A stretch of 64,000 bases of DNA, taken from Prauserella aidingensis. Its GTDB lineage: Bacteria > Actinomycetota > Actinomycetes > Mycobacteriales > Pseudonocardiaceae. A program made the translations under genes and the position numbers. A model generated the notes under the pieces. It was not told the origin of the DNA and searched no databases. It saw nothing but the letters and a program-made list of their open reading frames with translations. Below are positions 1-64,000 of this stretch, piece after piece; position 1 is the stretch's first letter; every line of letters starts with the position of its first letter. The stretch covers positions 1-64,000 of the forward strand of contig NZ_JAMTCN010000002.1 in the NCBI RefSeq assembly GCF_024171865.1. The letters are read 5' to 3'.

Positions 1-1
1 C

Positions 2-316
2 GAAGGCGCCATCGGTGCGTTGTGCGCGACCGCCACGAAAGGATTGCCGACGCTGGCCGACAAGGCCTACCAGGGCGCTGGGATCGGGATCCGCACTCCG
101 TTCAAGAACCCGGCCGATGGCAACATCCTCGATGTCGACAACCGCTGCCACAACATGCTCCTCACCCGACTACGCTGCCTCGGCGAACGCGGCGCCGCCA
201 TACTCACCACCCGCTGGAAGACCCTGAACAAGATCACCCTCTGCCCCAGACGCATCGGCGCCATCACCAAAGCCGCACTCGTCCTCACACAGTTCGAACA
301 CGACGGACGCTACTGA
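2..316 (+). CDS. DDE transposase, C-terminal part (5' end outside window)
   Basis: The reading frame is open at the left edge and ends at TGA 314-316, so only the last ~104 residues are present. The stretch LADKAYQGAGIGIRTPFKNP followed by an R-x-LGERG segment and a basic tail is typical of the C-terminal DDE domain of IS5-group (DDE_Tnp_4/HARBI1-like) transposases of actinomycetes, where the last catalytic acidic residue follows such a segment. Nothing recognisable as an IS end was found just after the stop, so the element's right boundary is not placed. It may be an intact IS or a remnant; the window cannot tell. Confidence 0.75.
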   Translation, partial: EGAIGALCATATKGLPTLADKAYQGAGIGIRTPFKNPADGNILDVDNRCHNMLLTRLRCLGERGAAILTTRWKTLNKITLCPRRIGAITKAALVLTQFEHDGRY

Positions 317-540
317 GAAAACCTCAGAGTAGCGGTCCGCTGTCCGTGTGGGCACAACGGAGGCGCGTTGCGGATTCTTGTACGGATCGTGATTTCGGAC
401 ATCGCGAGGATTGCAGATTGCACCGCAGAAGAATGTCGTGACGGCGCCGGCCGGCCTGGTGTATCGCGTGGCGAATCCTGTGCCGGAGGTTTCGTGACCA
501 GCGACGACGCTCGATCGGACATCGGTCGCAGAAATGGAGA

Positions 541-573
541 GGCCCCCGCGCCAGGGGGAGGAACGCGGGGGCC
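541..573. terminator. GC hairpin in gene-free stretch 317-1011
   Basis: GGCCCCCGCG and CGCGGGGGCC form a perfect 10-bp stem around a 13-nt loop. It has no T tract. It is the only clear structure in the ~700-bp gap between the transposase and the next gene and lies about 225 bp after the transposase stop. It may be a terminator for transcription leaving the IS; I see no gene in this gap. Confidence 0.45.
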
Positions 574-1011
574 GGAGGGGATCTCCACAGGCGCTGACCG
601 GGGGTGTGTCAGCACGTCGATTGTTACACGATCCGGCCGCGAGTGGCGAGGTTTGTGGATGAAAAAAGCTCACGGGTCGTCATTCGTAGCTTGTGGCCGG
701 TTGCTGTTCCGCGTGGCGGTGCACGAATGATGTCGACATTTTTCCTGCCGCAGGACGGCGTCCCCGCGAGATCTTGCGTGGACGGGTCGAACGTGCGGAG
801 ATCGCGCGACGGACGTCGTTTCGGCACGTCCGTACCAGGCGCGGGTGCACTCGTTGCGTGATCGCGAGTTCACTCTGCGGGGGGCTGGGGTTGTGATCGC
901 GGCGTGGCTAGCCTCGGCGCCGAGGTCGGTGTTCTCGATCACCCCTCGATCCGGCGGAGACCCGTGCGCGGGTGGCCGTCCGCGATCCGGCGCAGCCCCT
1001 TTGGAGGAGCA

Positions 1012-1257
1012 ATGAGCGGATCTGTGGAAGTGCGGGAGTTTCTCCTTCGGCAGGAAGGAGGACAGTTTGCCGGTGCCGGCGGGTTGCCGGGCCAGCGCTC
1101 GGGGCATGCGGACGCGCCACGGGTTTCCGACGATCAGGTGCGCAGGGCGAGAATCGCCGTCGCCTCCGGTGCGCTCGATGCCCAGGACTGCGCCGAGTTG
1201 CTCGACATGCTCGGGTTGACCCCCGACGACGACGGCACCACGCCGGTCCAGCGTTAG
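1012..1257 (+). CDS. Conserved small actinobacterial protein (81 aa), unknown function
   Basis: ATG 1012 is preceded by GGAGG at 1003-1007 with good spacing, which decides this start over an upstream in-frame GTG. The product is acidic and soluble, with no membrane segment. The C-terminal half has a helical look, VRRARIAVASGALDAQDCAE, then LLDMLGL; I recognise this as the kind of small hypothetical protein common in Pseudonocardiaceae, but I know no function for it. A strong inverted repeat follows the stop by 30 nt, so it is probably a monocistronic unit. Confidence 0.7.
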   Translation: MSGSVEVREFLLRQEGGQFAGAGGLPGQRSGHADAPRVSDDQVRRARIAVASGALDAQDCAELLDMLGLTPDDDGTTPVQR

Positions 1258-1287
1258 CGGCCCCGGCGGGTCCGGTGGCTGGTTGTG

Positions 1288-1324
1288 TGTCCAGGTGCAC
1301 ACCCCCTGGTCGTGCACCTGGACA
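1288..1324 (+). terminator. 13-bp perfect inverted repeat after the 81-aa gene
   Basis: TGTCCAGGTGCAC and GTGCACCTGGACA form a perfect 13-bp stem with an 11-nt loop, starting 31 nt after the stop codon at 1257. This is a likely terminator, although no T run follows. The next ~580 bp (1325-1910) carry no gene I can support. Confidence 0.65.
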
Positions 1325-1586
1325 ACACTTGGTCACGCTAATTGCAGGTGGTGGCGGGGGCAAACGGTTGCGACCGGGGCGACGGGCGCCGTTACCGGGT
1401 TGGCAGATCCTCGTAGAGCGCTGTTAACCCGACTGCGCCTGACGACCCACGAATGTCGCGGTCCGTGACGGTGTTGTTGCCCGAGGTGAGCGAACCGATC
1501 TCGTTGAAACTCACCCGACCGGGTGCCGGCGTCGCGAACTCGCGGAGCGTGGCGGCGTCGCTCCGGTCTTCCCTTCGAGGTCGCAG

Positions 1587-1638
1587 TGCCAGGCCGCGGT
1601 GACAGGCCGCGATGGCAGGCCGCAGTGACAGGTCTCGG
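1587..1638. repeat. Four tandem 13-bp units
   Basis: Four consecutive 13-bp units with core (G/C)CAGGCCGC occupy this stretch; the fourth is degenerate. It lies in the gene-poor region between the small conserved gene and the tRNA cluster. No function is evident. Confidence 0.55.
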
Positions 1639-1910
1639 CGCGGCTCGGCGGTGGCCTCCGCGGTGGACGTGGTCGTCGACATGGGCCCGTGTGAGACGAG
1701 GGCCCGGTGGCGCCGCCCGAGTGTCGGTGCCTCCGGCGGGGCGGCGAGTCGCAGGCCGAACGCCACCCGCGGATCTCACGGCGTTTCCGCAGGTCAGAAC
1801 CAAAACGCCCCCCGGTGTTTCGGCGGTTCCCCGTGTGCCGTAAAGTAGTCATCGCTCCCGGGGAGACGACCTGGAGAGCGTGGTCGGGTCGGTTATCCGA
1901 AACCGGCCGG

Positions 1911-1983
1911 GCTCCCATCGTCCAGCGGCCTAGGACTCCGCCCTTTCAAGGCGGCAACGCGGGTTCGAATCCCGTTGGGAGTA
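1911..1983 (+). tRNA. tRNA-Glu (TTC)
   Basis: The cloverleaf is complete. The acceptor arm GCTCCCA pairs with TGGGAGT, including a terminal G-T pair as usual for actinobacterial tRNA-Glu. The anticodon stem CCGCC/GGCGG encloses the loop CTTTCAA with anticodon TTC, and the T arm contains GGGTTCGAATCCC. CCA is not encoded. It is the first of a Glu-Asp-Phe cluster. Confidence 0.95.
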
Positions 1984-2060
1984 CGCAGTACACTGCAAGT
2001 GACGACAACAGAATACCGGCTCGGGTGGCCGACATCGGACTCGAAGCCGGAACACAGCAA

Positions 2061-2134
2061 GGCCCTGTGGCGCAGTTGGTCAGCGCGCCGCCCTGTCACG
2101 GCGGAGGTCGCGGGTTCAAGTCCCGTCAGGGTCG
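2061..2134 (+). tRNA. tRNA-Asp (GTC)
   Basis: Acceptor GGCCCTG pairs with CAGGGTC, with discriminator G. The anticodon stem CCGCC/GGCGG encloses CTGTCAC with anticodon GTC, and the T arm has GGGTTCAAGTCCC. It lies 77 nt after tRNA-Glu and is followed by a hairpin with a short T run. Confidence 0.95.
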
Positions 2135-2141
2135 CTCCGAG

Positions 2142-2177
2142 GAAGCGGGTTCGTCGCACGACGAGCCCGCTTCTTTC
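2142..2177 (+). terminator. Terminator after tRNA-Asp
   Basis: GAAGCGGG and CCCGCTTC form the outer stem and CGTCG/CGACG an inner stem, followed by TTTC. It begins 8 nt after the tRNA and is a typical rho-independent arrangement. Confidence 0.8.
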
Positions 2178-2380
2178 GTCTCGGTGGAAGCGCTGCGTAT
2201 CGACGGAGTGTGCCGGCGTGTCTTCGCGGCGGGGTGGTGGCTACTCGGCGGTGTCACCGGAGTGTCCTTCGTGGCTGCCCGCCCTCGCTGCACGCCGCGC
2301 CACGGTCCCTCGGTTCGGTCCCGCGCAACCGGACCCGCCGCGCGGCCCGTTGCGCGCATGCGCTAATGTGTACAGCCGAC

Positions 2381-2454
2381 GGCCAGGTAGCTCAGTTGGT
2401 ACGAGCGTCCGCCTGAAAAGCGGAAGGTCGCCGGTTCGACCCCGGCCCTGGCCA
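2381..2454 (+). tRNA. tRNA-Phe (GAA)
   Basis: Acceptor GGCCAGG pairs with CCTGGCC, with discriminator A. The anticodon stem TCCGC/GCGGA encloses CTGAAAA with anticodon GAA, and the T arm has CGGTTCGACCCCG. CCA is not encoded. A terminator upstream separates it from tRNA-Asp, so it may have its own promoter. Confidence 0.95.
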
Positions 2455-2467
2455 CAACATTGATCAG

Positions 2468-2509
2468 CGAGAACGGCCCTTGCGAGACTCCTTGCGAGGG
2501 CCGTTCTCG
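2468..2509 (+). terminator. Terminator after tRNA-Phe
   Basis: A 13-bp perfect stem, CGAGAACGGCCCT with AGGGCCGTTCTCG, starts 14 nt after the tRNA and encloses a 16-nt loop. The stretch from here to about 2900 shows no gene. Confidence 0.8.
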
Positions 2510-2905
2510 CGTGGGGTGGACAGTTCGGACCCTGTGGCAGCCGGCTGAATCATCACGCACGGCGCGTGTGGCCATGGCTGATGCCGAACGGAGCGGTTTG
2601 GTGGGCCCGGACGGCGGTCGGCCGGTGGGCTCTGATCGCGCTCACGCACAGCAGCGCTGTATTTCTCTGCTCGGGTGGATGCCGAGCGTCCATGCGGCGC
2701 GTGACGCGAGTTGTCAACGGCAGTGATAAAGGTCTACGCGCGTTCTCTACGAAGAAACTCGGTTGCACCTAGCGCAACGGCCTCGATTGCATCGAGGTCA
2801 TGCCGCGCCGACGAAGGAAGCCGATATTGTCGTGGACATCCTGAGCGTGTGCGGATAATGCACCTATTGCGCCGATCGCAGCGGCAGTCACTGCGCGCTC
2901 GGCAG

Positions 2906-2935
2906 TTGACAGTGCAGCGCAGTCTCGCCTACGTT
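2906..2935 (+). promoter_or_regulatory. Candidate promoter of the creatinase operon
   Basis: TTGACA (2906-2911), an 18-bp spacer, then TACGTT (2930-2935) is the best sigma-70-like match in the gap. It would give a leader of about 100 nt before the permease start at 3047. The downstream IclR regulator could act here, but I found no convincing palindrome. Confidence 0.45.
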
Positions 2936-3046
2936 CACACAACTGATTTGCATAAGGAGCAACACGGCTGCGCGTCACTGTCTTTGATTTCGACTGTGCC
3001 CGCCCCGAAGACGGCGCGGTGTCCCGAGACGGACGAGGAGAGGCTC

Positions 3047-4420
3047 ATGATTTTCGGCCGCACCACACGTGGTGAACGGCAGCAGGATCCCGACTATCCG
3101 CTCGAAGTGATTCCGCAGTCAGCGCGGCGGTCGCCTGCAGGCTTGTTCGTGCTGCTCGTGAGCTTCTTCTTCTTTACGCCCACGATGCTCGCCGGTGGTC
3201 AGACGTCCGTGGGCTTCCGGTTCTCGGACTATCTCGGTCTCGCGCTGATCGCCGCCGCAGTCCTGGCGGTCTACGCGGCGCTGATGGGTGTGATCAGTTC
3301 TCGGTCGGGCTTGAGCACGGTACTGATCACGAAGGTCTGCTTGGGGCGCGCCGGTGGCAAGTGGTCGGCCCTGCTGCTCGGGGGGACGCAGGTGGGCTGG
3401 TTCGCCGTCACCCTCGCGACCCTCTCCGACCTGATCGGGCGCGCGCTGTCGCTGGAGTACACCTGGCCGTTGGTGCTCGTCTTCGGCGCCGTGACAGCGA
3501 TGGCCGCTTACCGGGGGGCAAAAGGACTCGAGATGCTCGGGTGGGTAGCCATTCCACTCCTGCTCGCACTGTGCATCTGGGTGACCCAACGTGCCGTCGG
3601 TGACATCGGCGGCTGGGGAGAACTGATGGCGACCGAACCGATCACCGAGATCAGCGTCGGCTCGGCTCTCACCGTCCTCATCGGCACCTTCGTGAGCGGG
3701 TCCACACAGGTCGGTAACTGGTCACGGTTCTCCCGGACAGACAGGGGCGCCCTCGTCTCGATCTTCGTCGCGGTGATCGTCGCCCAGTACGCGATGTACT
3801 TCTTCGGAGGGCTCGGGTCGGCCGCCTACGGCGAGCCGGACTTCGTGCTCGCTCTCTACGAAATGGGTCTCGTCGTGGCAGGCGCGGGATTGTTGCTCGT
3901 GGCGCTGTGGACGACCAACGAGAACACCGCTTACGCCTTCGGTGTCGCCGGTTCCGAACTCTTCTCGGTGAACGACAAGCGACCGTTCGTCGCGGGCGGC
4001 GCGGCGTTGGGTGTGGTGTTTGCGCTCACCGGCATCTACGAATCGCTGTCGACGTTCCTGGTCCTGCTCGGCACCCTCGTTCCGCCGTTGGGCGGAGCGA
4101 TCATGGGGCAGTTCTACCTTGTCTGGCGTGGACGGCTGCCGCGCCGGCATCTGACCCGCACCGGCGGCCTTACCGGCCTGCCTGCGGTGCGGGTCAGCTG
4201 TTTCGTCGCCTACTTGCTCGGTACCGCGACGGCGAGCGCGGGCTCGGTGTTCGACTTCGGCATACCTGCTGTGCAAGGCATCGTCGTCGCAGCTGTCTCC
4301 GCCCCACTGTGCCACTTGTTGTTGGCCCGGCGGTCCGGCCGGACTCCCGACGACGATGCCTCCGGGTCGTTCGCGGACGGCCCGACACCACGTACGACCG
4401 AGCAGAAGGCAGGAGATTGA
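3047..4420 (+). CDS. NCS1-family permease (CodB-like), probable creatinine/creatine or related uptake
   Basis: This 457-aa polytopic membrane protein starts at ATG 3047 behind GGAGAGG. Its N-terminal half follows E. coli CodB closely: VPQSAR-like VIPQSARRS, a phenylalanine-rich first helix, the TGG/AGGQT turn, and LLGGTQVGWF in the third helix region, all hallmarks of nucleobase:cation symporter-1 cytosine permeases. The gene is followed after 1 nt by an imidase-like hydrolase and then a creatinase. Cytosine permease homologues accompany creatinine-degrading enzymes in some bacteria because creatinine resembles the pyrimidine/hydantoin ring. Substrate assignment to creatinine is therefore inference from context; cytosine or hydantoins remain possible. 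Confidence 0.85.
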   Translation: MIFGRTTRGERQQDPDYPLEVIPQSARRSPAGLFVLLVSFFFFTPTMLAGGQTSVGFRFSDYLGLALIAAAVLAVYAALMGVISSRSGLSTVLITKVCLGRAGGKWSALLLGGTQVGWFAVTLATLSDLIGRALSLEYTWPLVLVFGAVTAMAAYRGAKGLEMLGWVAIPLLLALCIWVTQRAVGDIGGWGELMATEPITEISVGSALTVLIGTFVSGSTQVGNWSRFSRTDRGALVSIFVAVIVAQYAMYFFGGLGSAAYGEPDFVLALYEMGLVVAGAGLLLVALWTTNENTAYAFGVAGSELFSVNDKRPFVAGGAALGVVFALTGIYESLSTFLVLLGTLVPPLGGAIMGQFYLVWRGRLPRRHLTRTGGLTGLPAVRVSCFVAYLLGTATASAGSVFDFGIPAVQGIVVAAVSAPLCHLLLARRSGRTPDDDASGSFADGPTPRTTEQKAGD

Positions 4421-4421
4421 T

Positions 4422-5321
4422 ATGCCCGGCGAGTTTACCTGGCCCACCGGAATGCGGGCGGCTGCGGCGTTCACCTTCGATCTGGACGCGGAGTCGTGCG
4501 CGCTGGCGGCCGACCGGTCGAACCACGATCGCATGTCGCTGATGTCTCACCAGTCCTACGGCCCGCAGGTCGCGGTGCCGCGCCTGTTGGAGATCCTGGC
4601 ACGCCAAGACGTCACGGCGACATTCTTCGTGCCCGGGCTCAGCGCCGAGATGTACCCGGACACCGTGCGCCGGATCGTCGATGCCGGACACGAGGTCGCG
4701 CACCACGGCTATACCCACGAGCCCATGGGTTCGCTGACTCGCAGCCAAGAGGCGCGGGTGCTCGACCGTGGCCTCGAGGCGCTTGACGCGGTCGCCGGTG
4801 TGCGGCCGGTCGGCTATCGCGCACCGTGGTGGGAGTTGAACTGGCACACTCCCGAGCTGTTGCTGGAACGTGGTTTCCGCTACGACTCGAGCCTGCTCGA
4901 CGGCGACCGTCCGTACGCCATGGGATGTCCCGATTCCGATGCGACGGGCTCCCTTGTGGAGATTCCGGTCGACTGGGCGCTGGACGACTGGGAACAGTAC
5001 GCATTCTATCCGGGCTGGACGGGCAGTGGGGTCATCGAGTCGCCCGTCAAGGCGAAGGAGATGTGGTTTCTCGAAGCCCAGGCCATGCATCGCGAGAACG
5101 GCTGCTTCGTACTGACGAACCACCCGTTCCTCAGTGGCCGGCCGGGCCGTGCACAGCAGCTCGAAGAACTGATCGAACGGACGAAGGCGCTGCCCGGAAT
5201 GTGGGTCACCACCCTGGAGAGGATCGCGGAACACACCGCGTCCCTCGGCCTCCCGACTTATCGGCATCGCCGGATGTCGGCGGAGCAGGTTCGCGATGTC
5301 TTCTCCCACGTCGACGAATGA
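4422..5321 (+). CDS. Polysaccharide-deacetylase-fold hydrolase, cyclic-imidase/HpPgdA type
   Basis: This 299-aa protein starts at ATG 4422, with AGGAG at 4411. The NodB-type metal site is visible: D20-L-D22 near the N-terminus, then H95-G-Y-T-H99. The segments TATFFVPG, RIVDAGHEVAHHGYTHE and YRAPWWEL match the HpPgdA/PuuE branch, which contains peptidoglycan deacetylase-like proteins, allantoinase PuuE and bacterial cyclic imide hydrolases that open hydantoin-like rings. It sits between a nucleobase-type permease and a creatinase, and no classical creatininase gene is present. I infer that it opens a cyclic amide, perhaps creatinine itself, to feed creatinase. A sugar deacetylase role is unlikely because no secretion signal is present. 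Confidence 0.8.
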   Translation: MPGEFTWPTGMRAAAAFTFDLDAESCALAADRSNHDRMSLMSHQSYGPQVAVPRLLEILARQDVTATFFVPGLSAEMYPDTVRRIVDAGHEVAHHGYTHEPMGSLTRSQEARVLDRGLEALDAVAGVRPVGYRAPWWELNWHTPELLLERGFRYDSSLLDGDRPYAMGCPDSDATGSLVEIPVDWALDDWEQYAFYPGWTGSGVIESPVKAKEMWFLEAQAMHRENGCFVLTNHPFLSGRPGRAQQLEELIERTKALPGMWVTTLERIAEHTASLGLPTYRHRRMSAEQVRDVFSHVDE

Positions 5322-5387
5322 CCGCGCCCGCGCCCGAGTCGAGCAATCACCCGGTGGACCACGAGTATATCACGAAAGGAAATATCG

Positions 5388-6614
5388 ATGAGCGCCGACC
5401 TCGAACGTCTCAAGATCATCCACAATGGATCGAAGGAGAAGCGGACTTTCTCCGATGCCGAGATGGAGCACAGGGTCGCGACACTGCGCAAGATCATGGC
5501 CGAGGACGGCGTCGACGTCGCGCTGCTGACGTCGTACCACAATGTCAAGTACTACTCCGACTTTCTCTACACCTCGTTCGGCCGCAACTACGCCTATGTC
5601 GTCACGGCCGACGACGCCTTCACGGTGTCGGCCAACATCGACGCGGGTATGCCGTGGCGCAGGACCTACGGTGACAACCTCGTCTACACCGACTGGCATC
5701 GCGACAACTATGTCCACGTGATCAGGGAGACGCTGCGCTCGCGGGGTGTCGCGGTCAAGCGGATCGGTGTCGAGGACGACACACTCCCGCTGCAGCTGCG
5801 TGACAAGTTCCAGGCCGCGTTCTCGGACGCCACTCTCACGGATATCTCACAGGCGACGATGAAACAGCGGATGGTGAAGTCGCCCGAGGAGATCGAGGTC
5901 ATCAAGCACGGTGCACGCATCGCCGACCTCGGGGGTGAGGCAGTGAGGGGTGCCGTCGCCGCCGGGGTGACCGAGTACGAAGTCGCGCTGGCCGGGACCG
6001 AAGCCATGGTGCACGAGATCGCTCGCACGTTCCCGCACAGCGAGATCCGGGACACCTGGGTGTGGTTCCAGTCGGGCATCAACACCGACGGCGCCCACAA
6101 CTGGCCGACCACGCGAACTCTCCGTGACGGGGACATCCTCAGCCTCAACTGCTTCCCGATGACCTCCGGCTACTACACGGCGTTGGAACGGACGCTTTTC
6201 CTGGGCGAACCCGACGCTCGATCCCTGGAGCTGTGGAACGTCAATGTGGAGGCCCACCGCCGTGGACTTGAGCTGATTCGCCCCGGCGTCAGCTGCGGCG
6301 AGATCGCGCGCACGCTGAACGAGCTCTACGTTTCCCACGACCTGCTCGCGAACCGCACGTTCGGCTACGGGCACTCGTTCGGCGTGCTCAGCCACTACTA
6401 CGGCCGCGAGGCCGGTTTGGAGTTGCGCGAGGACATCGAAACGGTGCTGGAGCCGGGAATGGTCGTGTCGATGGAGCCGATGATCATGGTGCCGGAAGGG
6501 CAACCGGGCGCGGGTGGCTACCGTGAGCACGACATCCTGGTCGTGACCGAGAACGGTGCGGAGAACATCACGGGGTTCCCATTCGGACCCGAACACAACA
6601 TCATCCGCGGATGA
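5388..6614 (+). CDS. Creatinase (creatine amidinohydrolase)
   Basis: This 408-aa enzyme of the M24 pita-bread fold hydrolyses creatine to sarcosine and urea in the cytoplasm. It aligns almost end to end with the Pseudomonas creatinase as I recall it: TSYHNVKYYSDFLY, SANIDAGMPWRRT, DTWVWFQSGINTDGAHN, ILSLNCFPM, FGYGHSFGVLSHYYGREAG and VVSMEPMIMVPEG. His237 in the GAHN motif corresponds to the catalytic histidine. Length is the family norm of about 400. AAAGGA precedes ATG 5388, 66 nt after the imidase-like gene, consistent with one operon. Confidence 0.95.
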   Translation: MSADLERLKIIHNGSKEKRTFSDAEMEHRVATLRKIMAEDGVDVALLTSYHNVKYYSDFLYTSFGRNYAYVVTADDAFTVSANIDAGMPWRRTYGDNLVYTDWHRDNYVHVIRETLRSRGVAVKRIGVEDDTLPLQLRDKFQAAFSDATLTDISQATMKQRMVKSPEEIEVIKHGARIADLGGEAVRGAVAAGVTEYEVALAGTEAMVHEIARTFPHSEIRDTWVWFQSGINTDGAHNWPTTRTLRDGDILSLNCFPMTSGYYTALERTLFLGEPDARSLELWNVNVEAHRRGLELIRPGVSCGEIARTLNELYVSHDLLANRTFGYGHSFGVLSHYYGREAGLELREDIETVLEPGMVVSMEPMIMVPEGQPGAGGYREHDILVVTENGAENITGFPFGPEHNIIRG

Positions 6615-6705
6615 CCGTAGCGCCTGCCCCGGGCTCTCTCGACCTGTGGCGCGGGGCAGGCCGGGTCCCTCCACGGCCCGTTCGAGTGGAAGAGATCATG
6701 GCACT

Positions 6706-7500
6706 ATGAACGATTTCGCGGACGCGGGCGAGCGGGCCGGTTCCGACGGCCGGGGTATGTCGGTGCTGCTCAACGGCATCGCCGTGTTGGGAGCCTTCAG
6801 CAGCGAAGAGCCACAACTGGGTGTCACCGGGATCGCCACCAAGGTGGGGCTTCACAAGAGTACGGTGTCGCGAATCCTGGCGACCTTGGAACAAGCAGGT
6901 CTCGTCGAACGAGACGAGCTGTCCCGGCGATTCCGGCTCGGACTTGGTGTGCTCGCGCTTGCTGGGCCGCTGCTCGGCGATCTCGACGTCCGGCGCGCCG
7001 CCTACCCCGTGCTGGCGGACCTCAGCCTTCGCACCGGCGAGACAGCGGCGTTGATGGTGTGGAACGAGCCCGAAGCCGTTTGTGTGGAGGAGGTTTCCAG
7101 TCCACGACAGGTCAAGCACACCACTCCCCTCGGCACGCGGTACAACACGGCTGCCAGTTCGTCCGTCCAGGTCTTCTGTGCGGCCGTGGACGAGAACCGG
7201 GTGCGCGGCCTGCTGGCACAGGGCTCGCTGCGTTCCGCGGGTGCCGACGATTGGACCGTGGACCGCTATCTCACTCGACTGAGTGAAGTGCGTGAGCTCG
7301 GCTACGCCGTCAACTACGGCGAGACGTCCATGGAGGAAGTCGGGGTCTCGGCAGCGGTCCATGACCATCGTGGCAACCAGGCCGCAGCCGTGTTGCTCTC
7401 GGCGCCTCGGTTCCGTGTGTCCCGGGACCAGCTCGATGCCTATGGCGACACGGTGCGGGAGGCCGCTGCCACGATTACGGCTCGCTTGGGCGGCGCATGA
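6706..7500 (+). CDS. IclR-family regulator, probable regulator of the creatinase operon
   Basis: This 264-aa protein has an N-terminal winged HTH (residues ~20-85: VLGAFSSEEPQLGVTGIA, then KVGLHKSTVSRILATLEQAG) and a C-terminal IclR effector domain with the usual ETAALMVWNE and GYAVNYGE segments. It lies 91 nt after the creatinase in the same direction, so it is probably cotranscribed. ATG 6706 is preferred over upstream in-frame codons because the domain starts shortly after it and GGAAGAG lies about 12 nt upstream. The effector is likely a pathway compound such as creatine or creatinine (inference). Confidence 0.88.
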   Translation: MNDFADAGERAGSDGRGMSVLLNGIAVLGAFSSEEPQLGVTGIATKVGLHKSTVSRILATLEQAGLVERDELSRRFRLGLGVLALAGPLLGDLDVRRAAYPVLADLSLRTGETAALMVWNEPEAVCVEEVSSPRQVKHTTPLGTRYNTAASSSVQVFCAAVDENRVRGLLAQGSLRSAGADDWTVDRYLTRLSEVRELGYAVNYGETSMEEVGVSAAVHDHRGNQAAAVLLSAPRFRVSRDQLDAYGDTVREAAATITARLGGA

Positions 7501-7615
7501 CGGGGATTCGGTCGGTGATCGATTCGACCCGGGCCGCTGTGTTTCCGGTCACCACTGTTGCGCGCGGGTGTCAGTACGCTCACCGGGGAGGACGAGCAGA
7601 GAGGGAGCCCGCCTG

Positions 7616-8419
7616 GTGAGCACCGACCACGCGCCCAGCACGCACGAGCGCAGCTACTACCAGCGCATCGACGACCGGCGGTACAAGCCGACCCCGCACA
7701 CCGGCGGCGCGTGGAACCCGGACGAACAACACTTCAGTCCCCTCGGCGGCCTCATCACCCACGCCATCGAGCGTGACCGCGACGAACGCGGCAGCGCGCT
7801 CGCCATCTCCCGGCTCAGTTTCGACATCCTCGGCAAGCTGGCGCTCGACGAATGCGACATCCGCGTCGACGTGATCCGCCCCGGCCGGACGATCGAACTG
7901 GTCGAAGCCGTCGCCGACATCGGTGGCCGCACCGCGGTCCGCGCGCGGGCCTGGCTGCTGGCACCCGGAGACACGACGTCCGTCGCAGGCGGGGACGGCG
8001 CGCCGCTCACCCCGCCGGGCGAGCTGGAACCCTGGCGGATGTCCGAGCTGTGGTCCGGCGGCTACATCTCCTCGCTCGACGCTCGGCCGGTGTCGTCGCC
8101 GCAACCGGGCCGCGCCGCCGTCTGGATCTCGTCCGATTCGGACCTCGTCGCGGGTGAAGCGGCCGAACCGTGCGCCTCGTTCGTGACGCACGTCGACGCG
8201 GCCAACGGAATCGCCGTCCGCAGGCCGCCGAACGAGTGGATGTTCCCGAACGTCGACTTGACCATCCACCTCCACCGGACACCCGCGCCCGGGTGGACGG
8301 GCCTCGACACCACCGTCACCTTCGGCCCCGACGGCCGCGGCATCACGAGCACCGCGCTGCACGACACCCACGGTCATGTCGGCCACGCGCAGCAGATCCT
8401 CACCGTCCGGCCCCTGTGA
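7616..8419 (+). CDS. Acyl-CoA thioesterase-like (TesB-type double hotdog) protein
   Basis: This 267-aa protein starts at GTG 7616 with GAGGGAG upstream. The N-terminal half has the hotdog pattern GGLITHAIER ... ISRLSFDILG, followed by RPGRTIELVEAVADIGGR. The C-terminal half repeats the fold with VDAANGIAVRRPPNEWMFPN ... LDTTVTFGPDGRGITSTALH and GHVGHAQQ. This is the thioesterase-like superfamily found widely in actinobacteria. The acyl substrate cannot be read from sequence. It stands alone, 115 nt after the IclR gene. Confidence 0.82.
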   Translation: MSTDHAPSTHERSYYQRIDDRRYKPTPHTGGAWNPDEQHFSPLGGLITHAIERDRDERGSALAISRLSFDILGKLALDECDIRVDVIRPGRTIELVEAVADIGGRTAVRARAWLLAPGDTTSVAGGDGAPLTPPGELEPWRMSELWSGGYISSLDARPVSSPQPGRAAVWISSDSDLVAGEAAEPCASFVTHVDAANGIAVRRPPNEWMFPNVDLTIHLHRTPAPGWTGLDTTVTFGPDGRGITSTALHDTHGHVGHAQQILTVRPL

Positions 8420-8521
8420 CACCGCGGCTCGCATCGCACGTGCAACCTCCGGACGCGTCCGGCCCGTCCTGACAGGGAGTCCGCGCACAACGGCGCGGGT
8501 CGACATCGCGAGGGGGCTGCG

Positions 8522-9220
8522 ATGAGAACTGTCGGGAACGTTTCGAGAACCGTCGGCATGGCGACGGCCGTACTGCTCGGCGGCGCGCTGGTCACTCCGG
8601 CCGTGGCGATGGCAGGCCACGACCGCGACACTCCTGAACCGGCGGCTGCGGGCACGTCGGCGGCCGCGGATTCGGCGTCGGTACAGGCCGACATCGACGG
8701 CGACGGCGGTCCGGAGTTGATCACCGTGCGCGAACGGGGCGACCACCGGGTGGTGTCGGCCCGATTCGCCGACCATTCCTATGTGGAGTCCGCATTTCCC
8801 TCGGACACGGCGGGTCGGCTGCACCTCGACCCACGGGTGGCCGACCTCGGCAGGGACGGCACCCAGGAGCTCGTCGTCACGACCGCCACGGGTGCCAACA
8901 CGCTGACCTTCGCCGCGTTCACGTACGTTCCCGGACAGGGCCTCGTACGCGTGACCGATGCCGGCGGCGAACCGTTCACCTTCCACGACGGCGGCGGCGC
9001 GACGGCCCTGGCCTCGTACGCCTGCCACGAACCCGGTGCAGGCGACGCGACCTTCACCACGGTCCGCGCGCAGCGCACCGACGAGGGACTCGACGGGGTG
9101 CGCACGCGCTACGCCGTCCACGGCGACACGGTCGTCCCGCGTGGACAGACCGTGTTCCACGACGTCGCCGACGACGCACCGGTCGTACAGGCCGACCCGG
9201 ACAGCTGCTCCCCGACGTGA
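8522..9220 (+). CDS. Secreted FG-GAP/VCBS-like protein
   Basis: This 232-aa protein has a signal peptide: a basic start, then a hydrophobic segment TAVLLGGALVTPAVAMA ending in an AxA-type site near residue 30. A low-complexity Ala/Ser linker precedes VQADIDGDGGPELITVRERG, a DxDxDG calcium-binding loop as in FG-GAP/VCBS propeller repeats, and a second degenerate unit VADLGRDGTQELVVTT. Two cysteines (YACHE and DSC) near the C-terminus may form a disulphide. Role unknown; an extracellular binding module is plausible. It is convergent with the next gene at a 23-bp gap. Confidence 0.7.
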   Translation: MRTVGNVSRTVGMATAVLLGGALVTPAVAMAGHDRDTPEPAAAGTSAAADSASVQADIDGDGGPELITVRERGDHRVVSARFADHSYVESAFPSDTAGRLHLDPRVADLGRDGTQELVVTTATGANTLTFAAFTYVPGQGLVRVTDAGGEPFTFHDGGGATALASYACHEPGAGDATFTTVRAQRTDEGLDGVRTRYAVHGDTVVPRGQTVFHDVADDAPVVQADPDSCSPT

Positions 9221-9243
9221 CCGCGGCGTCCGGTCACGCCGGG

Positions 9244-10062
9244 TCAGCGCTCGCGCCTGCGCGAGAAGAACGTGGCGGCCAGCGGACCCGGTTCGTCGTC
9301 CGTGGTCGTCGCGACCGGTGGTGCCACCTGCTGCACGGTTGTCGTCTCCGGTGACGACGTGGTGGGCTGCTGCGTCGTCGGCGGTGGCGCGTCGGTGCTC
9401 GTGGGGCCGGGGGTGGTCGTCGGGCCGGGCGTGGGCTGGGGCGTGGTCGTCGGTTCCGGCTCAGGCGGTTCGACTTCGACGGTGATCCCGGCGCCGCCGA
9501 CCTCGTTGCCGTCGGCGTCGAACACCGTGTACGTGGCGTGCGCCGCGCCGCTGAACGTATCCGAGGGCGTGAACGTCACCGTGCCGTCGTCGCCGACGGC
9601 CCACTCGCCGCCTGCCGGGTCTCCCGGCGTCACCTCGACGCGGCCGCCCTCGGGCACGTTGCCGTCGTTGTCGAGCACGGCGATGTCGATCGGGGTGCCG
9701 GAGGAGGTGATCGCCGCGTCGTCCACGGCCTTGAACTCCGGCGGAGGAGGCGTGTCGGCGACGACGTTCCAGTTCCAGCGCACCTGGCCGCTGGTGCCCT
9801 GCGCTTCGTTGCCGGTCTCGCACGGCATCTCGACGGTGAAAGTGAAGATCCCGGTCGCTTCGCCCGGCTGGAGGACGACATCCTCCCAGTCCTCGAGTCC
9901 CAGCACGAGGAACGGCGCGATCGTCCCCGTGGCCTCGGCGCCGGTGTAGGTGACGGCTGTGGGCACATCGGTGTCGTTGATGATCTGTCCCGTCAACGTG
10001 GCCCGGGCACAGGGCACCATGCCGCCGATGCCGAACGACGTCGTCCAGCCCGGCCCGCCCAC
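9244..10062 (-). CDS. Cell-surface Ig/cadherin-like protein, apparently lacking its signal peptide
   Basis: From GTG 10062 the product is 272 aa; ATG 10020 is an alternative. A first beta domain begins GWTTSFGIGGMVPCARA and contains PCETGNEAQG. It is followed by an Ig-like domain (VDDAAITSSGTPIDIAVLDN ... FTPSDTFSGAAHATYTV) of the cadherin-like/VCBS type, then a Pro/Thr-rich stalk and a basic end FFSRRRER. Such proteins are normally exported, but no hydrophobic leader lies upstream: the frame runs into short tandem repeats (10077-10130) and then under the divergent pirin gene. The 5' end was probably lost. Confidence 0.6.
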   Translation of the reverse strand: MGGPGWTTSFGIGGMVPCARATLTGQIINDTDVPTAVTYTGAEATGTIAPFLVLGLEDWEDVVLQPGEATGIFTFTVEMPCETGNEAQGTSGQVRWNWNVVADTPPPPEFKAVDDAAITSSGTPIDIAVLDNDGNVPEGGRVEVTPGDPAGGEWAVGDDGTVTFTPSDTFSGAAHATYTVFDADGNEVGGAGITVEVEPPEPEPTTTPQPTPGPTTTPGPTSTDAPPPTTQQPTTSSPETTTVQQVAPPVATTTDDEPGPLAATFFSRRRER

Positions 10063-10140
10063 GGCGCTGAGCGCCGGAGACAATGGCGCCGGAGACAAAG
10101 GGGCCGGTGACCAATGGGGCCGGCGACCGGTGGAGGCGGA

Positions 10141-11103
10141 ATGAGCAATCTCGAGGCAGCGCCCGAGGAGCTGACGTGCACGTCGGCGCCGAACGACCGT
10201 GGGCGCGTGCTCGAACCGCGCAGCGTGCCGCTCGGCGGTCCGCGCGCGATGCCGGTACGTCGCACGCTGCCGCAGCGTGCGCAGTCGCTCATCGGCGCCT
10301 GGTGCTTCGTCGACCACTACGGTCCCGACGACGTGTCGGCCACCGGCGGCATGCGCGTCGCGGGCCACCCCCATACCGGGCTCCAGACGGTGTCCTGGCT
10401 GTTCCGCGGTGAGATCGAACATCGCGACACGACCGGCGTCCACGCCTGCGTCCGGCCCGGCGAGGTCAACCTGATGACCGCGGGAACCGGCATCGCGCAC
10501 TCGGAGTTCTCCACCCCCGACACGAGTGTGCTGCACGGCGTGCAGCTGTGGCTGGCGCTGCCCGAGACGGCCCGGTCCACCGCGCCGGGTTTCGAGCACT
10601 ACGCGCCGCCCACGGTCGACGTCGACGGCGCGCGCATCCTCGTCTTCCTCGGCTCGCTCGCCGGGCAGACCTCACCGGTGCACACGTTCACCCCGCTGCT
10701 CGGAGCCGAGATCACGCTGCCGGCAGGCCGGGAGCTGCGGCTGGACGTCGACCCGGCGTTCGAACACGGCGTGCTGGTCGACCACGGAACGGTCGGCACG
10801 GCCGGGGTGACCGCCGACGCGGGCAGGCTCGTCCACCAGCCCGTCGGTGCGGACACGGTGGTACTGCGCGCCGAGGCGGACGCACGCGTGCTGTTGCTCG
10901 GCGGCGAACCGCTGGGCGAGCAGATCGTCATGTGGTGGAACTTCGTCGGCCGTTCCCACGACGAGATCGCCGAGTACCGCCGCGAATGGGAACGGGAGCG
11001 CACGTCGCGCACGCCGGGCCGGTTCGGCGCCATGCCCGCCGAGTGGGCGGAGACCATTCCCGCACCCGAGCTGCCGAACGTGCGCCTGCGCCCGAGGGAG
11101 TAG
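10141..11103 (+). CDS. Pirin-family bicupin protein
   Basis: This 320-aa protein starts at ATG 10141 after GGAGGCGG. The N-terminal cupin has the pirin signature: AWCFVDHYGP, GHPHTGLQTVSWLFRGEIEH, then PGEVNLMTAGTGIAHSE, giving the His/His/His/Glu metal ligands. The C-terminal cupin ends with LLLGGEPLGEQIVMWWNFV, also typical. Pirins bind iron; many bacterial members are quercetinase-like dioxygenases or redox sensors. The actual substrate is unknown. Length is about 30 residues over the shortest bacterial pirins because of an N-terminal extension. Confidence 0.9.
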   Translation: MSNLEAAPEELTCTSAPNDRGRVLEPRSVPLGGPRAMPVRRTLPQRAQSLIGAWCFVDHYGPDDVSATGGMRVAGHPHTGLQTVSWLFRGEIEHRDTTGVHACVRPGEVNLMTAGTGIAHSEFSTPDTSVLHGVQLWLALPETARSTAPGFEHYAPPTVDVDGARILVFLGSLAGQTSPVHTFTPLLGAEITLPAGRELRLDVDPAFEHGVLVDHGTVGTAGVTADAGRLVHQPVGADTVVLRAEADARVLLLGGEPLGEQIVMWWNFVGRSHDEIAEYRREWERERTSRTPGRFGAMPAEWAETIPAPELPNVRLRPRE

Positions 11104-11155
11104 TGCCGACCAGCCGGTCAGGGCCTGAGAGGCGGAGTGGTGAGAGGCCGAGTGG

Positions 11156-11461
11156 TCAGAGGCCGAACCGCGTGCGCTGCGCCTCCGGTACGAGGTCGAG
11201 GTAGTCCTCGTGCTTGGCGATGAAGTCCCGCACGAACGGACAGTGCGGCAGGACGTCCAGTCCCTGCCCGCGCGCGTCGTCCAGCGCGTACCGGATCAGC
11301 TCGCTCGCGAGGCCGCGGCCCCCGTACGCCTCGCCGATCTCGGTGTGCAGGAACGCGACGGTGTCGTCGCGTCGCCGGTACTCCGCCATCCCCGCACGTT
11401 CGCCGTCGACGTGGATCTCGTATCGCCGGTCGTCCGGGTTGTCGGTGACCTTCGTGCTCAT
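11156..11461 (-). CDS. Small GNAT-family N-acetyltransferase (YjdJ/NATD1 type)
   Basis: This 101-aa protein is one compact GNAT domain of the short YjdJ/NATD1 kind: YEIHVDGERAGMAEY, FLHTEIGEAYGGRGLASELI (acetyl-CoA loop), then LPHCPFVRDFIAKHEDY, the conserved C-terminal motif. AAGGACGG precedes ATG 11461. The acceptor substrate is unknown. Between it and the pirin gene lies a 15-bp duplication (about 11127-11158), with no other feature. Confidence 0.85.
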   Translation of the reverse strand: MSTKVTDNPDDRRYEIHVDGERAGMAEYRRRDDTVAFLHTEIGEAYGGRGLASELIRYALDDARGQGLDVLPHCPFVRDFIAKHEDYLDLVPEAQRTRFGL

Positions 11462-11541
11462 CGCCGTCCTTCCGCCGCGTACCCCGAGCCGATGCCCGGG
11501 TTCCCGCCCCAGCCTGACACGACTCGGCCCGTACCCCGCGC

Positions 11542-11625
11542 GTGTTGCGGTTTCCGGGGGCCGTGTTGCGGCTTCGGGGGCGCGTGTTGCAGTTCCCAGG
11601 GGCCGTGGTGCGGACTCGGGGGACC
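11542..11625. repeat. 21-bp repeat array A (4 units)
   Basis: Four exact-length 21-bp units, each beginning GTG(T/G)TGC and containing a G-run near the end, lie between the YqeY-like gene (3' end at 11642) and the GNAT gene. The orientation is GTGTTGCGG on the plus strand. Opposite-orientation array B lies on the far side of the YqeY-like gene. Confidence 0.85.
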
Positions 11626-11641
11626 TGGCCGCTGGACGTGG

Positions 11642-12010
11642 TCAGCCTTCGACGAACCGGGCCAGGACGGTCGCCTCGTAGCGCACGGCGTCGGCAGCCT
11701 CCCGTTGTCCGAGCTCGTCGTACTGTGCCGCGTTGGCCCGCCGTTCCGCGACGGCCTCCCGCACGATGGCCGCGACGTCGTCGGCCGTCAGCTCCCGCCG
11801 GGCGACGTCGGCTGCGCCGACCCCGGACACGGCCCCCGCGACGTTCTCCGATCCCGCATCAGGAGCGGCATGGGCCGGGACTGCCTCGGCGTTGTCGATC
11901 GCGCCGAGTGCGGAGCGCAACGCCGCCGTCGCGCCCTTGTCCTTGGCCTTCATGGCATCTTTCAGCGCCGTTCGCATGGCGGTCCGAAGTGCCGTCGTCT
12001 GTTCCGTCAC
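11642..12010 (-). CDS. GatB/YqeY domain-containing protein
   Basis: This 122-aa protein starts at GTG 12010. It shows the YqeY pattern: a first helix LRTALKDAMKAKDKGATAAL then RSALGAIDNAEAV, a variable loop, then LTADDVAAIVREAVAERRAN and YDELGQREAADAVRYEATVL. The domain is shared with the tail of GatB and may bind tRNA or aminoacyl-tRNA; its role is not settled. A TTACGT hexamer lies 7 nt before the GTG, suggesting a leaderless mRNA. The gene is bracketed by two 21-bp repeat arrays in inverted orientation. Confidence 0.85.
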   Translation of the reverse strand: MTEQTTALRTAMRTALKDAMKAKDKGATAALRSALGAIDNAEAVPAHAAPDAGSENVAGAVSGVGAADVARRELTADDVAAIVREAVAERRANAAQYDELGQREAADAVRYEATVLARFVEG

Positions 12011-12056
12011 CGGCGCAACGTAACAACGCCGCGCCCCGGCCCGCTTCCCGTTTTCG

Positions 12057-12140
12057 GTGCAACACGGCACCCCGAATCCGCAACACGAGCCCCGGGATCC
12101 GCAACACGGGGCCCCGGAACCGCAACACGGGGTCGTCGGG
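12057..12140. repeat. 21-bp repeat array B (4 units)
   Basis: Four 21-bp units with CCGCAACAC on the plus strand run right up to position 12140, the base next to the stop codon of the acyl-CoA ligase (12141-12143). They fill the gap between that stop and the YqeY-like start. Confidence 0.85.
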
Positions 12141-13790
12141 TCAGTCGCGCAGTTGGCGTCGCAGGAGTTTGCCGGTGACGGTCTTGGGCAGTTCGTCGCG
12201 GATCTCCACCCGCCGCGGGTATTTGTACGCCGCCATGCGCTCCTTGCAGAAGGCGACGAGCTCGTCGGGTTCGACGGAACGGCCGGGCCGCAGGCTGACG
12301 AACGCCTTCACCGTCTCGCCGCGGTACTCGTCCGGCACGCCCACGACCGCGGCCTCGCGCACGGCGTCGTGCTCGTACAGCACGTCCTCGACCTCGCGGG
12401 GCCACACCTTGTAGCCCCCGGCGTTGATCTGGTCCTTCTTCCTGTCGACGAGGTAGAACCAGCCGTCGGCGTCCATGTAGCCGACGTCGCCGGTGTGCAG
12501 CTCGCCGCCGGGGAGGGCGTTCGCCGTCTCCTCGGGTTTGTTCCAGTAGCCGGGCACGACCTGCGGGCCGGACGTCACGAGCTCGCCGACCTCGCCCGGA
12601 GGCAGGTCGCGCCCGTCGTCGCCGACGACGCGCACCACGGTGTCGAACACCGGCACGCCCACGGACAGCGCGCCCGACGTCGGGTCGACCGGCGCGTCGG
12701 CACCCCTGGGCACGCCGTGTGACGGCGACGTGGTCTCGGTGAGGCCGTAGACGTTGTTGATGTAGTGGCCGAACGTCTCCTGGAACGCCTTCACGGTGCT
12801 CGGCGGGATCGGGGCGCCGCCGGAGTAGACGTTCGTCAGGCCGGCCAGCGCGTCCTTCTCGGCGTTCGGCGCGTTCATCAACGCGATGAACACCGTGATC
12901 GAACCGGCGGCGAACGTGACCCGCTCGTCCCGGATCGTCTCGATCGTCACCTCCGGGTCGAACCGGTACAGCAGCACCAGCGGAGCCCCGGTGAGCAGGG
13001 ACAACGCGACATGACCGATCAGGCCCGTGATGTGGAACAGCGGTGCGACACCCAGAACGACGTCGCCCGAGTCGATGCCGATCCAGGCGCGGAAGGTCTG
13101 CGCGTTGAACACCACGTTCCGGTGGGTGTTCATCGCGCCCTTGGGCGGCCCGGTCGTGCCGGAGGTGTAGGTCAGGAGGGCCACGTCGTCGGGCTGCAGT
13201 CGCACCGCAGGAGGCGCGCTACCCCGGAACCGCTCGAGCATCGTCGACATGTCGATGGTGCCGTCGCAGTCGACGCGTTCGATCCCGCCGAGCACGCGCT
13301 GGTCGCCGCGTGTCTGGTACTCGAGCTCCGACGTCGTGATCACGGTGCGCACCTCGGTGCGTGGCAGCACGGAGCTCGCCACGTCGCGGTACAGCCCTTC
13401 CAGGCACATCAGCACGCTCGCACCCGAGTCGGACAGGATGAGTTCGAGCTCCCGCTCGCGGTTCATCGGGTTGACCGACACCGCGATACCGCCCGCCTTC
13501 CATGTGCCGAGCTGGGCGATGACGAACTGCGGCACGTTCTGCGCGTAGATCGCGACCCGCTCGCCCGCCGTGAACCCCGTGTCGGCGAGGCCCGCGGCGA
13601 ACGCGTCGGACAGCTCGTCCAGTTCCTGCGCGCTGATGCGGCCGTCGAAGTAGCGGATCGCGTCGCCGTCGGGATCGCGGGCGACCGTGGCCGCGAACAT
13701 GTCCACCGTGTTGTCGAACTCGACCGTGAGCCCGCTCGGCAACCCCTCGGGGTAGAGCGCGAGCCACGGTTTCTCGTCGTAGACGCCCAT
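12141..13790 (-). CDS. AMP-dependent acyl-CoA synthetase/ligase
   Basis: This 549-aa member of the ANL superfamily activates a carboxylic acid with ATP and CoA. The P-loop-like motif A3, LLTYTSGTTGPPKGA, lies around residue 205, with the A5 motif VYGLTETTSPS, A7 ELHTGDVGYMDADGWFYLVD, A8 RKKDQINAGGYKVWPREVE, and the catalytic lysine in PKTVTGKLLRR near the C-terminus. Length fits medium/long-chain fatty acyl-CoA ligases; the true substrate cannot be read. The start ATG 13790 lies 4 nt after the stop of a small cyclase remnant, suggesting translational coupling to that remnant's ribosome-binding site. Confidence 0.9.
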   Translation of the reverse strand: MGVYDEKPWLALYPEGLPSGLTVEFDNTVDMFAATVARDPDGDAIRYFDGRISAQELDELSDAFAAGLADTGFTAGERVAIYAQNVPQFVIAQLGTWKAGGIAVSVNPMNRERELELILSDSGASVLMCLEGLYRDVASSVLPRTEVRTVITTSELEYQTRGDQRVLGGIERVDCDGTIDMSTMLERFRGSAPPAVRLQPDDVALLTYTSGTTGPPKGAMNTHRNVVFNAQTFRAWIGIDSGDVVLGVAPLFHITGLIGHVALSLLTGAPLVLLYRFDPEVTIETIRDERVTFAAGSITVFIALMNAPNAEKDALAGLTNVYSGGAPIPPSTVKAFQETFGHYINNVYGLTETTSPSHGVPRGADAPVDPTSGALSVGVPVFDTVVRVVGDDGRDLPPGEVGELVTSGPQVVPGYWNKPEETANALPGGELHTGDVGYMDADGWFYLVDRKKDQINAGGYKVWPREVEDVLYEHDAVREAAVVGVPDEYRGETVKAFVSLRPGRSVEPDELVAFCKERMAAYKYPRRVEIRDELPKTVTGKLLRRQLRD

Positions 13791-13794
13791 GAGC

Positions 13795-13935
13795 TCAGCG
13801 GATGGCGATGGGGTTGACGGGCGAGCCGGTGCCCTGCACGACCTCGAGTGGGGCGGCGGCGTACAGGAAGCTCCACCGGCCGTCGCGGGCGCAGGCCTCA
13901 CCGAGGACGTCGCGCATCGCAGGTGCTTCGGTCAT
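13795..13935 (-). pseudogene. Remnant of a cyclase-family (kynurenine-formamidase-like) gene
   Basis: A 46-codon frame starts at ATG 13935 with an excellent AAAGGAG 8 nt upstream. The translation, EACARDGRWSFLYAAAPLEV then GTGSPVNPIAIR, is recognisably the extreme C-terminus of the cyclase/metal-dependent hydrolase family (typically ~270-330 aa ending in GSPINPIAIK). All metal-binding N-terminal parts are missing. It probably survives because its start signal drives the ligase 4 nt downstream. The intact family member may have worked with the ligase in an aromatic or polyketide acid pathway (inference). Confidence 0.6.
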
Positions 13936-14201
13936 CGGTCAGCTCCTTTGCCGCCGTCTGCCAATGCCGGCCGATGGTGCGGCCGCCCGTGATCAGGTGT
14001 CAAGGTTGGACAGTCGGCGCGGGCATCACCGCGTGACAGCGGTTTTCCGCCGTGTGAGGGAGAATCGGCGTACGCCCCGGATCCCACGGTGACCGCTCGT
14101 GCAGCGATTCGCAGGCGCGGTGGTGGCGATGCCGACCGTGCGTACCTGTCGACGCTGCGATCGGGTCGCGTTGCGCGAGGTGGTCGAGTTCGCGGGCCGC
14201 G

Positions 14202-14915
14202 TCAGCTCGTCAGTCGGGCCTCGAGTGCGGTGAGGTCGGCCTTCGACAGGCCGCCGTCGAGCAGGAAGTCGGGCATCCGCAGGTGCGAGACCGTGGCGGC
14301 TATCGACTCCTCGATCGTGGTGCCGTGGTCGGTGAGGAGTGCAGTGACGGCGGTGAGCTGGTCCCTCGCGCCCATCGCGTCGAAGCGGGGTTGCAGGCGC
14401 ACGTAGCTCAGCAGGTGGTCGTCGCAGATCTCGTCGGTCGTGGCACCGGCGAACGTGAGCAGTACGAGCGCCACGAGCCCGGTCCTGTCCTTGCCGCCCG
14501 CGCAGTGGATCGCCACGCCACCGGGAGGGGCCGTCGCCACGGCACGGACCGCGGCGACGACGGCGTGGGCGTGCTCGTCGAGCATCGCGGTGTAGTGCAG
14601 CGGGGAGGCGAGTCCGTCGATGCGCTGCCAGCGGTCGTGGAACGGGGTGCCGACAGGTTCCACCGGCACGCGGACCGTCGTCATGCCGCCGGGTCGGGGC
14701 GTCGCGTCGGGTGTGCGCTCGCAGGGGTCGCGAAGATCCACGATCGTGCGAACGCCGTGTTTCCACGCGGCCGTCCACCCCGCACCGGTGAGCGTCGACG
14801 GTTCGTCCATGCGGACGACGGCACCCGGTGAGATACGGCCGAGCCCGCCCAGGTCGCGCACGTTGACACAGCCGTCCCAGGTGAGGTTCCTGTCGTAGGC
14901 AACGCCGTTGGTCAT
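14202..14915 (-). CDS. Tyrosine/dual-specificity protein phosphatase (MptpB-like)
   Basis: This 237-aa protein carries the CX5R signature AIHCAGGKDRTGLV, with the GKDR variant typical of the atypical lipid/tyrosine phosphatases related to mycobacterial PtpB. The N-terminal NVRDLGGLGRISPGAVVRMD and GVRTIVDLRDPCER are also family hallmarks. No signal peptide is visible, although PtpB relatives can be secreted without one. Start at ATG 14915 places the NVRDLGG motif at the usual ~20 residues. The stretch 13936-14201 upstream of the ligase unit and downstream of this gene shows no gene. Confidence 0.9.
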   Translation of the reverse strand: MTNGVAYDRNLTWDGCVNVRDLGGLGRISPGAVVRMDEPSTLTGAGWTAAWKHGVRTIVDLRDPCERTPDATPRPGGMTTVRVPVEPVGTPFHDRWQRIDGLASPLHYTAMLDEHAHAVVAAVRAVATAPPGGVAIHCAGGKDRTGLVALVLLTFAGATTDEICDDHLLSYVRLQPRFDAMGARDQLTAVTALLTDHGTTIEESIAATVSHLRMPDFLLDGGLSKADLTALEARLTS

Positions 14916-14973
14916 ATGCGGGGGACGCGCGGCACCGGGTGGGGGTTGAGTGCGTGCGGGTCGAGTGGACGGC

Positions 14974-15432
14974 TCACGGCGTGGCCTGCAGCAACCGCGG
15001 TGACACGGCGAAGCTCCGGCGCTCGTACGCGGTGACGGCACGTTCGCTCGAATGCACCGTCACCCATTCGAGGTCCAGCTCCCGCGCGCGGGCCAGCACC
15101 GCCTCGATGAGCCGGTCGCCGTGGCCCGCCGACCGGTGCTCCGGCTCGACGTAGACACATTGCAGATCGCCCACCATCCGGTCGGTCGACCGCGGTGACG
15201 GGACCCGCGGTTGCAGCGCCAGCCACGCCATACCGATGACCTCGTCGGCCAGGACCACGACCAGCGGGTGATGCGTATCGGTGTGCGCTCGCGCCCACGA
15301 GACGAACGCGGCCGCGAACTCGTCCCTCGTCGTGGTCGGTTCGTCCCCGCGGTCGATCACCCAGCGCCAGCGCATACCTGCCAGGAGGGGCAGTTCGTCG
15401 TCCCGGGCGGTGCGGATGGTCGATTCGTTCAT
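14974..15432 (-). CDS. GNAT-family N-acetyltransferase
   Basis: This 152-aa single GNAT domain has RTARDDELPLLAGMRWRWV at the start, LADEVIGMAWLALQPRVP (beta4), VYVEPEHRSAGHGDRLIEAV (the acetyl-CoA pyrophosphate loop) and HSSERAVTAYERRSF (substrate-side helix). CAGAAT lies exactly 7 nt before ATG 15432 and no Shine-Dalgarno is present, so the mRNA is probably leaderless. It is divergent from the SDR gene, with an 88-bp shared promoter region. The substrate is unknown. Confidence 0.88.
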   Translation of the reverse strand: MNESTIRTARDDELPLLAGMRWRWVIDRGDEPTTTRDEFAAAFVSWARAHTDTHHPLVVVLADEVIGMAWLALQPRVPSPRSTDRMVGDLQCVYVEPEHRSAGHGDRLIEAVLARARELDLEWVTVHSSERAVTAYERRSFAVSPRLLQATP

Positions 15433-15520
15433 GGGCCGCATTCTGTCGGAAACCGGAATTGTCGGCCGCCGCACGTAGCGTCGCGGGAACAGCGACGGGT
15501 GGAGCCGAGGAGGGGCGGTC

Positions 15521-16543
15521 GTGACGGACGATGCACGGGCGGACGGTGACAAGACGGACGGTGCAGGGGGCGACGGTGCGGGGGTGCACGCCGGCGGACC
15601 CGGGCACGGAGGAACCGCACGCGGCGGACAGCCGGCCGGCCGGAACCTGCACGGCAAGGTGGCACTGGTGGCCGGCGCGACGCGCGGTGCAGGTCGGGGC
15701 ATTGCCGCGGCGCTCGGTGAGGCGGGCGCGACGGTGATCTGCACCGGCCGCAGCTCCCGCGCGGGCAATGCGGCGTCGGACTACGACCGTTCCGAGACGA
15801 TCGAGGAGACCGCGGAACTGGTCACCTCGCTGGGCGGCACGGGTGTACCCGCCGTGGTCGACCACCTCGAACACGACCGGGTGCGCGCGCTCGCCGACCG
15901 GGTCCGCGGCGAGTTCGGTCACCTCGACGTACTGGTCAACGACATCTGGGGCGGCGAGGAACTGGTGGGCGACCCGGCGCAGTGGGACACCCCGATCTGG
16001 CGCCTGGACCTCGACGCCGGGCTGCGCATGCTGCGACTCGCCGTCGAGACACACCTGGTGACGTCGCATTTCCTGCTGCCGCTGCTCGTCGAACGTCCGG
16101 GCAGCCTGCTCGTCGAGGTCACCGACGGCACCACGGAGATCAACGCCTCGTCCTACCGGATCTCGGTGTTCTACGACCTCGCGAAGGCGTCGGTGAACCG
16201 GCTCGCCTTCTCGCAGGGACACGAACTCGCGGAGTACGGGGCGACAGCCGTCGCGGTCACGCCGGGGTGGCTGCGCTCGGAGATGATGCTCGAGCACTTC
16301 GGCGTCACGGAGGACACCTGGCGCGACGCACTGAACCCCGAACGTGCCGACGGACCGGTCGCACCCGCGGACTTCGCCACCTCCGAGACGCCGAGGTTCG
16401 TCGGCCGCGGCATCGCCGCTCTGGCCGCCGACCCCGAGCGTGCCCGCTGGAACCAGAGATCCGTCACCGCGGGCGACCTGGCGCGCGAATACGGCGTCAC
16501 CGACCTCGACGGCACGCAGCCCGACGCCTGGGCACGGTGGTGA
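15521..16543 (+). CDS. Short-chain dehydrogenase/reductase (SDR)
   Basis: This 340-aa protein starts at GTG 15521 behind GAGGAGGGG. After a disordered Gly/Asp-rich extension (~40 aa), the Rossmann fold begins: VALVAGATRGAGRGIAAAL (NAD(P) motif TGxxxGxG variant) and TGRSS, suggesting NADP preference. VNDIWGGEE replaces the usual NNAG. The catalytic tyrosine/lysine pair is not a plain YxxxK: FYDLAKASVNRLAF gives Y-D-L-A-K, which does match YxxxK. The variant NDIWGGE and TDGTTE sequence place it in an SDR subgroup common in bacteria and some eukaryotes (DHRS1-like). Substrate unknown. Confidence 0.85.
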   Translation: MTDDARADGDKTDGAGGDGAGVHAGGPGHGGTARGGQPAGRNLHGKVALVAGATRGAGRGIAAALGEAGATVICTGRSSRAGNAASDYDRSETIEETAELVTSLGGTGVPAVVDHLEHDRVRALADRVRGEFGHLDVLVNDIWGGEELVGDPAQWDTPIWRLDLDAGLRMLRLAVETHLVTSHFLLPLLVERPGSLLVEVTDGTTEINASSYRISVFYDLAKASVNRLAFSQGHELAEYGATAVAVTPGWLRSEMMLEHFGVTEDTWRDALNPERADGPVAPADFATSETPRFVGRGIAALAADPERARWNQRSVTAGDLAREYGVTDLDGTQPDAWARW

Positions 16544-16599
16544 CATCGACAGGGACGCCGCGTCGCGGGCGAGGGCACTGCGGCCGCGGCCACCGCGGG

Positions 16600-17391
16600 T
16601 CACGGCGGCAGGAACCGCTTGGCCAGCCCCGGCGCGAGCCAGGGTTTGCGCCCGTAGGCGACGACCTTCCCGGTGAGCGCCGCGCGCGCCGGGTTGCCGC
16701 GCCCGTAGACCAGCAACAGCCAGGTCGACGGACGGGCGGAGATGCGTACGTCGGGGCGCCCGCTTTCGCCGATGGTCAGCGCGCCGTCGCGGAACGCGTA
16801 GATCTGCATGGGGCCGCCGCGGAGTCGCACGTGATACGTCGCCGTGTGGCCCGCCGCGGCGTCGTGGTCGATCCAGCCCGGCATGATCTGGTGCATGCCG
16901 GTCAGCACCATCGGCACGTGCTCGGGGTCGATCGGCCACGACCTGCCGAGGGCGGCGGCGATGTCGTGGCCGTGCACGATGAACTCGCCGATCAGTGTGC
17001 CGAGGGAACGGTCGACGCGGATCTCCTGGTCACCGTCGAACATCATCCGCGCGTCCGGGCCGAGCTCGTCGATCGTGGCGAGGAAGTCGTCGAGGTCGGC
17101 GCGCAACATGCCCGCGAGCGTGCCGAGGTCGTCGACGGGTAGCGAGGCGATCTGCTGGTCGTTGAACGCGGGCAGTTCGGCCGCGCGCGACGGCCACGTC
17201 CCCTGCCCGCGTGCCAGGTCGCGGTAGCGCCGCGGTTCCATCGCGACGTGGCCGAAGACGTCGGCGATCGTCCACGGCGGAGTCGCCGGCACCGGGACGG
17301 CCGGGTCGACGACCGACAGTGCGAGGTCGATGAACTGCCTTGCAACCGTTCGGGCCGCCTCGGCCGTGGGTTCCACGGTCGGTTCGAGCAT
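16600..17391 (-). CDS. Mycothiol-dependent maleylpyruvate isomerase-like protein
   Basis: This 263-aa protein has an N-terminal DinB-like four-helix domain: TIADVFGHVAMEPRRYRDLA and LIGEFIVHGHDIAAALGRSW, the latter carrying the HxxD/H-H metal pattern of the TIGR03083/MDMPI_N families. It is followed by a C-terminal sterol-carrier-like domain (YHVRLRGGPMQIYAFRDG ... RISARPSTWLLLVYGRGNP). Such two-domain proteins are abundant in mycothiol producers, and few have known substrates. It is divergent from the next DinB-fold gene at 17517. Confidence 0.8.
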   Translation of the reverse strand: MLEPTVEPTAEAARTVARQFIDLALSVVDPAVPVPATPPWTIADVFGHVAMEPRRYRDLARGQGTWPSRAAELPAFNDQQIASLPVDDLGTLAGMLRADLDDFLATIDELGPDARMMFDGDQEIRVDRSLGTLIGEFIVHGHDIAAALGRSWPIDPEHVPMVLTGMHQIMPGWIDHDAAAGHTATYHVRLRGGPMQIYAFRDGALTIGESGRPDVRISARPSTWLLLVYGRGNPARAALTGKVVAYGRKPWLAPGLAKRFLPP

Positions 17392-17516
17392 GGCTGCGGG
17401 ACTCCCGGTTTCCGGTGGACACGGCGTCGTGAACTGTCACGAACCGTATCGGACGTGCCGGGGGCGGACTAGGGTCGCCGATCACGCCGATCACGCCGAC
17501 GACGAACGAGGAGACG

Positions 17517-18071
17517 ATGCCGATGTCCGATATGGACACCGTCGACGAACAGGGCCGGACAGAGCCTCCGCTGGAGGGCGGGGAGGAGGACCAGCTGCTC
17601 GGCTTTCTCGACTATCAGCGGCAGACACTCGAGTGGAAGTGTTCGCGGCTGGGCGATGAAGCCCTGCGCGCGACGACGTCGGCCTCTGCGATGACCCTGG
17701 GTGGGCTGCTCAAGCACATGGCTTTCGTCGAGGATCACTGGTTCTCGCGCAGGCTGCACGGCCTGCCTGCCGAGCTGCCGTGGGATGCGGTCGACTGGGC
17801 CCGCGATCCGGACTGGGACTGGCGCAGCGCAGCGGACGACACTCCGGAGCAGTTGCTGGCTCTGTGGAAGGATGCCGTGGACGCCTCGCGCAGGCTCACC
17901 GCGGAGGCGCTCGCCGACGGCGGCTTCGAACGGCTCGCCGACGCCCCCTGGCCGGACGGGCGCGCGCCCAATCTGCGGTGGATCGTGCTGCACATGATCG
18001 AGGAGTACGCCCGCCACAACGGCCACGCCGACCTGCTGCGGGAGTCGATCGACGGCGAGACCGGCGAATGA
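17517..18071 (+). CDS. DinB/DUF664-family metal-dependent protein
   Basis: This 184-aa four-helix-bundle protein of the DinB superfamily has MTLGGLLKHMAFVEDHWFSR and RWIVLHMIEEYARHNGHADL, which supply the three conserved metal-binding histidines. These proteins are probable thiol-dependent transferases or detoxifying enzymes in mycothiol producers. GAGGAG lies 9 nt before ATG 17517 (a second ATG at 17523 is possible). Its stop overlaps the next start (ATGA at 18068), so the two genes are translationally coupled. Confidence 0.88.
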   Translation: MPMSDMDTVDEQGRTEPPLEGGEEDQLLGFLDYQRQTLEWKCSRLGDEALRATTSASAMTLGGLLKHMAFVEDHWFSRRLHGLPAELPWDAVDWARDPDWDWRSAADDTPEQLLALWKDAVDASRRLTAEALADGGFERLADAPWPDGRAPNLRWIVLHMIEEYARHNGHADLLRESIDGETGE

Positions 18072-18466
18072 GCCGCACGGGAGCGCTGCACCACCTCGAA
18101 CTGTGGGTCGGGGACCTCGCCGCGGCCGAACGGGAGTGGGGCTGGCTGCTCGGCGAGCTCGGCTACGTGTGCGCCGACCGTTGGCGTGACGGCCAGAGCT
18201 GGCGCCATCCGACGTCCGGCTACGTCGTGCTGGAGGCGGGCCCGGACCGTTCCGGTGACCACGACCGGCTGCGCGCGGGCATGAACCATGTGGCGTTCTG
18301 GGCCGGGGCGCGTGCCGACGTCGACCGACTCGCCGCCGAGGCGCCCGCCCACGGTTGGCGGCTGCTGTTCGCCGACCGCCATCCCTACGCGGGCGGCCCC
18401 GACCACTACGGCGCGTTCCTCGAGAACGGCGAGGGCTTCGAGGTCGAACTCGTCGCGGAGGCGTGA
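18068..18466 (+). CDS. VOC-superfamily (glyoxalase-like) protein
   Basis: This 132-aa single vicinal-oxygen-chelate domain has LHHLELWVGDLAAAEREWGW at the start, MNHVAFWAGARADVDRLAAE in the middle, and AFLENGEGFEVELVAE at the end, giving His/His/Glu metal ligands. It is coupled to the DinB-fold gene by a 4-bp ATGA overlap; both families act on small electrophiles or antibiotics, so a joint detoxification function is likely (inference). The first 21-bp repeat unit begins 13 nt after its stop. Confidence 0.88.
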   Translation: MSRTGALHHLELWVGDLAAAEREWGWLLGELGYVCADRWRDGQSWRHPTSGYVVLEAGPDRSGDHDRLRAGMNHVAFWAGARADVDRLAAEAPAHGWRLLFADRHPYAGGPDHYGAFLENGEGFEVELVAEA

Positions 18467-18478
18467 CCGCCCGCGAAT

Positions 18479-18620
18479 GCGCAACACGCGCCCCTGAATG
18501 CGCAACACGAGCCCCCGGAACCGCAACACGGCCCCGCGAATGCGCAACACGCGCTTCCGGAAGTCGCAACACGACCCCCTGGAACCGCAACACGGGCCCC
18601 TGGATGCGCAACACGCGGGG
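18479..18620. repeat. 21-bp repeat array C (7 units)
   Basis: Seven units with core CGCAACACG run from 13 nt after the VOC stop. Six keep the 21-bp spacing; one has an extra base. Orientation is CGCAACACG on plus. Opposite-orientation array D lies 210 bp further on. Confidence 0.85.
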
Positions 18621-18632
18621 AAAGGGAAAGGG

Positions 18633-18669
18633 GGCGCCGGCCCTTGCTGGGGGTCCAAGGGCCGGCGCC
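18633..18669 (+). terminator. 14-bp perfect hairpin after array C
   Basis: GGCGCCGGCCCTTG and CAAGGGCCGGCGCC pair perfectly around a 9-nt loop, 13 nt after the repeat array. It is a likely terminator of the DinB-VOC transcript, without a T tract. The ~500 bp from here to nhaA contain only array D and no gene I can support. Confidence 0.7.
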
Positions 18670-18830
18670 GGCGCGCCCTCTGGGGGAGGGGAGGGTGCGC
18701 ACGTGGAAAGAGTGACCCCGCGGCCGTCCATGACGCACACCCACGAAACTCACCCGGATGAGTGATGGGTTCGGAGCGAGCCGCCGTACGTCCGCGGCCG
18801 ACCACCGCCCGTCCCCTGAACACGACCGCC

Positions 18831-18872
18831 GTGTTGCGGTTTCGGGGGCGCGTGTTGTGGATCCCGGGGCCC
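18831..18872. repeat. 21-bp repeat array D (2 units)
   Basis: Two consecutive units, GTGTTGCGG and GTGTTGTGG cores, lie in the long leader region of nhaA, about 300 bp before the gene. Its orientation is opposite to array C. Confidence 0.75.
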
Positions 18873-19172
18873 GTGGCGGCGGGCTCGGCTCGGCCGAGGT
18901 GTGCACAGCGTGACCGTGGCGTCGCCGTGCGTCCTGCTCACAGCGCGCGAGCGGGCACAGAGGTACATGTCACAGGGTGTCACCGGATAGCGCGCGTACC
19001 GTCGACATCCGGCGAAACGACCTGGTCACCATGTCAAGTCGCAGCAGTTCGCGCTCGGCCGAGACGCCGTCGAGGGACTAGTGTTCCTGTGCGCGGCCAC
19101 TATCCTGGCGGCCAGGTGCGCCGGGAAGTCTGGTCGGCAATGGTCTTGACCGCTGCCTTCCCTGGAGTGTGA

Positions 19173-20489
19173 ATGTCGCAATCGTCTTCCCACGACTACG
19201 ACACGTTCGGTCGCGGATCGTGGTCGGAGACCCGCCGGATCGGTAACATCCTGCGCAAGGAGACCGTCGGCGGTGCGCTGCTGATCATCGGCGCCGTGCT
19301 CGCGCTGATCTGGGCGAACTCGCCCTGGTCAGAGGCGTATCAGTCGATGGTGTCGTACAAGATCGGCCCGGAGACGCTGCACCTGGATCTGACGATCGCC
19401 CACTGGGCTTCCGACGGCCTGCTGGCGATCTTCTTCTTCGTCGTCGGCCTCGAGCTCAAACGCGAGTTCGTCGCCGGTGACCTGCGGGACATCCGCAAGG
19501 CGATCGTGCCGGTCGTCGCCGCGATCGGCGGTGTCATCGCTCCGGCCCTGATCTACGTCGCCTTCAACGTCGGCGGCGCGATGGAGGGCTGGGCCATCCC
19601 GACGGCCACGGACATCGCGTTCGCGGTGGCCATCCTCGCGGTCGCCGGGCCGTTCCTGCCCGCCGCGCTGCGCATGTTCCTGCTGACGCTCGCGGTCGTC
19701 GACGACCTCATCGCGATCATGATCATCGCGATCTTTTTCACCGACGACCTGGCGATCGTTCCGCTGCTGCTCGCGCTCGTCCCGCTGGGCATCTTCACGT
19801 TCCTGGTGCAGAAGCGGGTGCGCTCGTGGTACCTGCTGCTGCCACTCGCCATCGTGACCTGGGCGCTCGTCCACGCGTCCGGTGTGCACGCGACCATCGC
19901 GGGTGTCGCGCTCGGCATGGTCGTTCCGGTGATCCGCAGCGAGAAGGCGGGAGGCCCGGACGCCGGTCCCGGCCTCGCCGAGCACTTCGAGCACCGCTTC
20001 CGCCCGCTGTCGGCGGGTGTCGCCGTGCCGATCTTCGCCTTCATGGCGGCCGGTGTGCCGATCGGCGGGTTCTCGGGCCTGATCGAGTCCTGGCAGGAGC
20101 CGGTCTCGCTGGGCGTCATGGCCGGTCTCGTGCTCGGTAAGACCATCGGCATCGTCGGCGGTACGTGGCTCGCCACGAAGCTCACCGGGGGCCGCATGGC
20201 CGAAGGGCTCAACTGGATCGACGCCGTCGGACTCGCCCTGCTCGGCGGCATCGGCTTCACGGTGAGTCTGCTCATCGGCGAACTCGCCTTCGGCGCAGGT
20301 ACGCCACAGGACGACCATGTCCGCATCGCGATCCTCTCCGGTTCGATCCTGGCCGCCCTGCTGGGCACGGCCATACTCCGGGCACGCAACCGCGTGTACA
20401 AGCGGATCCACGAGTTGGAGAACCGGGACGAGGACGCCGACGGCGTGCCTGACGTCTACCAGACCGGACGCGACGACTCGTCGAAGTGA
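19173..20489 (+). CDS. nhaA: Na+/H+ antiporter NhaA
   Basis: This 438-aa polytopic inner-membrane protein exchanges Na+ (or Li+) for protons. NhaA landmarks are present: [20 protein letters not shown] (TM1), [20 protein letters not shown] (TM2), [13 protein letters not shown] with T146-D147, [20 protein letters not shown] with the D177-D178 transport pair, and [19 protein letters not shown] 19173 is preceded by GGAG. A perfect 14-bp terminator follows the stop at once. The ~300-bp gene-free leader is longer than usual and holds repeat array D. Confidence 0.96.
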
Positions 20490-20496
20490 CCGCAGG

Positions 20497-20534
20497 CCTC
20501 GGCCCCGGGGGAACCCGCTTCCCCGGGGCCGAGG
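20497..20534 (+). terminator. Terminator of nhaA
   Basis: CCTCGGCCCCGGGG and CCCCGGGGCCGAGG form a perfect 14-bp stem with a 10-nt loop, 7 nt after the nhaA stop. Confidence 0.8.
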
Positions 20535-20662
20535 TGTGTCCGGGGCCGGTCGTCTCGCACCGGCCGCTCTCGCACCGGGTCGTTTCGCGCCGCGCAGTCT
20601 CGCACCGCCCGCGCCGCCCGCAGCGTTCGCCGCGGGCGGCCTCGGTCCGGCACACTCGCGGG

Positions 20663-21295
20663 GTGACGACCGACAGCGCGCGTTGGCAGCGGTACTGGGA
20701 CGAACACGCCGGCGACTACGACCGGCAGATGACCGCCTGGGACCGGAGGCTCTTCGGCGATTCGCGCACCTGGGCGGTGTCGCGGGCGCGGGGCGACGTG
20801 CTCGAGGTGGCCGTCGGCACCGGCCTCAATCTGCCGCTGTACCCCGAGGGCACGCGGCTTACCGGCATCGACATCTCCTCGGGCATGCTTGACCGCGCCC
20901 GGGACCGGGCCGCGCAGCTCGGCCGTGACGTGACGCTCCGGCATGCGGGTGCCGAGCGGCTGCCGTCACCGGACGCGTCGTTCGACACGGTGGTCTGCAC
21001 CTTCGGGCTGTGCGCCATCCCCGACCACGACGCCGCGCTCGGCGAGATGGCTCGGGTGCTCCGGCCCGGCGGACGGCTGATCCTCGTCGACCACGTCGCG
21101 GGCAGCTCCCGGGTCGTCCGGCTGCTGCAGCGGCTGCTGGAAACCGTCACCGTCCGCCAGGCCGGCGAACACTTCCTGCGCAGGCCGTTCGAACTGCTCG
21201 CGGGTCATGGCTTCGACGTCGTCGAGCGCGAGCGGTTCAAGGCCGGCCTCGTCGAACGGCTCGTCGCCACGGCCGGCCCCGTCACATCGCCCTGA
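20663..21295 (+). CDS. SAM-dependent class I methyltransferase (UbiE/Methyltransf_11 type)
   Basis: This 210-aa protein starts at GTG 20663; CACACT lies 6 nt upstream and no ribosome-binding site is visible, so a leaderless start is likely. Motif I VLEVAVGTGLNLPLYP, motif post-I LTGIDISSGMLDRA, and VLRPGGRLILVDHVAGSS are typical of small-molecule C- or S-methyltransferases. The acceptor is unknown. Its 3' end overlaps the convergent gene by 14 bp. Confidence 0.85.
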   Translation: MTTDSARWQRYWDEHAGDYDRQMTAWDRRLFGDSRTWAVSRARGDVLEVAVGTGLNLPLYPEGTRLTGIDISSGMLDRARDRAAQLGRDVTLRHAGAERLPSPDASFDTVVCTFGLCAIPDHDAALGEMARVLRPGGRLILVDHVAGSSRVVRLLQRLLETVTVRQAGEHFLRRPFELLAGHGFDVVERERFKAGLVERLVATAGPVTSP

Positions 21296-22100
21296 GCACG
21301 GGCAGGAGCTGCTGCTCCTCGTGGTCGAGGTGGCGTTCGAGTTCGCCTGCGAGCCGTTCGACCTCGGCGCGTGCGGTGTCCCGGGACTCGTCGCGGACGG
21401 CGGCCTGAATCGCGGCGGTGAGGTCCGCGACCCTGTCGTGTTCGCTGCGCAACCGCGCGAGGGTGTCGGCCAGCTCCGGGTGCCTGGCCCCGATGGCCTC
21501 GAACAGTCCCATGTCCTCGCCGACGTGGTGGTTGTGCAGTCCCTGGCACAGCGTCAGACAGTTGATGCGCAGCTGCACCCCCAGCACCGGTCCCGACCCG
21601 GCCAGTTCCTTCCTGATCAGCGTGAGCTCCCGCCGGAAGCCGTCGTGGACGCCGACCAGCATGTCCGCGAGCGAACCACCGCCCGGTGGCCCGTCGGCGG
21701 CCGGTGCCAGCGCGACGACCGGCAGGGTTCGCGTGGTCCTGCGCTGGTAGTCGTCGAAGCCGGGCTCGGCCTCGACGAGGCGCGCGAACACGGTGTCACG
21801 CTCCTCGCCGTCGAGCACCTCGGCGTGGGCGTCGTAGGTGAACGCGCCGTCCTCGACGGTCACGCTCGGGTCGGCGCTGATGTTGTGGAACCAGTCCGGA
21901 TGCCGGCCCGAGCCGGCTGCCGAGGCGACCACCAGCAGGCGCTCGCCGTCGGGGAAATAGCCCAGCGGAGTGGTGTGCCGCAGGCCGCTCTTCGAGCCGG
22001 TCGTGGTGAGCAGCAACAGTCTGGCGTCGGCGAACATGCCGCCGACACGGCCGTGGTTGCCGCGGAACTCGTCGATAATGGGTTGGTTGACATCGTTCAT
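21282..22100 (-). CDS. Deazaflavin-type nitroreductase (Ddn) fused to a hemerythrin domain
   Basis: This 272-aa protein starts at ATG 22100. Residues ~1-140 are a Ddn/PNPOx-like split barrel: NHGRVGGMFADARLLLLTTT, GLRHTTPLGYFPDGERLLVV, ASAAGSGRHPDWFHNISADP, the F420 binding family of actinobacteria. Residues ~150-272 are an all-helical hemerythrin/HHE domain with iron ligands in LCQGLHNHHVGEDMGLFEAI, LRSEHDRV and HLDHEEQQLLPVL. Hemerythrin domains bind O2 or NO through a di-iron centre, so the fusion may couple F420H2 to O2 or NO chemistry (inference). A 12-bp inverted repeat lies just upstream of the start. Confidence 0.85.
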   Translation of the reverse strand: MNDVNQPIIDEFRGNHGRVGGMFADARLLLLTTTGSKSGLRHTTPLGYFPDGERLLVVASAAGSGRHPDWFHNISADPSVTVEDGAFTYDAHAEVLDGEERDTVFARLVEAEPGFDDYQRRTTRTLPVVALAPAADGPPGGGSLADMLVGVHDGFRRELTLIRKELAGSGPVLGVQLRINCLTLCQGLHNHHVGEDMGLFEAIGARHPELADTLARLRSEHDRVADLTAAIQAAVRDESRDTARAEVERLAGELERHLDHEEQQLLPVLRAM

Positions 22101-22102
22101 GT

Positions 22103-22157
22103 GCGCACTGCTTTCGGAATGAGGTGTGAGGATGCGAACCGTCGAAAAGCAGTGCGC
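22103..22157 (-). promoter_or_regulatory. Inverted repeat before the Ddn-hemerythrin gene
   Basis: GCGCACTGCTTT (22103-22114) and AAAGCAGTGCGC (22146-22157) are perfect 12-bp inverted copies 31 nt apart. The inner copy starts 3 nt before the ATG at 22100. It could be an operator read by a dimeric repressor or a leader hairpin hiding the start codon. Confidence 0.55.
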
Positions 22158-22338
22158 CGTGGCGGGCCCCGCGCTGGTGAGCAGCTCCGGGGCCACCGCG
22201 CGATCACGCGATGGCCGGGAACCTCTCTCGTGCGTGGCCACGCATGGCCGACCCGGCAGTCACCGAGCCGACGTTAGCGGACGTGTTCCGAGGCGCGCAA
22301 CGCTCGCGTCGGAGCGGCACAGGTCGTAGGCTCGGGGC

Positions 22339-23130
22339 GTGCAGAACGGCGACGGAATGCGAGGTCCGGTGTCCACTCAGGACTCAGACGGCCCACGCAT
22401 GAGCGGACCGCGCGTCGCACTGTTTCCCACGTGCCTGACCGACACGGCGTTTCCCGAGACCGGCAAGGCCATGGTGCGCCTGCTCGAACGGCTCGGGTGT
22501 GACGTCGACTTCCCACTGGACCAGACGTGCTGCGGGCAGATGCACTTCAACACCGGCTACGCCGAGCTGGCCCGGCCGATGGCGCGCGCCTACGCCGACG
22601 TGTTCGACGGCTACGACTACGTGGTGGCACCGTCGGGTTCGTGCGCGGGCATGGTGCGGGAGATCCACCCGACGCTGTGCCCCACCTCGCCCGCCGTGGA
22701 GCGCACGTACGAGCTGAGCGAGTTCCTGGTGGACGTGCTCGGCGTCGTCGACGTGGGCGCGCACTTCCCGCACCGTGTCACGTACCACCCGACGTGCCAC
22801 TCGCTGCGCATGCTCGGCGTCGGCGACAAGCCGCTGAGCCTGCTGCGCGCCGTCTCCGGGCTGGAGCTGGTCCCGCTGCCGCAGGCCGAGCAGTGTTGCG
22901 GTTTCGGTGGCACGTTCGCGCTCAAGAACGCCGAGACCTCCACCGCCATGCTCGCGGACAAGATGCGCTGTGTGCAGGACACCGGCGCGCAGGTCGTGAC
23001 TGCGGGCGACAACTCGTGCCTGATGCAGATCGGCGGTGGGCTGTCCCGGCTGCAGGCGGGGGTGCGCCCGGTGCATCTGGCCGAGATTCTGGCGAGCACA
23101 CAGGAGGAGCCGTGGGTCGCAACCCCGTGA
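22339..23130 (+). CDS. lutA: LutA-like (Fe-S) oxidoreductase subunit, L-lactate utilisation
   Basis: This 263-aa protein (from GTG 22339) contains two CCG domains: TCCGQMHFNTGY and QCCGFGGTFALKNAET, plus YHPTCHSLRML. These are the cysteine-rich heterodisulphide-reductase-like units of LutA/GlpC/YkgE. With lutB and lutC it forms the flavin-free L-lactate dehydrogenase complex oxidising lactate to pyruvate. TAGGCT lies 6 nt before the GTG, so a leaderless start fits; ATG 22399 (MSGPRVALFP) is the alternative and matches the usual N-terminus better. Overlaps lutB by 19 bp. Confidence 0.92.
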   Translation: MQNGDGMRGPVSTQDSDGPRMSGPRVALFPTCLTDTAFPETGKAMVRLLERLGCDVDFPLDQTCCGQMHFNTGYAELARPMARAYADVFDGYDYVVAPSGSCAGMVREIHPTLCPTSPAVERTYELSEFLVDVLGVVDVGAHFPHRVTYHPTCHSLRMLGVGDKPLSLLRAVSGLELVPLPQAEQCCGFGGTFALKNAETSTAMLADKMRCVQDTGAQVVTAGDNSCLMQIGGGLSRLQAGVRPVHLAEILASTQEEPWVATP

Positions 23131-24533
23131 CATGGCTGGGAAGCCCGACCTTCCCCGACGCCGCCCGCCGTTCCCTGGGCGACACGCAACTGCGCGGCAA
23201 CCTCCGCAAGGCCACCACGACCATCCGGGGCAAACGTGAGTCCGCTGTAGCCGAGCTGGACGACTGGGAGCAGCTCCGCAGGGCGGGTGAGGCCGTCAAG
23301 GACGACGTGCTGGCGAACCTCGACACCTACCTGGAACGCCTCGAGGCCGCCGTCAGCGAACGCGGCGGCGTCGTGCACTGGGCGCGGGACGCCGAGGAGG
23401 CCAACCGCATCGTGCTCGACCTCGTCCGGCAGGAGGACGCCGACGAGGTCGTCAAGGTCAAGTCGATGGCCACCGCGGAGATCGGGCTCAACGAGGCGCT
23501 CGCCGACGGCGGGGTCGACGCGATCGAGACCGACCTCGCCGAGGTGATCGTCCAGCTGGGCGAGGACAGGCCGTCCCACATCCTCGTCCCGGCGATCCAT
23601 CGCAACCGCGCGGAGATCAAGGAGATCTTCGCGCAGATGCCCGACCCGCCGGACTCCGACGACCCCCGCGCGCTCGCCGAGGCCGCCCGCAAGTACCTGC
23701 GCCGCAAATTCCTGTCCGCCAAGGTCGCCATCTCCGGGGCGAACTTCGGCGTGGCCGACACGGGGTCGATCGTCGTGGTCGAGTCCGAGGGGAACGGCCG
23801 GATGTGCCTGACCCTCCCGGAAACGCTCATCACCGTGATGGGCGTCGAGAAGGTTCTGCCACGCTGGCAGGACCTCGAGGTGTTCCTCCAGCTGTTGCCG
23901 CGATCGTCCACGGCGGAACGGATGAACCCGTACACGTCGATCTGGTCCGGCGTGACCCCCGGCGACGGTCCGCAGAAGTTCCACCTGGTGCTGTTGGACA
24001 ACGGCCGCACGTCGACGTTGGCCGACGAGGTCGGACGGCAGGCGCTGCGGTGCATCCGGTGTTCGGCGTGCCTGAACGTCTGCCCGGTGTACGAGCGCAC
24101 AGGCGGCCAGGCGTACGGGTCGGTCTACCCGGGACCGATCGGGGCGATCCTCGCCCCACAGCTGGCCGGCGATCTGCACGACGAACAGGCCGCCTCCCTG
24201 CCGTACGCGTCGTCGCTGTGCGGAGCGTGCTACGAGGTCTGTCCTGTTCGGATCAATATTCCCGAGGTGCTGACACACCTGCGCGCGGAAGTGGTGGAGG
24301 CGAAGGGAAAGCGAACGCCCGAGGCGATGGCGATGTCGGCCGCCGCGTGGGTGTTCGGAAGCCGCAGGCGCTACGAGGCGGCGCAGAAGGCCGGGTCGCT
24401 CACGCGGTTGCTGGCGCGCGGTGGCAATCTGTCGTCGCTGCCGTGGCCCGGTTCGAAGTGGACGGACACCCGCGACGCGCCCGTGGTGCCGAAGGAATCG
24501 TTCCGCACCTGGTGGAGGCGTAATCGTGGGTAG
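23112..24533 (+). CDS. lutB: LutB-like iron-sulphur subunit, L-lactate utilisation
   Basis: This 473-aa protein starts at GTG 23112 behind AGGAGG. Residues ~60-310 are the LUD domain (VKVKSMATAEIGLNEAL, ISGANFGVADTGSIVVVESE), followed by two ferredoxin-type clusters: CIRCSACLNVCPVY and CGACYEVCPVRIN, each binding [4Fe-4S]. The order, length and overlap with lutA and lutC match the lutABC operon of B. subtilis and actinobacteria. LldF is a synonym. Confidence 0.94.
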   Translation: MGRNPVTWLGSPTFPDAARRSLGDTQLRGNLRKATTTIRGKRESAVAELDDWEQLRRAGEAVKDDVLANLDTYLERLEAAVSERGGVVHWARDAEEANRIVLDLVRQEDADEVVKVKSMATAEIGLNEALADGGVDAIETDLAEVIVQLGEDRPSHILVPAIHRNRAEIKEIFAQMPDPPDSDDPRALAEAARKYLRRKFLSAKVAISGANFGVADTGSIVVVESEGNGRMCLTLPETLITVMGVEKVLPRWQDLEVFLQLLPRSSTAERMNPYTSIWSGVTPGDGPQKFHLVLLDNGRTSTLADEVGRQALRCIRCSACLNVCPVYERTGGQAYGSVYPGPIGAILAPQLAGDLHDEQAASLPYASSLCGACYEVCPVRINIPEVLTHLRAEVVEAKGKRTPEAMAMSAAAWVFGSRRRYEAAQKAGSLTRLLARGGNLSSLPWPGSKWTDTRDAPVVPKESFRTWWRRNRG

Positions 24534-25128
24534 TGCGCGCGACGAGATCCTCGGCCGCATCCGGGCCGTCGAGCGCCCCGAGTCGCCCCCGGCGCCCCGG
24601 GACTACGACAGGGTGCGGCACGCCGACGACCCCGTCGCCCTGCTGGCCGAACGTATCGCCGACTACCGGGCCACCGTGTACCGGGCTGCCGCGCGGGAAC
24701 TGCCGTACCGGATCGCCGAACGCCTCGACGGCCGCGGAACGATCGCCGCGCCTGCGGACGTCCCCGGGGAATGGCGGGTTCCCGGGGTGTCGTGGCTGAC
24801 CGACGATCCGCCGCTCGGAGTGTCCGATCTGGAGGAAGCCGACGGTGTGCTGAGCGGCTGCGCCGTCGCGATCGCCGAGACCGGCACCATCGTGCTCGAC
24901 GCCGGCCGAGCACAGGGCAGGCGCGTGCTGACGCTCGTGCCCGACTACCACCTGTGTGTCGTGCACGCCGACCAGATCGTGGTGAGCGTCCCGGAGGCGA
25001 TCGAACGGCTCGATCCCGCGGGCCCGTTGACGTTCATCAGCGGACCGTCCGCCACCAGCGACATCGAACTCGACCGCGTCGAAGGCGTCCACGGCCCGCG
25101 CACCCTGGAAGTCCTGCTGGCCGCCTGA
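24526..25128 (+). CDS. lutC: LutC-like LUD-domain subunit, L-lactate utilisation
   Basis: This 200-aa protein starts at GTG 24526 with GGTGGAGG upstream and overlaps lutB by 8 bp. It carries the LUD core: GCAVAIAETGTIVLDAG, RRVLTLVPDYHLCVVHADQI and TFISGPSATSDIELDRVEGV, as in LutC/YkgG. It completes the lactate oxidation complex. No lactate permease or lut regulator is adjacent. The next element is repeat array E, 29 nt after the stop. Confidence 0.94.
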   Translation: MGSARDEILGRIRAVERPESPPAPRDYDRVRHADDPVALLAERIADYRATVYRAAARELPYRIAERLDGRGTIAAPADVPGEWRVPGVSWLTDDPPLGVSDLEEADGVLSGCAVAIAETGTIVLDAGRAQGRRVLTLVPDYHLCVVHADQIVVSVPEAIERLDPAGPLTFISGPSATSDIELDRVEGVHGPRTLEVLLAA

Positions 25129-25157
25129 CCTCGCGCGTGCCCGGCACCCAGCCCCGC

Positions 25158-25241
25158 GTGTTGCACTCTCGGGAGACCGTGTTGCAGATCCCGGGGCTCG
25201 TGTTGCGGATTCCGGGTGCCGTGTTGCGCATCCGGGGCGTG
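25158..25241. repeat. 21-bp repeat array E (4 units)
   Basis: Four 21-bp GTGTTGC units fill the gap between the convergent lutC and nitroreductase genes, ending 1 nt before the latter's stop codon (25243). The opposite-orientation array F flanks the other side of the nitroreductase/TetR pair. Confidence 0.85.
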
Positions 25242-25242
25242 G

Positions 25243-25701
25243 TCAGGCGGCGTGGCGGCGAGTGATCCGGAACACGGGGACGCCCGGAGCGGCAGCGAGC
25301 AGGTCGGCGTCCGACGACGTCGCGTCGATCCCGTCGAAGAACGCGCCGACCTCCCAGCCCCATCGTCCGAGGTAGGCGCGGAGGATCGGTGACTTCTGCT
25401 CGTCGCCGAGTTCGACCGCCTCGAACCACTCGACCCTGCGACCGACACGGAGCGTGCCCTCGCCCGCCGCCCGCAGATTCCGCGCCCACTGCGTGTGCCC
25501 GCGCGCGGCCACGAGGTGCCGCTCGCCGTCGATGACCAGCATGTTCACCGGCACGGATCGCCATTCCCCCGTCTTTCGGCCGCGTACCGACAGCACCCTG
25601 CTGCCCCACAGGCTGACGCCCATCCGCGTCAGCCGCGCCACGACGGCGTTGAACGCCACCGCGGATCGTGTCGGTTCCAGGTAGCGCACGTTCTCGGTCA
25701 C
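25243..25701 (-). CDS. Deazaflavin-dependent nitroreductase-family protein
   Basis: This 152-aa protein starts at GTG 25701 behind GAGGAG. The split-barrel pattern VLSVRGRKTGEWRSVPVNML, then VAARGHTQWARNLRAAGEGT and RVGRRVEWFEAVEL, is that of the Ddn/Rv3547 family, which use F420H2 to reduce quinones or nitro compounds. It is divergent from a TetR gene with two palindromic operator candidates in the shared gap, so it is probably under that repressor's control. Confidence 0.85.
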   Translation of the reverse strand: MTENVRYLEPTRSAVAFNAVVARLTRMGVSLWGSRVLSVRGRKTGEWRSVPVNMLVIDGERHLVAARGHTQWARNLRAAGEGTLRVGRRVEWFEAVELGDEQKSPILRAYLGRWGWEVGAFFDGIDATSSDADLLAAAPGVPVFRITRRHAA

Positions 25702-25730
25702 GACTACTCCTCGAGATCGGTCGTCTGATT

Positions 25731-25794
25731 CGAGAGCACCGCTCTCGTTGCCCAGGGTGCGCTCGATGGCGACGAAAAGCAAGAGCGGTGCTCT
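25731..25794. promoter_or_regulatory. Two candidate TetR operators
   Basis: CGAGAGC-ACC-GCTCTCG (25731-25747) and AGAGC-GGT-GCTCT (25782-25794) are near-identical dyads in the 133-bp gap between the divergent nitroreductase and TetR genes. The second, with flank, resembles the reverse complement of the first. The dyads are shorter than many TetR sites, but two matching copies at a divergent promoter is the expected layout. Confidence 0.65.
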
Positions 25795-25834
25795 CGTTGT
25801 GGTGCGGCATTCACGGCTATGGGACGATCACGTC

Positions 25835-26521
25835 ATGCCCGCCCACCGCACCGCACGGGAACGTGCTCGCGCCGAGCTGACGACCGAGATCAAGGACGAG
25901 GCCCGCAGGCAGCTCGCCGACAAGGGCGCGAACGGCCTGTCGCTGCGGGCGGTCGCGCGGGAACTCGGCATGGTGTCGTCCGCGCTGTACCGCTACTTCC
26001 CGAGCCGCGACGAGTTGCTCACCGCACTCATCGTCGACGCCTACAACGCGCTCGGCGGCACGCTCGACAAGGCGTCGGCGGCCGGTGGGAGCCCGGCCGA
26101 CCGGTGGCGCAGGGCTGCCACCGCCCTGCGCGCCTGGGCGCATGCCCACCCGCACGAGTACGCCCTGCTCTACGGCACGCCCGTACCCGGCTACCGTGCG
26201 CCGCAGGACACCGTCGCGCCAGGCGGTCGTGTGCCAGGCGCCTTCCTCCGGATCGCACGTGACGCGTGGCACGCGAGTGGGGGCGCCACGGACGACCGGC
26301 TGGACGACACGTTGCGCGGTCAGGCACGCACGATCGCCGAGGCGCTCGACCTGACAGACGTTCCCGACGCCGTCGTGCTCCGGGCCGTCGATGCGTGGAC
26401 GCACCTGTTCGGCACCGTGGCACTGGAGCTCACCGGGCAGTTCGCCAACACCCTCGACCCGGCCGATGCCTACTTCGCGCGTGCCGTCGAGTTGCAGCTC
26501 CGTACGGCGGGCATCGGCTGA
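25835..26521 (+). CDS. TetR-family repressor
   Basis: This 228-aa protein has an N-terminal TetR HTH (residues ~12-60: LTTEIKDEARRQLADKGANG, LSLRAVARELGMVSSALYRY, FPSRDELLTALI) and a TetR_C-type ligand domain with AHPHEYALLYGTPVPGY, a motif of the TetR_C_13/WHG group. It is divergent from the nitroreductase gene. TATGGG lies upstream with only a few bases of leader. The ligand is unknown; quinone- or nitro-like compounds are plausible. Confidence 0.9.
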   Translation: MPAHRTARERARAELTTEIKDEARRQLADKGANGLSLRAVARELGMVSSALYRYFPSRDELLTALIVDAYNALGGTLDKASAAGGSPADRWRRAATALRAWAHAHPHEYALLYGTPVPGYRAPQDTVAPGGRVPGAFLRIARDAWHASGGATDDRLDDTLRGQARTIAEALDLTDVPDAVVLRAVDAWTHLFGTVALELTGQFANTLDPADAYFARAVELQLRTAGIG

Positions 26522-26567
26522 CCCCGATCCGGGAAACACCGTCGAGCGCGGTGGTCGGCACCCGAAT

Positions 26568-26708
26568 CCGCAACACGGGCACCCGAATCCGCAACACGGT
26601 CCCCTGAACCCGCAACGCGGCCACCCGAACCCGCAACGCGGCCACCCGAACCCGCAACACGGCCACCCGAATCCGCAACACGGTCCCCTGAAGCCGCAAC
26701 ACGGGCCA
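26568..26708. repeat. 21-bp repeat array F (7 units)
   Basis: Seven regular 21-bp units with CCGCAAC(A/G)CGG fill the convergent gap between the TetR and IclR genes. This is the most regular array in the window: units 3 and 4 are identical. Confidence 0.88.
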
Positions 26709-26722
26709 GGGGTGGGCGTCGG

Positions 26723-27502
26723 TCAGGAGCCGGGGGCGCCTAGTTGTTTGCTGATCTCGACGGCGGCCTCGGTGACGACGGGCACGAGTTCGTGGCGGAT
26801 CTCGTCGACGCTCAGTTCGTCCGCGCGTACCGACATGCTCAGCGATGCCACCGTAGTGGCGCGGGCGTCACGAACCGGTGCCGAGAACGAGCGCACGCCC
26901 TCCTCGAATTCCTGGTCGACGAGGGCCCAGCCGTGGGCGCGCGTCGTGCTGAGTGCCGACATCAGTTCCTCGGCGGTGACCTTCGTGCTCGCCGTCAGCC
27001 GGGGGAACGGCGCACGGGCGAGGAATGCGTCCAGCTCGTGGTCGGGCAGGTCCGCGAGGAGTACGCGGCCCATCGACGTCGCGTACGCGGGCAGGCGCGT
27101 GCCCGTCGTGAGCGTGTGCCGCATGACCTGGCGTGACGGCACGCGGGTGACGAACACGGCGTCGTCGCCGTCGAGCACGGCCATCGAGCACGGGTGCCCG
27201 GTGACCTTCGTGACGTTCTCCATGTGCGCCTGGGCGACCTCGGTGAGTTTCAGCGACGAGAGGTAGGCGTCGCCGAGCGAGAGCACTCGCGGGGTGAGCG
27301 CGAACTCGCGGCCGTCGGTGCGGAGGTAGCCGAGGCGTTCGAGTGTCAGCACGACGCGGCGGACGGTCGGCCGTGACAGGCCCGTGGCCTGCGCAAGCTG
27401 CGCCAGGGTGAGGTGCGGCCCGTGATCGGTGAACGCATGGATGACCGCGAGTCCGCGTTCGAGCGACTGCACGTAGTCCTTGTCCTCCGGTGCTTTCACC
27501 AC
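26723..27502 (-). CDS. IclR-family regulator (PcaR/PobR/CatR type)
   Basis: This 259-aa protein starts at GTG 27502, 6 nt after AAAGGAGG. The HTH is YVQSLERGLAVIHAFTDHGP then LTLAQLAQATGLSRPTVRRV; the effector domain includes SMAVLDGDDAVFVTRVPSRQ, LPAYATSMGRVLLADLPDHE and DQEFEEGVRSFSAPVRD. These are diagnostic of the PcaR/PobR/PcaU subgroup controlling beta-ketoadipate (protocatechuate/catechol) catabolism. It is divergent from catC, which fits. Confidence 0.92.
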   Translation of the reverse strand: MVKAPEDKDYVQSLERGLAVIHAFTDHGPHLTLAQLAQATGLSRPTVRRVVLTLERLGYLRTDGREFALTPRVLSLGDAYLSSLKLTEVAQAHMENVTKVTGHPCSMAVLDGDDAVFVTRVPSRQVMRHTLTTGTRLPAYATSMGRVLLADLPDHELDAFLARAPFPRLTASTKVTAEELMSALSTTRAHGWALVDQEFEEGVRSFSAPVRDARATTVASLSMSVRADELSVDEIRHELVPVVTEAAVEISKQLGAPGS

Positions 27503-27652
27503 GGCCGACCTCCTTTCGTGGACGCATTGCGTATGAGTTGTTCGCTATCCGACTGCTCGGTACTGTGCGGTGGCCTGCCGGACGTGTCAAGTTCGGTTGC
27601 GCGGAGTCGTCCCGCCGGCGGATCGCGGCCGGCCCGAGCAGGAGGGAACCCG

Positions 27653-27928
27653 ATGCTGTTCCACGTGGAGATGCAGGTGAATCTGCCGCCCGACATGGAC
27701 CCCGAGAAGGCGGCCGAGATCAAGGCCGACGAGAAGGCCATGGCGCAGGAGCTGCAGCGCGCCGGCACGTGGCGGCACCTGTGGAGGGTCGTCGGCCAGT
27801 ACTCGAACGTGTCGATCTTCGACGTCCCCTCCGGCGACGAGCTGCACGACATCCTGTCGAACCTGCCGCTGTTCCCGTACATGGACATCGAGGTCAAGGC
27901 GCTGACCCGGCACCCCTCGGCCATCTGA
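27653..27928 (+). CDS. catC: Muconolactone delta-isomerase
   Basis: This 91-aa enzyme converts muconolactone to beta-ketoadipate enol-lactone in the catechol branch of the beta-ketoadipate pathway, usually as a decamer. The N-terminus MLFHVEMQVNLPPDMDPEKA, then GTWRHLWRVVGQYSNVSIFD and LPLFPYMDIEVKALTRHPSA, match CatC along its whole length. AGGAGGG precedes ATG 27653. Unusually, catA and catB are not beside it; only the divergent PcaR-type regulator is. Confidence 0.95.
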   Translation: MLFHVEMQVNLPPDMDPEKAAEIKADEKAMAQELQRAGTWRHLWRVVGQYSNVSIFDVPSGDELHDILSNLPLFPYMDIEVKALTRHPSAI

Positions 27929-28003
27929 CCGCCAAGCCGTGAACGGCACGGCCGAGCCGGAACGCGACGCGCATCCGGTCGGTACGTGAACGGCGCACGA
28001 GAA

Positions 28004-28037
28004 CGGGCCCGGACCTCCGCTCGGAGATCCGGGCCCG
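28004..28037. terminator. Bidirectional hairpin between catC and katA
   Basis: CGGGCCCGGA and TCCGGGCCCG form a 10-bp stem, extended inside by CTCCG/CGGAG after one mismatch. It lies between the two convergent 3' ends. Confidence 0.75.
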
Positions 28038-28051
28038 CCTGCGTGTCCGGG

Positions 28052-29575
28052 TCAGGCCTTCTGCTGCATGGTGCTGCGAGCCGGGTTGGCCTGCTCGTGG
28101 GCCTTCGGGTCCTTCTCGTTCTGCTTCGAGCGCACGCCGTCCTCGATGCGCTTGCCGACCGTCGGGTCGATGTTCTTCCAGTACTCGAACGCGCGCTCCA
28201 GCACGGGTTCGGTGACGCCGTTCAGCAGGTGCCCGACGACGTTGTCGACGAGCCGGTCGCGGGCCGCGTCGTCCATGACCTCCCGCACGAGCGTGCCGGG
28301 CTGGGTCCAGTCGTCGTCCTCGGCGTGCGACACGTAGGCCGCGCGCGTGATCTCACCGTCGGCGTGCCACGTCGGCGGTGAATGCCGCTCGGAGTCGGCG
28401 GCGGCTCCGCCCTTCGAGTTCGGCGCGTACACGGGGTCGGTCACCTTGCGGTACGCCATGGTGCCGTCCTTCGAGTACGACTCGAGGGGTACGACCGGCG
28501 CGTTGACCGGGATCTGCTGGTAGTTGACGCCGATCCTCGCGCGGTGGGCGTCGGCGTAGGAGAACAGGCGTGCCAACAGCATCCGGTCCGGACTCGGCCC
28601 GATGCCGGGCACGAGGTTGTTCGGCTGGAACGCGGCCTGTTCGATCTCGGCGTGGTTGTCCGTCGGGTTGCGATCCAGCGTCATGCGGCCGACCTCGATC
28701 AGCGGGTAGTCGCCGTGCGGCCACACCTTCGTCAGGTCGAACGGGTTGAACCGGTACGTCTTCGCGTCCTCGTACGGCATGATCTGCACGTACAGTGTCC
28801 AACTCGGATGGTCGCCCGCCGCGATGTGCTCGAACAGGTCGCGCGTGTGGTAATCGGTGTCGGCGGCGGCCATCTGGTCGGCCTCGTGCTGGGTGAAGCA
28901 CTCGATGCCCTGGTCGGTCTTGAAGTGGTACTTGACCCAGAACTCCTGGCCCTTGTCGTTGATCCACATGTACGTGTGGGACGTGTAGCCGTTCATGTGG
29001 CGCCAGGACCGCGGGATGCCGCGGTCGCCCATCAGCCAGGTGACCTGGTGCGCCGACTCCGGGGAGAGCGTCCAGAAGTCCCACTGCATGTCGTGGTCGC
29101 GCAGGTTGTTGTCGGCGCGGCGCTTCTGCGACCGGATGAAGTGCTGGAACTTCATCGGGTCCTTGACGAAGAAGACCGGCGTGTTGTTGCCGACCATGTC
29201 GTAGTTTCCCTGCGACGTGTAGAACTTCAGCGCGAAACCGCGGGGGTCGCGCCACGTGTCCGGGCTGCCGCGTTCGCCGGCGACCGTGGAGAAGCGCGCC
29301 ATCATCTCGGTCTTGGCGCCGGGCTGGAAGACCGCGGCTTTCGTGTACTGGCTGACGTCATTGGTGACCTCGAAGCGCCCGAACGCGCCGCTGCCCTTGG
29401 CGTGCGGCTGCCGTTCCGGGATGCGTTCGCGGTTGAACTGCGCCATCTGCTCGATGAGATAGGCGTCCTGCAGCAGGATCGGCCCGCCCGCGCCGAGCGT
29501 GAGCGAGTGTTCGTCGCTTTCGACGGGGATGCCTGCGTCTGTGGTGGTGGCGGGGCGGTTGGTGGGTGCGGCCAT
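28052..29575 (-). CDS. katA: Monofunctional haem catalase (clade 3 small-subunit type)
   Basis: This 507-aa enzyme decomposes H2O2. Catalytic His58 is in [12 protein letters not shown], the distal asparagine in [16 protein letters not shown], and the proximal haem tyrosine in [19 protein letters not shown] near residue 340; the F[19 protein letters not shown] block is also present. Length ~500 and no extra C-terminal domain place it in the small-subunit group. It lies 93 nt downstream of a Fur-type gene in the same direction, the usual furA-catalase pairing. Confidence 0.97.
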
Positions 29576-29668
29576 GTTCCTCGGTTCCTCCTCGTCGCGT
29601 CGTCTGCGCTGCCGTGTCGGGTGCGCGGAGCTCCTCGGCCGGTCCGTGACGGTCGTGTCGCCGCCCGG

Positions 29669-30151
29669 TCAGCCGCCGTGGGGAACGGGAGCCTGCTCGG
29701 CCGCGGCGCGTTCGGCCTGGCGTCGCTGCCTGCACGCAGGACACAGGCCCCAGAACATGACCTCGGCCTGGGAGATGTCGTATCCGCGGTAATCACTCGG
29801 GGTGAGGCACGGCGTCGCGCCGACGGCGCAGTCGACGTCTTCCGTCCGCCCGCATGACTGGCAGACGAGGTGGTGATGGTTGTCGTGCACGCGGCGTTCG
29901 TATCGCGCCGCGTGGCCGGCGGGCTGGATCGAACGAACCAGGCCGGCTTCCTCGCAGGCGCGCAGGACGTCGTAGATCGCCTGGCGTGACACCGACGCCG
30001 GCTGGCCGCGCACACCCGCCCACACGGCATCCGCGGTCGAGTGCGGGTGGTGTTCGAGCCAGTTCAGTACACGTCGGCGCGGGCCGGTGACGCGCAATCC
30101 GACCGAGCGCAGGAGTTCGACGACGTCCGGCTGTGAACCTGCATCCATCAC
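29669..30151 (-). CDS. furA: Fur-family peroxide/metal regulator (FurA/CatR-like)
   Basis: This 160-aa protein has a winged helix (LRVTGPRRRVLNWLEHHPHS, VSRQAIYDVLRACEEAGLVR) and the metal/dimer part HDNHHHLVCQSCGRTEDVDC, with a second CxxC in GLCPACRQRR, giving the structural zinc site. It is upstream of katA in one transcription unit, as in mycobacterial and Streptomyces furA-kat operons, where the protein represses itself and the catalase until oxidised. TACACC lies 8 nt before ATG 30151 with no ribosome-binding site, suggesting a leaderless mRNA. The second ATG (30148) is an alternative start. Confidence 0.92.
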   Translation of the reverse strand: MMDAGSQPDVVELLRSVGLRVTGPRRRVLNWLEHHPHSTADAVWAGVRGQPASVSRQAIYDVLRACEEAGLVRSIQPAGHAARYERRVHDNHHHLVCQSCGRTEDVDCAVGATPCLTPSDYRGYDISQAEVMFWGLCPACRQRRQAERAAAEQAPVPHGG

Positions 30152-30315
30152 TGAGGGGTGTACCCGAACTGGATGCGGTCAAACCGGCCTTTTCGTGGGC
30201 CGGTGTGCGGAGTCTCGGAGTACCCCCAGGGGCACCCTGGTTGCACTCGACGCAGTCACGCGGCGGCGTGCTCCTGGCGCCGGGGCGCCACAAGCACGCC
30301 GCCGGGGTTCGGGAG

Positions 30316-30582
30316 TTACTCGCCGAGGAGTTGCGGTGCTGCCGAGCGGACGAGGTCCTCGAGTTCGGCCATGCCGGGGTTCACGAGCGAGTGCTCGCCG
30401 ACGTACACGGTGGGCACGGTCTCGTTGCCGCCCGCGGCCACGCGTACGCGTTCGACCGCGCCCTGCTCCTCCCAGATGTTGATCTTGCGAACGGGAAGGT
30501 CGGTCGCGTCGAGCTGCGCCTCGAGCATCATGCAGAACGGGCAGCCGGGTCGCCAGTAGAACTCGATCTCGTCAATCGCCAC
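30316..30582 (-). CDS. Mycoredoxin-like glutaredoxin-fold protein
   Basis: This 88-aa protein starts at GTG 30582 (GGAGA upstream). It has the CPFC active site in YWRPGCPFCMMLEAQL and the cis-proline loop TVPTVYVGEHSLVNPG, the pattern of mycoredoxin Mrx1, which removes mycothiol from proteins. The NIWEEQGAVERVR segment is also characteristic. It lies between furA and an ArsR-type gene; an oxidative-stress neighbourhood (furA-katA) makes the role sensible. Confidence 0.9.
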   Translation of the reverse strand: MAIDEIEFYWRPGCPFCMMLEAQLDATDLPVRKINIWEEQGAVERVRVAAGGNETVPTVYVGEHSLVNPGMAELEDLVRSAAPQLLGE

Positions 30583-30634
30583 GTCTCCGACGGTACGTCG
30601 CCCTCCGGGGAACGGGCCGGTGATGTGACACAGA

Positions 30635-30692
30635 TTGACATGCAACCAAAAGGCTGCTTACCGTGAAAGTGCAGCCGGAAGGTTGCATGTCA
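30635..30692 (+). promoter_or_regulatory. Nested dyad operator/promoter of the ArsR-SRPBCC gene
   Basis: TGACATGCAACC (30636-30647) and GGTTGCATGTCA (30681-30692) are perfect 12-bp inverted copies. Inside them GGCTGC (30652-30657) and GCAGCC (30671-30676) form a second dyad around the same centre. TTGACA (30635-30640) with an 18-bp spacer and TACCGT (30659-30664) gives a promoter embedded in the dyad. It ends 13 nt before the start codon at 30706, so autoregulation by the encoded ArsR protein is likely. Confidence 0.7.
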
Positions 30693-30705
30693 GGAACGGG
30701 AGCGG

Positions 30706-31509
30706 ATGGACGAGGTATTCAAGGCGCTGGCCGATCCCGGGCGGCGCCGGCTGCTGGACAGCCTCAACGCCCGTAACGGGCAGGCGTTGCGGGAGCTGTG
30801 CGCCGAGCTGGCCATGACGCGCCAGTCGGTGAGCAAACACCTCGCCGTGCTGGAGGAGGCGAATCTCGTGACCACGGTTCGCCGGGGCAGGGAGAAGCTG
30901 CACTACCTCAACGCCGAGCCCATCCATGCGATCTCGGATCGCTGGATCCACACCTACGACCGCAGGCGGGTCGCAGCGCTCGCCGATCTCAAACAGGCAC
31001 TGGAGGCACCGATGGGCGAGCCCGCGTTCGTGTACACGACCTACATCAGGACCACGCCCGAGAAGCTGTGGCAGGCGCTGACCGATCCCGCCTTCACCCG
31101 CCGCTACTGGGGCGTGGAGTTCGAGACCGACTGGAAGCCCGGGTCGCCGATGGTGTGGCTGGAAGGCGGGAACCGGATCGAGGACCCGGAACAGCGCGTC
31201 GTCGAGGCCGAGCCGTACCGGCGGCTGTCGTACACGTGGCACACACCGACCGCGGAGTGGGCCGCCTCCGCGGGAATCGACGGCGACGGCCTCGCCGAGC
31301 TGGCCGCCGAGTCGCGGTCGACCGTGACGTTCGAGATCGAACCGCAGGGTGACCCCGACGGCCGCGGCGAGAAGGTGCGGCTCACCGTCACGCACGACGG
31401 GTTCCCCGACGGCAGCACCATGCGCCGCATGGTGTCGCAGGGGTGGCCGGCGCTCCTGGCCGACCTCAAGACCGTGCTCGAGACCGGGGCGGCGGTTCCC
31501 ACGACGTGA
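30706..31509 (+). CDS. ArsR-type HTH fused to AHSA1/SRPBCC domain
   Basis: This 267-aa protein starts at ATG 30706 behind GGAGCGG. Residues 1-100 are an ArsR winged helix (DEVFKALADPGRRRLLDSLN, ELAMTRQSVSKHLAVLEEAN, REKLHYLNAEPIHAISDRW) without the metal-binding cysteines, so it is not a classic metal sensor. Residues ~110-260 are an AHSA1-like START/SRPBCC domain (TPEKLWQALTDPAFTRRYWG, MVSQGWPALLADLKTVLE) with a hydrophobic cavity that may bind the inducer. In many actinobacteria these two parts are separate adjacent genes; here they are fused. A nested dyad lies just upstream. Confidence 0.88.
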   Translation: MDEVFKALADPGRRRLLDSLNARNGQALRELCAELAMTRQSVSKHLAVLEEANLVTTVRRGREKLHYLNAEPIHAISDRWIHTYDRRRVAALADLKQALEAPMGEPAFVYTTYIRTTPEKLWQALTDPAFTRRYWGVEFETDWKPGSPMVWLEGGNRIEDPEQRVVEAEPYRRLSYTWHTPTAEWAASAGIDGDGLAELAAESRSTVTFEIEPQGDPDGRGEKVRLTVTHDGFPDGSTMRRMVSQGWPALLADLKTVLETGAAVPTT

Positions 31510-31585
31510 CCCCTCGGGCCGGGCGATCGCGGGTCGCGTGCCTGCGGGCCTTCGCCGACGCGCGCGAGTGCGGCACGCTGAACGT

Positions 31586-32743
31586 ATGGACGACGCGGCG
31601 GCGCGGAACGATGCGGACACGGAAGCCGACACGCAGGCCGACGCCGCGCTGTACGACGTCGCCGCCGAGCTGTACGCCCTCGACCGCGACGAGTTCACGC
31701 AGGCCCGCAACGAGCGGGCACGGTCCGTCGGCGACCGTGATCTGGCGGCGCGGATCCGGAAACTCCGCAAACCCACGGTCGCGGCCGCGCGGGTGAACCG
31801 GTTCGCGCGGGAGCATCCGGACCGGGTGCGACGGCTCCGCACGCTCGGCGACGAACTGCGTTCCGCGCACGCCGAACTGGACGGTGATCGCATTCGCGAG
31901 TTGTCCCAGCGGCGGCGGGAACTCGTCGGTGAGGCGGCCGAGCTCGAGGCGTCCGACAGCGGGGACGGCGTGTCGCGCGAGGTGCACGACACCTTCGACG
32001 CCGCCGTGACGGACGCCGGCGCGGGCGAGGCCGTCGAGCGCGGCTGTCTCGTGTCGCCCCTGCGACCCGGGGACGTGTTCGAGGGCGGCGGGTTCGAGGG
32101 CGGCATGGCCGGCGCGGGGACCGCCTCACCCGGCACGCAGGGTGAGCGCTCCCGAGGTGAGGGGACCGTCGGCGAGGAGCGGAGTCGTGGGAAGCGGTCG
32201 ACCGGGCGGCGGGAACCCGCAGAGGCGGCCCGGACCGGTGATGCGGACCGGCGCGCGCAGGCCGGTCGGCAGGATCGGGAACGCCGCGACAAGAAGCAGC
32301 AACGTCGTGCGCGGAACCGCCACGACCGGCTCCGCGACCAGGAACGGCAGGACGGCCGGGAAGACGCGCGGGAGACGGAGCAGCGGGAACGGGAACGGCT
32401 GGAGCACGAGCGGCTGGACCAGGAGCGGCAGGAACGGGAACGTCGGGAGGAGGAACGCCGGGAACGGGAACGGCGGGAGGAGGAACGCCGGGAACGGGAA
32501 CGGCGGGAGGAGCGCCTTCGCGAGCAACGCGAGCGGCGGAGGCAACGCAACGCGGAGCTGTCCGAAGCCCGGGAGGCGCTCGGGGACGCCGTGACGGAGC
32601 TCCGGGAGGCCGAGGCCGCCGAGGCGGAGGCGCGCCGTCGCACCAGCGCCGCGCGCAAGGCGTTCGACGCCGCCGACCGCCGGGTCCACGAGGCCGAGAT
32701 CGCCCTCGCCGACGTGACCGATACGCAGCCGGACCAGACGTGA
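31586..32743 (+). CDS. Coiled-coil actinobacterial protein with 10-residue charged repeats
   Basis: From ATG 31586 the product is 385 aa. The first ~110 residues (AAELYALDRDEFTQARNERA, LAARIRKLRKPTVAAARVNR) belong to a conserved actinobacterial family of unknown function. A loop region is followed by a very long Arg/Glu coiled coil. Within it, positions 32431-32515 hold 30-bp tandem units coding for about three copies of a decapeptide of the form ERERREEERR, a sign of recent slippage expansion. It is followed with a 4-bp GTGA overlap by a lipoprotein gene. Confidence 0.75.
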   Translation: MDDAAARNDADTEADTQADAALYDVAAELYALDRDEFTQARNERARSVGDRDLAARIRKLRKPTVAAARVNRFAREHPDRVRRLRTLGDELRSAHAELDGDRIRELSQRRRELVGEAAELEASDSGDGVSREVHDTFDAAVTDAGAGEAVERGCLVSPLRPGDVFEGGGFEGGMAGAGTASPGTQGERSRGEGTVGEERSRGKRSTGRREPAEAARTGDADRRAQAGRQDRERRDKKQQRRARNRHDRLRDQERQDGREDARETEQRERERLEHERLDQERQERERREEERRERERREEERRERERREERLREQRERRRQRNAELSEAREALGDAVTELREAEAAEAEARRRTSAARKAFDAADRRVHEAEIALADVTDTQPDQT

Positions 32744-33237
32744 CCGGTGGCGACGCCGAGCCGTACGGGCAGCGCTGCAACCGGATCGGAGTTCGGGTGC
32801 GTCCAGTGGTCATGTGGCGGATGTGGATACCCGGGCTGCTGGCCGTCGTCGCGGTCGGTGGGTGTGATTCGAGCGCGCAGACCTGCACGGCGATCGGCTC
32901 CCCGCCCGGCATCGGCGTTGTCGGCCCCGAGGCGTCCACGCCGACCGCGCCCGATCCGGCGTCCGGCGACATGAGGCTCGAGGCGTGCTGGGACGGAACC
33001 TGCCGGGAGTACGAGGTGAGCCGCCGCTGGTCGGCGTCCGATCCCCGGCGAGGGTTCGCCGAGATCCGCGAACTGCCGACGGAACCGGTCCGCGTCACGC
33101 TCCTCGCCGGCGGGCGGCGGCTCGGACCCGTGACGGTCGTCCCGGAGCCGGTCACGCCCAACGGGGACGACTGCCCGGCGCTCGGTCCCGCCGCGTCGGT
33201 CACGGTCGACCGGCACGGCACCGTGCGGCCGGGGTGA
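32740..33237 (+). CDS. Putative lipoprotein
   Basis: From GTG 32740 (overlapping the previous stop) the product is 165 aa; ATG 32812 gives a more normal lipoprotein signal, MWRMWIPGLLAVVAVGGC, with lipobox VGGC and the lipidated cysteine. The mature part is Pro/Thr rich, then has four further cysteines (CTAIG, CWDGTC, DDCPAL), suggesting two disulphides outside the cell. I do not recognise the family. The short overlap suggests cotranslation with the coiled-coil gene. Confidence 0.6.
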   Translation: MTGGDAEPYGQRCNRIGVRVRPVVMWRMWIPGLLAVVAVGGCDSSAQTCTAIGSPPGIGVVGPEASTPTAPDPASGDMRLEACWDGTCREYEVSRRWSASDPRRGFAEIRELPTEPVRVTLLAGGRRLGPVTVVPEPVTPNGDDCPALGPAASVTVDRHGTVRPG

Positions 33238-33268
33238 CGGCGCTGTGTGGCCGGGGTGAGGGCAGTGT

Positions 33269-33312
33269 GCGGCGTGGCCGGTCCGACCCCGACATCGGAC
33301 CGGCCACGCCGC
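33269..33312. terminator. 18-bp perfect hairpin between convergent genes
   Basis: GCGGCGTGGCCGGTCCGA and TCGGACCGGCCACGCCGC pair perfectly around an 8-nt loop. It lies in the 200-bp gap between the lipoprotein and ABC permease 3' ends and can serve both. Confidence 0.75.
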
Positions 33313-33437
33313 CGGTGACACCCGCCCCGCTCTGCCACCGGCCCCGGCCCGCTCCGCGACGTCGGCGCCTGCGACACGGACCCGCTCCGCCGCGCCGACA
33401 CGGCGCGACACGGGCCGACCCCGACGGGCCGGGAGCC

Positions 33438-35084
33438 TCAGCCGATGTCGCGCCTGCGCAGCGAGGTCATCCCCACGGCGACGAGGGCCGCGGCCGTCGC
33501 CGTCAGCCACAGCAGCGGGGTCGCGGAGAACTCGGCGTGCGGCAGTTGCGGCACGTGCGCGAAGGGGGAGACGTTCAGTACCGCCTGGGGCAGTTCGAGG
33601 ATCGGGCCGAACATGGAGATCAGCACGAACGCCGCGGCCAGCGCCCACGCCGCCGCCGTCGCGCGCGGCACGAGCCCGAACAGCAGGACCGCGCCGCCGC
33701 CCACGACCCACATCGCCGGCAGCTGGGCGAGCGTCGCGCCGAACACGCGCGGCCACTCCCCGGTGACATCGCCGGAACTCAGCCCGTAGCCGAGGCCGAG
33801 CAGTGCGCCGCACACGGCGAGCACCGCCGCCGTACCGGCCAGCACGAACAGCAGGTGCCCGCCGAGCCAGCGCAGCCGTCCGACACCCGTGGTGAGCAAC
33901 GGTTCGACGCGCAGGGCCGTCTCCTCGTAGCGCATGCGCAGGGTCGCCTGCACCGCGTACATCGAACCGATCATGGCGACCATGCCGGTGATCGAGCTCA
34001 GGAACGCGTCCTCGATGCCGCGGGCACCGCCCATCTGCTGCAGCATCCGCTTCATCTCGGCGCTGTCGCCGACGAGGTCGCCGACGCCGGAGGCGAGCGT
34101 GCCGAACAGCATGCCCATGACGCCGAAGCCGACGATCCAGCCGAGCAACGCGCCTCGGTGCAGTCGCCACGACAGCGCCAGCGACGTCCGCAGGCCCGAC
34201 GTCGCGGTCGCGCGTCCCGGCCTGCCCGGGATGAGGCTCATACCGACGTCCCGTTGCGGCAGCAGCGCGTACGCCGCCGCGCACAGCACGAGCGCCGCCG
34301 CGGCGGGCAGTGCCAGCACCCACCAGTCGTTCTCGGCGAACGCCCGCACCCGGTGCACCCAGCCCACCGGCGACAGCCACGACAGCCACTCGGCGTCCGA
34401 GGTGTCACCCGCAGCGCGCAACAGGAACAGCACGCCGAACGTCGAACCGGCGAGCGTGTTGGCCGTGCGCGAGTACTCCGCGAGCTGGGCGGTCACGGCC
34501 GCGACGCCGGTGAACACCAGCCCGCACAGTGCCACGGCCGCGCCGAACGCCACCGAACCCGTGGCGTCCGCACCGACCCCGGTGATCATCGCGGCGAGCA
34601 GCACGCCCGTCGCCACGCTGAACAGGCCTGCCGTGGTCACGCCCGCGGTCAGCGGCGCGTAACGGCCGACGACCGCCGACGACAGCAGTTCCTGCCGTCC
34701 GGTGTCCTCCTCCTGGCGGGTGTGCCGGGTGACGGTGAACGCCGCGATCAGCGACGTCAGTAGCGCCGCGATCGTGCCGAACCGCCAGGCCGTGAACCCG
34801 CCCGCGGTCTCCAGGTCGTAGGCGGGGCCGAACATGATGGCGAACGACGGATTGGCCGCCACACTCGCCGTCAGCCCCGCGCGTTCGGCCGGGTTCGGGT
34901 ACAGCGCCTCGAACGCGCTCGCACCCGACGCCGCGAGGAACGCGACCACCAGCGCCCACACGGGCAGCACGATCCGATCGCGCCGCAGTGCCAGGCGGAT
35001 CAGCTGCCCCGTGCCCGCGAGCGCACCCGCCGCAGGTGACGGCTTCTCGTGCGTGGCGGGGACGTGGGTGACGTTCGCGGTCAT
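33438..35084 (-). CDS. ABC exporter membrane subunit (tetronasin-resistance/TnrB3-like)
   Basis: This 548-aa protein starts at ATG 35084, overlapping the ATPase stop by 4 bp (ATGA). About twelve hydrophobic segments in two similar halves: the first half begins [20 protein letters not shown] and the second [20 protein letters not shown], the internal duplication of actinobacterial polyketide-antibiotic exporters such as the tetronasin transporter. It forms an efflux complex with the preceding ATPase. The exported compound is unknown. Confidence 0.88.
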
Positions 35085-36091
35085 GGCGCCGTCCTCGTCT
35101 TCTCCTCGCGCCCTGCCGTTTCCGCACGCGCCGCCTGCTCCGCACGTTCCGCCTCGGCGCCGGGCAGTTCGTCGGTGTAGTGCCGCAGGAACAGCTCCTC
35201 GAGGGTCGGCGGCGTGCTCGTCAGGCTGCGTACGCCGATGTCGGTGAGCCGCCGCAGCGCCTCGTCCAGCGAGTCGGTGTCCACGTCGAAGTGCACGGTG
35301 TTGCCGTCCACGCGCAGGTCGTGGACGTGCGGCAGGGACGCCAGGCCGTTCGGGTGGCCGGCGAGCTCGGCGGAGATGGACGTGCGCGTGAGGTGCCGCA
35401 GGTCGTCCAGTGTGCCGGTCTCGACGGTGCGGCCCGCGCGGATGATGCTCACGCGGTCGCACAGCGCCTCCACCTCCGCGAGGATGTGGCTGGACAGCAG
35501 CACCGTCCTGCCCTCGCCGCGCACCTCCCGGATCGTCTCCTGGAACGCGGCCTCCATCAGCGGGTCGAGGCCCGACGTCGGTTCGTCCAGGATCAGCAGT
35601 TCGACGTCCGAGGCCAGCGCGGCCACGAGCGCGACCTTCTGCCGGTTGCCCTTCGAGTAGGTGCGGCCCTTCTTCGTCGGGTCCAGTTCGAACCGCTCGA
35701 TCAGCTCGCCGCGCCTGCGCTTGTCCAGACCGCCGCGCAACCTGCCGAGCAGGTCGATGACCTCGCCGCCCGAGAGATTGGGCCACAGGTTCACGTCACC
35801 GGGCACGTAGGCGAGCCTGCGGTGCAGCGTGGCCGCCTGCCGCCACGGGTCGCCGTGGAGCAGGTGCACGTCGCCGCTGTCGGCGTGCAGTAGGCCGAGC
35901 AGGACCCGGATGGTGGTCGATTTCCCGGAGCCGTTGGGGCCCAGGAAGCCGTGCACCTCGCCGGTCTCGACGTGCAGATCGAGCCCGTCGAGGGCCGTGG
36001 TGCGGCCGAACGTCTTGCGCAGTCCGGCGACGCCGATCGCCTCGTGGGTGGTCGCGCCGCTCGATGGGGAGCTCACGGCGTTGTGTGTCAT
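35081..36091 (-). CDS. ABC exporter ATPase (tetronasin-resistance/DrrA-like)
   Basis: This 336-aa nucleotide-binding subunit has Walker [21 protein letters not shown], Walker [14 protein letters not shown], and the H-loop in [14 protein letters not shown]. The ABC signature is the variant [11 protein letters not shown] in place of LSGGQ, as seen in this exporter subgroup. The C-terminal ~90 residues are the DUF4162-like extension. It is divergent from a GbsR/MarR regulator across an AT-rich promoter (36105-36150) and a row of 17-bp repeats. Confidence 0.92.
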
Positions 36092-36170
36092 GCGCTCGAA
36101 GGTACACTTGTTTCACAAAGTTTTGAATCCTGAAAAATTCATGATCGATGTGAACACTGGAACGCGCGCC

Positions 36171-36254
36171 GTGGTTCCTGATCGACGTGGTTCCCCGATC
36201 GCCGTGGTTCACCGAACGACATAGTTCACCGAACGACATGGTTCCCTGATCGAC
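36171..36254 (+). repeat. Five tandem 17-bp repeats before the GbsR/MarR gene
   Basis: Five head-to-tail units (the first 16 bp, the rest 17 bp) share the core (G/A)T(G/A)GTTC, two variable bases, CGA and CGAC/CGCC. Units start at 36171, 36187, 36204, 36221 and 36238. Units 3 and 4 each contain the small palindrome GTTCACCGAAC. The row fills the space between the AT-rich divergent promoter and the regulator's ribosome-binding site, so it is a likely multi-site operator. Confidence 0.75.
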
Positions 36255-36272
36255 GTGAGGGAGGATGTGCCC

Positions 36273-36896
36273 GTGGTCGACGAGTCAACCGGACAGCAGG
36301 ACGCCCACGCCCGTGACGACAGCACCCGCGACGAGGTGACCGAATCAGGAGGGGCGGGAACCCGTGACGACGAGACGCAGCCGGGCGGTCGGGACTCGGG
36401 TGTTCGCGACGCGGGCGGTCACGACTCGGGTGTTCGTGACGAGGAGGCCGTGGCGAAGTACGTCGAGAGTCTCGGGCTGACGCTCAACAACATCGGCCTC
36501 CCGCGCATGCCCGCGCGCGTGTTCGCCGCACTGACGACGTCCGACAGCGGGGAGATGACGGCGGCCGAGGTCGCGGAGGCGCTGTCGGTCAGCCCCGCCG
36601 CGGTCTCGGGCGCCGTCAAGTACCTCGAGCAGACCGGGCTCATCGCCAAGGAGCGGGCACCGGGTGCGCGCCGCGACCACTACCGCGTGTTCGACGACTT
36701 CTGGTTCGCCTCGATGCTCAAGCGGGAGCGCATGCTCGAGATGTGGCGTGACGCGACGCGCGAGGGCATGCAGGCCGTCGGGCCCGACACCCCGGCGGGC
36801 GTGCGCCTGTCCCACATGGCCGACTTCCTCGACTACCTCGTGGTCGAGATCCCGAAGCTGTTCGCGCGCTGGGAGTCCATGAACGCCGACCGGTGA
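36273..36896 (+). CDS. GbsR/MarR-family regulator of the adjacent ABC exporter
   Basis: From GTG 36273, 8 nt after AGGGAGG (36258-36264), the product is 207 aa; an upstream GTG at 36255 would place the ribosome-binding site inside the gene. After a disordered Asp/Gly-rich extension of ~45 residues, the GbsR-type winged helix reads LTLNNIGLPRMPARVFAALT, EVAEALSVSPAAVSGAVKYL, KERAPGARRDHYRV, followed by a helical dimer region. This subfamily commonly sits divergent to tetronasin-type exporters and represses them. Confidence 0.88.
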   Translation: MVDESTGQQDAHARDDSTRDEVTESGGAGTRDDETQPGGRDSGVRDAGGHDSGVRDEEAVAKYVESLGLTLNNIGLPRMPARVFAALTTSDSGEMTAAEVAEALSVSPAAVSGAVKYLEQTGLIAKERAPGARRDHYRVFDDFWFASMLKRERMLEMWRDATREGMQAVGPDTPAGVRLSHMADFLDYLVVEIPKLFARWESMNADR

Positions 36897-37355
36897 GCCC
36901 GGTAGGGCCGTCACCGTCACGGGTCGCCGGGGCCGCGGCGGGCGGTGGTGGCTGCGCGGTGGTCGGTGGTGGGCGCACCGCGTCGAGTCGTGCGGTCGTC
37001 CGCGAAATCGCCTCCCCTGAGACGGAACCACGCGGCGGTGCGGACGGTCGGAGGCAGTGTTCCCCACAAGTGGACACGGCTGGCCGACTGTCAGGTGACA
37101 CGCATTGGGGGTGTCGGCCATCCGGCCGCGGGAATCGGTTCGGACCGGTGGGGCTGCTGGTCCGGACCACCGAGCGCGCGAGGCGGGTGCGGTTCGCAGG
37201 GAGGGGCGGGCCGTACCGCTTCGCGCGTGCCGGCGACGTTCCGTACCGGGGCCGCCGTGGGAACGGATGCTGCTCGCGCCCCGTGACCGCCGTGTTGATC
37301 ATCTCGCACCGGTGGGCGCTACTCGGCAGCGGCCGTGCTGGGTCAAGATGGTGGG

Positions 37356-39311
37356 GTGAGCCCGCCCCGTGCCGACCTGCCCGCGCCGCGCTGGCTCGCA
37401 CACCTGTTGCGGACCAACCCGGCACCGGTTCCGTGGAGCGGGGCCGCGCGTGCGGCCGTGGCGTTCTCGGTGCCGATCGCCGTGGGCTACCTGCTCGGCG
37501 CGCCCTGGACCGGTGCGCTGGTCTCGGCCGGTGTCCTGCCGGTGGTCACCGGCGACGTGGCCGGCCCGTACCGGTACCGCGCGACCCGGCTCGGCGGCAC
37601 CGTGCTGGCCGCGATCGCCGGGTTCGGGATCGGACTCGTCACGGGTGCCGACCCGTGGCTGTCGCACCCGACGGTCGTCGCCGTCGCGGCCGTGTCGGCG
37701 CTGATCAGCGCGGGCGGCAACAACGCGTCGTTCGCCGCGCTGCAGTTGTTCGTCTTCGTCACGCTCGGCACCGGCCAGGCCGCGGTGGGCACGGACATCC
37801 GGGTCGCGATGCTGTGCATCGTCACCGGTGGGCTCTGGGGGCTGCTCGTCGCGCTGTCCGGCTGGCCGGTGCACGGGACGTCGCCGGAGCGCAAAGCGGT
37901 CGCGCAGGTCTACATCGAGCTCGCGGCGATGCACTCCGCACCCGACGACGCGACGGCCCTCACCTCGCGCGCCCAGCTGACGACCGCGATGAACACCGCC
38001 TACGACCGGCTGCTCACCGCGCGGTCGTGGCTGTCCGGCCGCGACGCGACCTACCGCAGGCTGCTGAACCTGCTGTCGGCGACGACCCCGGCCGTCGAGG
38101 CGTCCGTCGCCATGGTCAACGCGGGAGAGCGCGCGCCACGTGACGTCATCGCGCACTTCACCGACCTCGCGGCGGCCGTGCTGGCCGACATGCCGCTGCC
38201 CGAACCGCCTGCACGGTCCGCGGCGGGTGACGACCTCGAGCCCGCCGATTCACCGGCCGCGGCGCTGTACCACGCGCTGACGAGGATCAGCACCGAGCAG
38301 GAACGCCGACGCCGCGACCGGGTGCCGTGGCGGACGAAACTGGGCGAATGGCTGGACTCGCTCACGTCCGGCCCGCTCACGTGGTTCGCCGCGGCCAGGC
38401 TGACGCTGTGTGTGGCGCTGGCCGAGCTGGCGCGGCTGATCGTGCCGCTCGACAACTCGTACTGGATCACGCTCACCGTCGGGCTCGTGCTCAAGCCCGA
38501 CTTCGGGTCGGTGTTCGGCCGGGCGGTGCTGCGCGGCGTGGGCACGGTCGTCGGCGTGGGCATCGGGGCCGCGATCCTCGGCTTCGGTGCCGACTCGCAC
38601 GGCGTCGTGCTCGTCCTGCTCGTCGCGCTCATGGGCGCGGGCGTGGCCATCGGCAAGGTCCGCAATTTCGGCATCCTCAGCGCGTTCGTGACACCGCTGA
38701 TCATCCTGCAGATGGACCTCACCATCGGCGGCGACTGGGGCGTCGTGGTCGCCCGGCTCGCCGACACCGTCGCGGGTTGCGTGATCGTGCTCGTCTTCGG
38801 CTACCTGCTGTGGCCGGGCAGCATGCGCCCTCGCGTGGGAGGTCGGCTCGCGGACGTCGCCGACACCGTCGCCCGGTACGTCGAGGCCGGCCTCGGGCCG
38901 CCGGGCGAGGACCGGATGGAGCGCTCCCGCTGCAGGAGGCGCGCCTACCGCGGGCTGTCCGATCTGCGGACGGCGTTCCAGCAGCTCGTGGTCGAACCGT
39001 CGCAGGCGGGCAGGCAGGCCGCGGCGTGGTGGCCCGCGATCGTGGCGTTGGAGCAACTCACCGATGCGGTCACGGCCGTCGTCGTGACGATCTCGCACGG
39101 CGCCGAGCGGCCCGCCGAGTCCGATGTCCGCCTGGTGACGGCGGCGCTCGGCGAGCTGGCGTCGGCCGTCCGGCAGGCGCGGGACCCCGGCGACGTCGAG
39201 CTGCCCGAGACGGACCAGCTCACGGGCGTCACCGACCAGCTCGCCGCGGCCTTCGACGCCGTGCGCGGGCCGGATCCGTCACGGCCCCGGTTCCGGTTCC
39301 GGCGTCGGTGA
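37356..39311 (+). CDS. FUSC-family (aromatic acid exporter-like) membrane protein
   Basis: This 651-aa protein has two blocks of hydrophobic segments (residues ~20-170 and ~345-495), each followed by a long helical cytoplasmic part, the layout of FUSC/YccS/AaeB-like proteins. The second block contains SYWITLTVGLVLKPDFGSVF and GVGTVVGVGIGAAIL, the conserved FUSC_2 signature. Substrate unknown; AaeB exports hydroxylated aromatic acids. CAAGAT lies 6 nt before GTG 37356 and no ribosome-binding site is present, so it is probably leaderless. The gap 36897-37355 shows no gene. Confidence 0.85.
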   Translation: MSPPRADLPAPRWLAHLLRTNPAPVPWSGAARAAVAFSVPIAVGYLLGAPWTGALVSAGVLPVVTGDVAGPYRYRATRLGGTVLAAIAGFGIGLVTGADPWLSHPTVVAVAAVSALISAGGNNASFAALQLFVFVTLGTGQAAVGTDIRVAMLCIVTGGLWGLLVALSGWPVHGTSPERKAVAQVYIELAAMHSAPDDATALTSRAQLTTAMNTAYDRLLTARSWLSGRDATYRRLLNLLSATTPAVEASVAMVNAGERAPRDVIAHFTDLAAAVLADMPLPEPPARSAAGDDLEPADSPAAALYHALTRISTEQERRRRDRVPWRTKLGEWLDSLTSGPLTWFAAARLTLCVALAELARLIVPLDNSYWITLTVGLVLKPDFGSVFGRAVLRGVGTVVGVGIGAAILGFGADSHGVVLVLLVALMGAGVAIGKVRNFGILSAFVTPLIILQMDLTIGGDWGVVVARLADTVAGCVIVLVFGYLLWPGSMRPRVGGRLADVADTVARYVEAGLGPPGEDRMERSRCRRRAYRGLSDLRTAFQQLVVEPSQAGRQAAAWWPAIVALEQLTDAVTAVVVTISHGAERPAESDVRLVTAALGELASAVRQARDPGDVELPETDQLTGVTDQLAAAFDAVRGPDPSRPRFRFRRR

Positions 39312-39395
39312 CCGGTGGTGCGCCGGTGGCGGTGACCGGTGGTGTGCGCCGGTGGCGGTGACCGGTGGTGTGCGCCGGTGGCGGTGACCGGCGCC
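39308..39395. repeat. Tandem 24-26-bp repeats after the FUSC stop
   Basis: Three copies plus a partial fourth of a unit GTGACCGGTGGTG...GCCGGTGGCG start within the FUSC stop codon: 39308-39331 (24 bp), 39332-39357 and 39358-39383 (26 bp each, identical). The 250 bp after it, up to the antitoxin-like gene, contain no other gene. Confidence 0.75.
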
Positions 39396-39647
39396 GACCG
39401 GCGGCGCCTCCACGGTCGGTGGACGGCTGAACTGAGCGTGGGGCGACTCCGGTCGGGTGATTCCCCGGGGTGGCCCGCTTCGCTGCGGTTTCGTCGGCGT
39501 TCGGGGCGGATCACCGGGTTTTCGGTGGTTTTCCCCGGTGAGGGGCGCCGAGTCGGCGGTGCTGCCGCGGTGACACGCTCGGGTCTTTTCGCGCGACACC
39601 CCCGGCAGCGTTTGCGTTCGGGGCGTCGATGCTGGTGGATTGGGCAC

Positions 39648-39899
39648 ATGGGCATCAACTTCGGCGGGATGAAGAAGAAGGCTCAGGACGCCCTGAGCAA
39701 GAACAGTGACAAGGTCGAACAGGGCCTGGACAAGGCGAGCGGCTTCGCCAAGTCCAAGTTCGGCGACAAGGCCGACAAGATCGACAACGCGACCCAGAAG
39801 GCCAAGGACGCGCTGCACAAGCAGACCGGTGGCGAGGGCGACCAGGGCGGCGGACAGGGCGGCCAGCAGCCGGGTCCGTCCGGTCCGTCCGGGCAGTGA
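39648..39899 (+). CDS. MT0933-like antitoxin-family protein (orphan)
   Basis: This 83-aa, lysine-rich helical protein, MGINFGGMKKKAQDALSKNS, then KVEQGLDKASGFAKSKFGDK and IDNATQKAKDALHKQ, ends in a Gly/Gln/Pro tail. This is the MT0933 (Rv0909) antitoxin family, paired in mycobacteria with the SRPBCC-fold toxin Rv0910. No toxin-like gene is adjacent here, so it may be an orphan or have a different role. No strong ribosome-binding site is visible before ATG 39648. Confidence 0.8.
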   Translation: MGINFGGMKKKAQDALSKNSDKVEQGLDKASGFAKSKFGDKADKIDNATQKAKDALHKQTGGEGDQGGGQGGQQPGPSGPSGQ

Positions 39900-40067
39900 G
39901 CTCGCGGCCGGCGGGTCCGAGGGTGACAGCGGTCCTGCCGGCCCGGTGAACGCTGCGACGCCGAGACGGGCTGTGTCGGCCGGGGCTGCCGTGTCGGCTG
40001 TGACTGTGGCTGTGGTGTCGGCTCGGTGAACGCCGCCTGCCGTAGGCGGCCGGGTGGACCACTCGGG

Positions 40068-41057
40068 TCAGGCGACCTCGCCGGTGAGCACGTCGCCGTC
40101 GAGTGCCGTGAACCAGCCGCCGCGTTCACCCAGTGAGAGCAGCCCTTCGAGGGCGTCGGGGGCACGCAGGTCCAGTGTGATCGGCGTGCGCGGTGCCCCT
40201 TGCTGTCGTTCGAGGGTCGCGTGGGCCTCGTGACCCGCGTCGATCATGGCGGCGAGCCCGCCGGTCGAGGCCAGCGATCCGCGTGCGGCGCCGAGCAGGC
40301 CCAGCGCCTCGTCGAGTACGGGCAGCAGTGCGCCGCGGTTGCCCTCGGTCATGGCGCGCACCAGTTCCGGGCGGGTGCCTGCGACCCGGGTGCCGTCCCG
40401 CAACGATCCCGCAGCGAGGGCGGCCGCCAGCGGACCGCCCGACCCGGCGACGTTCGCCAGCACCGCGGCGAGCAGGTGCGGCAGATGTGACGTCCTGGCG
40501 ACCGTGCCGTCGTGGGCGAGCGCGGGCAGCGCGACGACGCGTGCACCGGCGTCGAACGCCAGCGCCGCGGCCTCCCGCCACGCCGTGAGGTCCGTGCCGG
40601 GCTCGTCGTCGCCCACGGCCTCCTCCGCGCACACGACCCAGGTCGCACCGTCGAACAGCGTCGCCGTCGCGGCCTTCCAGCCGGACTCGGCCGTTCCCGC
40701 CATCGGGTGCCCGCCCGCGTAGCGCGTCCGCGGGGCGAGGCGGGCGACGGCGTCGCGTACCGGGGCCTTGACGCTCGTGACGTCGGTGAGCAGGCAGTTC
40801 GGTGCGTGGGAGGCGACCGCGCGGAGCACGTCGTCGACCGCGGTGAGTGGCACGGCGAGTACGACGAGGGCGTCGTCGGCGGCGGCGCGGTCCAGGGCGC
40901 TCGCGAGGTCGGCGGTGGCGTCGTATCCGTCGGCGACGGCGGCGTCGACGTCCGACCGGGAGTCGGAGACGCCCCAGCAGGTGCGGCCCGCGGCCACGGA
41001 GGCCCGCAGCACCGACCCGCCGATGAGTCCCAGTCCGATCACACACACGTCACGCAC
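40068..41057 (-). CDS. tyrA: Prephenate dehydrogenase (tyrosine biosynthesis)
   Basis: This 329-aa enzyme oxidatively decarboxylates prephenate to 4-hydroxyphenylpyruvate. The Rossmann motif VCVIGLGLIGGSVLRASVAA is at the very start. TDVTSVKAPVRDAV, then RYAGGHPMAGTAESGW (substrate-binding His) and LPHLLAAVLAN are classic TyrA elements. A C-terminal ~60-residue extension is ACT-like in length (TLERQQGAPRTPITLDLRAP). CAGGAT lies 7 nt before GTG 41057 with no leader. The same upstream block GTGCCAGGATC occurs before the neighbouring amidohydrolase. Confidence 0.93.
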   Translation of the reverse strand: MRDVCVIGLGLIGGSVLRASVAAGRTCWGVSDSRSDVDAAVADGYDATADLASALDRAAADDALVVLAVPLTAVDDVLRAVASHAPNCLLTDVTSVKAPVRDAVARLAPRTRYAGGHPMAGTAESGWKAATATLFDGATWVVCAEEAVGDDEPGTDLTAWREAAALAFDAGARVVALPALAHDGTVARTSHLPHLLAAVLANVAGSGGPLAAALAAGSLRDGTRVAGTRPELVRAMTEGNRGALLPVLDEALGLLGAARGSLASTGGLAAMIDAGHEAHATLERQQGAPRTPITLDLRAPDALEGLLSLGERGGWFTALDGDVLTGEVA

Positions 41058-41143
41058 GGTGCAGATCCTGGCACACATCCGTCACCCCACGCCCACCCCG
41101 AGGCCACCAAAGGCACAAACCGCCACTCACCGCAGCCCGCCAC

Positions 41144-42373
41144 TCACCGCAGCGCCGACAGGGCGTAGGCGGCGTGCATCGCGACGCCGTGGGCCATGGC
41201 GTCCTCGTGGTGGCGGACCCGGTTCGAGTGGTTGGCGGGCGCCTCGGCGGGGTCGACGTCGGGTGGGCAGCCGCCGAGCAGCGCGAACGCACCGGGGACG
41301 CGCTGCAGCACGTACGAGAAGTCCTCGCCGCCCATGATCGGCTCCGGCAGCGGGGCCGCGTTGTCCGGCCCGAGGACGGTCGACGCGAGGTCGAGCACGC
41401 GGGCGGCCTCGTCGGGGTCGTTGGCGGTCACGGGGTATCCCGGCGTGAGGTCGACCTGCACCCGGCAGCCGTACGCGGCGGCGATGCCCTCGCACACCTT
41501 CTCCACCTCGGCACGCATCGTGGCCCGCGCGCCGTCGGACAGGGTGCGCATCGTGCCCTCGACGAACGCGGTCTCCGGGATGATGTTCGTGGTCGTGCCC
41601 GCCTCGAGGTGCGTCACCGACAGCACGGCCGGTTCCGTCGCCGCGAACCGCCTGCTCGACATCGTGTGCAGCGCGCCGACCAGTGCCGCTGCCGCCGGGA
41701 TCGGGTCGATCGCCGCCTCCGGCACCGAGCCGTGCCCGCCCTTGCCGAGGACGCGCACGTGGAAGTCGTCGACCGCCGCCATCAGCGGGCCGGGCCTGGT
41801 GCGGACCGTGCCGCTCGGCAGCGTCGGGTAGATGTGCACACCGAACGCCCGCTCGACGCGCTGCCCCGCCGCGTCCAGCACGCCTTCGTGGATCATGTGC
41901 CGCGCGCCGTGCTGACCCTCCTCGCCGGGTTGGAACATGAACACGACCGAACCCGCGAGCTCGTCGACGTGCCGGGACAGCAGGCGCGCCGCGGAGACGA
42001 GCATCGCCACGTGGGTGTCGTGCCCGCACGCGTGCATGACGCCGTCGACCTCCGACGGGAAGTCGAGACCGGACTCCTCCTGCAGCGGCAGCGCGTCCAT
42101 GTCGCCGCGCAACAACACCGAGGGGCCGGGCTTGCCGCCTCGCAGCACGGCCGTCACCGACGTCGACGTCTTCCCCGTGGTGATCTCCAGCGGCAGGCCG
42201 TCGAGCGCGTCGAGGATCTGCTGCTGGGTGTTCGGCAGTTGGAGGCCGATCTCGGGGCGGGCGTGGAGGCGCCTGCGCAGCGCGACGGTGTCCGGTTGCA
42301 GCTGCCGCGCCTCGTCGAGCAGCCGGGGCAACACCAGGTCGGGAAGGGTGGGGAGCTGTTCGGGTCCGGTCAT
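41144..42373 (-). CDS. M20-family amidohydrolase (hippurate/N-acyl-amino-acid hydrolase-like)
   Basis: This 409-aa metallo-amidohydrolase of the M20D group has VLLRGDMDALPLQEESGLDF, VMHACGHDTHVAMLVSAARL, FMFQPGEEGQHGARHMI, AFGVHIYPTLPSG and PIMGGEDFSYVLQRVPGAFA, carrying the cysteine, aspartates, glutamates and histidines of the two-metal site. The dimerisation domain lies at ~190-300. Substrate unknown: members cleave hippurate, N-acetyl-amino acids or indole-acetyl conjugates. ATG 42373 lies 7 nt after CAGGAT (leaderless). Confidence 0.9.
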   Translation of the reverse strand: MTGPEQLPTLPDLVLPRLLDEARQLQPDTVALRRRLHARPEIGLQLPNTQQQILDALDGLPLEITTGKTSTSVTAVLRGGKPGPSVLLRGDMDALPLQEESGLDFPSEVDGVMHACGHDTHVAMLVSAARLLSRHVDELAGSVVFMFQPGEEGQHGARHMIHEGVLDAAGQRVERAFGVHIYPTLPSGTVRTRPGPLMAAVDDFHVRVLGKGGHGSVPEAAIDPIPAAAALVGALHTMSSRRFAATEPAVLSVTHLEAGTTTNIIPETAFVEGTMRTLSDGARATMRAEVEKVCEGIAAAYGCRVQVDLTPGYPVTANDPDEAARVLDLASTVLGPDNAAPLPEPIMGGEDFSYVLQRVPGAFALLGGCPPDVDPAEAPANHSNRVRHHEDAMAHGVAMHAAYALSALR

Positions 42374-42502
42374 GCGTTCGATCCTGGCACGAGCCGTCCG
42401 AACCCTGTGACCGTCGGTGGGAACCATCGCGAAACGGACGGGAAACAGAACGGGCCGCTTTCGAGCCGTCACCGAAGGTCACGCGGGTATACGGTAGGGC
42501 CC

Positions 42503-42985
42503 ATGCCGGTGGAGGAGCCGATCACGGGATTCGCGGTGGCCGTCGTGCGCGAGGACGGCCGGTGGCAGTGCAGTGCGCTGGACCAGGCCGCACTCGCCGA
42601 ACTCGACGCTGCCATCACCGAACTGCGCAAACTGCGTTCGACGGGCGCGGTGTTCGCGATGCTGGCGGTGGACGACGAGTTCTTCGTGATCGTCCGCCCC
42701 ACGCCGAGCGGCGCCCAGTTGATGATGTCGGACGCCGCGGCGGCGCTGGACTACGACATCGCCGCCGACGTACTGGACCTGCTGCGTGCCGAACCGCCCG
42801 ACGAGGACGACGACACGATCTGGCCCGAGGGAGACCTCGAGGTCCTGTCCGATCTGGGCATGCCTGCGCCCGAGCTCGAGGTCATCGCGGGCGAGACGGA
42901 GCTGTACCCGGACGAGCAACTGGGCATGATCGCGCAGCGCTGCGGGTTCGGCGACGAGTTCAACAAGGTCCTCGACGAGCTGTGA
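42503..42985 (+). CDS. tRNA adenosine deaminase-associated protein
   Basis: This 160-aa acidic protein sits directly before tadA, with a 4-bp GTGA overlap. GFAVAVVREDGRWQCSALDQ, FVIVRPTPSGAQLMMSDAAA and LYPDEQLGMIAQRCGFGDEF are conserved in the actinobacterial tRNA adenosine deaminase-associated family (TIGR03941). Function is not known; the constant linkage suggests a role with TadA. TACGGT lies exactly 7 nt before ATG 42503, giving a leaderless mRNA. A divergent promoter is shared with the amidohydrolase. Confidence 0.88.
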   Translation: MPVEEPITGFAVAVVREDGRWQCSALDQAALAELDAAITELRKLRSTGAVFAMLAVDDEFFVIVRPTPSGAQLMMSDAAAALDYDIAADVLDLLRAEPPDEDDDTIWPEGDLEVLSDLGMPAPELEVIAGETELYPDEQLGMIAQRCGFGDEFNKVLDEL

Positions 42986-43488
42986 ACCCGTCGCACGCCG
43001 ACGAGTCCGCGGTCCGCGAGGCGCTGCGGTTCGCGAGACACGGCTCCGGCATCGACGGTGGCCGCGGCGGTGCCGCGGCGGACGCGGACGTGCCGATCGG
43101 GGCGGCCGTGTTCGACGCGGGCGGCACGCTGCTCGCGGGCGCCCGCAACGCGCGCGAGGCATCGGGCGACCCGACGGCGCACGCCGAGGTGCTGGCACTG
43201 CGCGCCGCGGCGGCCGAACACGGCGACGGCTGGCGGCTCACGGGCTGCACCCTGGCCGTCACGGTCGAACCGTGCACGATGTGCGCGGGCGCGCTCGTGC
43301 TCGCCCGCGTCGACCGCGTCGTGTTCGGTGCCTGGGAACCGCGGACGGGCGCGGTCGGCTCGTTGTGGGACGTCGTGCGCGATCGCAGGTTGAACCACCG
43401 CCCCGAAGTGCTCGGCGGGGTGCTCGAAACGGAGTGCGCGGCCCTGCTCGACGAGTTCTTCGCAGCGCATCGGGGCGACGCCGGTTGA
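42982..43488 (+). CDS. tadA: tRNA(adenine34) deaminase TadA
   Basis: This 168-aa zinc deaminase converts A34 to inosine in tRNA-Arg(ACG). The cytidine-deaminase-fold motif is complete: DPTAHAEVLALRAAA (His ligand and catalytic Glu) and TVEPCTMCAGALVLARV (PCxxC). RVVFGAWEPRTGAVGSLWDV is also characteristic. The N-terminus has a Gly/Ala-rich insertion (residues ~22-34) between the first helix and VPIGAAVF. GTG 42982 overlaps the stop of the associated protein. Confidence 0.95.
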   Translation: MNPSHADESAVREALRFARHGSGIDGGRGGAAADADVPIGAAVFDAGGTLLAGARNAREASGDPTAHAEVLALRAAAAEHGDGWRLTGCTLAVTVEPCTMCAGALVLARVDRVVFGAWEPRTGAVGSLWDVVRDRRLNHRPEVLGGVLETECAALLDEFFAAHRGDAG

Positions 43489-43548
43489 GCCGGTCGGGAG
43501 ACCCACCCCCGTGTCATCGGCGATCAGCGGTCCCGTAACCTATTTAGC

Positions 43549-43633
43549 GGTAGCGTGTCCGAGCGGCCTAAGGAGCGCGACTCGAAATCGCGTGAGGTGA
43601 GAGCCTCCGTGGGTTCGAATCCCACCGCTACCG
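43549..43633 (+). tRNA. tRNA-Ser (CGA)
   Basis: This 85-nt class II tRNA has acceptor GGTAGCG/CGCTACC with discriminator G. The anticodon loop CTCGAAA gives anticodon CGA. A variable arm (GAGGTGAGAGCCTC) follows the anticodon stem, and the T arm is GGGTTCGAATCCC. CCA is not encoded. Confidence 0.95.
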
Positions 43634-43641
43634 CTCTGGTG

Positions 43642-43680
43642 AACGGGGCAGGTACTCATGGCGAGTGCCTGCCCCGTTTC
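43642..43680 (+). terminator. Terminator after tRNA-Ser
   Basis: AACGGGGCAGGTACTC and GAGTGCCTGCCCCGTT pair with a single T-G wobble around a short loop, followed by TTC. It starts 9 nt after the tRNA. Confidence 0.85.
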
Positions 43681-43837
43681 ACATTCACCGGATCCCACCG
43701 CCACCGGATCCCGCCGCGGCTGCACGACGTCGTCACGATCGCCGCGGTTGCTCACGGTCGACAACGGCTTCTCAAGATCGATACTGCGGAGTGGCATCCC
43801 GGCCCTCGCATCCGAGCCGAGCGCCGAGGAGACGTCG

Positions 43838-44308
43838 ATGTCCGGTCAGCCCGCGGGCGGGTCCGCCGAGGCCCGGTCCACCGATCCCGTCGACGTCGTC
43901 CGCGCGTTCCTGGCGGCCCTGGACCGTCTCGACGTCGACGCCGCGCTCGGCTACGCGGCGAGCGACATCGTGTACCAGAACGTGCCGCTGCCGCCTGCGC
44001 GTGGCAAGTCGGCGTTCGAGAAGCAGATGCGGTTCCTGGCGCGCTACGGCAGCGGGTTCGAGGCGCGGGTGCACCACATCGCCGCGGACGGCCCGGTCGT
44101 GCTCACCGAACGCACCGACGTGCTCGCGGCAGGTCGTTGGCGGGCCGAGTTCTGGGTGTGCGGCACGTTCGAGGTCTCCGGCGGTGAGATCGTGCTGTGG
44201 CGGGACTATTTCGACTGGACCACCGTGCTCGCCGCGAGTGCGCGCGGCGGGGTCAGAGCGCTGGCGCAGGTGGTCCGGTCCACGGCGGGCCGGGCGGCTC
44301 GCCGCTGA
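43838..44308 (+). CDS. Limonene-1,2-epoxide hydrolase-family protein (EphG-like)
   Basis: This 156-aa protein has the small cone-shaped fold of the NTF2/SnoaL superfamily, LEH branch: VVRAFLAALDRLDVDAALGY, IVYQNVPLPPARGKSAFEKQ, VLTERTDVLAAGRWRAEFWV, CGTFEVSGGEIVLWRDYFDW. The Asp-Arg-Asp catalytic triad of LEH can be placed in ERTDV, WRAEFW and LWRDYFDW. The closest family I recall is mycobacterial EphG. GAGGAGAC precedes ATG 43838. The natural epoxide is unknown. Confidence 0.88.
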   Translation: MSGQPAGGSAEARSTDPVDVVRAFLAALDRLDVDAALGYAASDIVYQNVPLPPARGKSAFEKQMRFLARYGSGFEARVHHIAADGPVVLTERTDVLAAGRWRAEFWVCGTFEVSGGEIVLWRDYFDWTTVLAASARGGVRALAQVVRSTAGRAARR

Positions 44309-44399
44309 TCACCGCGGGCGTTCGTGCGGATGAACAACCGACGAACGGCTCCCTCCGGCTTGGGCATTTTCCTTTCGGCGATAACCCGAATGGGTAAAG

Positions 44400-46319
44400 A
44401 TGCGTGCCGTGACCGCATTCTCCAGACGCGCGACGCGGGTCGTCTCGGCACTCTCCGCGACAGCGGTGGCCGGTTCACTCGCGCTCGCGACCCCAGCCAG
44501 CGCACAGACCACAGAACGCGAGCAGGCCCCGGAGGCGGCCGCCGACACCCGCATCCACGACGTCCAGGGCACCGGGCGAATCTCCCCGATGGACGGCGAG
44601 ACCGTCACCGTGCCCGGCATCGTCACCGCCAAGCGCCAGTTCGGCAGCGTCCGCGGCTTCTGGGTGCAGGACCCGCAGCCCGACGACGACCCGCGTACGA
44701 GCGAGGCGCTGTTCGTCTACAACGGCGACGAGACCCCGGACGTGACCGTCGGTGACGAGGTGTCGGTCACCGGCGAGGTGAGCGAGTACCGGCCGCAGGG
44801 ACAGGACTCGGCGTTCCAGACCTCGACGCAGCTGGGCGACGCCGAGTGGACCGTCGCCTCGTCGGGCAACGAACTGCCCGAGGCCGTCGAGCTGACCCCG
44901 GACGCCGTGCCGGACTCGCTCGCGCCCGAGGAGGGCAATCTCGAGGAGTTCGAGCTCCGGCCCGACAAGTACGCGCTGGACTTCTGGGAGGCCCACGAGG
45001 GCGAGCGCGTGTCGGTGGCCGACGCGCCGCTGGTCAGCCGCAGCACGGATTACAACGAGCTGTACGTGACCACCAAGCCCGAGCGCAGCCGCACTCCGCG
45101 GGGCGGGGTCGTCTACGGCGACTACGACGCGCCCAACACCGGGCTGCTGAAGATCGAGTCGCTGCTCCCGTTCTCCGAGCACCCGTTCCCGACGGCGGAC
45201 GTCGGCGACACGCTCACCGCCGCCACCGCGGGTCCGCTCGAGTACGACCAGTACGGCGGTTACACGCTGCAGGCCACCGAACTGGGCGAGGTCGAGAGCG
45301 GCGGCCTCGAACGCGAGACGACGCGCACGCAGAACCCGAGCGAGCTCTCGGTCTCGACGTACAACGTCGAGAACCTGTCCGCCGTCGACAAGCAGGCGAA
45401 GTTCGACGACCTCGCCGGGGGAGTCGTGAAGCACCTGCGGTCGCCGGACGTCGTGACGTTGGAGGAGATCCAGGACAACAACGGCGCCGACGGCAACGGC
45501 GACGGGGTCGTGGCGGCCGACAAGACGCTCGACAGGTTCGTCGAGGCGATCGAGGCCGCGGGCGGTCCGGCCTACGAGTACCGCCAGATCGACCCGCAGG
45601 ACCGCACCGACGGCGGCCAGCCGGGCGGCAACATCCGTGTGGGTTTCCTCTTCGACCCCGAGCGGGTGGCGTTCGTGGACCGTGAGGGCGGTGACGCGAC
45701 GACAGCCGTCGAGGTCGAGAAGACGCGGCGCGGCACGGCGAAGCTGTCGGTGTCGCCGGGCAGGATCGACCCGCAGCACCAGGCGTGGGACGACAGCCGC
45801 AAGCCGCTCGTCGGCGAGTTCGAGTTCCGTGGGCGGACGGTGTTTGTCGTGGCGAACCACTTCGCGTCGAAGGGCGGTGACGAGCCGACCCACGGCCGGT
45901 ACCAGCCGCCGACGCGGTCGTCCGAGGAGCAGCGCCACAAGCAGGCCGAGGTCGTGCGGGGCTTCGTCGACGAGCTGCAGCGAGTGCAGCCGAACGCCAA
46001 CGTGGTCGTCGCCGGGGATCTGAACGACTTCCAGTTCTCCGAGACGCTGGCGACGCTGACCGGCGGCGGGTTGACGTCGCTGATCGACACGCTGCCCGCG
46101 AACGAGCAGTACAGCTACGTCTACGAGGGCAACTCGCAGGTGCTCGACCACATCCTCGTGTCCGGCGCGCTGCGCCGCGTCGACTACGACGTGGTGCGCA
46201 TCAACGCCGAGTTCGCCGAGCAGGCCAGCGACCACGACCCGCAGATCGTGCGCTTCAAGCCGTCAGCCGGGCACGCGCTCGACTTCTGGGACTGGTTCTG
46301 GTGGCCCTTCGATAGGTAG
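44400..46319 (+). CDS. Secreted endonuclease/exonuclease/phosphatase-family nuclease
   Basis: This 639-aa protein has a Sec signal peptide (basic start, VVSALSATAVAGSLALA, cleavage after ASA near residue 36). An OB-like domain (residues ~50-150: VQGTGRISPMDGETVTVPGI) typical of YhcR/ExeM-type extracellular nucleases precedes a catalytic EEP domain from ~315: LSVSTYNVENL, VVTLEEIQDNNGADGNGDG, RVGFLFDPERV, VVANHFASKG, NVVVAGDLNDFQFSETL, SDHDPQIVRF. It likely degrades extracellular DNA. The C-terminus ends in aromatic FWDWFWWPFDR, which may touch the envelope. Confidence 0.9.
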   Translation: MRAVTAFSRRATRVVSALSATAVAGSLALATPASAQTTEREQAPEAAADTRIHDVQGTGRISPMDGETVTVPGIVTAKRQFGSVRGFWVQDPQPDDDPRTSEALFVYNGDETPDVTVGDEVSVTGEVSEYRPQGQDSAFQTSTQLGDAEWTVASSGNELPEAVELTPDAVPDSLAPEEGNLEEFELRPDKYALDFWEAHEGERVSVADAPLVSRSTDYNELYVTTKPERSRTPRGGVVYGDYDAPNTGLLKIESLLPFSEHPFPTADVGDTLTAATAGPLEYDQYGGYTLQATELGEVESGGLERETTRTQNPSELSVSTYNVENLSAVDKQAKFDDLAGGVVKHLRSPDVVTLEEIQDNNGADGNGDGVVAADKTLDRFVEAIEAAGGPAYEYRQIDPQDRTDGGQPGGNIRVGFLFDPERVAFVDREGGDATTAVEVEKTRRGTAKLSVSPGRIDPQHQAWDDSRKPLVGEFEFRGRTVFVVANHFASKGGDEPTHGRYQPPTRSSEEQRHKQAEVVRGFVDELQRVQPNANVVVAGDLNDFQFSETLATLTGGGLTSLIDTLPANEQYSYVYEGNSQVLDHILVSGALRRVDYDVVRINAEFAEQASDHDPQIVRFKPSAGHALDFWDWFWWPFDR

Positions 46320-46379
46320 GCGTTCGTCGGCGCTCCCTGCGCCGAAAGGCGTGCGACACGGCCGGCCGTCCTCGTGGCC

Positions 46380-46442
46380 GTGTTGCGGATCCCGGGGCCC
46401 GTGTTGCGGATCTCGGGGCTCGTGTTGCGGATTCCGGGGACC
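46380..46442. repeat. 21-bp repeat array G (3 units)
   Basis: Three very regular GTGTTGCGGAT units lie between the convergent nuclease and response-regulator genes, ending 2 nt before the latter's stop codon at 46445. Confidence 0.85.
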
Positions 46443-46444
46443 AC

Positions 46445-47047
46445 TCAGATCCATCCCTCTTGCCACGCGTGGTGCGCGGCCGCGTGCCGGGTCGGGAGGT
46501 CCAGCTTCGTCATGGCCGACGAGAGATAGTTGCGCACCGTGCCGGGAGCGAGGTGTACGTGGTCGGCGATCGCCTGCACCGAGTCGCCGCCGCGCGCGGC
46601 TCGCAGCACGTCGAGTTCACGAGCGGACAGCGGGCAGCTGTCCTCCGTCAGCGCGGAAGCCGCGATCTCGGGGTCGACGTAGCGGTGCCCGGCGGCCACC
46701 CCGCGCAGGATCTCGGCGAGCCGGGCCGCGGGCGTGGTCTTGGGGACGAAGCCACTCACCCCGCTCGCGAGCGCGCGGCGCAGCACCCCGGGGCGCGCGT
46801 GCCGGGTGACGAGCACGATCTGCAGGCCGAGCTCACGGCGAATCTCCTCGGCAGCGACCAGTCCGTCGGCCGGGGGCATCTCCAGATCGAGTACGGCGAT
46901 GTCGGGGCGGTGTTCGCGGGCCTGGGCGACCGCGTCGCTGCCGGTGGCCGCCTCGGCAACCACCTGCAGGTCGTCCTCGAGATCGAGCAGTGCGGCGAGG
47001 GCGCTGCGGACGAGCACCTCGTCGTCGGCCAGCAGCAGGCGAACCAT
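46445..47047 (-). CDS. NarL/LuxR-type response regulator
   Basis: This 200-aa protein has a receiver domain (LLLADDEVLVRSALAALLDL, phospho-acceptor Asp in IAVLDLEMPPADGL, LVTRHARPGVLRRAL, FVPKTTPAARLAEI with the conserved Lys) and a C-terminal LuxR HTH (LSARELDVLRAARGGDSVQA, IADHVHLAPGTVRNYLSSAM). ATG 47047 lies 2 nt after the kinase stop, so the pair is one unit. The divergent ABC exporter genes are its most likely target. Confidence 0.93.
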   Translation of the reverse strand: MVRLLLADDEVLVRSALAALLDLEDDLQVVAEAATGSDAVAQAREHRPDIAVLDLEMPPADGLVAAEEIRRELGLQIVLVTRHARPGVLRRALASGVSGFVPKTTPAARLAEILRGVAAGHRYVDPEIAASALTEDSCPLSARELDVLRAARGGDSVQAIADHVHLAPGTVRNYLSSAMTKLDLPTRHAAAHHAWQEGWI

Positions 47048-47049
47048 GC

Positions 47050-48333
47050 TCACCCGCCTTCGGTGGTCGGTAGTCGCGCCGTCACGATGAACCACTCCCC
47101 GTCGCGGCGCCACTCCAGGGTGCCGCCGAGGGCGTCGAACCGGCCGGCGAGGCCGGTCAGACCGGTGCCCGTTGCTGAGTCCGCCGCTGAGTCCGCCGTC
47201 GAGTCCGTCGCGGCGGAGCCGTCGTTGCGGATGCGCAACACCGCCCAGCCTGCGTCGACGTTCAGTGCGAGGCGGGCGTGTGCGGCGTGACTGTGCCGCA
47301 GGACATTGGTGGTGGCCTCGCGGGTGACGAGGGCCAGTAGCTTGCGCTGCGCTTCCGGGATGGCGGCGACGGCGTGCTCGGTGCGTCCGTCGAGGCGCCC
47401 GTCGATTCCCGCGGCGGTGAGTACTCCGGTGGCGTTGGCCAGCTCGGCGTCGAGTGAGGCGTGCCGGTATCCCTGCACCACCGCGCGAGTGTCCCGCAGG
47501 GCCGTGCGGGCGTGTTCCTGCACCTCGCGCATCTGCTCGCCCGCCGCGGCGGGGTTGACCTCGGCCAGCCGCTGGCCGAGTTCGCTCTTCAGCGCGATGA
47601 CCTGCAGGTGGTGTCCCTGGACGTCGTGCAGCTCGGCGGCGAAGCGCAGCCGCTCGTCGGCGACCGCGAGCTCGCCCTCCAGCCGGCGGGCGTGCTCAAG
47701 GCGTTCGACCGCGTCACAGGTCCACAGTCCGTAGACCAGGAACCCGCCGATCGCGGCGATCAGCAGAGCACTCGCCGCGATTCCCACGAGGTCCGGCGGT
47801 CCGTCGGTCGCGGTCTGTGCCGCTGCGGCTGCTCCCGCGGTGACCAGCACCGCACCGGCCACGACCGTGGTGCGGTGGCGCCGGGCGACGGTGACGGCGA
47901 GGCCGCCGGTGACCAGGCCGGGCACGATCGCCCATTCCGCGTCGTCGCTGAGCCACTGTGCCGCGAGCGTCACGGCGAGTCCACCGGTCACCGCGAGTCC
48001 GATCAGCGCCACCGGAAGAGCGTCGTCGCCGTCGGCCGAGCCGTCCGCGGTGGGAAACCGCCGCTGCAGCAGACGTCCTGCGCCCAGTGAACCGGCCGCC
48101 GCCGCCACGGCAGTGCCGACGGTCAACGGTCCCCACGGCTCGGTGGCGAGGATCGCGACGACCACGAAGGCGCCTGCCGCGTAGACCAGCCCGACCAGTG
48201 CCCACCAGTTGTGCCGGCGCAACCGGTCTGCTCCTGCGGCTCTCGGGCCGGCCGAGGAGCCGTCCGTGGCAGGGCCCGGCCCGGCGGGCTCCGCCGACGT
48301 GGCCCGTACGGGTGCGCGGTCCATGACGGTCAT
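47050..48333 (-). CDS. NarL-family sensor histidine kinase (HisKA_3)
   Basis: This 427-aa kinase has about six membrane segments in residues ~40-210 and little extracytoplasmic sequence, as in DesK-like intramembrane sensors. The HisKA_3 phospho-acceptor is in AAELHDVQGHHLQVIALKSE; TREATTNVLRHSHAAHARLA is the N box; GTGLTGLAGRFDALGG covers the G box. ATG 48333 or 48324 may be the start. It pairs with the downstream regulator and is divergent from an ABC exporter, a standard drug- or membrane-stress-response layout. Confidence 0.9.
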   Translation of the reverse strand: MTVMDRAPVRATSAEPAGPGPATDGSSAGPRAAGADRLRRHNWWALVGLVYAAGAFVVVAILATEPWGPLTVGTAVAAAAGSLGAGRLLQRRFPTADGSADGDDALPVALIGLAVTGGLAVTLAAQWLSDDAEWAIVPGLVTGGLAVTVARRHRTTVVAGAVLVTAGAAAAAQTATDGPPDLVGIAASALLIAAIGGFLVYGLWTCDAVERLEHARRLEGELAVADERLRFAAELHDVQGHHLQVIALKSELGQRLAEVNPAAAGEQMREVQEHARTALRDTRAVVQGYRHASLDAELANATGVLTAAGIDGRLDGRTEHAVAAIPEAQRKLLALVTREATTNVLRHSHAAHARLALNVDAGWAVLRIRNDGSAATDSTADSAADSATGTGLTGLAGRFDALGGTLEWRRDGEWFIVTARLPTTEGG

Positions 48334-48374
48334 CGTCCCGCAGCCGGGCCGCTCCCACCAATGACATCCGTCAT
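48323..48374. promoter_or_regulatory. Paired ATGAC...GTCAT palindromes in the divergent promoter
   Basis: ATGAC-G-GTCAT (48323-48333, over the kinase start codon) and ATGAC-ATCC-GTCAT (48361-48374) are two dyads with the same half-site, in the 122-bp gap between the kinase and ABC genes. They are good candidates for binding the LuxR-type response regulator; the first is partly constrained by coding. Confidence 0.5.
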
Positions 48375-48455
48375 CGGCGGGCGTGCGGAGTGCACCGGAA
48401 CGGCTGCGGTTTCGGCACTGTCGGCTCGCGCCGCGCGAGCCGCAGGCTGGTTCGC

Positions 48456-49409
48456 ATGGACACCACCGAGGACCCTGCAGTCCACGTACGCGGACTGCGC
48501 TGCACCTACGGCACACACGAGGCGGTGCGCGGCGTCGACCTGGACGCACCCCGCGGGGAGTTGCTCGCGGTGCTGGGCACCAACGGGGCGGGCAAGACGA
48601 CGACACTCGAGGCGATGCAGGGCCGCCGCAGGCCCGCAGGCGGCCGCGTGCGGATCCTCGGCCTCGACCCGGCTGGGCAGCGCCGCGCACTGGCCGCGCG
48701 GATCGGCGTCATGTTGCAGGACAGTGCGCTGCCCGCCGAGCTGACGCCCGCCGAGTTCCTCACTCTCTGGAGCCGCTTGAAACGGGACCGGCCCACTCCC
48801 GGGTCGATGCGCGAGCAGCTCACCGCCGTCGGTCTCGCGCACCGCCGGAACGTGCGCATCGGGCGGCTGTCGGGCGGGGAGCGCCGCCGGCTCGACCTCG
48901 CTGTCGCGCTGACCGGCTCCCCCGAGCTCCTGTTCCTCGACGAGCCCACTTCCGGCTTGGACCCCGAGTCACGTGCCGCGACCTGGGAGCTGATCCGGGG
49001 CCTCCTCCGGACCGGTTCCACCATCGTGCTCACCACGCATCACCTGGAAGAGGCCGAGGCGCTGGCGGATCGGCTGCTGATCCTCCACGAGGGCACCGTG
49101 GCCGTCGCGGGCACCTTGTCCGAGATCGTCACCGCGCGCCGCGCCACGATCCGTTACGAGCTCGTCGGGACCGGGCCCGCCGTTCCGGAGTCCGAACTCG
49201 TCGGCAGGGCCTCGGTCACGCCGGAGCGAGGGGTGCGGCTCGTCGAGATCCGCACCCCGGACCTCACCCGGGACCTCGGCACGTTGTTGCGCTGGGCCGA
49301 GACGCAGCGGTCCCAGCTTCATCGGCTGCACAGCAGCGAAGCCACGCTCGCCGAGATCTTCCACGAAATCAGCACCACGCACGTTTCGGAGGAGGCCACG
49401 ACATCATGA
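48456..49409 (+). CDS. ABC exporter ATPase (DrrA/YhfS-like)
   Basis: This 317-aa ATPase has Walker A VLGTNGAGKTTTLEAMQGRR, signature IGRLSGGERRRLDLAVAL, Walker [19 protein letters not shown], and the H-loop VLTTHHLEEAEALADR. A ~90-residue C-terminal extension follows. CAGGCT lies exactly 7 nt before ATG 48456, so it is probably leaderless. It is coupled to the permease gene by an ATGA overlap and is divergent from the two-component system. Confidence 0.92.
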   Translation: MDTTEDPAVHVRGLRCTYGTHEAVRGVDLDAPRGELLAVLGTNGAGKTTTLEAMQGRRRPAGGRVRILGLDPAGQRRALAARIGVMLQDSALPAELTPAEFLTLWSRLKRDRPTPGSMREQLTAVGLAHRRNVRIGRLSGGERRRLDLAVALTGSPELLFLDEPTSGLDPESRAATWELIRGLLRTGSTIVLTTHHLEEAEALADRLLILHEGTVAVAGTLSEIVTARRATIRYELVGTGPAVPESELVGRASVTPERGVRLVEIRTPDLTRDLGTLLRWAETQRSQLHRLHSSEATLAEIFHEISTTHVSEEATTS

Positions 49410-50131
49410 ACGCGACCTTTGCGCTCGCCCGCGCCGAGCTGACCCTGCTCCTGCGAAACCGCACCGCGGCGACGAACGCCCTGCTGCTGCCGCTGGCCCT
49501 CGGAGCGCTGTTCATCGTCAGGCCTCCGCCGACCGGGCTCACCGGAACCGCCGCGTCGATGCTGCTGCTCGCCCTGGTCTGCCTCACCGTCGCGAGCACC
49601 GCGACGACCACGCTGGTCGCCCGGCGCCAGCAGCACCTCCTGCAGCGGTGGCGCACCGCTCCGGTCGCGCCACCGGCGGTGCTGGTGTCCACACTCAGCC
49701 CCGTCGGCGTGCTGTTCGCGGGCCAAGCGGCGGCGCTGCTCACCGTCCTGGCCTACGCCACGAGCTCGATACCGGCCCACCCCGTGCTCCTGGTATTGGC
49801 CGTCGTACTCGCCGGGGCGCTGGGCTGCGCAGTGGCGTTCGTGACGGCCGCGTTCACCCGTACCGTCGAGGCCACCAACTTCACCCTGCTGCCCGTCCTC
49901 GTGGCCCTGGCAGGAGGGGGCGTGTGGGCCACCGCAGCCGCCGGAGAGGTCACCTGGGCGATGCGGGCGACCGGCGGCGGCGCCGTGGCCGAACTCGTCC
50001 ATCTCGGCTGGGGCGGGAGCGAGACCCGGGCCCTGACGGCTGCCGCACCCAGTGTGCTCGTCCTCCTCGCCCTGATCGTCGGAACCACACTGCTGGCGCG
50101 CCGCTACTTCCGCTGGGAGCCGCGCAACTAG
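49406..50131 (+). CDS. ABC-2 type exporter permease
   Basis: This 241-aa protein has six hydrophobic segments in the ABC-2 arrangement: MNATFALARAELTLLLRNRT at the start (amphipathic N-terminal helix), LLLPLALGALFIV, MLLLALVCLTVAS, and a last segment before a short basic tail FRWEPRN. GGAGGAGG precedes ATG 49406 within the end of the ATPase gene. It forms a heteromeric exporter with that ATPase. The substrate is unknown. Confidence 0.88.
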   Translation: MNATFALARAELTLLLRNRTAATNALLLPLALGALFIVRPPPTGLTGTAASMLLLALVCLTVASTATTTLVARRQQHLLQRWRTAPVAPPAVLVSTLSPVGVLFAGQAAALLTVLAYATSSIPAHPVLLVLAVVLAGALGCAVAFVTAAFTRTVEATNFTLLPVLVALAGGGVWATAAAGEVTWAMRATGGGAVAELVHLGWGGSETRALTAAAPSVLVLLALIVGTTLLARRYFRWEPRN

Positions 50132-50198
50132 GGTTCGACGGGTACACGGTCCGGCGGGTGGGCGGTTCGGCGGGTGAGCGCTCGGCGGCAACCGTGCC

Positions 50199-50345
50199 GT
50201 GTTGCGGATCCCGGGGCCCGTGTTGCGTTCTCCGGGACCCGTGTTGCGGGTTCCGGGGATCGTGTTGCGCTTTCCGGACGCCGTGTCGTGGTTTCCGGGG
50301 CGCGTGTTCTGCATTCAGCACGTCGTGTCCTGCGCTCAGGACGCT
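50199..50345. repeat. 21-bp repeat array H (7 units, last three decayed)
   Basis: Seven units in exact 21-bp phase start 67 nt after the permease stop. Units 1-4 keep GTGTTGCG; units 5-7 drift to GTGTCGTG, GTGTTCTG and GTGTCCTG but hold the spacing. The rest of the 370-bp convergent gap (to 50500) shows nothing else. Confidence 0.85.
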
Positions 50346-50500
50346 GCGTTGCTCCCGCCCGTCGCCCGGCCACCACCCTCACGGACGCGCGACTGTGGTT
50401 GATGGGGCCGTATTGCGGTCAACGGACGTGGTTCGATCAGCTGGACGGGGAGTGCCGGACGGGGGAGTATTGCCGGACGATCGGGCGTGCGTTGACGTCC

Positions 50501-51031
50501 TTACGCCTGGTTCCGGTGCCGCTCTGCCGGGCCGATCCGGTAGCGGGTGTGGAGCATCGCGGGGCTGTCGAGGGTGCGGATCAGGTCGAGCTCGACGTGT
50601 TCGGCGGGCAGGTCGCCGAAGAGTCGGCGGCCCTGCCCGAGCAACACGGGCATGATCTGCAACGACATCTCGTCGAGCTCCCCGGCGTCGAGCAACGCGC
50701 GGGCGGCGGACGCGCGTTGCAGCAGGATATCCCGGTCGCCTGCGGCTTGCCTGGCCCGCGCCGCCGCTTCGTGGACGTCGGTGACGTAGTGGGAGTGCCC
50801 GGGTGCGGGCTGCTCGGGCGCGGACCGGGTGAGCACGAAAATGGGGACGCCGTCGTGGTGGTCGCCGTTCCACCGGTCTGCGTGATCGAAGGTGCGCCTG
50901 CCGGTAAGGACCGCGCCGGTGGCGTGCACTTCGGCCAGGATGCGGCTGCCGGCCTCGTCGGTGGAACGAGCGGTGCTCGGATCGCCGTCGTCGAGTGAGA
51001 GCGTGTCGTGGAGCCATCCGCCGCCTCGCCG
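50501..51031 (-). pseudogene. 5'-truncated dihydrofolate-reductase/RibD-C-family gene
   Basis: The frame is open from 51031 (just after a TGA at 51032-51034) to the stop at 50501. It reads GGGWLHDTLSLDDG, then ILAEVHATGAVLTGRRTFDH, DGVPIFVLTRSAPEQPAP, RDILLQRASAARALLDAGEL and LLGQGRRLFGDLPAEHVEL, the body of the RibD_C/DHFR-like family. The first ~25 residues, which should hold the SLDGF motif, are absent in all three frames upstream. A GTG at 50929 could start a 142-aa product, but this would lack the first strand. Loss of the 5' end lies next to the XRE gene (3' end at 51101), suggesting that its arrival or a deletion cut this gene. Confidence 0.65.
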
Positions 51032-51100
51032 TCATCGGCGGAGCGTTCTCCACGGATGGTGCTCGGGCCACCGGCGGCGTTTCAAGATGAACCGGTCGAA

Positions 51101-52135
51101 TCACACCTTGAAATGATACTCGCGCAGAGCCGCCTTTCCCGTGTTTTCCCGGACCCAGTGCAGCTCCCACGCATCGCTGTCCACATTGAACTCTCGGTCG
51201 AAGCCGATCCATTTTCCGCGCGCACTTTTCCGCATGGGATCGAGCACCAAATGAAGCGCGCCGTGGTACACGGAGCCGCGGTAGTATCCGGTCGGTGACG
51301 TCCTTTCCGACCAGGTTCCGGTAGTAACAGATCCGTTGACGTTCAGGTCGAGTCGCAGTCGCGAGCCGTTATTGGCGGGAACACTCTCGCCCGACAGACG
51401 ATCACCGATGTGGCGCAGCGTCACGTAGTGCTCGCCGTCGAATGTCTGTGCTCTGCGGGTGCTGGTATAGCGGTATCGGCTGTACCAGATTCCTGACAGG
51501 TCCCCATCGACCATCGCCGTGGACGGCAGTTCCGCAGCTTCGGCTTCGCCCGACAATGCCGGGGTTGCAAAGGCCAGCGACAGGGCTGCGCTGACTTTGA
51601 GCAGCAGTGAACGGCGGTCGACACCGTCACCGTCGCCGTTGCTCTGGGCCCAGGTGGTGGCCATGGTCGCAAGTTCGTGGACGTCGACCTGGTCGAGGTG
51701 GGTGACGAAGTCGCGCATGGTGGCGTCGGTGCCGTCGGCGTTGCCGAGAGTCGCCAGTTGCTCGCCGTGGCGATGAGCGTCGTCGGTGGCGCGGAAGTCG
51801 GCGACGTCGCTGACGAGATCGGCCAGCCGGCACGCATACAGTTCCGCGAGCCTGCCCAATACCTCGAGCGAGGGCGCATGTCCGGTCTCGGCGGGCCACT
51901 GCTCCCAGTACGAGAAGTTCTTGAACGTCTTCGGGTCGGCGGGCCAGCGCTCGTTCCAGGCATCGGCGGCTTCACGCTGGCTCCAGCCGTGCGCCAGGCG
52001 AAACGCCGCCCGCATGTTGACGTGGTACCGCTCGGCGAACACGCAGGCGATCTCTGCCCACGTCTTCGACCGGGCACGCAGATCGGCCGTCAGCTGCCGC
52101 TGTTCTTGACGCATGCTGCGGACCGCCGCCGGCAT
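51101..52135 (-). CDS. XRE-like HTH regulator with hydrophobic joint and beta-rich C-terminal domain
   Basis: This 344-aa protein starts at ATG 52135 behind AAGGGGA. Residues ~1-110 hold a helical HTH-type part ([40 protein letters not shown]) like actinomycete XRE proteins. [20 protein letters not shown] near residues ~165-190 looks like a Tat-type signal or membrane anchor in mid-protein. The last ~140 residues ([55 protein letters not shown]) are predicted beta-rich, reminiscent of a lipocalin-like barrel. I do not know a characterised homologue. Confidence 0.7.
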
Positions 52136-52316
52136 CGCTGTCCCCTTCCGCCGTGGATGGCTGGACCCTACGTCTTGTGCAGTGTGCCGCATTTTCTCCC
52201 GGTTCGACAGGGAATGTGTGTTCCGCAAGATCACTGTCGATCAGGGTGGAATGTCCGCCTGAACTGGGGTTTCGTGCTCATGGGCACTTGCTGAACGGAC
52301 AGGAAAGAAGCGAACG

Positions 52317-52646
52317 ATGACCTCACCACCGGAGCGGTTGTTCATCACGTGGTTCACCAGTGCGGCGGACGGCTGTGACCATGCGGTCGGCGACGACGAA
52401 TCCGGACGCGCCTTCCGAACGGCGACCGACCCGATGGCGGTGTGCGGCGCGCGAGTTGCCCCGGTGCCGCTGGTCAGTCCGCCGGGGCCTCGCTGTATGC
52501 GTTGCCGGTCTCGCTTGGGTGTTCCCACCGATTCGCGGCGTCGCCCTTTCCGGTCGTCGTCGATCCGTGGTTCCGGCAAGACGTCGCGGCTCCGGAGACT
52601 GTTCCGCCACGAACCCGTCGCACCGCCCGAGCCACGGCGTCCTTGA
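52317..52646 (+). CDS. Small cysteine-containing protein (109 aa), unknown function
   Basis: ATG 52317 lies after AGGAAAG. The product begins with WFTSAADGCDHAV and contains VCGARVAPVPLVSPPGPRCM then RCRSRL, a C-x2-C pair plus His/Cys that could hold zinc, as in small DNA-associated proteins that sit next to XRE regulators in Pseudonocardiaceae. The C-terminal half is Arg/Ser rich and probably disordered. It is divergent from the XRE gene, sharing a 181-bp gap that contains a GGAA-N6-TTCC dyad at 52209-52222. Confidence 0.55.
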   Translation: MTSPPERLFITWFTSAADGCDHAVGDDESGRAFRTATDPMAVCGARVAPVPLVSPPGPRCMRCRSRLGVPTDSRRRPFRSSSIRGSGKTSRLRRLFRHEPVAPPEPRRP

Positions 52647-52731
52647 GCGAACGGGGCGTGCTCGCTACGCACTCGAATGCGGCGCGTTATCGCTTCGATC
52701 GAACGGTACGACAATGTACGAAAGGCTCACC

Positions 52732-53052
52732 ATGCCACCGCTGACGGCTCAGCCGCCCGACCCTCGAATCCGCGATGACGCCGAGGCGATCGTGGCCGCC
52801 AAAGCGCACCGGTTCTCCTACAGCGGAGCATCACCCGGAGAGCAGGAGCTGTTCTTCACCCGCTTCCACGGTCACTATGTCGACATCATGACGCTGGCAA
52901 CGGACCGGCTCCTCGTCTCCGGCGCGCTACGTCTCGAACGGGACGGATTCCCATGGCCGGACGGTGAATGGCCGGACCCGGTACGTGTCGCCGATGGCTC
53001 CATCGTCGACGTGGTGTACGAGGTCCTGACCTGGCCCGTCGGGACCGCGTGA
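52732..53052 (+). CDS. Hypothetical 106-aa protein
   Basis: ATG 52732 is favoured over ATG 52714 because AAAGG sits 7 nt upstream of it. The protein has no signal or membrane segment and a mixed alpha/beta look: IRDDAEAIVAAKAHRFSYSG, GEQELFFTRFHGHYVDIMTL, VRVADGSIVDVVYEVLTWPV. I do not recognise the family. It may be cotranscribed with the 109-aa gene (86-nt gap), both opposite the XRE regulator. Confidence 0.55.
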   Translation: MPPLTAQPPDPRIRDDAEAIVAAKAHRFSYSGASPGEQELFFTRFHGHYVDIMTLATDRLLVSGALRLERDGFPWPDGEWPDPVRVADGSIVDVVYEVLTWPVGTA

Positions 53053-53131
53053 ACACGCGTGAGCAGCCGGCCGCCGCCAACGGCGCGGTTTCGCGTCGAG
53101 GACGGCGTCGAACACGAAAGTCTGTCCGACC

Positions 53132-53608
53132 TCAGCGGGCGCGCCAGCCGAGTTTCAGTACTGCCTGGGTGAGTTCGTGGTAGGCGGGTCGGATGTCGTC
53201 GGCGTAGCGGGACGCCTGTTCGCCGCGTGCGGTCGTCACCGGCTCCGGGTCGGCGCCCACGTCGAGCCACGACAGGCGCGCCACGTTGTCGCGCGCCATC
53301 GACCACCACCGGCGCGCGCGGTCGGCTATCGCCTCCTCGGCTTCGGCCGCGACCGTCACGTTCTCCTCGGCGGCCTGGATCTCGGCGTACAGCTGCTGTT
53401 CCCGCGCCTGCTCCCACGCGCGCAGTTGCTCGGCCGCCGTGCGCGCCAGTCCGATGGTCTCCTTGTACCGCGCCGCCGCCGACGTCCCGCCGCCGGCCGC
53501 CGCTGCACCGCCGGGCGCCGCTGCGCCGCCGGGCGTCGCCGACGTCCCGCCGCGAACGGCACCGGCGTCCCCCGCCGCACCTGCCGCCGTGCCGTGTTCG
53601 TCAGTCAT
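53132..53608 (-). CDS. Helical protein (158 aa), last gene of the FtsK-type ATPase operon
   Basis: ATG 53608 overlaps the ATPase stop by 8 bp, so the gene is coupled to it. An Ala/Gly-rich disordered N-terminus (~45 aa) leads to a long charged helical segment: YKETIGLARTAAEQLRAWEQ, AREQQLYAEIQAAEENVTVA, then ARDNVARLSWLDVGADPEPV and a second helical part. There is no membrane segment or known motif. It is likely a coiled-coil partner of the ATPase. Confidence 0.65.
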   Translation of the reverse strand: MTDEHGTAAGAAGDAGAVRGGTSATPGGAAAPGGAAAAGGGTSAAARYKETIGLARTAAEQLRAWEQAREQQLYAEIQAAEENVTVAAEAEEAIADRARRWWSMARDNVARLSWLDVGADPEPVTTARGEQASRYADDIRPAYHELTQAVLKLGWRAR

Positions 53609-56333
53609 CGGTGTCCTCCTCGCGCCGGAACGGGACGACGATCTCCGGGGCCGACAGCGTCGTCCGGTCGAAGAACAGTGCGCGGTCCGGCCGGGGCGAC
53701 CAGTGCACGACCTGCCCCGCCGCGAGGGTCGACAGTTCGTTGCCCTGCACGTCCAGCGCCGCCCACGCACCGATGTCGTCGGTGCCGCCGAAGCCGAGCG
53801 TGTCCTTGAGCCGTGCCACGCTGCGCCACCAGCCGAGTACGTGCACGCCGCGCGCCGGTCCGTGTTTGAGCACCGCCCGCAGGTGGTCGAGACCGCTGGA
53901 CTTGCCGGGCTCCTTCGCCTCCAATGTCGGTAGCGCCGCGTCGACGCCGTAGGCCACCAGGATGCGCCGTGCCGTCGACTCCTGCCCGGCCCACGTCGCC
54001 GCGAGGTCGGTGAGCGTGTCCGTGGTGACGACCTCGGCCTTGTGTCCGCAGGCCGACAACTCCTCGGACAGCGCCGTCACCGCGGGCGTGCACTGCTCGA
54101 CCAGGCACGCCAGCGCGAATTCGACGTCGCCCGGCCCGCACTGCCGCGCCACGGAACGCACCGCGGAATCCAGGACGGACACCGCGTCCCGTTGCCCCGT
54201 GCCGAGTACGGCGAGATTCCGTCCCGGTGCGGCCGACAGTTCGACGGCGTGTGCCGTGTCGGCGACGTCGATGGACTGCCCGACGATCGCCTGTGGACGG
54301 TCCGAATGCGACAGTGCAATGTAGGCCGACGACTCGGTGAGCACGGGGGCGTGGGCGCCGTCGAACAGCCGCGGCACGCTCGTCGATCCGTAGCGTTGCC
54401 ACAGCTGCCGTTGAAGTGCGGGGAAAACGCCGCCGGAACTCGCGTCGGGGACGTGGGCGAGGCTGTTGCCGTGCCCGATTCCGGACTCATGGTTGACGAC
54501 GGCGTGCCAGCGCGGTGCGGCCACCGCCGCCTGGTTGGCCTCCGCGAGAACCCGGCGGGCCTTCGGCATCGCGATCCGCAGCGTGCACTGCTCGAACACG
54601 GCGGGTTTGCCCCAGAACGCCTCGATGCCCGCGATGTCCTGACTCGCCAGGATCAGGTGGATGCCCTGCGAGCGCCCCCGGCGTGCGACGTCCTCGAGCA
54701 GCGACGTCGCCAGTGCCGTCACCGAATCGCGCTCGCCGAACAGGTACTGGAACTCGTCGACGACGGCCACGATGCGGGGCCAGTGCCCGCCGGGATCCTG
54801 CTGCCGCAGCTCCGAGAGGGTCGTGACCTCGTGCTGCTTGGCGGCGGCCGAACGGCGGCGCAGCTCGTCGGTGAGGAACCGCAGCAGCGCCAGGCCGAAC
54901 TCGCGGTCGGTGTTGACGTTCACGCCGACCAGCCGCGCGTGCGGCAGCCAGCTCTCCTCCTTGCGGCCGGGCGCGAGCCCCGCGAACGACACGCCCTCCT
55001 TGAAGTCGAGCAGGTACAGCGACAGCTCGTCCGGCGAGTACCGCGCGCACAACGAGCCCAGCAGGGCGTACAGGAAGTTCGTCTTGCCGGAGCCGCTCGG
55101 CCCGCCGATCAGCGCGTGCGGCGTGGCGTCACCGATGACGACGTCGACGGGCTCGCCCTCGTGGAATCCCACCGGCGCGCGGAGCTCGACGGCCGAGGAC
55201 TCGGTGCCGAACTCCGTGGGCAGCAGGTCCTCGAACGTGCGCGGGCCGCCTTGCTTGGCGACGAGCGCCTCGGCGAGCCTGCCTGCGGCGGCCGTCGCCT
55301 GGCTCGCGGGCAGCGGCGGGTCGAGGCGGACGGTCAGGTCGGGTCCCGTCATGCTGGTCACGGCGGTGCGCTCGGCCGTCACGTGGATGCTCTCGACCGC
55401 GCCGTCGAGCATGGTCGGCACGTCCACGAGGATCAGCGACATGCCTGCTTCGAGCGCGCCGCTGGCGACGCGTTTGATGTCGCGGATCTGCTCCGGTTGC
55501 AGGTCCTCGCCGTTGCCGTAGAGCACGCCGATCCGCCACGGTTCGAGACGTTTGCCCGTCGCGGCGCGCATCGCCCGCAACGACGGATGCCCCGCCTGCA
55601 TCGTGTAGCCGTGGATGCGCCGGACGTGCCCTGCGAAGTCGTCGAGCAGGTCGGCCAGGCGTGTCGGGTCGTGCACCGTGACGGCGCTGGTGCGGGTGAG
55701 CGCGTAGAAGTTCGGCAGCACCCCCGTGAGTTGGCCGATGTCCCACAGGTGGACCTTCACCGCGCCGGGTTCGAACGTCGAGAGCACGCGCATCAGCAGC
55801 GATTCGACGAGCGCGTCCACGGTGACCCGAGTGGTGGGCGCCGACGTGATCGCCAGGTGGGAGGCGTCGAGCAGCGGCACCGCGACGTCGAACGTCTGGC
55901 CGCCGCCGATGTCCACTGTGGAGTCGCCGATCCGCCACAGTTCCGGCGACGACAGGCCGGGGTCGGTGCCGACGCGGCCGAGCCACTCCCCGGGCGGCGC
56001 TCCCGCGGGGCCGGGCGCGGACGTGGCGACGAGTTCGCGGAGTCTCCGGGGACCGTCCGCCCAATCGGCGTAGAACCGGTCACGCACGGTCGCGAGTCGT
56101 TCGACTACGCCTGCCATCGCGGGGGTGGTCATCCGCGCGGCGAGTTCCGGGTCGGAGGCGGCACGTTCCAGCCCGGTGCGCACGACCTCCTGTTCGAGTC
56201 TGCGCTGTGCGAGGTCGTGCTCGGTGGTCGTGCGCGCGTTGCGGGCGGCCCCGAGCGCGAGGCCGATCTGGTGGCGGAGTTGGTCGAGAGCGGTCACGAC
56301 CCGAGCGCGCTGCTCGCCCTTCTTCCTGCCCAT
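53601..56333 (-). CDS. FtsK/SpoIIIE-type P-loop ATPase (EccC-related), cytoplasmic
   Basis: This 910-aa protein begins with a helical region (~1-130). A degenerate nucleoside-triphosphatase-like unit follows (~150-350). The active FtsK domain has Walker A LIGGPSGSGKTNFLYALLGS (~406-425) and Walker B AVVDEFQYLFGERDSV (~523), with SQGIHLILASQD after it. A third, degenerate unit near the C-terminus lacks the P-loop (NLAVLGTGQRDAVSVLDSAV). No transmembrane segments are visible, unlike FtsK or full EccC. Three ATPase-like units in a row recall EccC of type VII secretion, but the other Ecc proteins are missing here. Confidence 0.82.
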   Translation of the reverse strand: MGRKKGEQRARVVTALDQLRHQIGLALGAARNARTTTEHDLAQRRLEQEVVRTGLERAASDPELAARMTTPAMAGVVERLATVRDRFYADWADGPRRLRELVATSAPGPAGAPPGEWLGRVGTDPGLSSPELWRIGDSTVDIGGGQTFDVAVPLLDASHLAITSAPTTRVTVDALVESLLMRVLSTFEPGAVKVHLWDIGQLTGVLPNFYALTRTSAVTVHDPTRLADLLDDFAGHVRRIHGYTMQAGHPSLRAMRAATGKRLEPWRIGVLYGNGEDLQPEQIRDIKRVASGALEAGMSLILVDVPTMLDGAVESIHVTAERTAVTSMTGPDLTVRLDPPLPASQATAAAGRLAEALVAKQGGPRTFEDLLPTEFGTESSAVELRAPVGFHEGEPVDVVIGDATPHALIGGPSGSGKTNFLYALLGSLCARYSPDELSLYLLDFKEGVSFAGLAPGRKEESWLPHARLVGVNVNTDREFGLALLRFLTDELRRRSAAAKQHEVTTLSELRQQDPGGHWPRIVAVVDEFQYLFGERDSVTALATSLLEDVARRGRSQGIHLILASQDIAGIEAFWGKPAVFEQCTLRIAMPKARRVLAEANQAAVAAPRWHAVVNHESGIGHGNSLAHVPDASSGGVFPALQRQLWQRYGSTSVPRLFDGAHAPVLTESSAYIALSHSDRPQAIVGQSIDVADTAHAVELSAAPGRNLAVLGTGQRDAVSVLDSAVRSVARQCGPGDVEFALACLVEQCTPAVTALSEELSACGHKAEVVTTDTLTDLAATWAGQESTARRILVAYGVDAALPTLEAKEPGKSSGLDHLRAVLKHGPARGVHVLGWWRSVARLKDTLGFGGTDDIGAWAALDVQGNELSTLAAGQVVHWSPRPDRALFFDRTTLSAPEIVVPFRREEDTDD

Positions 56334-56340
56334 GCGGCTG

Positions 56341-56604
56341 CTACAACCTTGCTTCGTACTGGTTCAGGGCCGATTCGACGTTGCCGAGCTGGGCGATGTG
56401 CTCGTCCAGCTGGTCGAACGCGCGCGCCAACGGCGGAGGGAGCCACGGCTCACCCGACGTGGCCGTGCCGGTGCCGCTCTGGGCGCTGAGCAGCGCACGC
56501 CGGTAGTCCTCGAGCAGTTCCCTGGCGTGGGCGGCCTGCGCGGCGGTGTCGGTGAGCCCCGATCGGACGACGCCCAGCGAGGCGCGCAGCTCGTGTAGTG
56601 ACAT
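56341..56604 (-). CDS. Small helical protein (87 aa) in the ATPase operon
   Basis: ATG 56604 lies 23 nt after the stop of the preceding small gene, and its own stop is 7 nt before the ATPase start. The sequence is two helices, LHELRASLGVVRSGLTDTAA and ARELLEDYRRALLSAQ, joined by a Gly/Ser-Pro loop to LARAFDQLDEHIAQLGNVES. Size and helical-hairpin build are like WXG100-type secretion substrates, but there is no WxG motif. Unknown function. Confidence 0.65.
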   Translation of the reverse strand: MSLHELRASLGVVRSGLTDTAAQAAHARELLEDYRRALLSAQSGTGTATSGEPWLPPPLARAFDQLDEHIAQLGNVESALNQYEARL

Positions 56605-56627
56605 CGTGAACGCGGATCCGCTGCCGT

Positions 56628-56888
56628 TCAGAGGCGGGCCGCGTAGCCCTCGGTCGACGAGATGCACGCCTGGATGGTGCTCTGCGTGCCCGTGATGCCC
56701 TGAATCGCCTCCGCCATGAGTCCGTGCGCCTGGCTGACGTCCTCCTGCGTGCTGCCCTCGGTCGCCATCGCGAGGGTCTGCTGCGCTTCCTCGAGGGTCT
56801 GGGCGGCCTGTTGAAGTGCGGCGATGCTGGCGGAAGCTTTCTCGTTCGCGGCGGCGATCCCCGCGCGGATCTCTTCCACTCCGGCCAT
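56628..56888 (-). CDS. Small helical-hairpin protein (86 aa), first gene of the ATPase operon
   Basis: ATG 56888 is preceded by AGGAG. The protein is almost wholly helical: VEEIRAGIAAANEKASASIA, ALQQAAQTLEEAQQTLAMAT, a turn at EGSTQED, then LMAEAIQGITGTQSTIQACI, SSTEGYAARL. No WxG or YxxxD/E secretion signal of the classic form is present, but size and hairpin shape resemble ESX-type substrates. I recall similar uncharacterised actinobacterial DUF families next to FtsK-type ATPases. Confidence 0.7.
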   Translation of the reverse strand: MAGVEEIRAGIAAANEKASASIAALQQAAQTLEEAQQTLAMATEGSTQEDVSQAHGLMAEAIQGITGTQSTIQACISSTEGYAARL

Positions 56889-57067
56889 GGGGCGGACTCC
56901 TAGGACATGTTCGGTACGTGTCGCTTCCCAACTTAGCGTGACGGCGCCTCGGCAGGAGTGTGGAGGTGCCTCGAATTCGCTGACGCTACGTGTTCGCCGC
57001 CCGGCCGTGAAACTCCTTCACGTATCGACCCGGGGTTGCGGTGTCGCGGCGGGGCTTGTCCGCCCCA

Positions 57068-57095
57068 TTGACGTCATGGCGGAATCACTTAGCAT
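57068..57095 (+). promoter_or_regulatory. Candidate promoter for the truncated oxidoreductase/NTF2 unit
   Basis: TTGACG (57068-57073), a 16-bp spacer and TAGCAT (57090-57095) form a good sigma-70-like promoter 28 nt before GTG 57123. The 219-bp gap 56889-57107 otherwise holds only the divergent leader of the small-protein operon. Confidence 0.5.
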
Positions 57096-57122
57096 AGTTA
57101 TCCTCGATTGAGGGGAGAGCTC

Positions 57123-57488
57123 GTGGGTGAGTTCGACGTCGTGCCGGGCACCGGGACCGCGAGTGCCTACGACGGCTTCGTCGGCTTCGTCGGCGACAAG
57201 CGGTACCACCCCGGAGCGACGTCCACTCTCGGGCCGCTCGACGAAGGTCCGTACTACGCCGTGGAGCTTCGTATCAGCACCCTCGGAACCAACGGCGGTC
57301 CACAGACCGATGTGGACGGATATGTGTTCACTGTGGATGGAGGCTCGATCCCAGGGCTCTTCGCCGCGGGAAGCGCCATGGCCGGGCCCGCCGGAATGGT
57401 GTACGGCGGGGCGGGCGGCGCGCTCGGTCCCGCGCTCGTGTTCGGATACCGCGCCGGGGGCGCGGCGGCTTCGGGAGGCAGACGATGA
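57123..57488 (+). pseudogene. C-terminal fragment of an FAD-dependent oxidoreductase (KstD/fumarate-reductase type)
   Basis: The frame from GTG 57123 (GGGGAGA upstream) gives 121 aa matching only the end of the FAD_binding_2 family: PYYAVELRISTLGTNGGPQT, DVDGYVFTVDGGSIPGLFAA, GSAMAGPAGMVYGGAGGALG, PALVFGYRAG. Intact relatives are 450-550 aa and begin with a dinucleotide-binding motif, which is absent here. The break lies beside the promoter of the divergent small-protein/ATPase operon. A promoter and ribosome-binding site are nevertheless present, and the stop overlaps the next gene by ATGA, so it may still be translated to couple that gene. Confidence 0.65.
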
Positions 57489-58045
57489 CGGAGGCACTCG
57501 AGCAGCGCATCCAGCGAATCGAGGACAGGACGGCGATCCAGGACCTCGCCGTGCTCTACGGCTACATCATGGACGAACGCGACGAGGACGGGATACGGAA
57601 GATCTTCTGCGAGGACGGGACGTTGCGGTCGGCCGACGGGGTGTTCGCCGCGAACGGCATCGACGAGATCGTGACGACGTACCTCGGCAGATTCAAGGCC
57701 CTCGGCCCGACCAACCACTTCACGCACGGTCACGTCGTGCGGTTCGACGACAACGACCCGGACGTCGCCCACGGCCAGCTCGCGTCGCATGCCGAGGTGG
57801 TCCGCGATGGCAAGGCCATGGTGGTCGCGCTGCGTTACCAGGACGTGTACCGGCGCACGTCGACCGGCTGGCGGTTCGCCGACCGGCTCATGTCGTACAT
57901 GTACTACACCGAGGTCACCGAGTACGCCGACGTCCTCGGCCGCGATCTGCGCGTGCGCGCCTACGGCGACGAACGCCCCGGCGACTGGCCCGAACTGCTC
58001 ACCAAGGGCCACCCACCGGAGTGGCTGACGTCCTACCTCCCCTGA
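57485..58045 (+). CDS. NTF2-like/SnoaL-fold protein
   Basis: This 186-aa protein has a SnoaL-like cone fold: LEQRIQRIEDRTAIQDLAVL, YGYIMDERDEDGIRKIFCED, TNHFTHGHVVRFDDNDPDVA, VALRYQDVYRRTSTGWRFAD. The family includes hydratases, isomerases and aromatic-ring dioxygenase-associated proteins. It overlaps the oxidoreductase fragment (ATGA), which in intact form would suggest a steroid or cyclic ketone pathway (inference). Repeat array I starts 5 nt after its stop. Confidence 0.8.
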   Translation: MTEALEQRIQRIEDRTAIQDLAVLYGYIMDERDEDGIRKIFCEDGTLRSADGVFAANGIDEIVTTYLGRFKALGPTNHFTHGHVVRFDDNDPDVAHGQLASHAEVVRDGKAMVVALRYQDVYRRTSTGWRFADRLMSYMYYTEVTEYADVLGRDLRVRAYGDERPGDWPELLTKGHPPEWLTSYLP

Positions 58046-58050
58046 CTGCC

Positions 58051-58113
58051 GTGTTGCGCCTTCGGGGGATCGTGTTGCGTTTTCCGGGGGTCGTGTTGGG
58101 CCTTCGGGGGCGT
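58051..58113. repeat. 21-bp repeat array I (3 units)
   Basis: Three GTGTTG(C/G)G units in 21-bp phase begin 5 nt after the NTF2-like stop. The remaining ~215 bp before the channel gene show no gene. Confidence 0.82.
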
Positions 58114-58328
58114 GCATCGGTGGGGACGTCCGTGGCGCGCCCTCGTCGCCCGGCCACCAGGCCTCGCGGGAGGCGCCGCGTCCCTGGCCCCTGGCCGTCC
58201 CTGTTCCCGCGGACGTGCGGCCGGGCAGAGGGCTCTGATCACGACCTGCGACGACGTGTCGCCGGTGGCGGTCGGGGTATCCGTACCCGTGACGTGCAGG
58301 TGAGGGCGCGGACTCCGGAGGTCGGGCC

Positions 58329-58877
58329 GTGGGACGAGGGCGATTCGACGAGCTGCCCGCCACTGCGCGCAGACGGCTCGTGGCCGGCGCGGTACTGCGG
58401 ACCGTGCTCAGTGCCGGGCTCGTGATCACCGGGTACTACCTCGTCCCGCTGGACCGCCCGTTCGACGCCGGACCGTGGCTGCGGTTCGGCGTCGCGCTGG
58501 TGGCCTTCGGGGCGGCCGTCGGCTGGCAGCTCAGGGCCGTCGCGATGTCCGACACGCCGCGGTTGAAGGCCGCGCAGCTGGTCGCCGTCGGGTTGCCGCT
58601 GCTGCTCGTGCTCTTCGCGTCGGCCTACGCCGGACTCGACCGGGCTCAGCCGGGAAGCTTCAGTGAGGACCTCGGCCGTACCGATGCGCTGTACTTCACC
58701 GTCACCGTGTTCGCGACGGTCGGCTTCGGCGACATCGTGCCGCGCACCGAGGCTGCGCGGATCCTGACCATGATCCAGATGGCGGTGGGGATCGTCGTGG
58801 TGGGCTTCGCCGCGCGGGCCGTCGTCGGCGCGGTGCGGACCGCCCTGTGCCGCGCCGACCCGGGACCGCCTGCCTAG
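58329..58877 (+). CDS. Two-pore-helix potassium channel protein
   Basis: This 182-aa membrane protein starts at GTG 58329. Hydrophobic segments lie at ~18-40, ~50-68 and ~80-102, followed by a pore loop with selectivity filter TVGFGD (ALYFTVTVFATVGFGDIVPR) and a final helix MIQMAVGIVVVGFAARAVVG. The filter matches K+ channels (TVGYGD/TVGFGD). No RCK/TrkA-N domain follows, so it is a minimal pore of the Ion_trans_2 type, with extra N-terminal helices. Confidence 0.88.
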   Translation: MGRGRFDELPATARRRLVAGAVLRTVLSAGLVITGYYLVPLDRPFDAGPWLRFGVALVAFGAAVGWQLRAVAMSDTPRLKAAQLVAVGLPLLLVLFASAYAGLDRAQPGSFSEDLGRTDALYFTVTVFATVGFGDIVPRTEAARILTMIQMAVGIVVVGFAARAVVGAVRTALCRADPGPPA

Positions 58878-59104
58878 CGCGCCGACGTGGACGTGCGGCC
58901 GAGTGCGACGGCCAGACGTTCGATCGATGTGGGCTCGGTGTCGGGGACGTCGGTGACCGCGAACGGAACGTGCGCCGTGGACGTTCCGAGCGCGGTGCCG
59001 AGGCCACGATGTGCGGTGCCGACCAGGTGCGCCATCAGCGTGCGGACGTCGAGTTCTGTGCAGGGCGTCGCGCCGGTGAGCTGGTCGGTGTCGGTGCCGG
59101 ACAT
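58874..59104 (-). pseudogene. Fragment of a mycothiol-dependent maleylpyruvate isomerase-like (TIGR03086) gene
   Basis: From ATG 59104 the frame gives 76 aa: DQLTGATPCTELDVRTLMAH then LVGTAHRGL, the hallmark TPC-x2-x-DVR-x2-x-HLVG block of the DinB/MDMPI family. Intact members are ~190-200 aa with further helices and metal ligands; here the protein stops at 58874, overlapping the channel stop. Upstream sequence to ~59190 continues the family-like helix in another frame (SADEFRQRLRDYAGA), suggesting a frameshift as well. The 5' end runs into repeat array J. Confidence 0.55.
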
Positions 59105-59203
59105 GAGCGACGACCCAGGCCCTGGCGCCGGCGTAGTCCCGCAGCCGCTGCCGAAACTCGTCGGCGGAGGTCGACGCACCCGCTGACGATCCGGCCCCCG
59201 GAA

Positions 59204-59280
59204 CCGCAACGCGCGCCCCTGAATCCGCAACACGGACCCCTGGATCCGCAACACGGGCTCCGGAATCCGCAACACGGGTG
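59204..59280. repeat. 21-bp repeat array J (4 units)
   Basis: Four CCGCAAC(A/G)CG units in 21-bp phase (the last cut short) lie between the isomerase-like fragment and the copper-type operator. Orientation is opposite to array I, which flanks the channel gene on the other side. Confidence 0.85.
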
Positions 59281-59314
59281 TGTGCGGATGTTTGGTCGTC
59301 GTTCGGCAACGGGA

Positions 59315-59331
59315 ATACCCCCTGGGGGTAT
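59315..59331 (+). promoter_or_regulatory. CsoR-type copper operator
   Basis: ATACCCCCTGGGGGTAT is a perfect palindrome around a central T. It matches the TACCC(C)-N-GGGGTA operator recognised by the copper repressor CsoR of actinobacteria and Bacillus. It lies 55 bp before the GTG start of the His-rich DUF4396 gene, and a weak -35/-10 pair (TTGTCG at 59334, ACGTAT at 59357) follows directly, so a bound repressor would block the promoter. Confidence 0.75.
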
Positions 59332-59385
59332 GGTTGTCGGACCCTTCGGAGAGGAAACGTATACCCGTACGGACTGGAGGTCGGC

Positions 59386-60090
59386 GTGTCCGACAGATCT
59401 GTGTCAGAGGACCCGGCGCTCACGGGCCCGGCGCCTGAGCAGCGTACGTACGAAAAGTCCGAACCGGCAGGGCGCCCGCACGGCGACCGCGATGACCACG
59501 GCGATCATGGCCACAACGGGGACCACGGAGACCACAGCGACCGCCGCGTCCGCGGCGACGGCTCCCACAGCTCCCACGGTGACCACGGCGGCCACGGCGG
59601 CCACGGCGACCACGGCCCGCACGGCGGCCACGGTGGCCACGGCGAGAGGGGGCAGGCGACGTGGGCGATGGCGGTGTCGGCGACGCTGCACTGCCTGCTC
59701 GGCTGCTCGATAGGCGAGGTCAGCGGCATGATCATCGGTACGGCGCTGGGCTGGCACACGGTCGGCACGGTGGTGCTGTCCGTGGCGCTCGCGTTCCTGT
59801 TCGGCTACGCCCTGAGCATGCGCGGTGTCGTCCGTGCGGGTGTCGGTTTCGGGACCGCGCTGCGGGTGGCGCTCGCCGCGGACACCGTGTCGATCGCGGT
59901 CATGGAGATCACCGACAACGCCGTCATGGTCCTGGTGCCGGGCGCGATGGACGCCGGCCTGGCGACGGTCCTGTTCTGGGTGACGCTGGCCGTCGCGCTG
60001 GGGATCGCGTTCGTGGTGACGGTGCCGGTCAACCGGTGGCTCATCGGCAAGGGACGCGGGCACGCCGTCGCACACGCGTATCACCACTGA
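59386..60090 (+). CDS. DUF4396 membrane protein with His-rich N-terminus, probable copper response
   Basis: This 234-aa protein starts at GTG 59386 behind CTGGAGG. Residues ~30-90 are a cytoplasmic-looking His/Gly/Asp-rich tract with dozens of histidines (HGDHGHNGDHGDHSD and similar), a likely metal buffer. From ~95 it has four membrane segments of the DUF4396 family: AVSATLHCLLGCSIGEVSGM (with two cysteines, CLLGC), TVVLSVALAFLFGYALSMRG, DNAVMVLVPGAMDAGLATVL and ALGIAFVVTVPVNRWLIGKG. Members are often linked to copper genes. A CsoR operator lies upstream, supporting a role in copper handling. Confidence 0.85.
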   Translation: MSDRSVSEDPALTGPAPEQRTYEKSEPAGRPHGDRDDHGDHGHNGDHGDHSDRRVRGDGSHSSHGDHGGHGGHGDHGPHGGHGGHGERGQATWAMAVSATLHCLLGCSIGEVSGMIIGTALGWHTVGTVVLSVALAFLFGYALSMRGVVRAGVGFGTALRVALAADTVSIAVMEITDNAVMVLVPGAMDAGLATVLFWVTLAVALGIAFVVTVPVNRWLIGKGRGHAVAHAYHH

Positions 60091-60134
60091 CCGCGGTTTG
60101 TGGACCCGTCTCGGGCGCGGCTAGCGTCGCAGCT

Positions 60135-61001
60135 ATGGACACGTATTCCCTCGGTCGGTTTCCCGTGCACCGCATCGGGTTCGGTGCGATGCAGCTCCCC
60201 GGCCCCGGAGTGATGGGGCCGCCGCGTGATCACGACGAGGCCGTCGCGGTGCTGCGCCGCGCCGTCGAGCTGGGTGTCGACCACATCGACACCGCGCAGT
60301 TCTACGGACCGGACGTCGCGAACGAACTGATCCACGAGGCGCTGCACCCGTATCCCGACGGCCTCGCCCTGGTCTCGAAGGTCGGTGCGGTCCGCGACGA
60401 GCAGGGCGGGTTCGTGCCCGCCCAGCGGCCGGGACAGTTGCGCGCGGCCGTCGAGGAGAACCTGCGCACGCTCGGCGTGGACCGGCTCGCTGCGGTGAAC
60501 CTGCGCCGGATGGACGAGCACGAACTGCCCGCCGACCAGCGGATCCCACTCGAGGATCAGCTCGCGGAGCTGGTCGGGCTGCGCGCCGAGGGCAAGATCG
60601 CGGGCATCGGCATCTCGACGGCGACGCACGCCCAGGTGCGGCAGGCGATCGAGCAGGCGGGCATCGTGTGTGTGCAGAACGCGTTCAGCCTGGTGGACCG
60701 CTCCGACGCCGACGTGCTGGACCTGTGCCACGACGAAGGCATCGCCTACGTGCCGTACTTCCCGCTCGGCTCGGCGTTCCCCGACATGCCGAAGGTCACC
60801 GACAACGCCACGGTCCGGTCGGTGGCCGAACGGGTCGGTGCGTCGCCCGCGCAGGTGGGGCTGGCCTGGCTGCTCGCTCGCCGGGACAACGTGCTGCTGA
60901 TCCCCGGTACGTCCCGGGTGGCGCATCTCGAGGAGAACATGCGGATCGCCGACGTCTCCCTGAGCGCGACCGACATCGAGGAGCTCGAGGGCGGGGCCTG
61001 A
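60135..61001 (+). CDS. Aldo/keto reductase
   Basis: This 288-aa NADPH-dependent reductase of the AKR superfamily has RIGFGAMQLPGPGVMG at the start, GVDHIDTAQFYGPDVANELI with the catalytic Asp and Tyr, ALVSKVGAVR with the Lys, GKIAGIGISTATHAQVRQAI and LLIPGTSRVAHLEENMRIAD for cofactor binding. The catalytic His position appears as N in AVNLRRMDE rather than the usual H, as in some bacterial AKR subgroups. TAGCGT lies exactly 7 nt before ATG 60135, so the mRNA is probably leaderless. Confidence 0.92.
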   Translation: MDTYSLGRFPVHRIGFGAMQLPGPGVMGPPRDHDEAVAVLRRAVELGVDHIDTAQFYGPDVANELIHEALHPYPDGLALVSKVGAVRDEQGGFVPAQRPGQLRAAVEENLRTLGVDRLAAVNLRRMDEHELPADQRIPLEDQLAELVGLRAEGKIAGIGISTATHAQVRQAIEQAGIVCVQNAFSLVDRSDADVLDLCHDEGIAYVPYFPLGSAFPDMPKVTDNATVRSVAERVGASPAQVGLAWLLARRDNVLLIPGTSRVAHLEENMRIADVSLSATDIEELEGGA

Positions 61002-61075
61002 GCGAGGATGCCCGGTTGCGTCCTGTTCGGGGAGGAGGTTCGAACCTGCTGCGGTGACCCTCGGCCGCGCGGCGG

Positions 61076-61101
61076 GTTTGCCGACTCGGCGAAGCGGGTA
61101 G
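61076..61101 (+). promoter_or_regulatory. Candidate SigB/SigH-type stress promoter
   Basis: GTTTGC (61076-61081), a 14-bp spacer, then GGGTAG (61096-61101) fits the actinobacterial general-stress sigma consensus GTTT...GGGTA(T). It lies 32 nt before the first of four small genes of stress-protein type. A perfect palindrome AGGTTCGAACCT lies at 61036-61047 upstream. Confidence 0.45.
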
Positions 61102-61132
61102 GGCCAGCAGAGCCACCGAGAAAGGAGACATC

Positions 61133-61354
61133 GTGGTAAGAACGGCGCATTATCGCGCAGCGGACACGGACCATGCGTCCGCGATCACGGTGCGGGACGA
61201 TCGTGGTGTCCCGGTGGCCGAACTCGAACTGTCACAGGGCGGCGACAACCAGAACGACATCGACGGCGAACTGCTTGCAGCCGGTTTCAGCCGCAGCGCC
61301 GACTGGGCCAAGGTCGACGACGGATGGGTCGCCCCCGTCGTGCCGGCGGAGTAG
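61133..61354 (+). CDS. Small conserved protein (73 aa), unknown function
   Basis: GTG 61133 follows AAAGGAG with good spacing. The protein has a short beta-rich part (SAITVRDDRGVPVAELELSQ) then GELLAAGFSRSADWAKVDDG, and no membrane segment. I do not recognise the family. A putative stress-sigma promoter lies just upstream, and the next genes are DUF2795- and DUF2267-type, common in actinobacterial stress regulons. Confidence 0.65.
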   Translation: MVRTAHYRAADTDHASAITVRDDRGVPVAELELSQGGDNQNDIDGELLAAGFSRSADWAKVDDGWVAPVVPAE

Positions 61355-61479
61355 GGGTGCGTCCCCGTCACCGTGAGCCCGACGGTCTCCCCGTCAGCCA
61401 GCACCGATCGTGATGTCGTCCCGGCCGGGTCGTCGCCGGAAGGCGTTCCCGGCTCGGCCAGAACGGAAAGGGGCAATCG

Positions 61480-61794
61480 ATGAGCACGGACCGTGAATCG
61501 TTGAAGGCGGCGCTGTCCTCGGTCGACTTTCCTACCAGCAAAGAGACGTTGGTGTCCCATGTGGAGGCCGACAGCGGCCAGGCGGACGTGGCCCGGGCGC
61601 TGCGTGCGATGCCGCCTGCCGAATACGACAACATCGGTGAGGTCATCCAGTCGGTGTCACTGGAGGAAAGCCGGTCCGACTCGGACAAGGCGCAGCAGGC
61701 CCGCCACAACAACCAGTCGTCGCTGGCCGAACACGAAACCGAGGTGCCGTCGAACCCGATCGTCGAGGAACTCGGCGAGAACCGGGGAAGCTGA
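61480..61794 (+). CDS. DUF2795 domain protein
   Basis: This 104-aa protein starts at ATG 61480 behind GAAAGGGG. Residues ~10-60 are the DUF2795 fold: LKAALSSVDFPTSKETLVSH, VARALRAMPPAEYDNIGEVI. The C-terminal half is polar and probably disordered. DUF2795 proteins are small, helical and abundant in actinobacteria; function unknown. It lies 37 nt before the next small gene. Confidence 0.8.
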   Translation: MSTDRESLKAALSSVDFPTSKETLVSHVEADSGQADVARALRAMPPAEYDNIGEVIQSVSLEESRSDSDKAQQARHNNQSSLAEHETEVPSNPIVEELGENRGS

Positions 61795-61831
61795 CCACAT
61801 CGACCGTTCCACGTCCCGCGAGGTGCACACC

Positions 61832-62170
61832 ATGACGTCCGACAACGTCCTGCCTCTTCCCGACTACGACGAGTTGCCGATCGCGAAGCTGCAGCACCAG
61901 ATTCGCGCACTGTCGCCCGACGACATCGAGACCCTGATCGAACACGAACAGCAGCACGGCAACCGCACGCCCGTGCTGGAACTGTTGCGGACCCGGCAAC
62001 AGCAACTCGCCGAGGGCGCCGAGCCGTCCGGTGGCGACCAATGGGACGGGACCGGAAAGCCGGCGGACACCCCGCACGGCTCACCCGTCTCGCGTGACAG
62101 TGCGGCCGGTCCGGGCGCTCCGCTCCGGCACGGTGTCGCGGGTCAGACTCCCGACCGCGACCGGCCGTGA
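61832..62170 (+). CDS. N-terminal part of a probable two-domain small stress protein (112 aa to TGA)
   Basis: ATG 61832 begins LPLPDYDELPIAKLQHQIRA, then DIETLIEHEQQHGNRTPVLE, LLRTRQQQL, a short helical domain common at the start of actinobacterial proteins (DUF8129-like, from memory). A disordered Gly/Pro/Asp linker follows and ends at TGA 62168-62170. The reading frame continues past that TGA, in the same phase and without a start codon, into a DUF2267 domain. No clear ribosome-binding site is seen before the ATG. Confidence 0.7.
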   Translation: MTSDNVLPLPDYDELPIAKLQHQIRALSPDDIETLIEHEQQHGNRTPVLELLRTRQQQLAEGAEPSGGDQWDGTGKPADTPHGSPVSRDSAAGPGAPLRHGVAGQTPDRDRP

Positions 62171-62521
62171 CGCCCGGGTCACAACGTCCCGCTGCTCACG
62201 GACAACGAGGCCCATCAGCTGTGCCGCGCGACCGTGCGGGCCCTGGGCACCTCCGTTTCCAGCGGGCAGGCCAAGCAGCTCGCCCAATGGCTGCCGGACG
62301 TCCTGGAGGCCGAACTCGGTGAGAAGAGCGGACACGCCGAGCGGTTCGACAAGACGAACTTCCTGAACAAGATCGGCGGCGAGACCCACACGGTCGACAT
62401 GGAGAGCATGGAGCGCCAAGCCTCCGCCGTGCTGTCCGTGCTGCGTTCGTGGGCGCCGACCGACCAGGTCGACGACACGATCGCTCAGCTCCCACGCGAG
62501 TTGTCGGTCTTGTTCGAGTGA
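62171..62521 (+). CDS. DUF2267 domain, in frame behind an internal TGA
   Basis: Immediately after TGA 62168-62170 and in the same phase, the sequence reads NVPLLTDNEAHQLCRATVRA, LGTSVSSGQAKQLAQWLPDV, LEAELGEKSGHAERFDKTNF, LRSWAPTDQVDDTIAQLPRE, a complete DUF2267 helical domain. The only start codon that could be used (GTG 62234) lies inside the first helix and lacks a ribosome-binding site. Thus either the TGA is read through, the gene pair is a nonsense-broken fusion, or a non-standard start is used. A very strong terminator follows at 62588. Confidence 0.6.
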   Translation, partial: RPGHNVPLLTDNEAHQLCRATVRALGTSVSSGQAKQLAQWLPDVLEAELGEKSGHAERFDKTNFLNKIGGETHTVDMESMERQASAVLSVLRSWAPTDQVDDTIAQLPRELSVLFE

Positions 62522-62587
62522 CGGCCTCGCGTGAGCAGTGGCTGTCGGCCGCGGCTCGCGCGCACGCCTGTCACCACTGAGAACCGA

Positions 62588-62631
62588 CTGAAACGCCGGG
62601 TGGGTCGCATTCGACCCACCCGGCGTTTCAG
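62588..62631. terminator. 20-bp perfect hairpin between DUF2267 and metH
   Basis: A perfect 20-bp stem (outer CTGAAACGCC with GGCGTTTCAG, inner GGGTGGGTCG with CGACCCACCC) encloses a CATT tetraloop. It separates two convergent genes and can end both transcripts. Confidence 0.88.
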
Positions 62632-62660
62632 CGTCGTGTGCGCTGCTCAGCGGCAGCCCA

Positions 62661-64000
62661 TCAGTCCTCTGGGTCGTAGCCCAGGTTCGCCGACAGCCAG
62701 CGCTCGGCCTCGGCCATCGACCAGCCCTTGCGCTGCGCGTAGTCCTCGACCTGGTCACGGCCGAGCCTGCCGACCACGAAGTACCGCGACTCCGGGTGGC
62801 TGAAGTAGAAGCCGGACACCGCCGCGCCCGGCCACATGGCCATCGACTCGGTGAGCTCGATGCCGGTGGTGTTCTCGACGTCGAGCAGCTTCCACAGCGT
62901 CTGCTTCTCGGTGTGCTCCGGGCACGCCGGGTAGCCCGGCGCGGGCCGGATGCCGTCGTACTTCTCCTTGATCAGGCCGACGTTGTCGAGTTCCTCGTCG
63001 GGCGCGTAGCCCCAGAACTCCTTGCGCACGCGCTCGTGCATCCGCTCGGCGAAGGCCTCGGCGAGCCGGTCGGCCAGCGACTCGAGCAGGATCGCGTTGT
63101 AGTCGTCGAGGTTCTCCTTGAACTCGGCGATCTTCTTCTGCGTGCCCAGGCCCGCGGTCACGGCGAAGCCGCCGACCCAGTCCTGCAGCCCCGTCTCCTT
63201 CGGCGCGACGAAGTCGCCGATGGAACGGTTCGGGACGCCTTCTCGGTGCTCACCCTGCTGGCGCAGGTTGAACAGCGTCGTCAGCGTCTCGCTGCGCTGC
63301 TCGTCGGTGTAGAGCTCGATGTCGTCGCCGACCGCGTTGGCGGGGAAGAAGCCGATGACGCCGTTGGCGGTCAGCCACTTCTCCTCGGTCAGCTTGTCGA
63401 GCATGGCCTGCGCGTCGTCGTACAGCTTGCGCGCGGTCTCGCTGGTCGACGGGTTGTTGAGGATGTCGGGGAACGAGCCCTTCATCTCCCACGCGTTGAA
63501 GAACGGCTGCCAGTCGATGTAGTCCCGCAGCTCGGCGAGGTCGTAGTCCTCCAGCACGTGGATGCCCGGCTTGGCGGGCGTCGGCGGCGTGTACGACGAC
63601 CAGTCGATCGGGGTGCGGTTCTCCCGCGCCTGCTCGAGGGTGACCAGCGGCCGGTCCTGCTTGTTGGCGTGCCGCGCACGCAGCGCGTCGTAGTCGGCCT
63701 GCACCTCGGCCATCAGCGTCTCCCGCTGCTCGTCGTGCAGCAGCGAGGCCACGACCGGCACCGAACGGGACGCGTCCTTGACCCACACCACGGGGCCGTC
63801 GTACTTGCGGTCGACCTTGACGGCCGTGTGGGCGCGCGAGGTCGTGGCACCGCCGAGCAGCAGCGGCACGTCGAACTCCTGGCGCTGCATCTCGGACGCG
63901 AAGTTGACCATCTCGTCCAGGGACGGGGTGATCAGGCCGGACAGGCCGATCACGTCGGCGTTGTGCTCCTTGGCGGCGTCCAGGATCTGCTGGGCCGGCA
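62661..64000 (-). CDS. metH: Cobalamin-dependent methionine synthase, C-terminal part (5' end outside window)
   Basis: Only the last ~446 codons are present; the frame is open at 64000. The fragment covers the end of the B12-binding domain (NADVIGLSGLITPSLDEMVN, PLLLGGATTSRAHTAVKVD) and the whole AdoMet-activation domain, including YIDWQPFFNAWEMKGSFPDI, GFFPANAVGDDIELYTDEQR and the SAM-binding RPAPGYPACPEHTEKQTLW. These domains reactivate oxidised cobalamin with reduced flavodoxin and AdoMet. The His ligand of B12 (DxHxxG) lies upstream of the window. Stop at 62661. Confidence 0.96.
   Translation of the reverse strand, partial: PAQQILDAAKEHNADVIGLSGLITPSLDEMVNFASEMQRQEFDVPLLLGGATTSRAHTAVKVDRKYDGPVVWVKDASRSVPVVASLLHDEQRETLMAEVQADYDALRARHANKQDRPLVTLEQARENRTPIDWSSYTPPTPAKPGIHVLEDYDLAELRDYIDWQPFFNAWEMKGSFPDILNNPSTSETARKLYDDAQAMLDKLTEEKWLTANGVIGFFPANAVGDDIELYTDEQRSETLTTLFNLRQQGEHREGVPNRSIGDFVAPKETGLQDWVGGFAVTAGLGTQKKIAEFKENLDDYNAILLESLADRLAEAFAERMHERVRKEFWGYAPDEELDNVGLIKEKYDGIRPAPGYPACPEHTEKQTLWKLLDVENTTGIELTESMAMWPGAAVSGFYFSHPESRYFVVGRLGRDQVEDYAQRKGWSMAEAERWLSANLGYDPED

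Follow-up and report, generated by a model that had tools for sequence, protein, structure and literature searches.

Phased arrays of a 21-bp repeat at gene ends in Prauserella aidingensis, and their dialects among relatives

Plasmid iterons are sets of several ~20-bp direct repeats that keep helical phase and that a protein reads cooperatively; they are located at a replication origin beside rep. The arrays described here, from Prauserella aidingensis, are likewise 21-bp direct repeats in helical phase, but 65 of them are scattered over 856 kb, at many gene ends. The MIRU of mycobacteria, a related family, are also tandem repeats dispersed between genes, yet have units of ~50–100 bp with small ORFs, whereas the unit here is 21 bp long.

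In the available excerpts of their survey, Subirana and Messeguer (2019) treat satellites as tandem repeats dispersed in intergenic DNA, count 23 for Amycolatopsis mediterranei and report transposed families of long-repeat satellites only in Leptospira interrogans and Methanocella conradii; the same excerpts do not mention a 21-bp unit (PMC6749651). REP/BIME elements (GTAG and CGTC super-families) are described in excerpts of PMC3733652 as high-copy, intergenic and downstream of coding regions, mostly between convergent and co-directional genes. The P. aidingensis arrays share this extragenic, downstream position in convergent or co-directional gaps, but differ in being direct repeats in fixed phase. 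An earlier reading of the sequence alone had set the unit apart from REP elements and from CRISPR, and both distinctions hold: the unit lacks convincing stem-arm covariation and folds little better than shuffles, and there are no unique spacers, the remainder of the 21-bp unit having a consensus too (C15, G18). The DNA uptake sequences (DUS) of Neisseriaceae come in lineage dialects, two of which may occur in one genome, and are associated with terminators (PMC3630211, excerpts). The 21-bp arrays resemble them in showing lineage dialects around a short common core; DUS, however, are single words or inverted pairs, present in thousands, rather than phased direct arrays. That no described family fits agrees with our searches of an open-access library, in which we found none (most subscription journals lie outside it), and the repeat is undescribed in the available parts of PMC6749651, PMC12306157, PMC3733652, PMC3035233 and PMC3630211.

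The arrays of the window and the 21-bp unit

The window is the whole 64,000-nucleotide stretch of P. aidingensis DNA that was analysed. All ten arrays that the sequence-only reading placed in it were found again, with units in 21-bp phase; a unit matrix gave 45 units, matching the ~45 claimed, and a refined matrix 44. By gene calls from our own codon-usage caller, not from annotation, a stop codon is no more than 28 bp from seven of the ten arrays, and four are between convergent genes, in line with the seven and the ‘several’ proposed. The relatives compared were isguenensis, salsuginis, alba, rugosa and the genomes G067 and G149, flanking-gene anchors being needed for each array.

Array 1 (11530–11613; four units, GTGT on the plus strand) lies 28 bp beyond the stop codon of the minus gene 11642–12010; its place and orientation are kept in isguenensis, salsuginis, alba and G067, the place in G149 holds dialect C, and no counterpart was found in rugosa. 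Array 2 (12057–12140; four units, GTGT on the minus strand) adjoins the stop of the minus gene 12141–13790, and its place is occupied by two to four units in isguenensis, G067, salsuginis and alba, with no counterpart found in rugosa or G149. Array 3 (18479–18605, GTGT on the minus strand) has six units followed by a seventh core, lies 12 bp beyond the stop codon of the plus gene 18068–18466 and contains a single 1-bp slip in phase. Array 4 (18819–18872, GTGT on the plus strand), with two units (three by the first matrix), sits within a long gap upstream of an nhaA-like gene at 19173; no counterpart was found in the five relatives having both anchors.

The next four arrays are flanked by convergent genes. 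Array 5 (25146–25241, plus, four units), between 24526–25128 (+) and 25243–25701 (−), was found in four relatives, rugosa and G149 being without anchors. Array 6 (26568–26714, minus, seven units), between 25835–26521 (+) and 26723–27502 (−), was found in salsuginis and alba; three relatives are without anchors, and in isguenensis the gap has shrunk to 18 bp. Array 7 (46368–46442, plus, three units) is between 44400–46319 (+) and 46445–47047 (−), and array 8 (plus) is between 49406–50131 (+) and 50501–50929 (−). Array 8 combines a dialect A part (50187–50303) with two dialect B units in phase with it (50304–50345; GTGTTCTGCATTCAGCACGTC and GTGTCCTGCGCTCAGGACGCT). Array 7 and the dialect A part of array 8 were both found in G067, the sole anchored relative. 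The sequence-only reading took 50283–50345 to be a stretch where the core had drifted and the spacing was held; the spacing is indeed held, but units 50304–50345 match dialect B, whose wording GTGTYCTGCRYTCAGSACG recurs elsewhere in the P. aidingensis genome and in relatives, so that they need not be decay and the change is at least partly not drift.

Array 9 (58039–58113, plus, three units) begins at the stop of the plus gene 57485–58045; its place is occupied in isguenensis, salsuginis and alba (three units each) and in rugosa (nine units). Array 10 (59204–59287, minus, four units) is flanked by a weakly called gene at 58874–59104 (−) and by 59401–60090 (+); its orientation is kept in isguenensis, salsuginis and rugosa, and alba has one unit. 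Rfam 15 at gathering score found three tRNAs in the window and no match at the arrays.

Arrays contain 2–9 units, mostly 3–7, and the anatomy and phase of the unit are directly visible. It divides into a fixed helical turn of ~10 bp, which in Pseudonocardiaceae begins CG[T/A]GTY, and a second turn that is largely free, its constraints being one pyrimidine and, in most dialects, one G. The units had been called degenerate; this is true of ~11 bp, but not uniformly, since ~10 bp (CCGCAACACG) are almost invariant. Among successive P. aidingensis cores spaced 12–33 bp apart, 223 of 234 steps are of exactly 21 bp, and outside the core C15 is present in 95/95 interior units and G18 in 89/95. In 119 intermediate units picked solely because exact cores lie outside them, which makes this a threshold-free check of the core, mean identity is 0.986 at positions 3–10 vs 0.749 elsewhere. 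The arrays of Saccharomonospora viridis are still more regular (positions 1–10 identical and G17 present in 37/37 interior units; 86/86 steps of 21 bp), a regularity partly imposed by cutting pieces around arrays matched by an exact CGTGT 21-step pattern. At the variable positions, two P. aidingensis units from one array resemble each other little more than two from different arrays do (0.554 vs 0.524; neighbours 0.581), so recent slippage does not seem to explain the shared core; S. viridis does show local homogeneity (0.665 within, 0.521 between).

Placement, inheritance and dialects

The 5.65-Mb P. aidingensis genome contains 173 copies of the pattern CCGCAACAC-N12-CCGCAACAC and, when read backwards, not one, so the repeat greatly exceeds chance. 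Within 856 kb of that genome we found 65 arrays and none in the reversed control. Enrichment over random intergenic placement, on which the sequence-only reading had staked its repeat family, is directly seen there for both gaps and stops: 60 of 64 placed arrays are intergenic, with 30 in convergent, 22 in tandem and 8 in divergent gaps (random, 10.4, 31.2 and 18.5), and 36 of the 60 lie no more than 30 bp past a stop codon (random, 7.5). The S. viridis arrays (n = 29) are distributed as 13 convergent, 15 tandem and 1 divergent. The arrays may sit at 3' ends simply because they are tolerated there. Strong stem-loops outside the array occurred in 4/26 convergent gaps with an array vs 34/79 without (p = 0.017), a deficit confounded by length (length-matched expectation 0.30 vs 0.15 seen), and tandem gaps had no such deficit (3/21 vs 35/243).

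Place and orientation of the arrays are inherited: 140 of 194 orthologous-gap pairs, which are not independent of one another, retain an array in the same orientation, and two have one in the opposite orientation only. Across 290 aligned units from 111 orthologous Prauserella array pairs, likewise not independent, the core is seen to change more slowly (mismatch 0.039) than the other positions (0.271) or the flanks (0.186, counted only where at least 60% identical). Indels per substitution are ~15-fold fewer in orthologous arrays (0.025 vs 0.370). The matrix threshold used for both results favours intact cores, and inside arrays the comparison detects 1-bp slips only. Unit number is unequal in 79 of the 111 pairs. 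Spacing counts and orthologue comparison agree that, as had been proposed, the 21-bp phase is kept while other positions change, and selection appears to maintain both the core and its spacing.

The wording varies by genus, and genera use different dialects. Eight dialect sets have CGWGTY-N6-Y-N3-G in common (positions 6, 13 and 17), although the search itself required the CGWGT anchor; the shared positions beyond it are Y6, Y13 and mostly G17, and some consensuses were built on 4–17 units. Exceptions at G17 include G238, where its frequency is 0.53, and dialect B, which has C. Among the listed offsets between dialects A and B, multiples of 21 make up 45/60 in P. aidingensis, 0/23 in salsuginis and 2/16 in alba. 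At three loci, two species have different dialects at the identical spot and in the same orientation.

A search for CGTGT or CGAGT every 21 bp gave at least 10 hits in 59 of 249 Pseudonocardiaceae genomes (16 of 46 genera) and at most three in each of the other genomes of a 396-genome draw from the phylum; the reversed control itself reached at least 10 hits in G137, G160, G041, G084, G130 and G245, and the 10 hits in each of G129 and G144, all on one strand, may be one array. These counts need exact anchors and miss other-anchor dialects such as those of Bacillota, so the set of genera without arrays is provisional. With 190 of the 249 genomes below 10 hits, and an array present in just 27 of the 106 convergent P. 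aidingensis gaps of 60–2000 bp, the element is not essential. Wider matching gave 97 stretches, of which 80 loci were listed; 43 of these are Prauserella, and we examined 27 of the 37 others. Three of them, from two Bacillota genomes (L068; L080 and L102), have the same plan of 10 fixed and 11 free bp, a 21-bp step and a gene-end gap. Most of the 27 were rejected as runs of a 7-bp unit, GCAACAC, or near-identical 21-bp repeats, with the look of ordinary satellites or of repeats in coding sequence (L054, L089, L093, L098 and L110).

What might read the arrays

We tentatively favour, though not as a probable outcome, the reading that the arrays are gene-end operators for a putative, co-evolving DNA-binding protein. 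With one fixed turn and then one free turn per 21-bp unit, successive fixed turns face the same side of the helix, which fits the earlier idea of one protein face reading successive units; that the reader is a nucleoid protein is a guess. A putative sequence-specific protein would load cooperatively on this face, with a protomer or dimer on every 21 bp, and the resulting patch would mark the 3' end of the gene. It would most likely stop or pause RNA polymerase, limiting read-through and collisions between convergent genes, and as the specificity of the protein drifted between lineages the arrays would follow, giving dialects. The fuller version, in which a polymerising protein serves as terminator or insulator past hundreds of stops while its specificity and its operators change together, in place, is doubtful. 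The reader may be an old protein common to Actinomycetota and Bacillota, given the same array plan and core in the two Bacillota genomes. WhiA is a candidate, its motif being GACAC, the complement of GTGTC; each of the 16 genomes that we searched, five array-poor ones included, has a single copy, and its presence therefore does not explain the distribution of arrays within the family.

Several findings sit less easily with such operators, among them the A–B offsets in salsuginis and alba, the variable G17, the local homogeneity in S. viridis, the many gaps and genomes with few or no arrays, and the orientation of the arrays. The GTGT strand is sense to the adjoining gene more often than antisense (28:11, p = 0.0095, core-symmetric count), and a symmetric DNA patch would not need this bias, which counts against the operator reading. 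Neither convergent (17:8, p = 0.11) nor tandem gaps (11:3, p = 0.06) are significant alone, but tandem gaps of two genera together give 26:11 (p = 0.02). The bias, and the position of 36/60 arrays just past a stop, would suit a transcribed GUGU strand in the 3' UTR that, protein-bound or folded, ends or stabilises the message. Fold energies are slightly below shuffles, but the z-scores are small (P. aidingensis −1.26 on the GTGT strand and −0.44 on the other; S. viridis −1.51 and −2.01; control gaps −0.66) and the predicted folds vary with dialect; we rejected an RNA hairpin on both counts. Positions 1 and 11, in the arms of the dialect A stem CCG-CAACA-CGG, show no convincing covariation, position covariation chiefly reflecting subfamily mixture, and a fixed 21-nt step would suit a helix better than single-stranded RNA. 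Selection on an RNA repeat, as the sequence-only reading offered, is thus weakened by the little excess folding and keeps the modest orientation bias in its favour; we regard it as unlikely.

The enrichment in convergent gaps could instead reflect a patch bound by gyrase or a nucleoid protein where transcription piles up twist, and a gyrase link has already been proposed for REP elements (PMC3733652, excerpts). The uneven spread of arrays along the S. viridis chromosome points the same way: the half opposite position 1 has 12 of 53 arrays (p = 8e-5), and 1.39–3.18 Mb, an interval picked once the distribution was known, has 4 vs 22 expected. A fixed core of 10 bp whose dialects differ by lineage, however, points to a protein dedicated to this sequence and not to gyrase, and we place this explanation next, as likewise unlikely.

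Improbable, in our view, are selfish or neutral repeats spread by an ancestral mobiliser and tolerated solely past gene ends. Intergenic, promoter-avoiding placement is typical of tolerated repeats, and copies in hundreds, unequal unit numbers between orthologues and some local homogeneity in S. viridis all fit; yet core and phase are still kept in orthologous copies, the threshold-free check included, and P. aidingensis arrays are nearly free of local homogeneity. PF01797 (Y1_Tnp, RAYT) was searched for and is absent from the P. aidingensis genome, on which ground we rejected a REP/RAYT identity, and is present in one of nine array-rich genomes searched. Uptake or lineage-recognition words are very improbable, for although the dialects around a short core and the gene-end placement resemble those of DUS (PMC3630211, excerpts), the copies are arrays (65, vs 16 singletons, with 7 singletons in the reversed control) and number hundreds of units per genome, not thousands.

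Hundreds of gene-end arrays with genus dialects in these soil bacteria suggest a putative reader of gene ends. Whatever their function, a repeat class whose core and phase change slowly merits annotation, because the arrays could be confused with repeats of other kinds or with regulatory motifs. If the operator reading is true, phased arrays that bind protein would close genes in many actinomycetes, and the hundreds of operators in each genome would jointly have followed a changing specificity. The arrays would then offer a natural experiment in the co-evolution of a reader and its sites, and a handle on termination in high-GC bacteria.

Unit anatomy and phase

All ten 21-bp arrays that the sequence-only reading had placed in the window are present where it put them; a unit matrix recovered the same ten with 45 units, and a refined matrix gave 44 units. 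The main unit, dialect A, reads CGTGTTGCGG-ATTCCGGGGCC on what we call the GTGT strand and CCGCAACACG-GGCCCCGGAAT on the opposite (C) strand. Across the P. aidingensis genome (5,645,599 bases, 80 contigs), exact core pairs at 21-bp spacing occurred 173 times and the reversed pattern 0 times, and a sample of three stretches of contigs C3, C6 and C9 (856 kb, ~15% of the genome) held 65 arrays with 316 units (reversed sequence, 0). Arrays comprised 2–9 units, with 3–7 in 57 of the 65. The nearly strict 21-bp phase proposed earlier held up, as 223 of 234 successive cores (at most one mismatch, spacing 12–33 bp) lay exactly 21 bp apart.

When read on the C strand, 95 interior units, selected solely by an exact core in both neighbours, were 98–100% identical at positions 3–10, 100% at position 15 and 48–94% elsewhere; among all 119 units flanked by two exact cores, identity was 0.986 at positions 3–10 versus 0.749 elsewhere. 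In all 37 interior units from Saccharomonospora viridis, bases 1–10 (CGTGTCCGCA) and G17 were invariant, and all 86 steps measured 21 bp, counts qualified by the picking of these pieces through an exact CGTGT 21-step pattern. Given these position identities, the unit pairs a fixed helical turn with a second turn that is mostly free. Where the unit varies, members of one array in P. aidingensis were barely more alike than members of different arrays (0.554 versus 0.524; neighbours, 0.581); the contrast was larger in S. viridis (0.665 versus 0.521).

Inheritance, dialects and breadth

Arrays are largely retained among Prauserella species. Among 194 orthologous gap pairs, which are reciprocal and non-independent, 140 kept an array with its orientation unchanged, 12 had a single unit and 2 showed the opposite orientation only; 39 were without an array and 1 gap was closed. 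Of 111 array pairs, 32 agreed in unit number and 46 were off by one. Over 290 aligned units, mismatch was 0.039 in the core, 0.271 at other positions and 0.186 in flanking intergenic DNA, and indels per substitution were 0.025 in arrays versus 0.370 in flanks; the aligner's score threshold favours intact cores and it detects 1-bp slips only, and flanks entered the count only at ≥ 60% identity. The 234-step spacing count and the 119-unit core comparison are threshold-free checks of phase and core.

Besides dialect A, Prauserella carries dialect B (CGTGTCCTGCACTCAGCCACG), and the window units at 50304–50345, previously regarded as drifted, are dialect B in phase with A units. In P. aidingensis, 45 of 60 A–B offsets were multiples of 21; among the offsets listed for two other species, 0 of 23 were in P. 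salsuginis and 2 of 16 in P. alba. The relative G149 has no exact dialect A pair, yet 331 generic CGTGT triples, which are dialect C (CGTGTCAGCATCCCGCGTCGC). For three of five G149 arrays in a syntenic block, at least one Prauserella carries an A array in that orientation at the corresponding gene end (the P. aidingensis gap 11461–11642 and four relatives; P. rugosa 10082; P. rugosa 10854); the other two have no such counterpart. The wording has thus changed in place. In eight CGWGT-aligned dialect sets from seven genera, positions outside the search pattern carried a pyrimidine at 6 and at 13 (each 0.93–1.00) and G at 17 (0.53–1.00, mean 0.90); dialect B has C at 17.

A three-unit pattern found at least 97 stretches in named genomes, and Prauserella (P. 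rugosa, P. halophila, P. alba, P. isguenensis and P. salsuginis) accounted for 43 of 80 among the matches listed. Three successive CGTGT-N16 units matched in 67 of 249 family genomes and CGAGT-N16 units in 93; by manual tally over both result tables, 59 of the 249 genomes and 16 of 46 genera had at least 10 matches in either pattern. A draw of 396 genomes from the phylum, searched with CGTGT only, gave any match in 13 including P. aidingensis, all others with at most 3. In a motif-free tandem-repeat scan, 21 was the top non-coding offset in five of eight samples (P. aidingensis, G149, G186, G238 and G077, the last though CGTGT is absent there), second in G003 and not leading in G021 or G123; it was evident in few of 16 further samples (20–80 kb). 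Two other genera (L250 in genome G086, L239 in G019) carry arrays of 22-bp units (GTGTTGGCCGTT... and GTGTCGGACGTT...), possibly relatives with another step.

Among the loci matched by the three-unit pattern, two Bacillota genomes hold 21-bp-step arrays of CGCAACACTT or CGCAACACAA in gene-end gaps, at one locus in Sporosarcina quadrami (L068, 6272–6437) and two in Psychrobacillus sp. (L080, 83–451; L102, 3437–3659). Genome-wide, the core pair occurred 7 and 19 times, respectively (reversed pattern, 0), and the two bases 3' of the core in first units, outside the pattern, were AA in 7 of 7 and TT in 19 of 19. As in the actinomycete arrays, some 10 bases of the unit are fixed and some 11 are free, and each genome keeps to a single wording. 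Judged by simple ORFs, convergent genes flank the arrays of L068 and L102, and at L068 a classical stem-loop with a T run comes after the array. At L080, 91 bp separate the array from the stop of a minus-strand gene, beyond which it lies. Either common origin or convergence could link these arrays to those of actinomycetes. All three loci are distinct from the GCAACAC runs of Chloroflexi, Alcanivorax, Mucilaginibacter and other genomes (L041, L050, L078, L082, L109, L117, L119), which we rejected as members: they are a different simple repeat, whose 7-bp unit fits any 21-bp pattern.

Placement at gene ends

Using genes called by a codon-usage script written for this analysis, 60 of the 64 P. 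aidingensis arrays with genes on both sides were intergenic. Both suspected preferences, for convergent gaps and for stop codons, were borne out against 1000 random placements in gaps large enough: 30 arrays were convergent, 22 tandem and 8 divergent (random 10.4, 31.2 and 18.5), and 36 of the 60 lay within 30 bp of a stop (random 7.5, maximum 17). Start codons were that close to 3 arrays (random 9.2). S. viridis repeats this pattern, with 13 convergent, 15 tandem and 1 divergent (29 usable of 30 arrays in fetched pieces) and a stop within 21 bp in 22 of 28 arrays with measurable distance, figures from pieces excised around arrays, which allow no random control.

The GTGT strand was the coding strand of the nearest-stop gene in 28 of 39 P. 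aidingensis arrays (p = 0.0095); in tandem gaps the ratio was 16:6 (p = 0.05), in S. viridis 10:5, and pooled 26:11 (p = 0.02). On the S. viridis chromosome, the half opposite position 1 contained 12 of 53 arrays (p = 8e-5; grouped manually from the 100 matches listed of 103), and 1.39–3.18 Mb, an interval picked after seeing the data, held 4 versus 22 expected.

Other features were seen in gaps of the window. Within 18990–19172, the last ~100 bases before an nhaA-like gene (19173–20489) are near-identical in six species (GCCGGGAAGTCTGGTCGGCAATGG...GACCGCTGCCTTCCC; comparison loci L138, L141, L144, L149 and L150), in contrast to the diverged remainder of the gap; this stretch may be a structured RNA leader, and it had no Rfam match at the gathering score. 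Relatives share, in the corresponding gap, the strong stem-loop at 18625–18675 (GGCGCCGGCCCTTG...CAAGGGCCGGCGCC) that adjoins a CTCCCCTCCCCCAGAGGG-like stretch. A 17-bp repeat (CGTGGTTCCCCGATCGA, 5.2 copies) occupies 36170–36257 between divergent genes (35081–36091 and 36273–36896).

Nature and likely role of the arrays

Array RNA folds only slightly beyond shuffles (z-scores −1.26 and −0.44 in P. aidingensis, −1.51 and −2.01 in S. viridis, −0.66 in P. aidingensis control gaps). Strong stem-loops occurred in 34 of 79 convergent gaps without an array versus 4 of 26 with one (array masked; p = 0.017), a deficit that is only suggestive because length matching shrinks the contrast (0.30 expected versus 0.15 observed) and tandem gaps with and without arrays show no difference.

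The arrays lack the palindrome and RAYT transposase of REP elements, no Y1/RAYT transposase being found in the P. aidingensis genome, and, unlike CRISPR, they have no spacers; we therefore file them as a new sort within the known dispersed extragenic gene-end repeats. We found no published account of the 21-bp repeat in the open-access literature, a scope that leaves out most subscription journals. WhiA, considered as a candidate reader, occurs in 16 of 16 genomes searched and so does not discriminate. The most economical interpretation is that the arrays are phased operators at gene ends for a putative sequence-specific protein, and their probable effect would be to end or insulate transcription.
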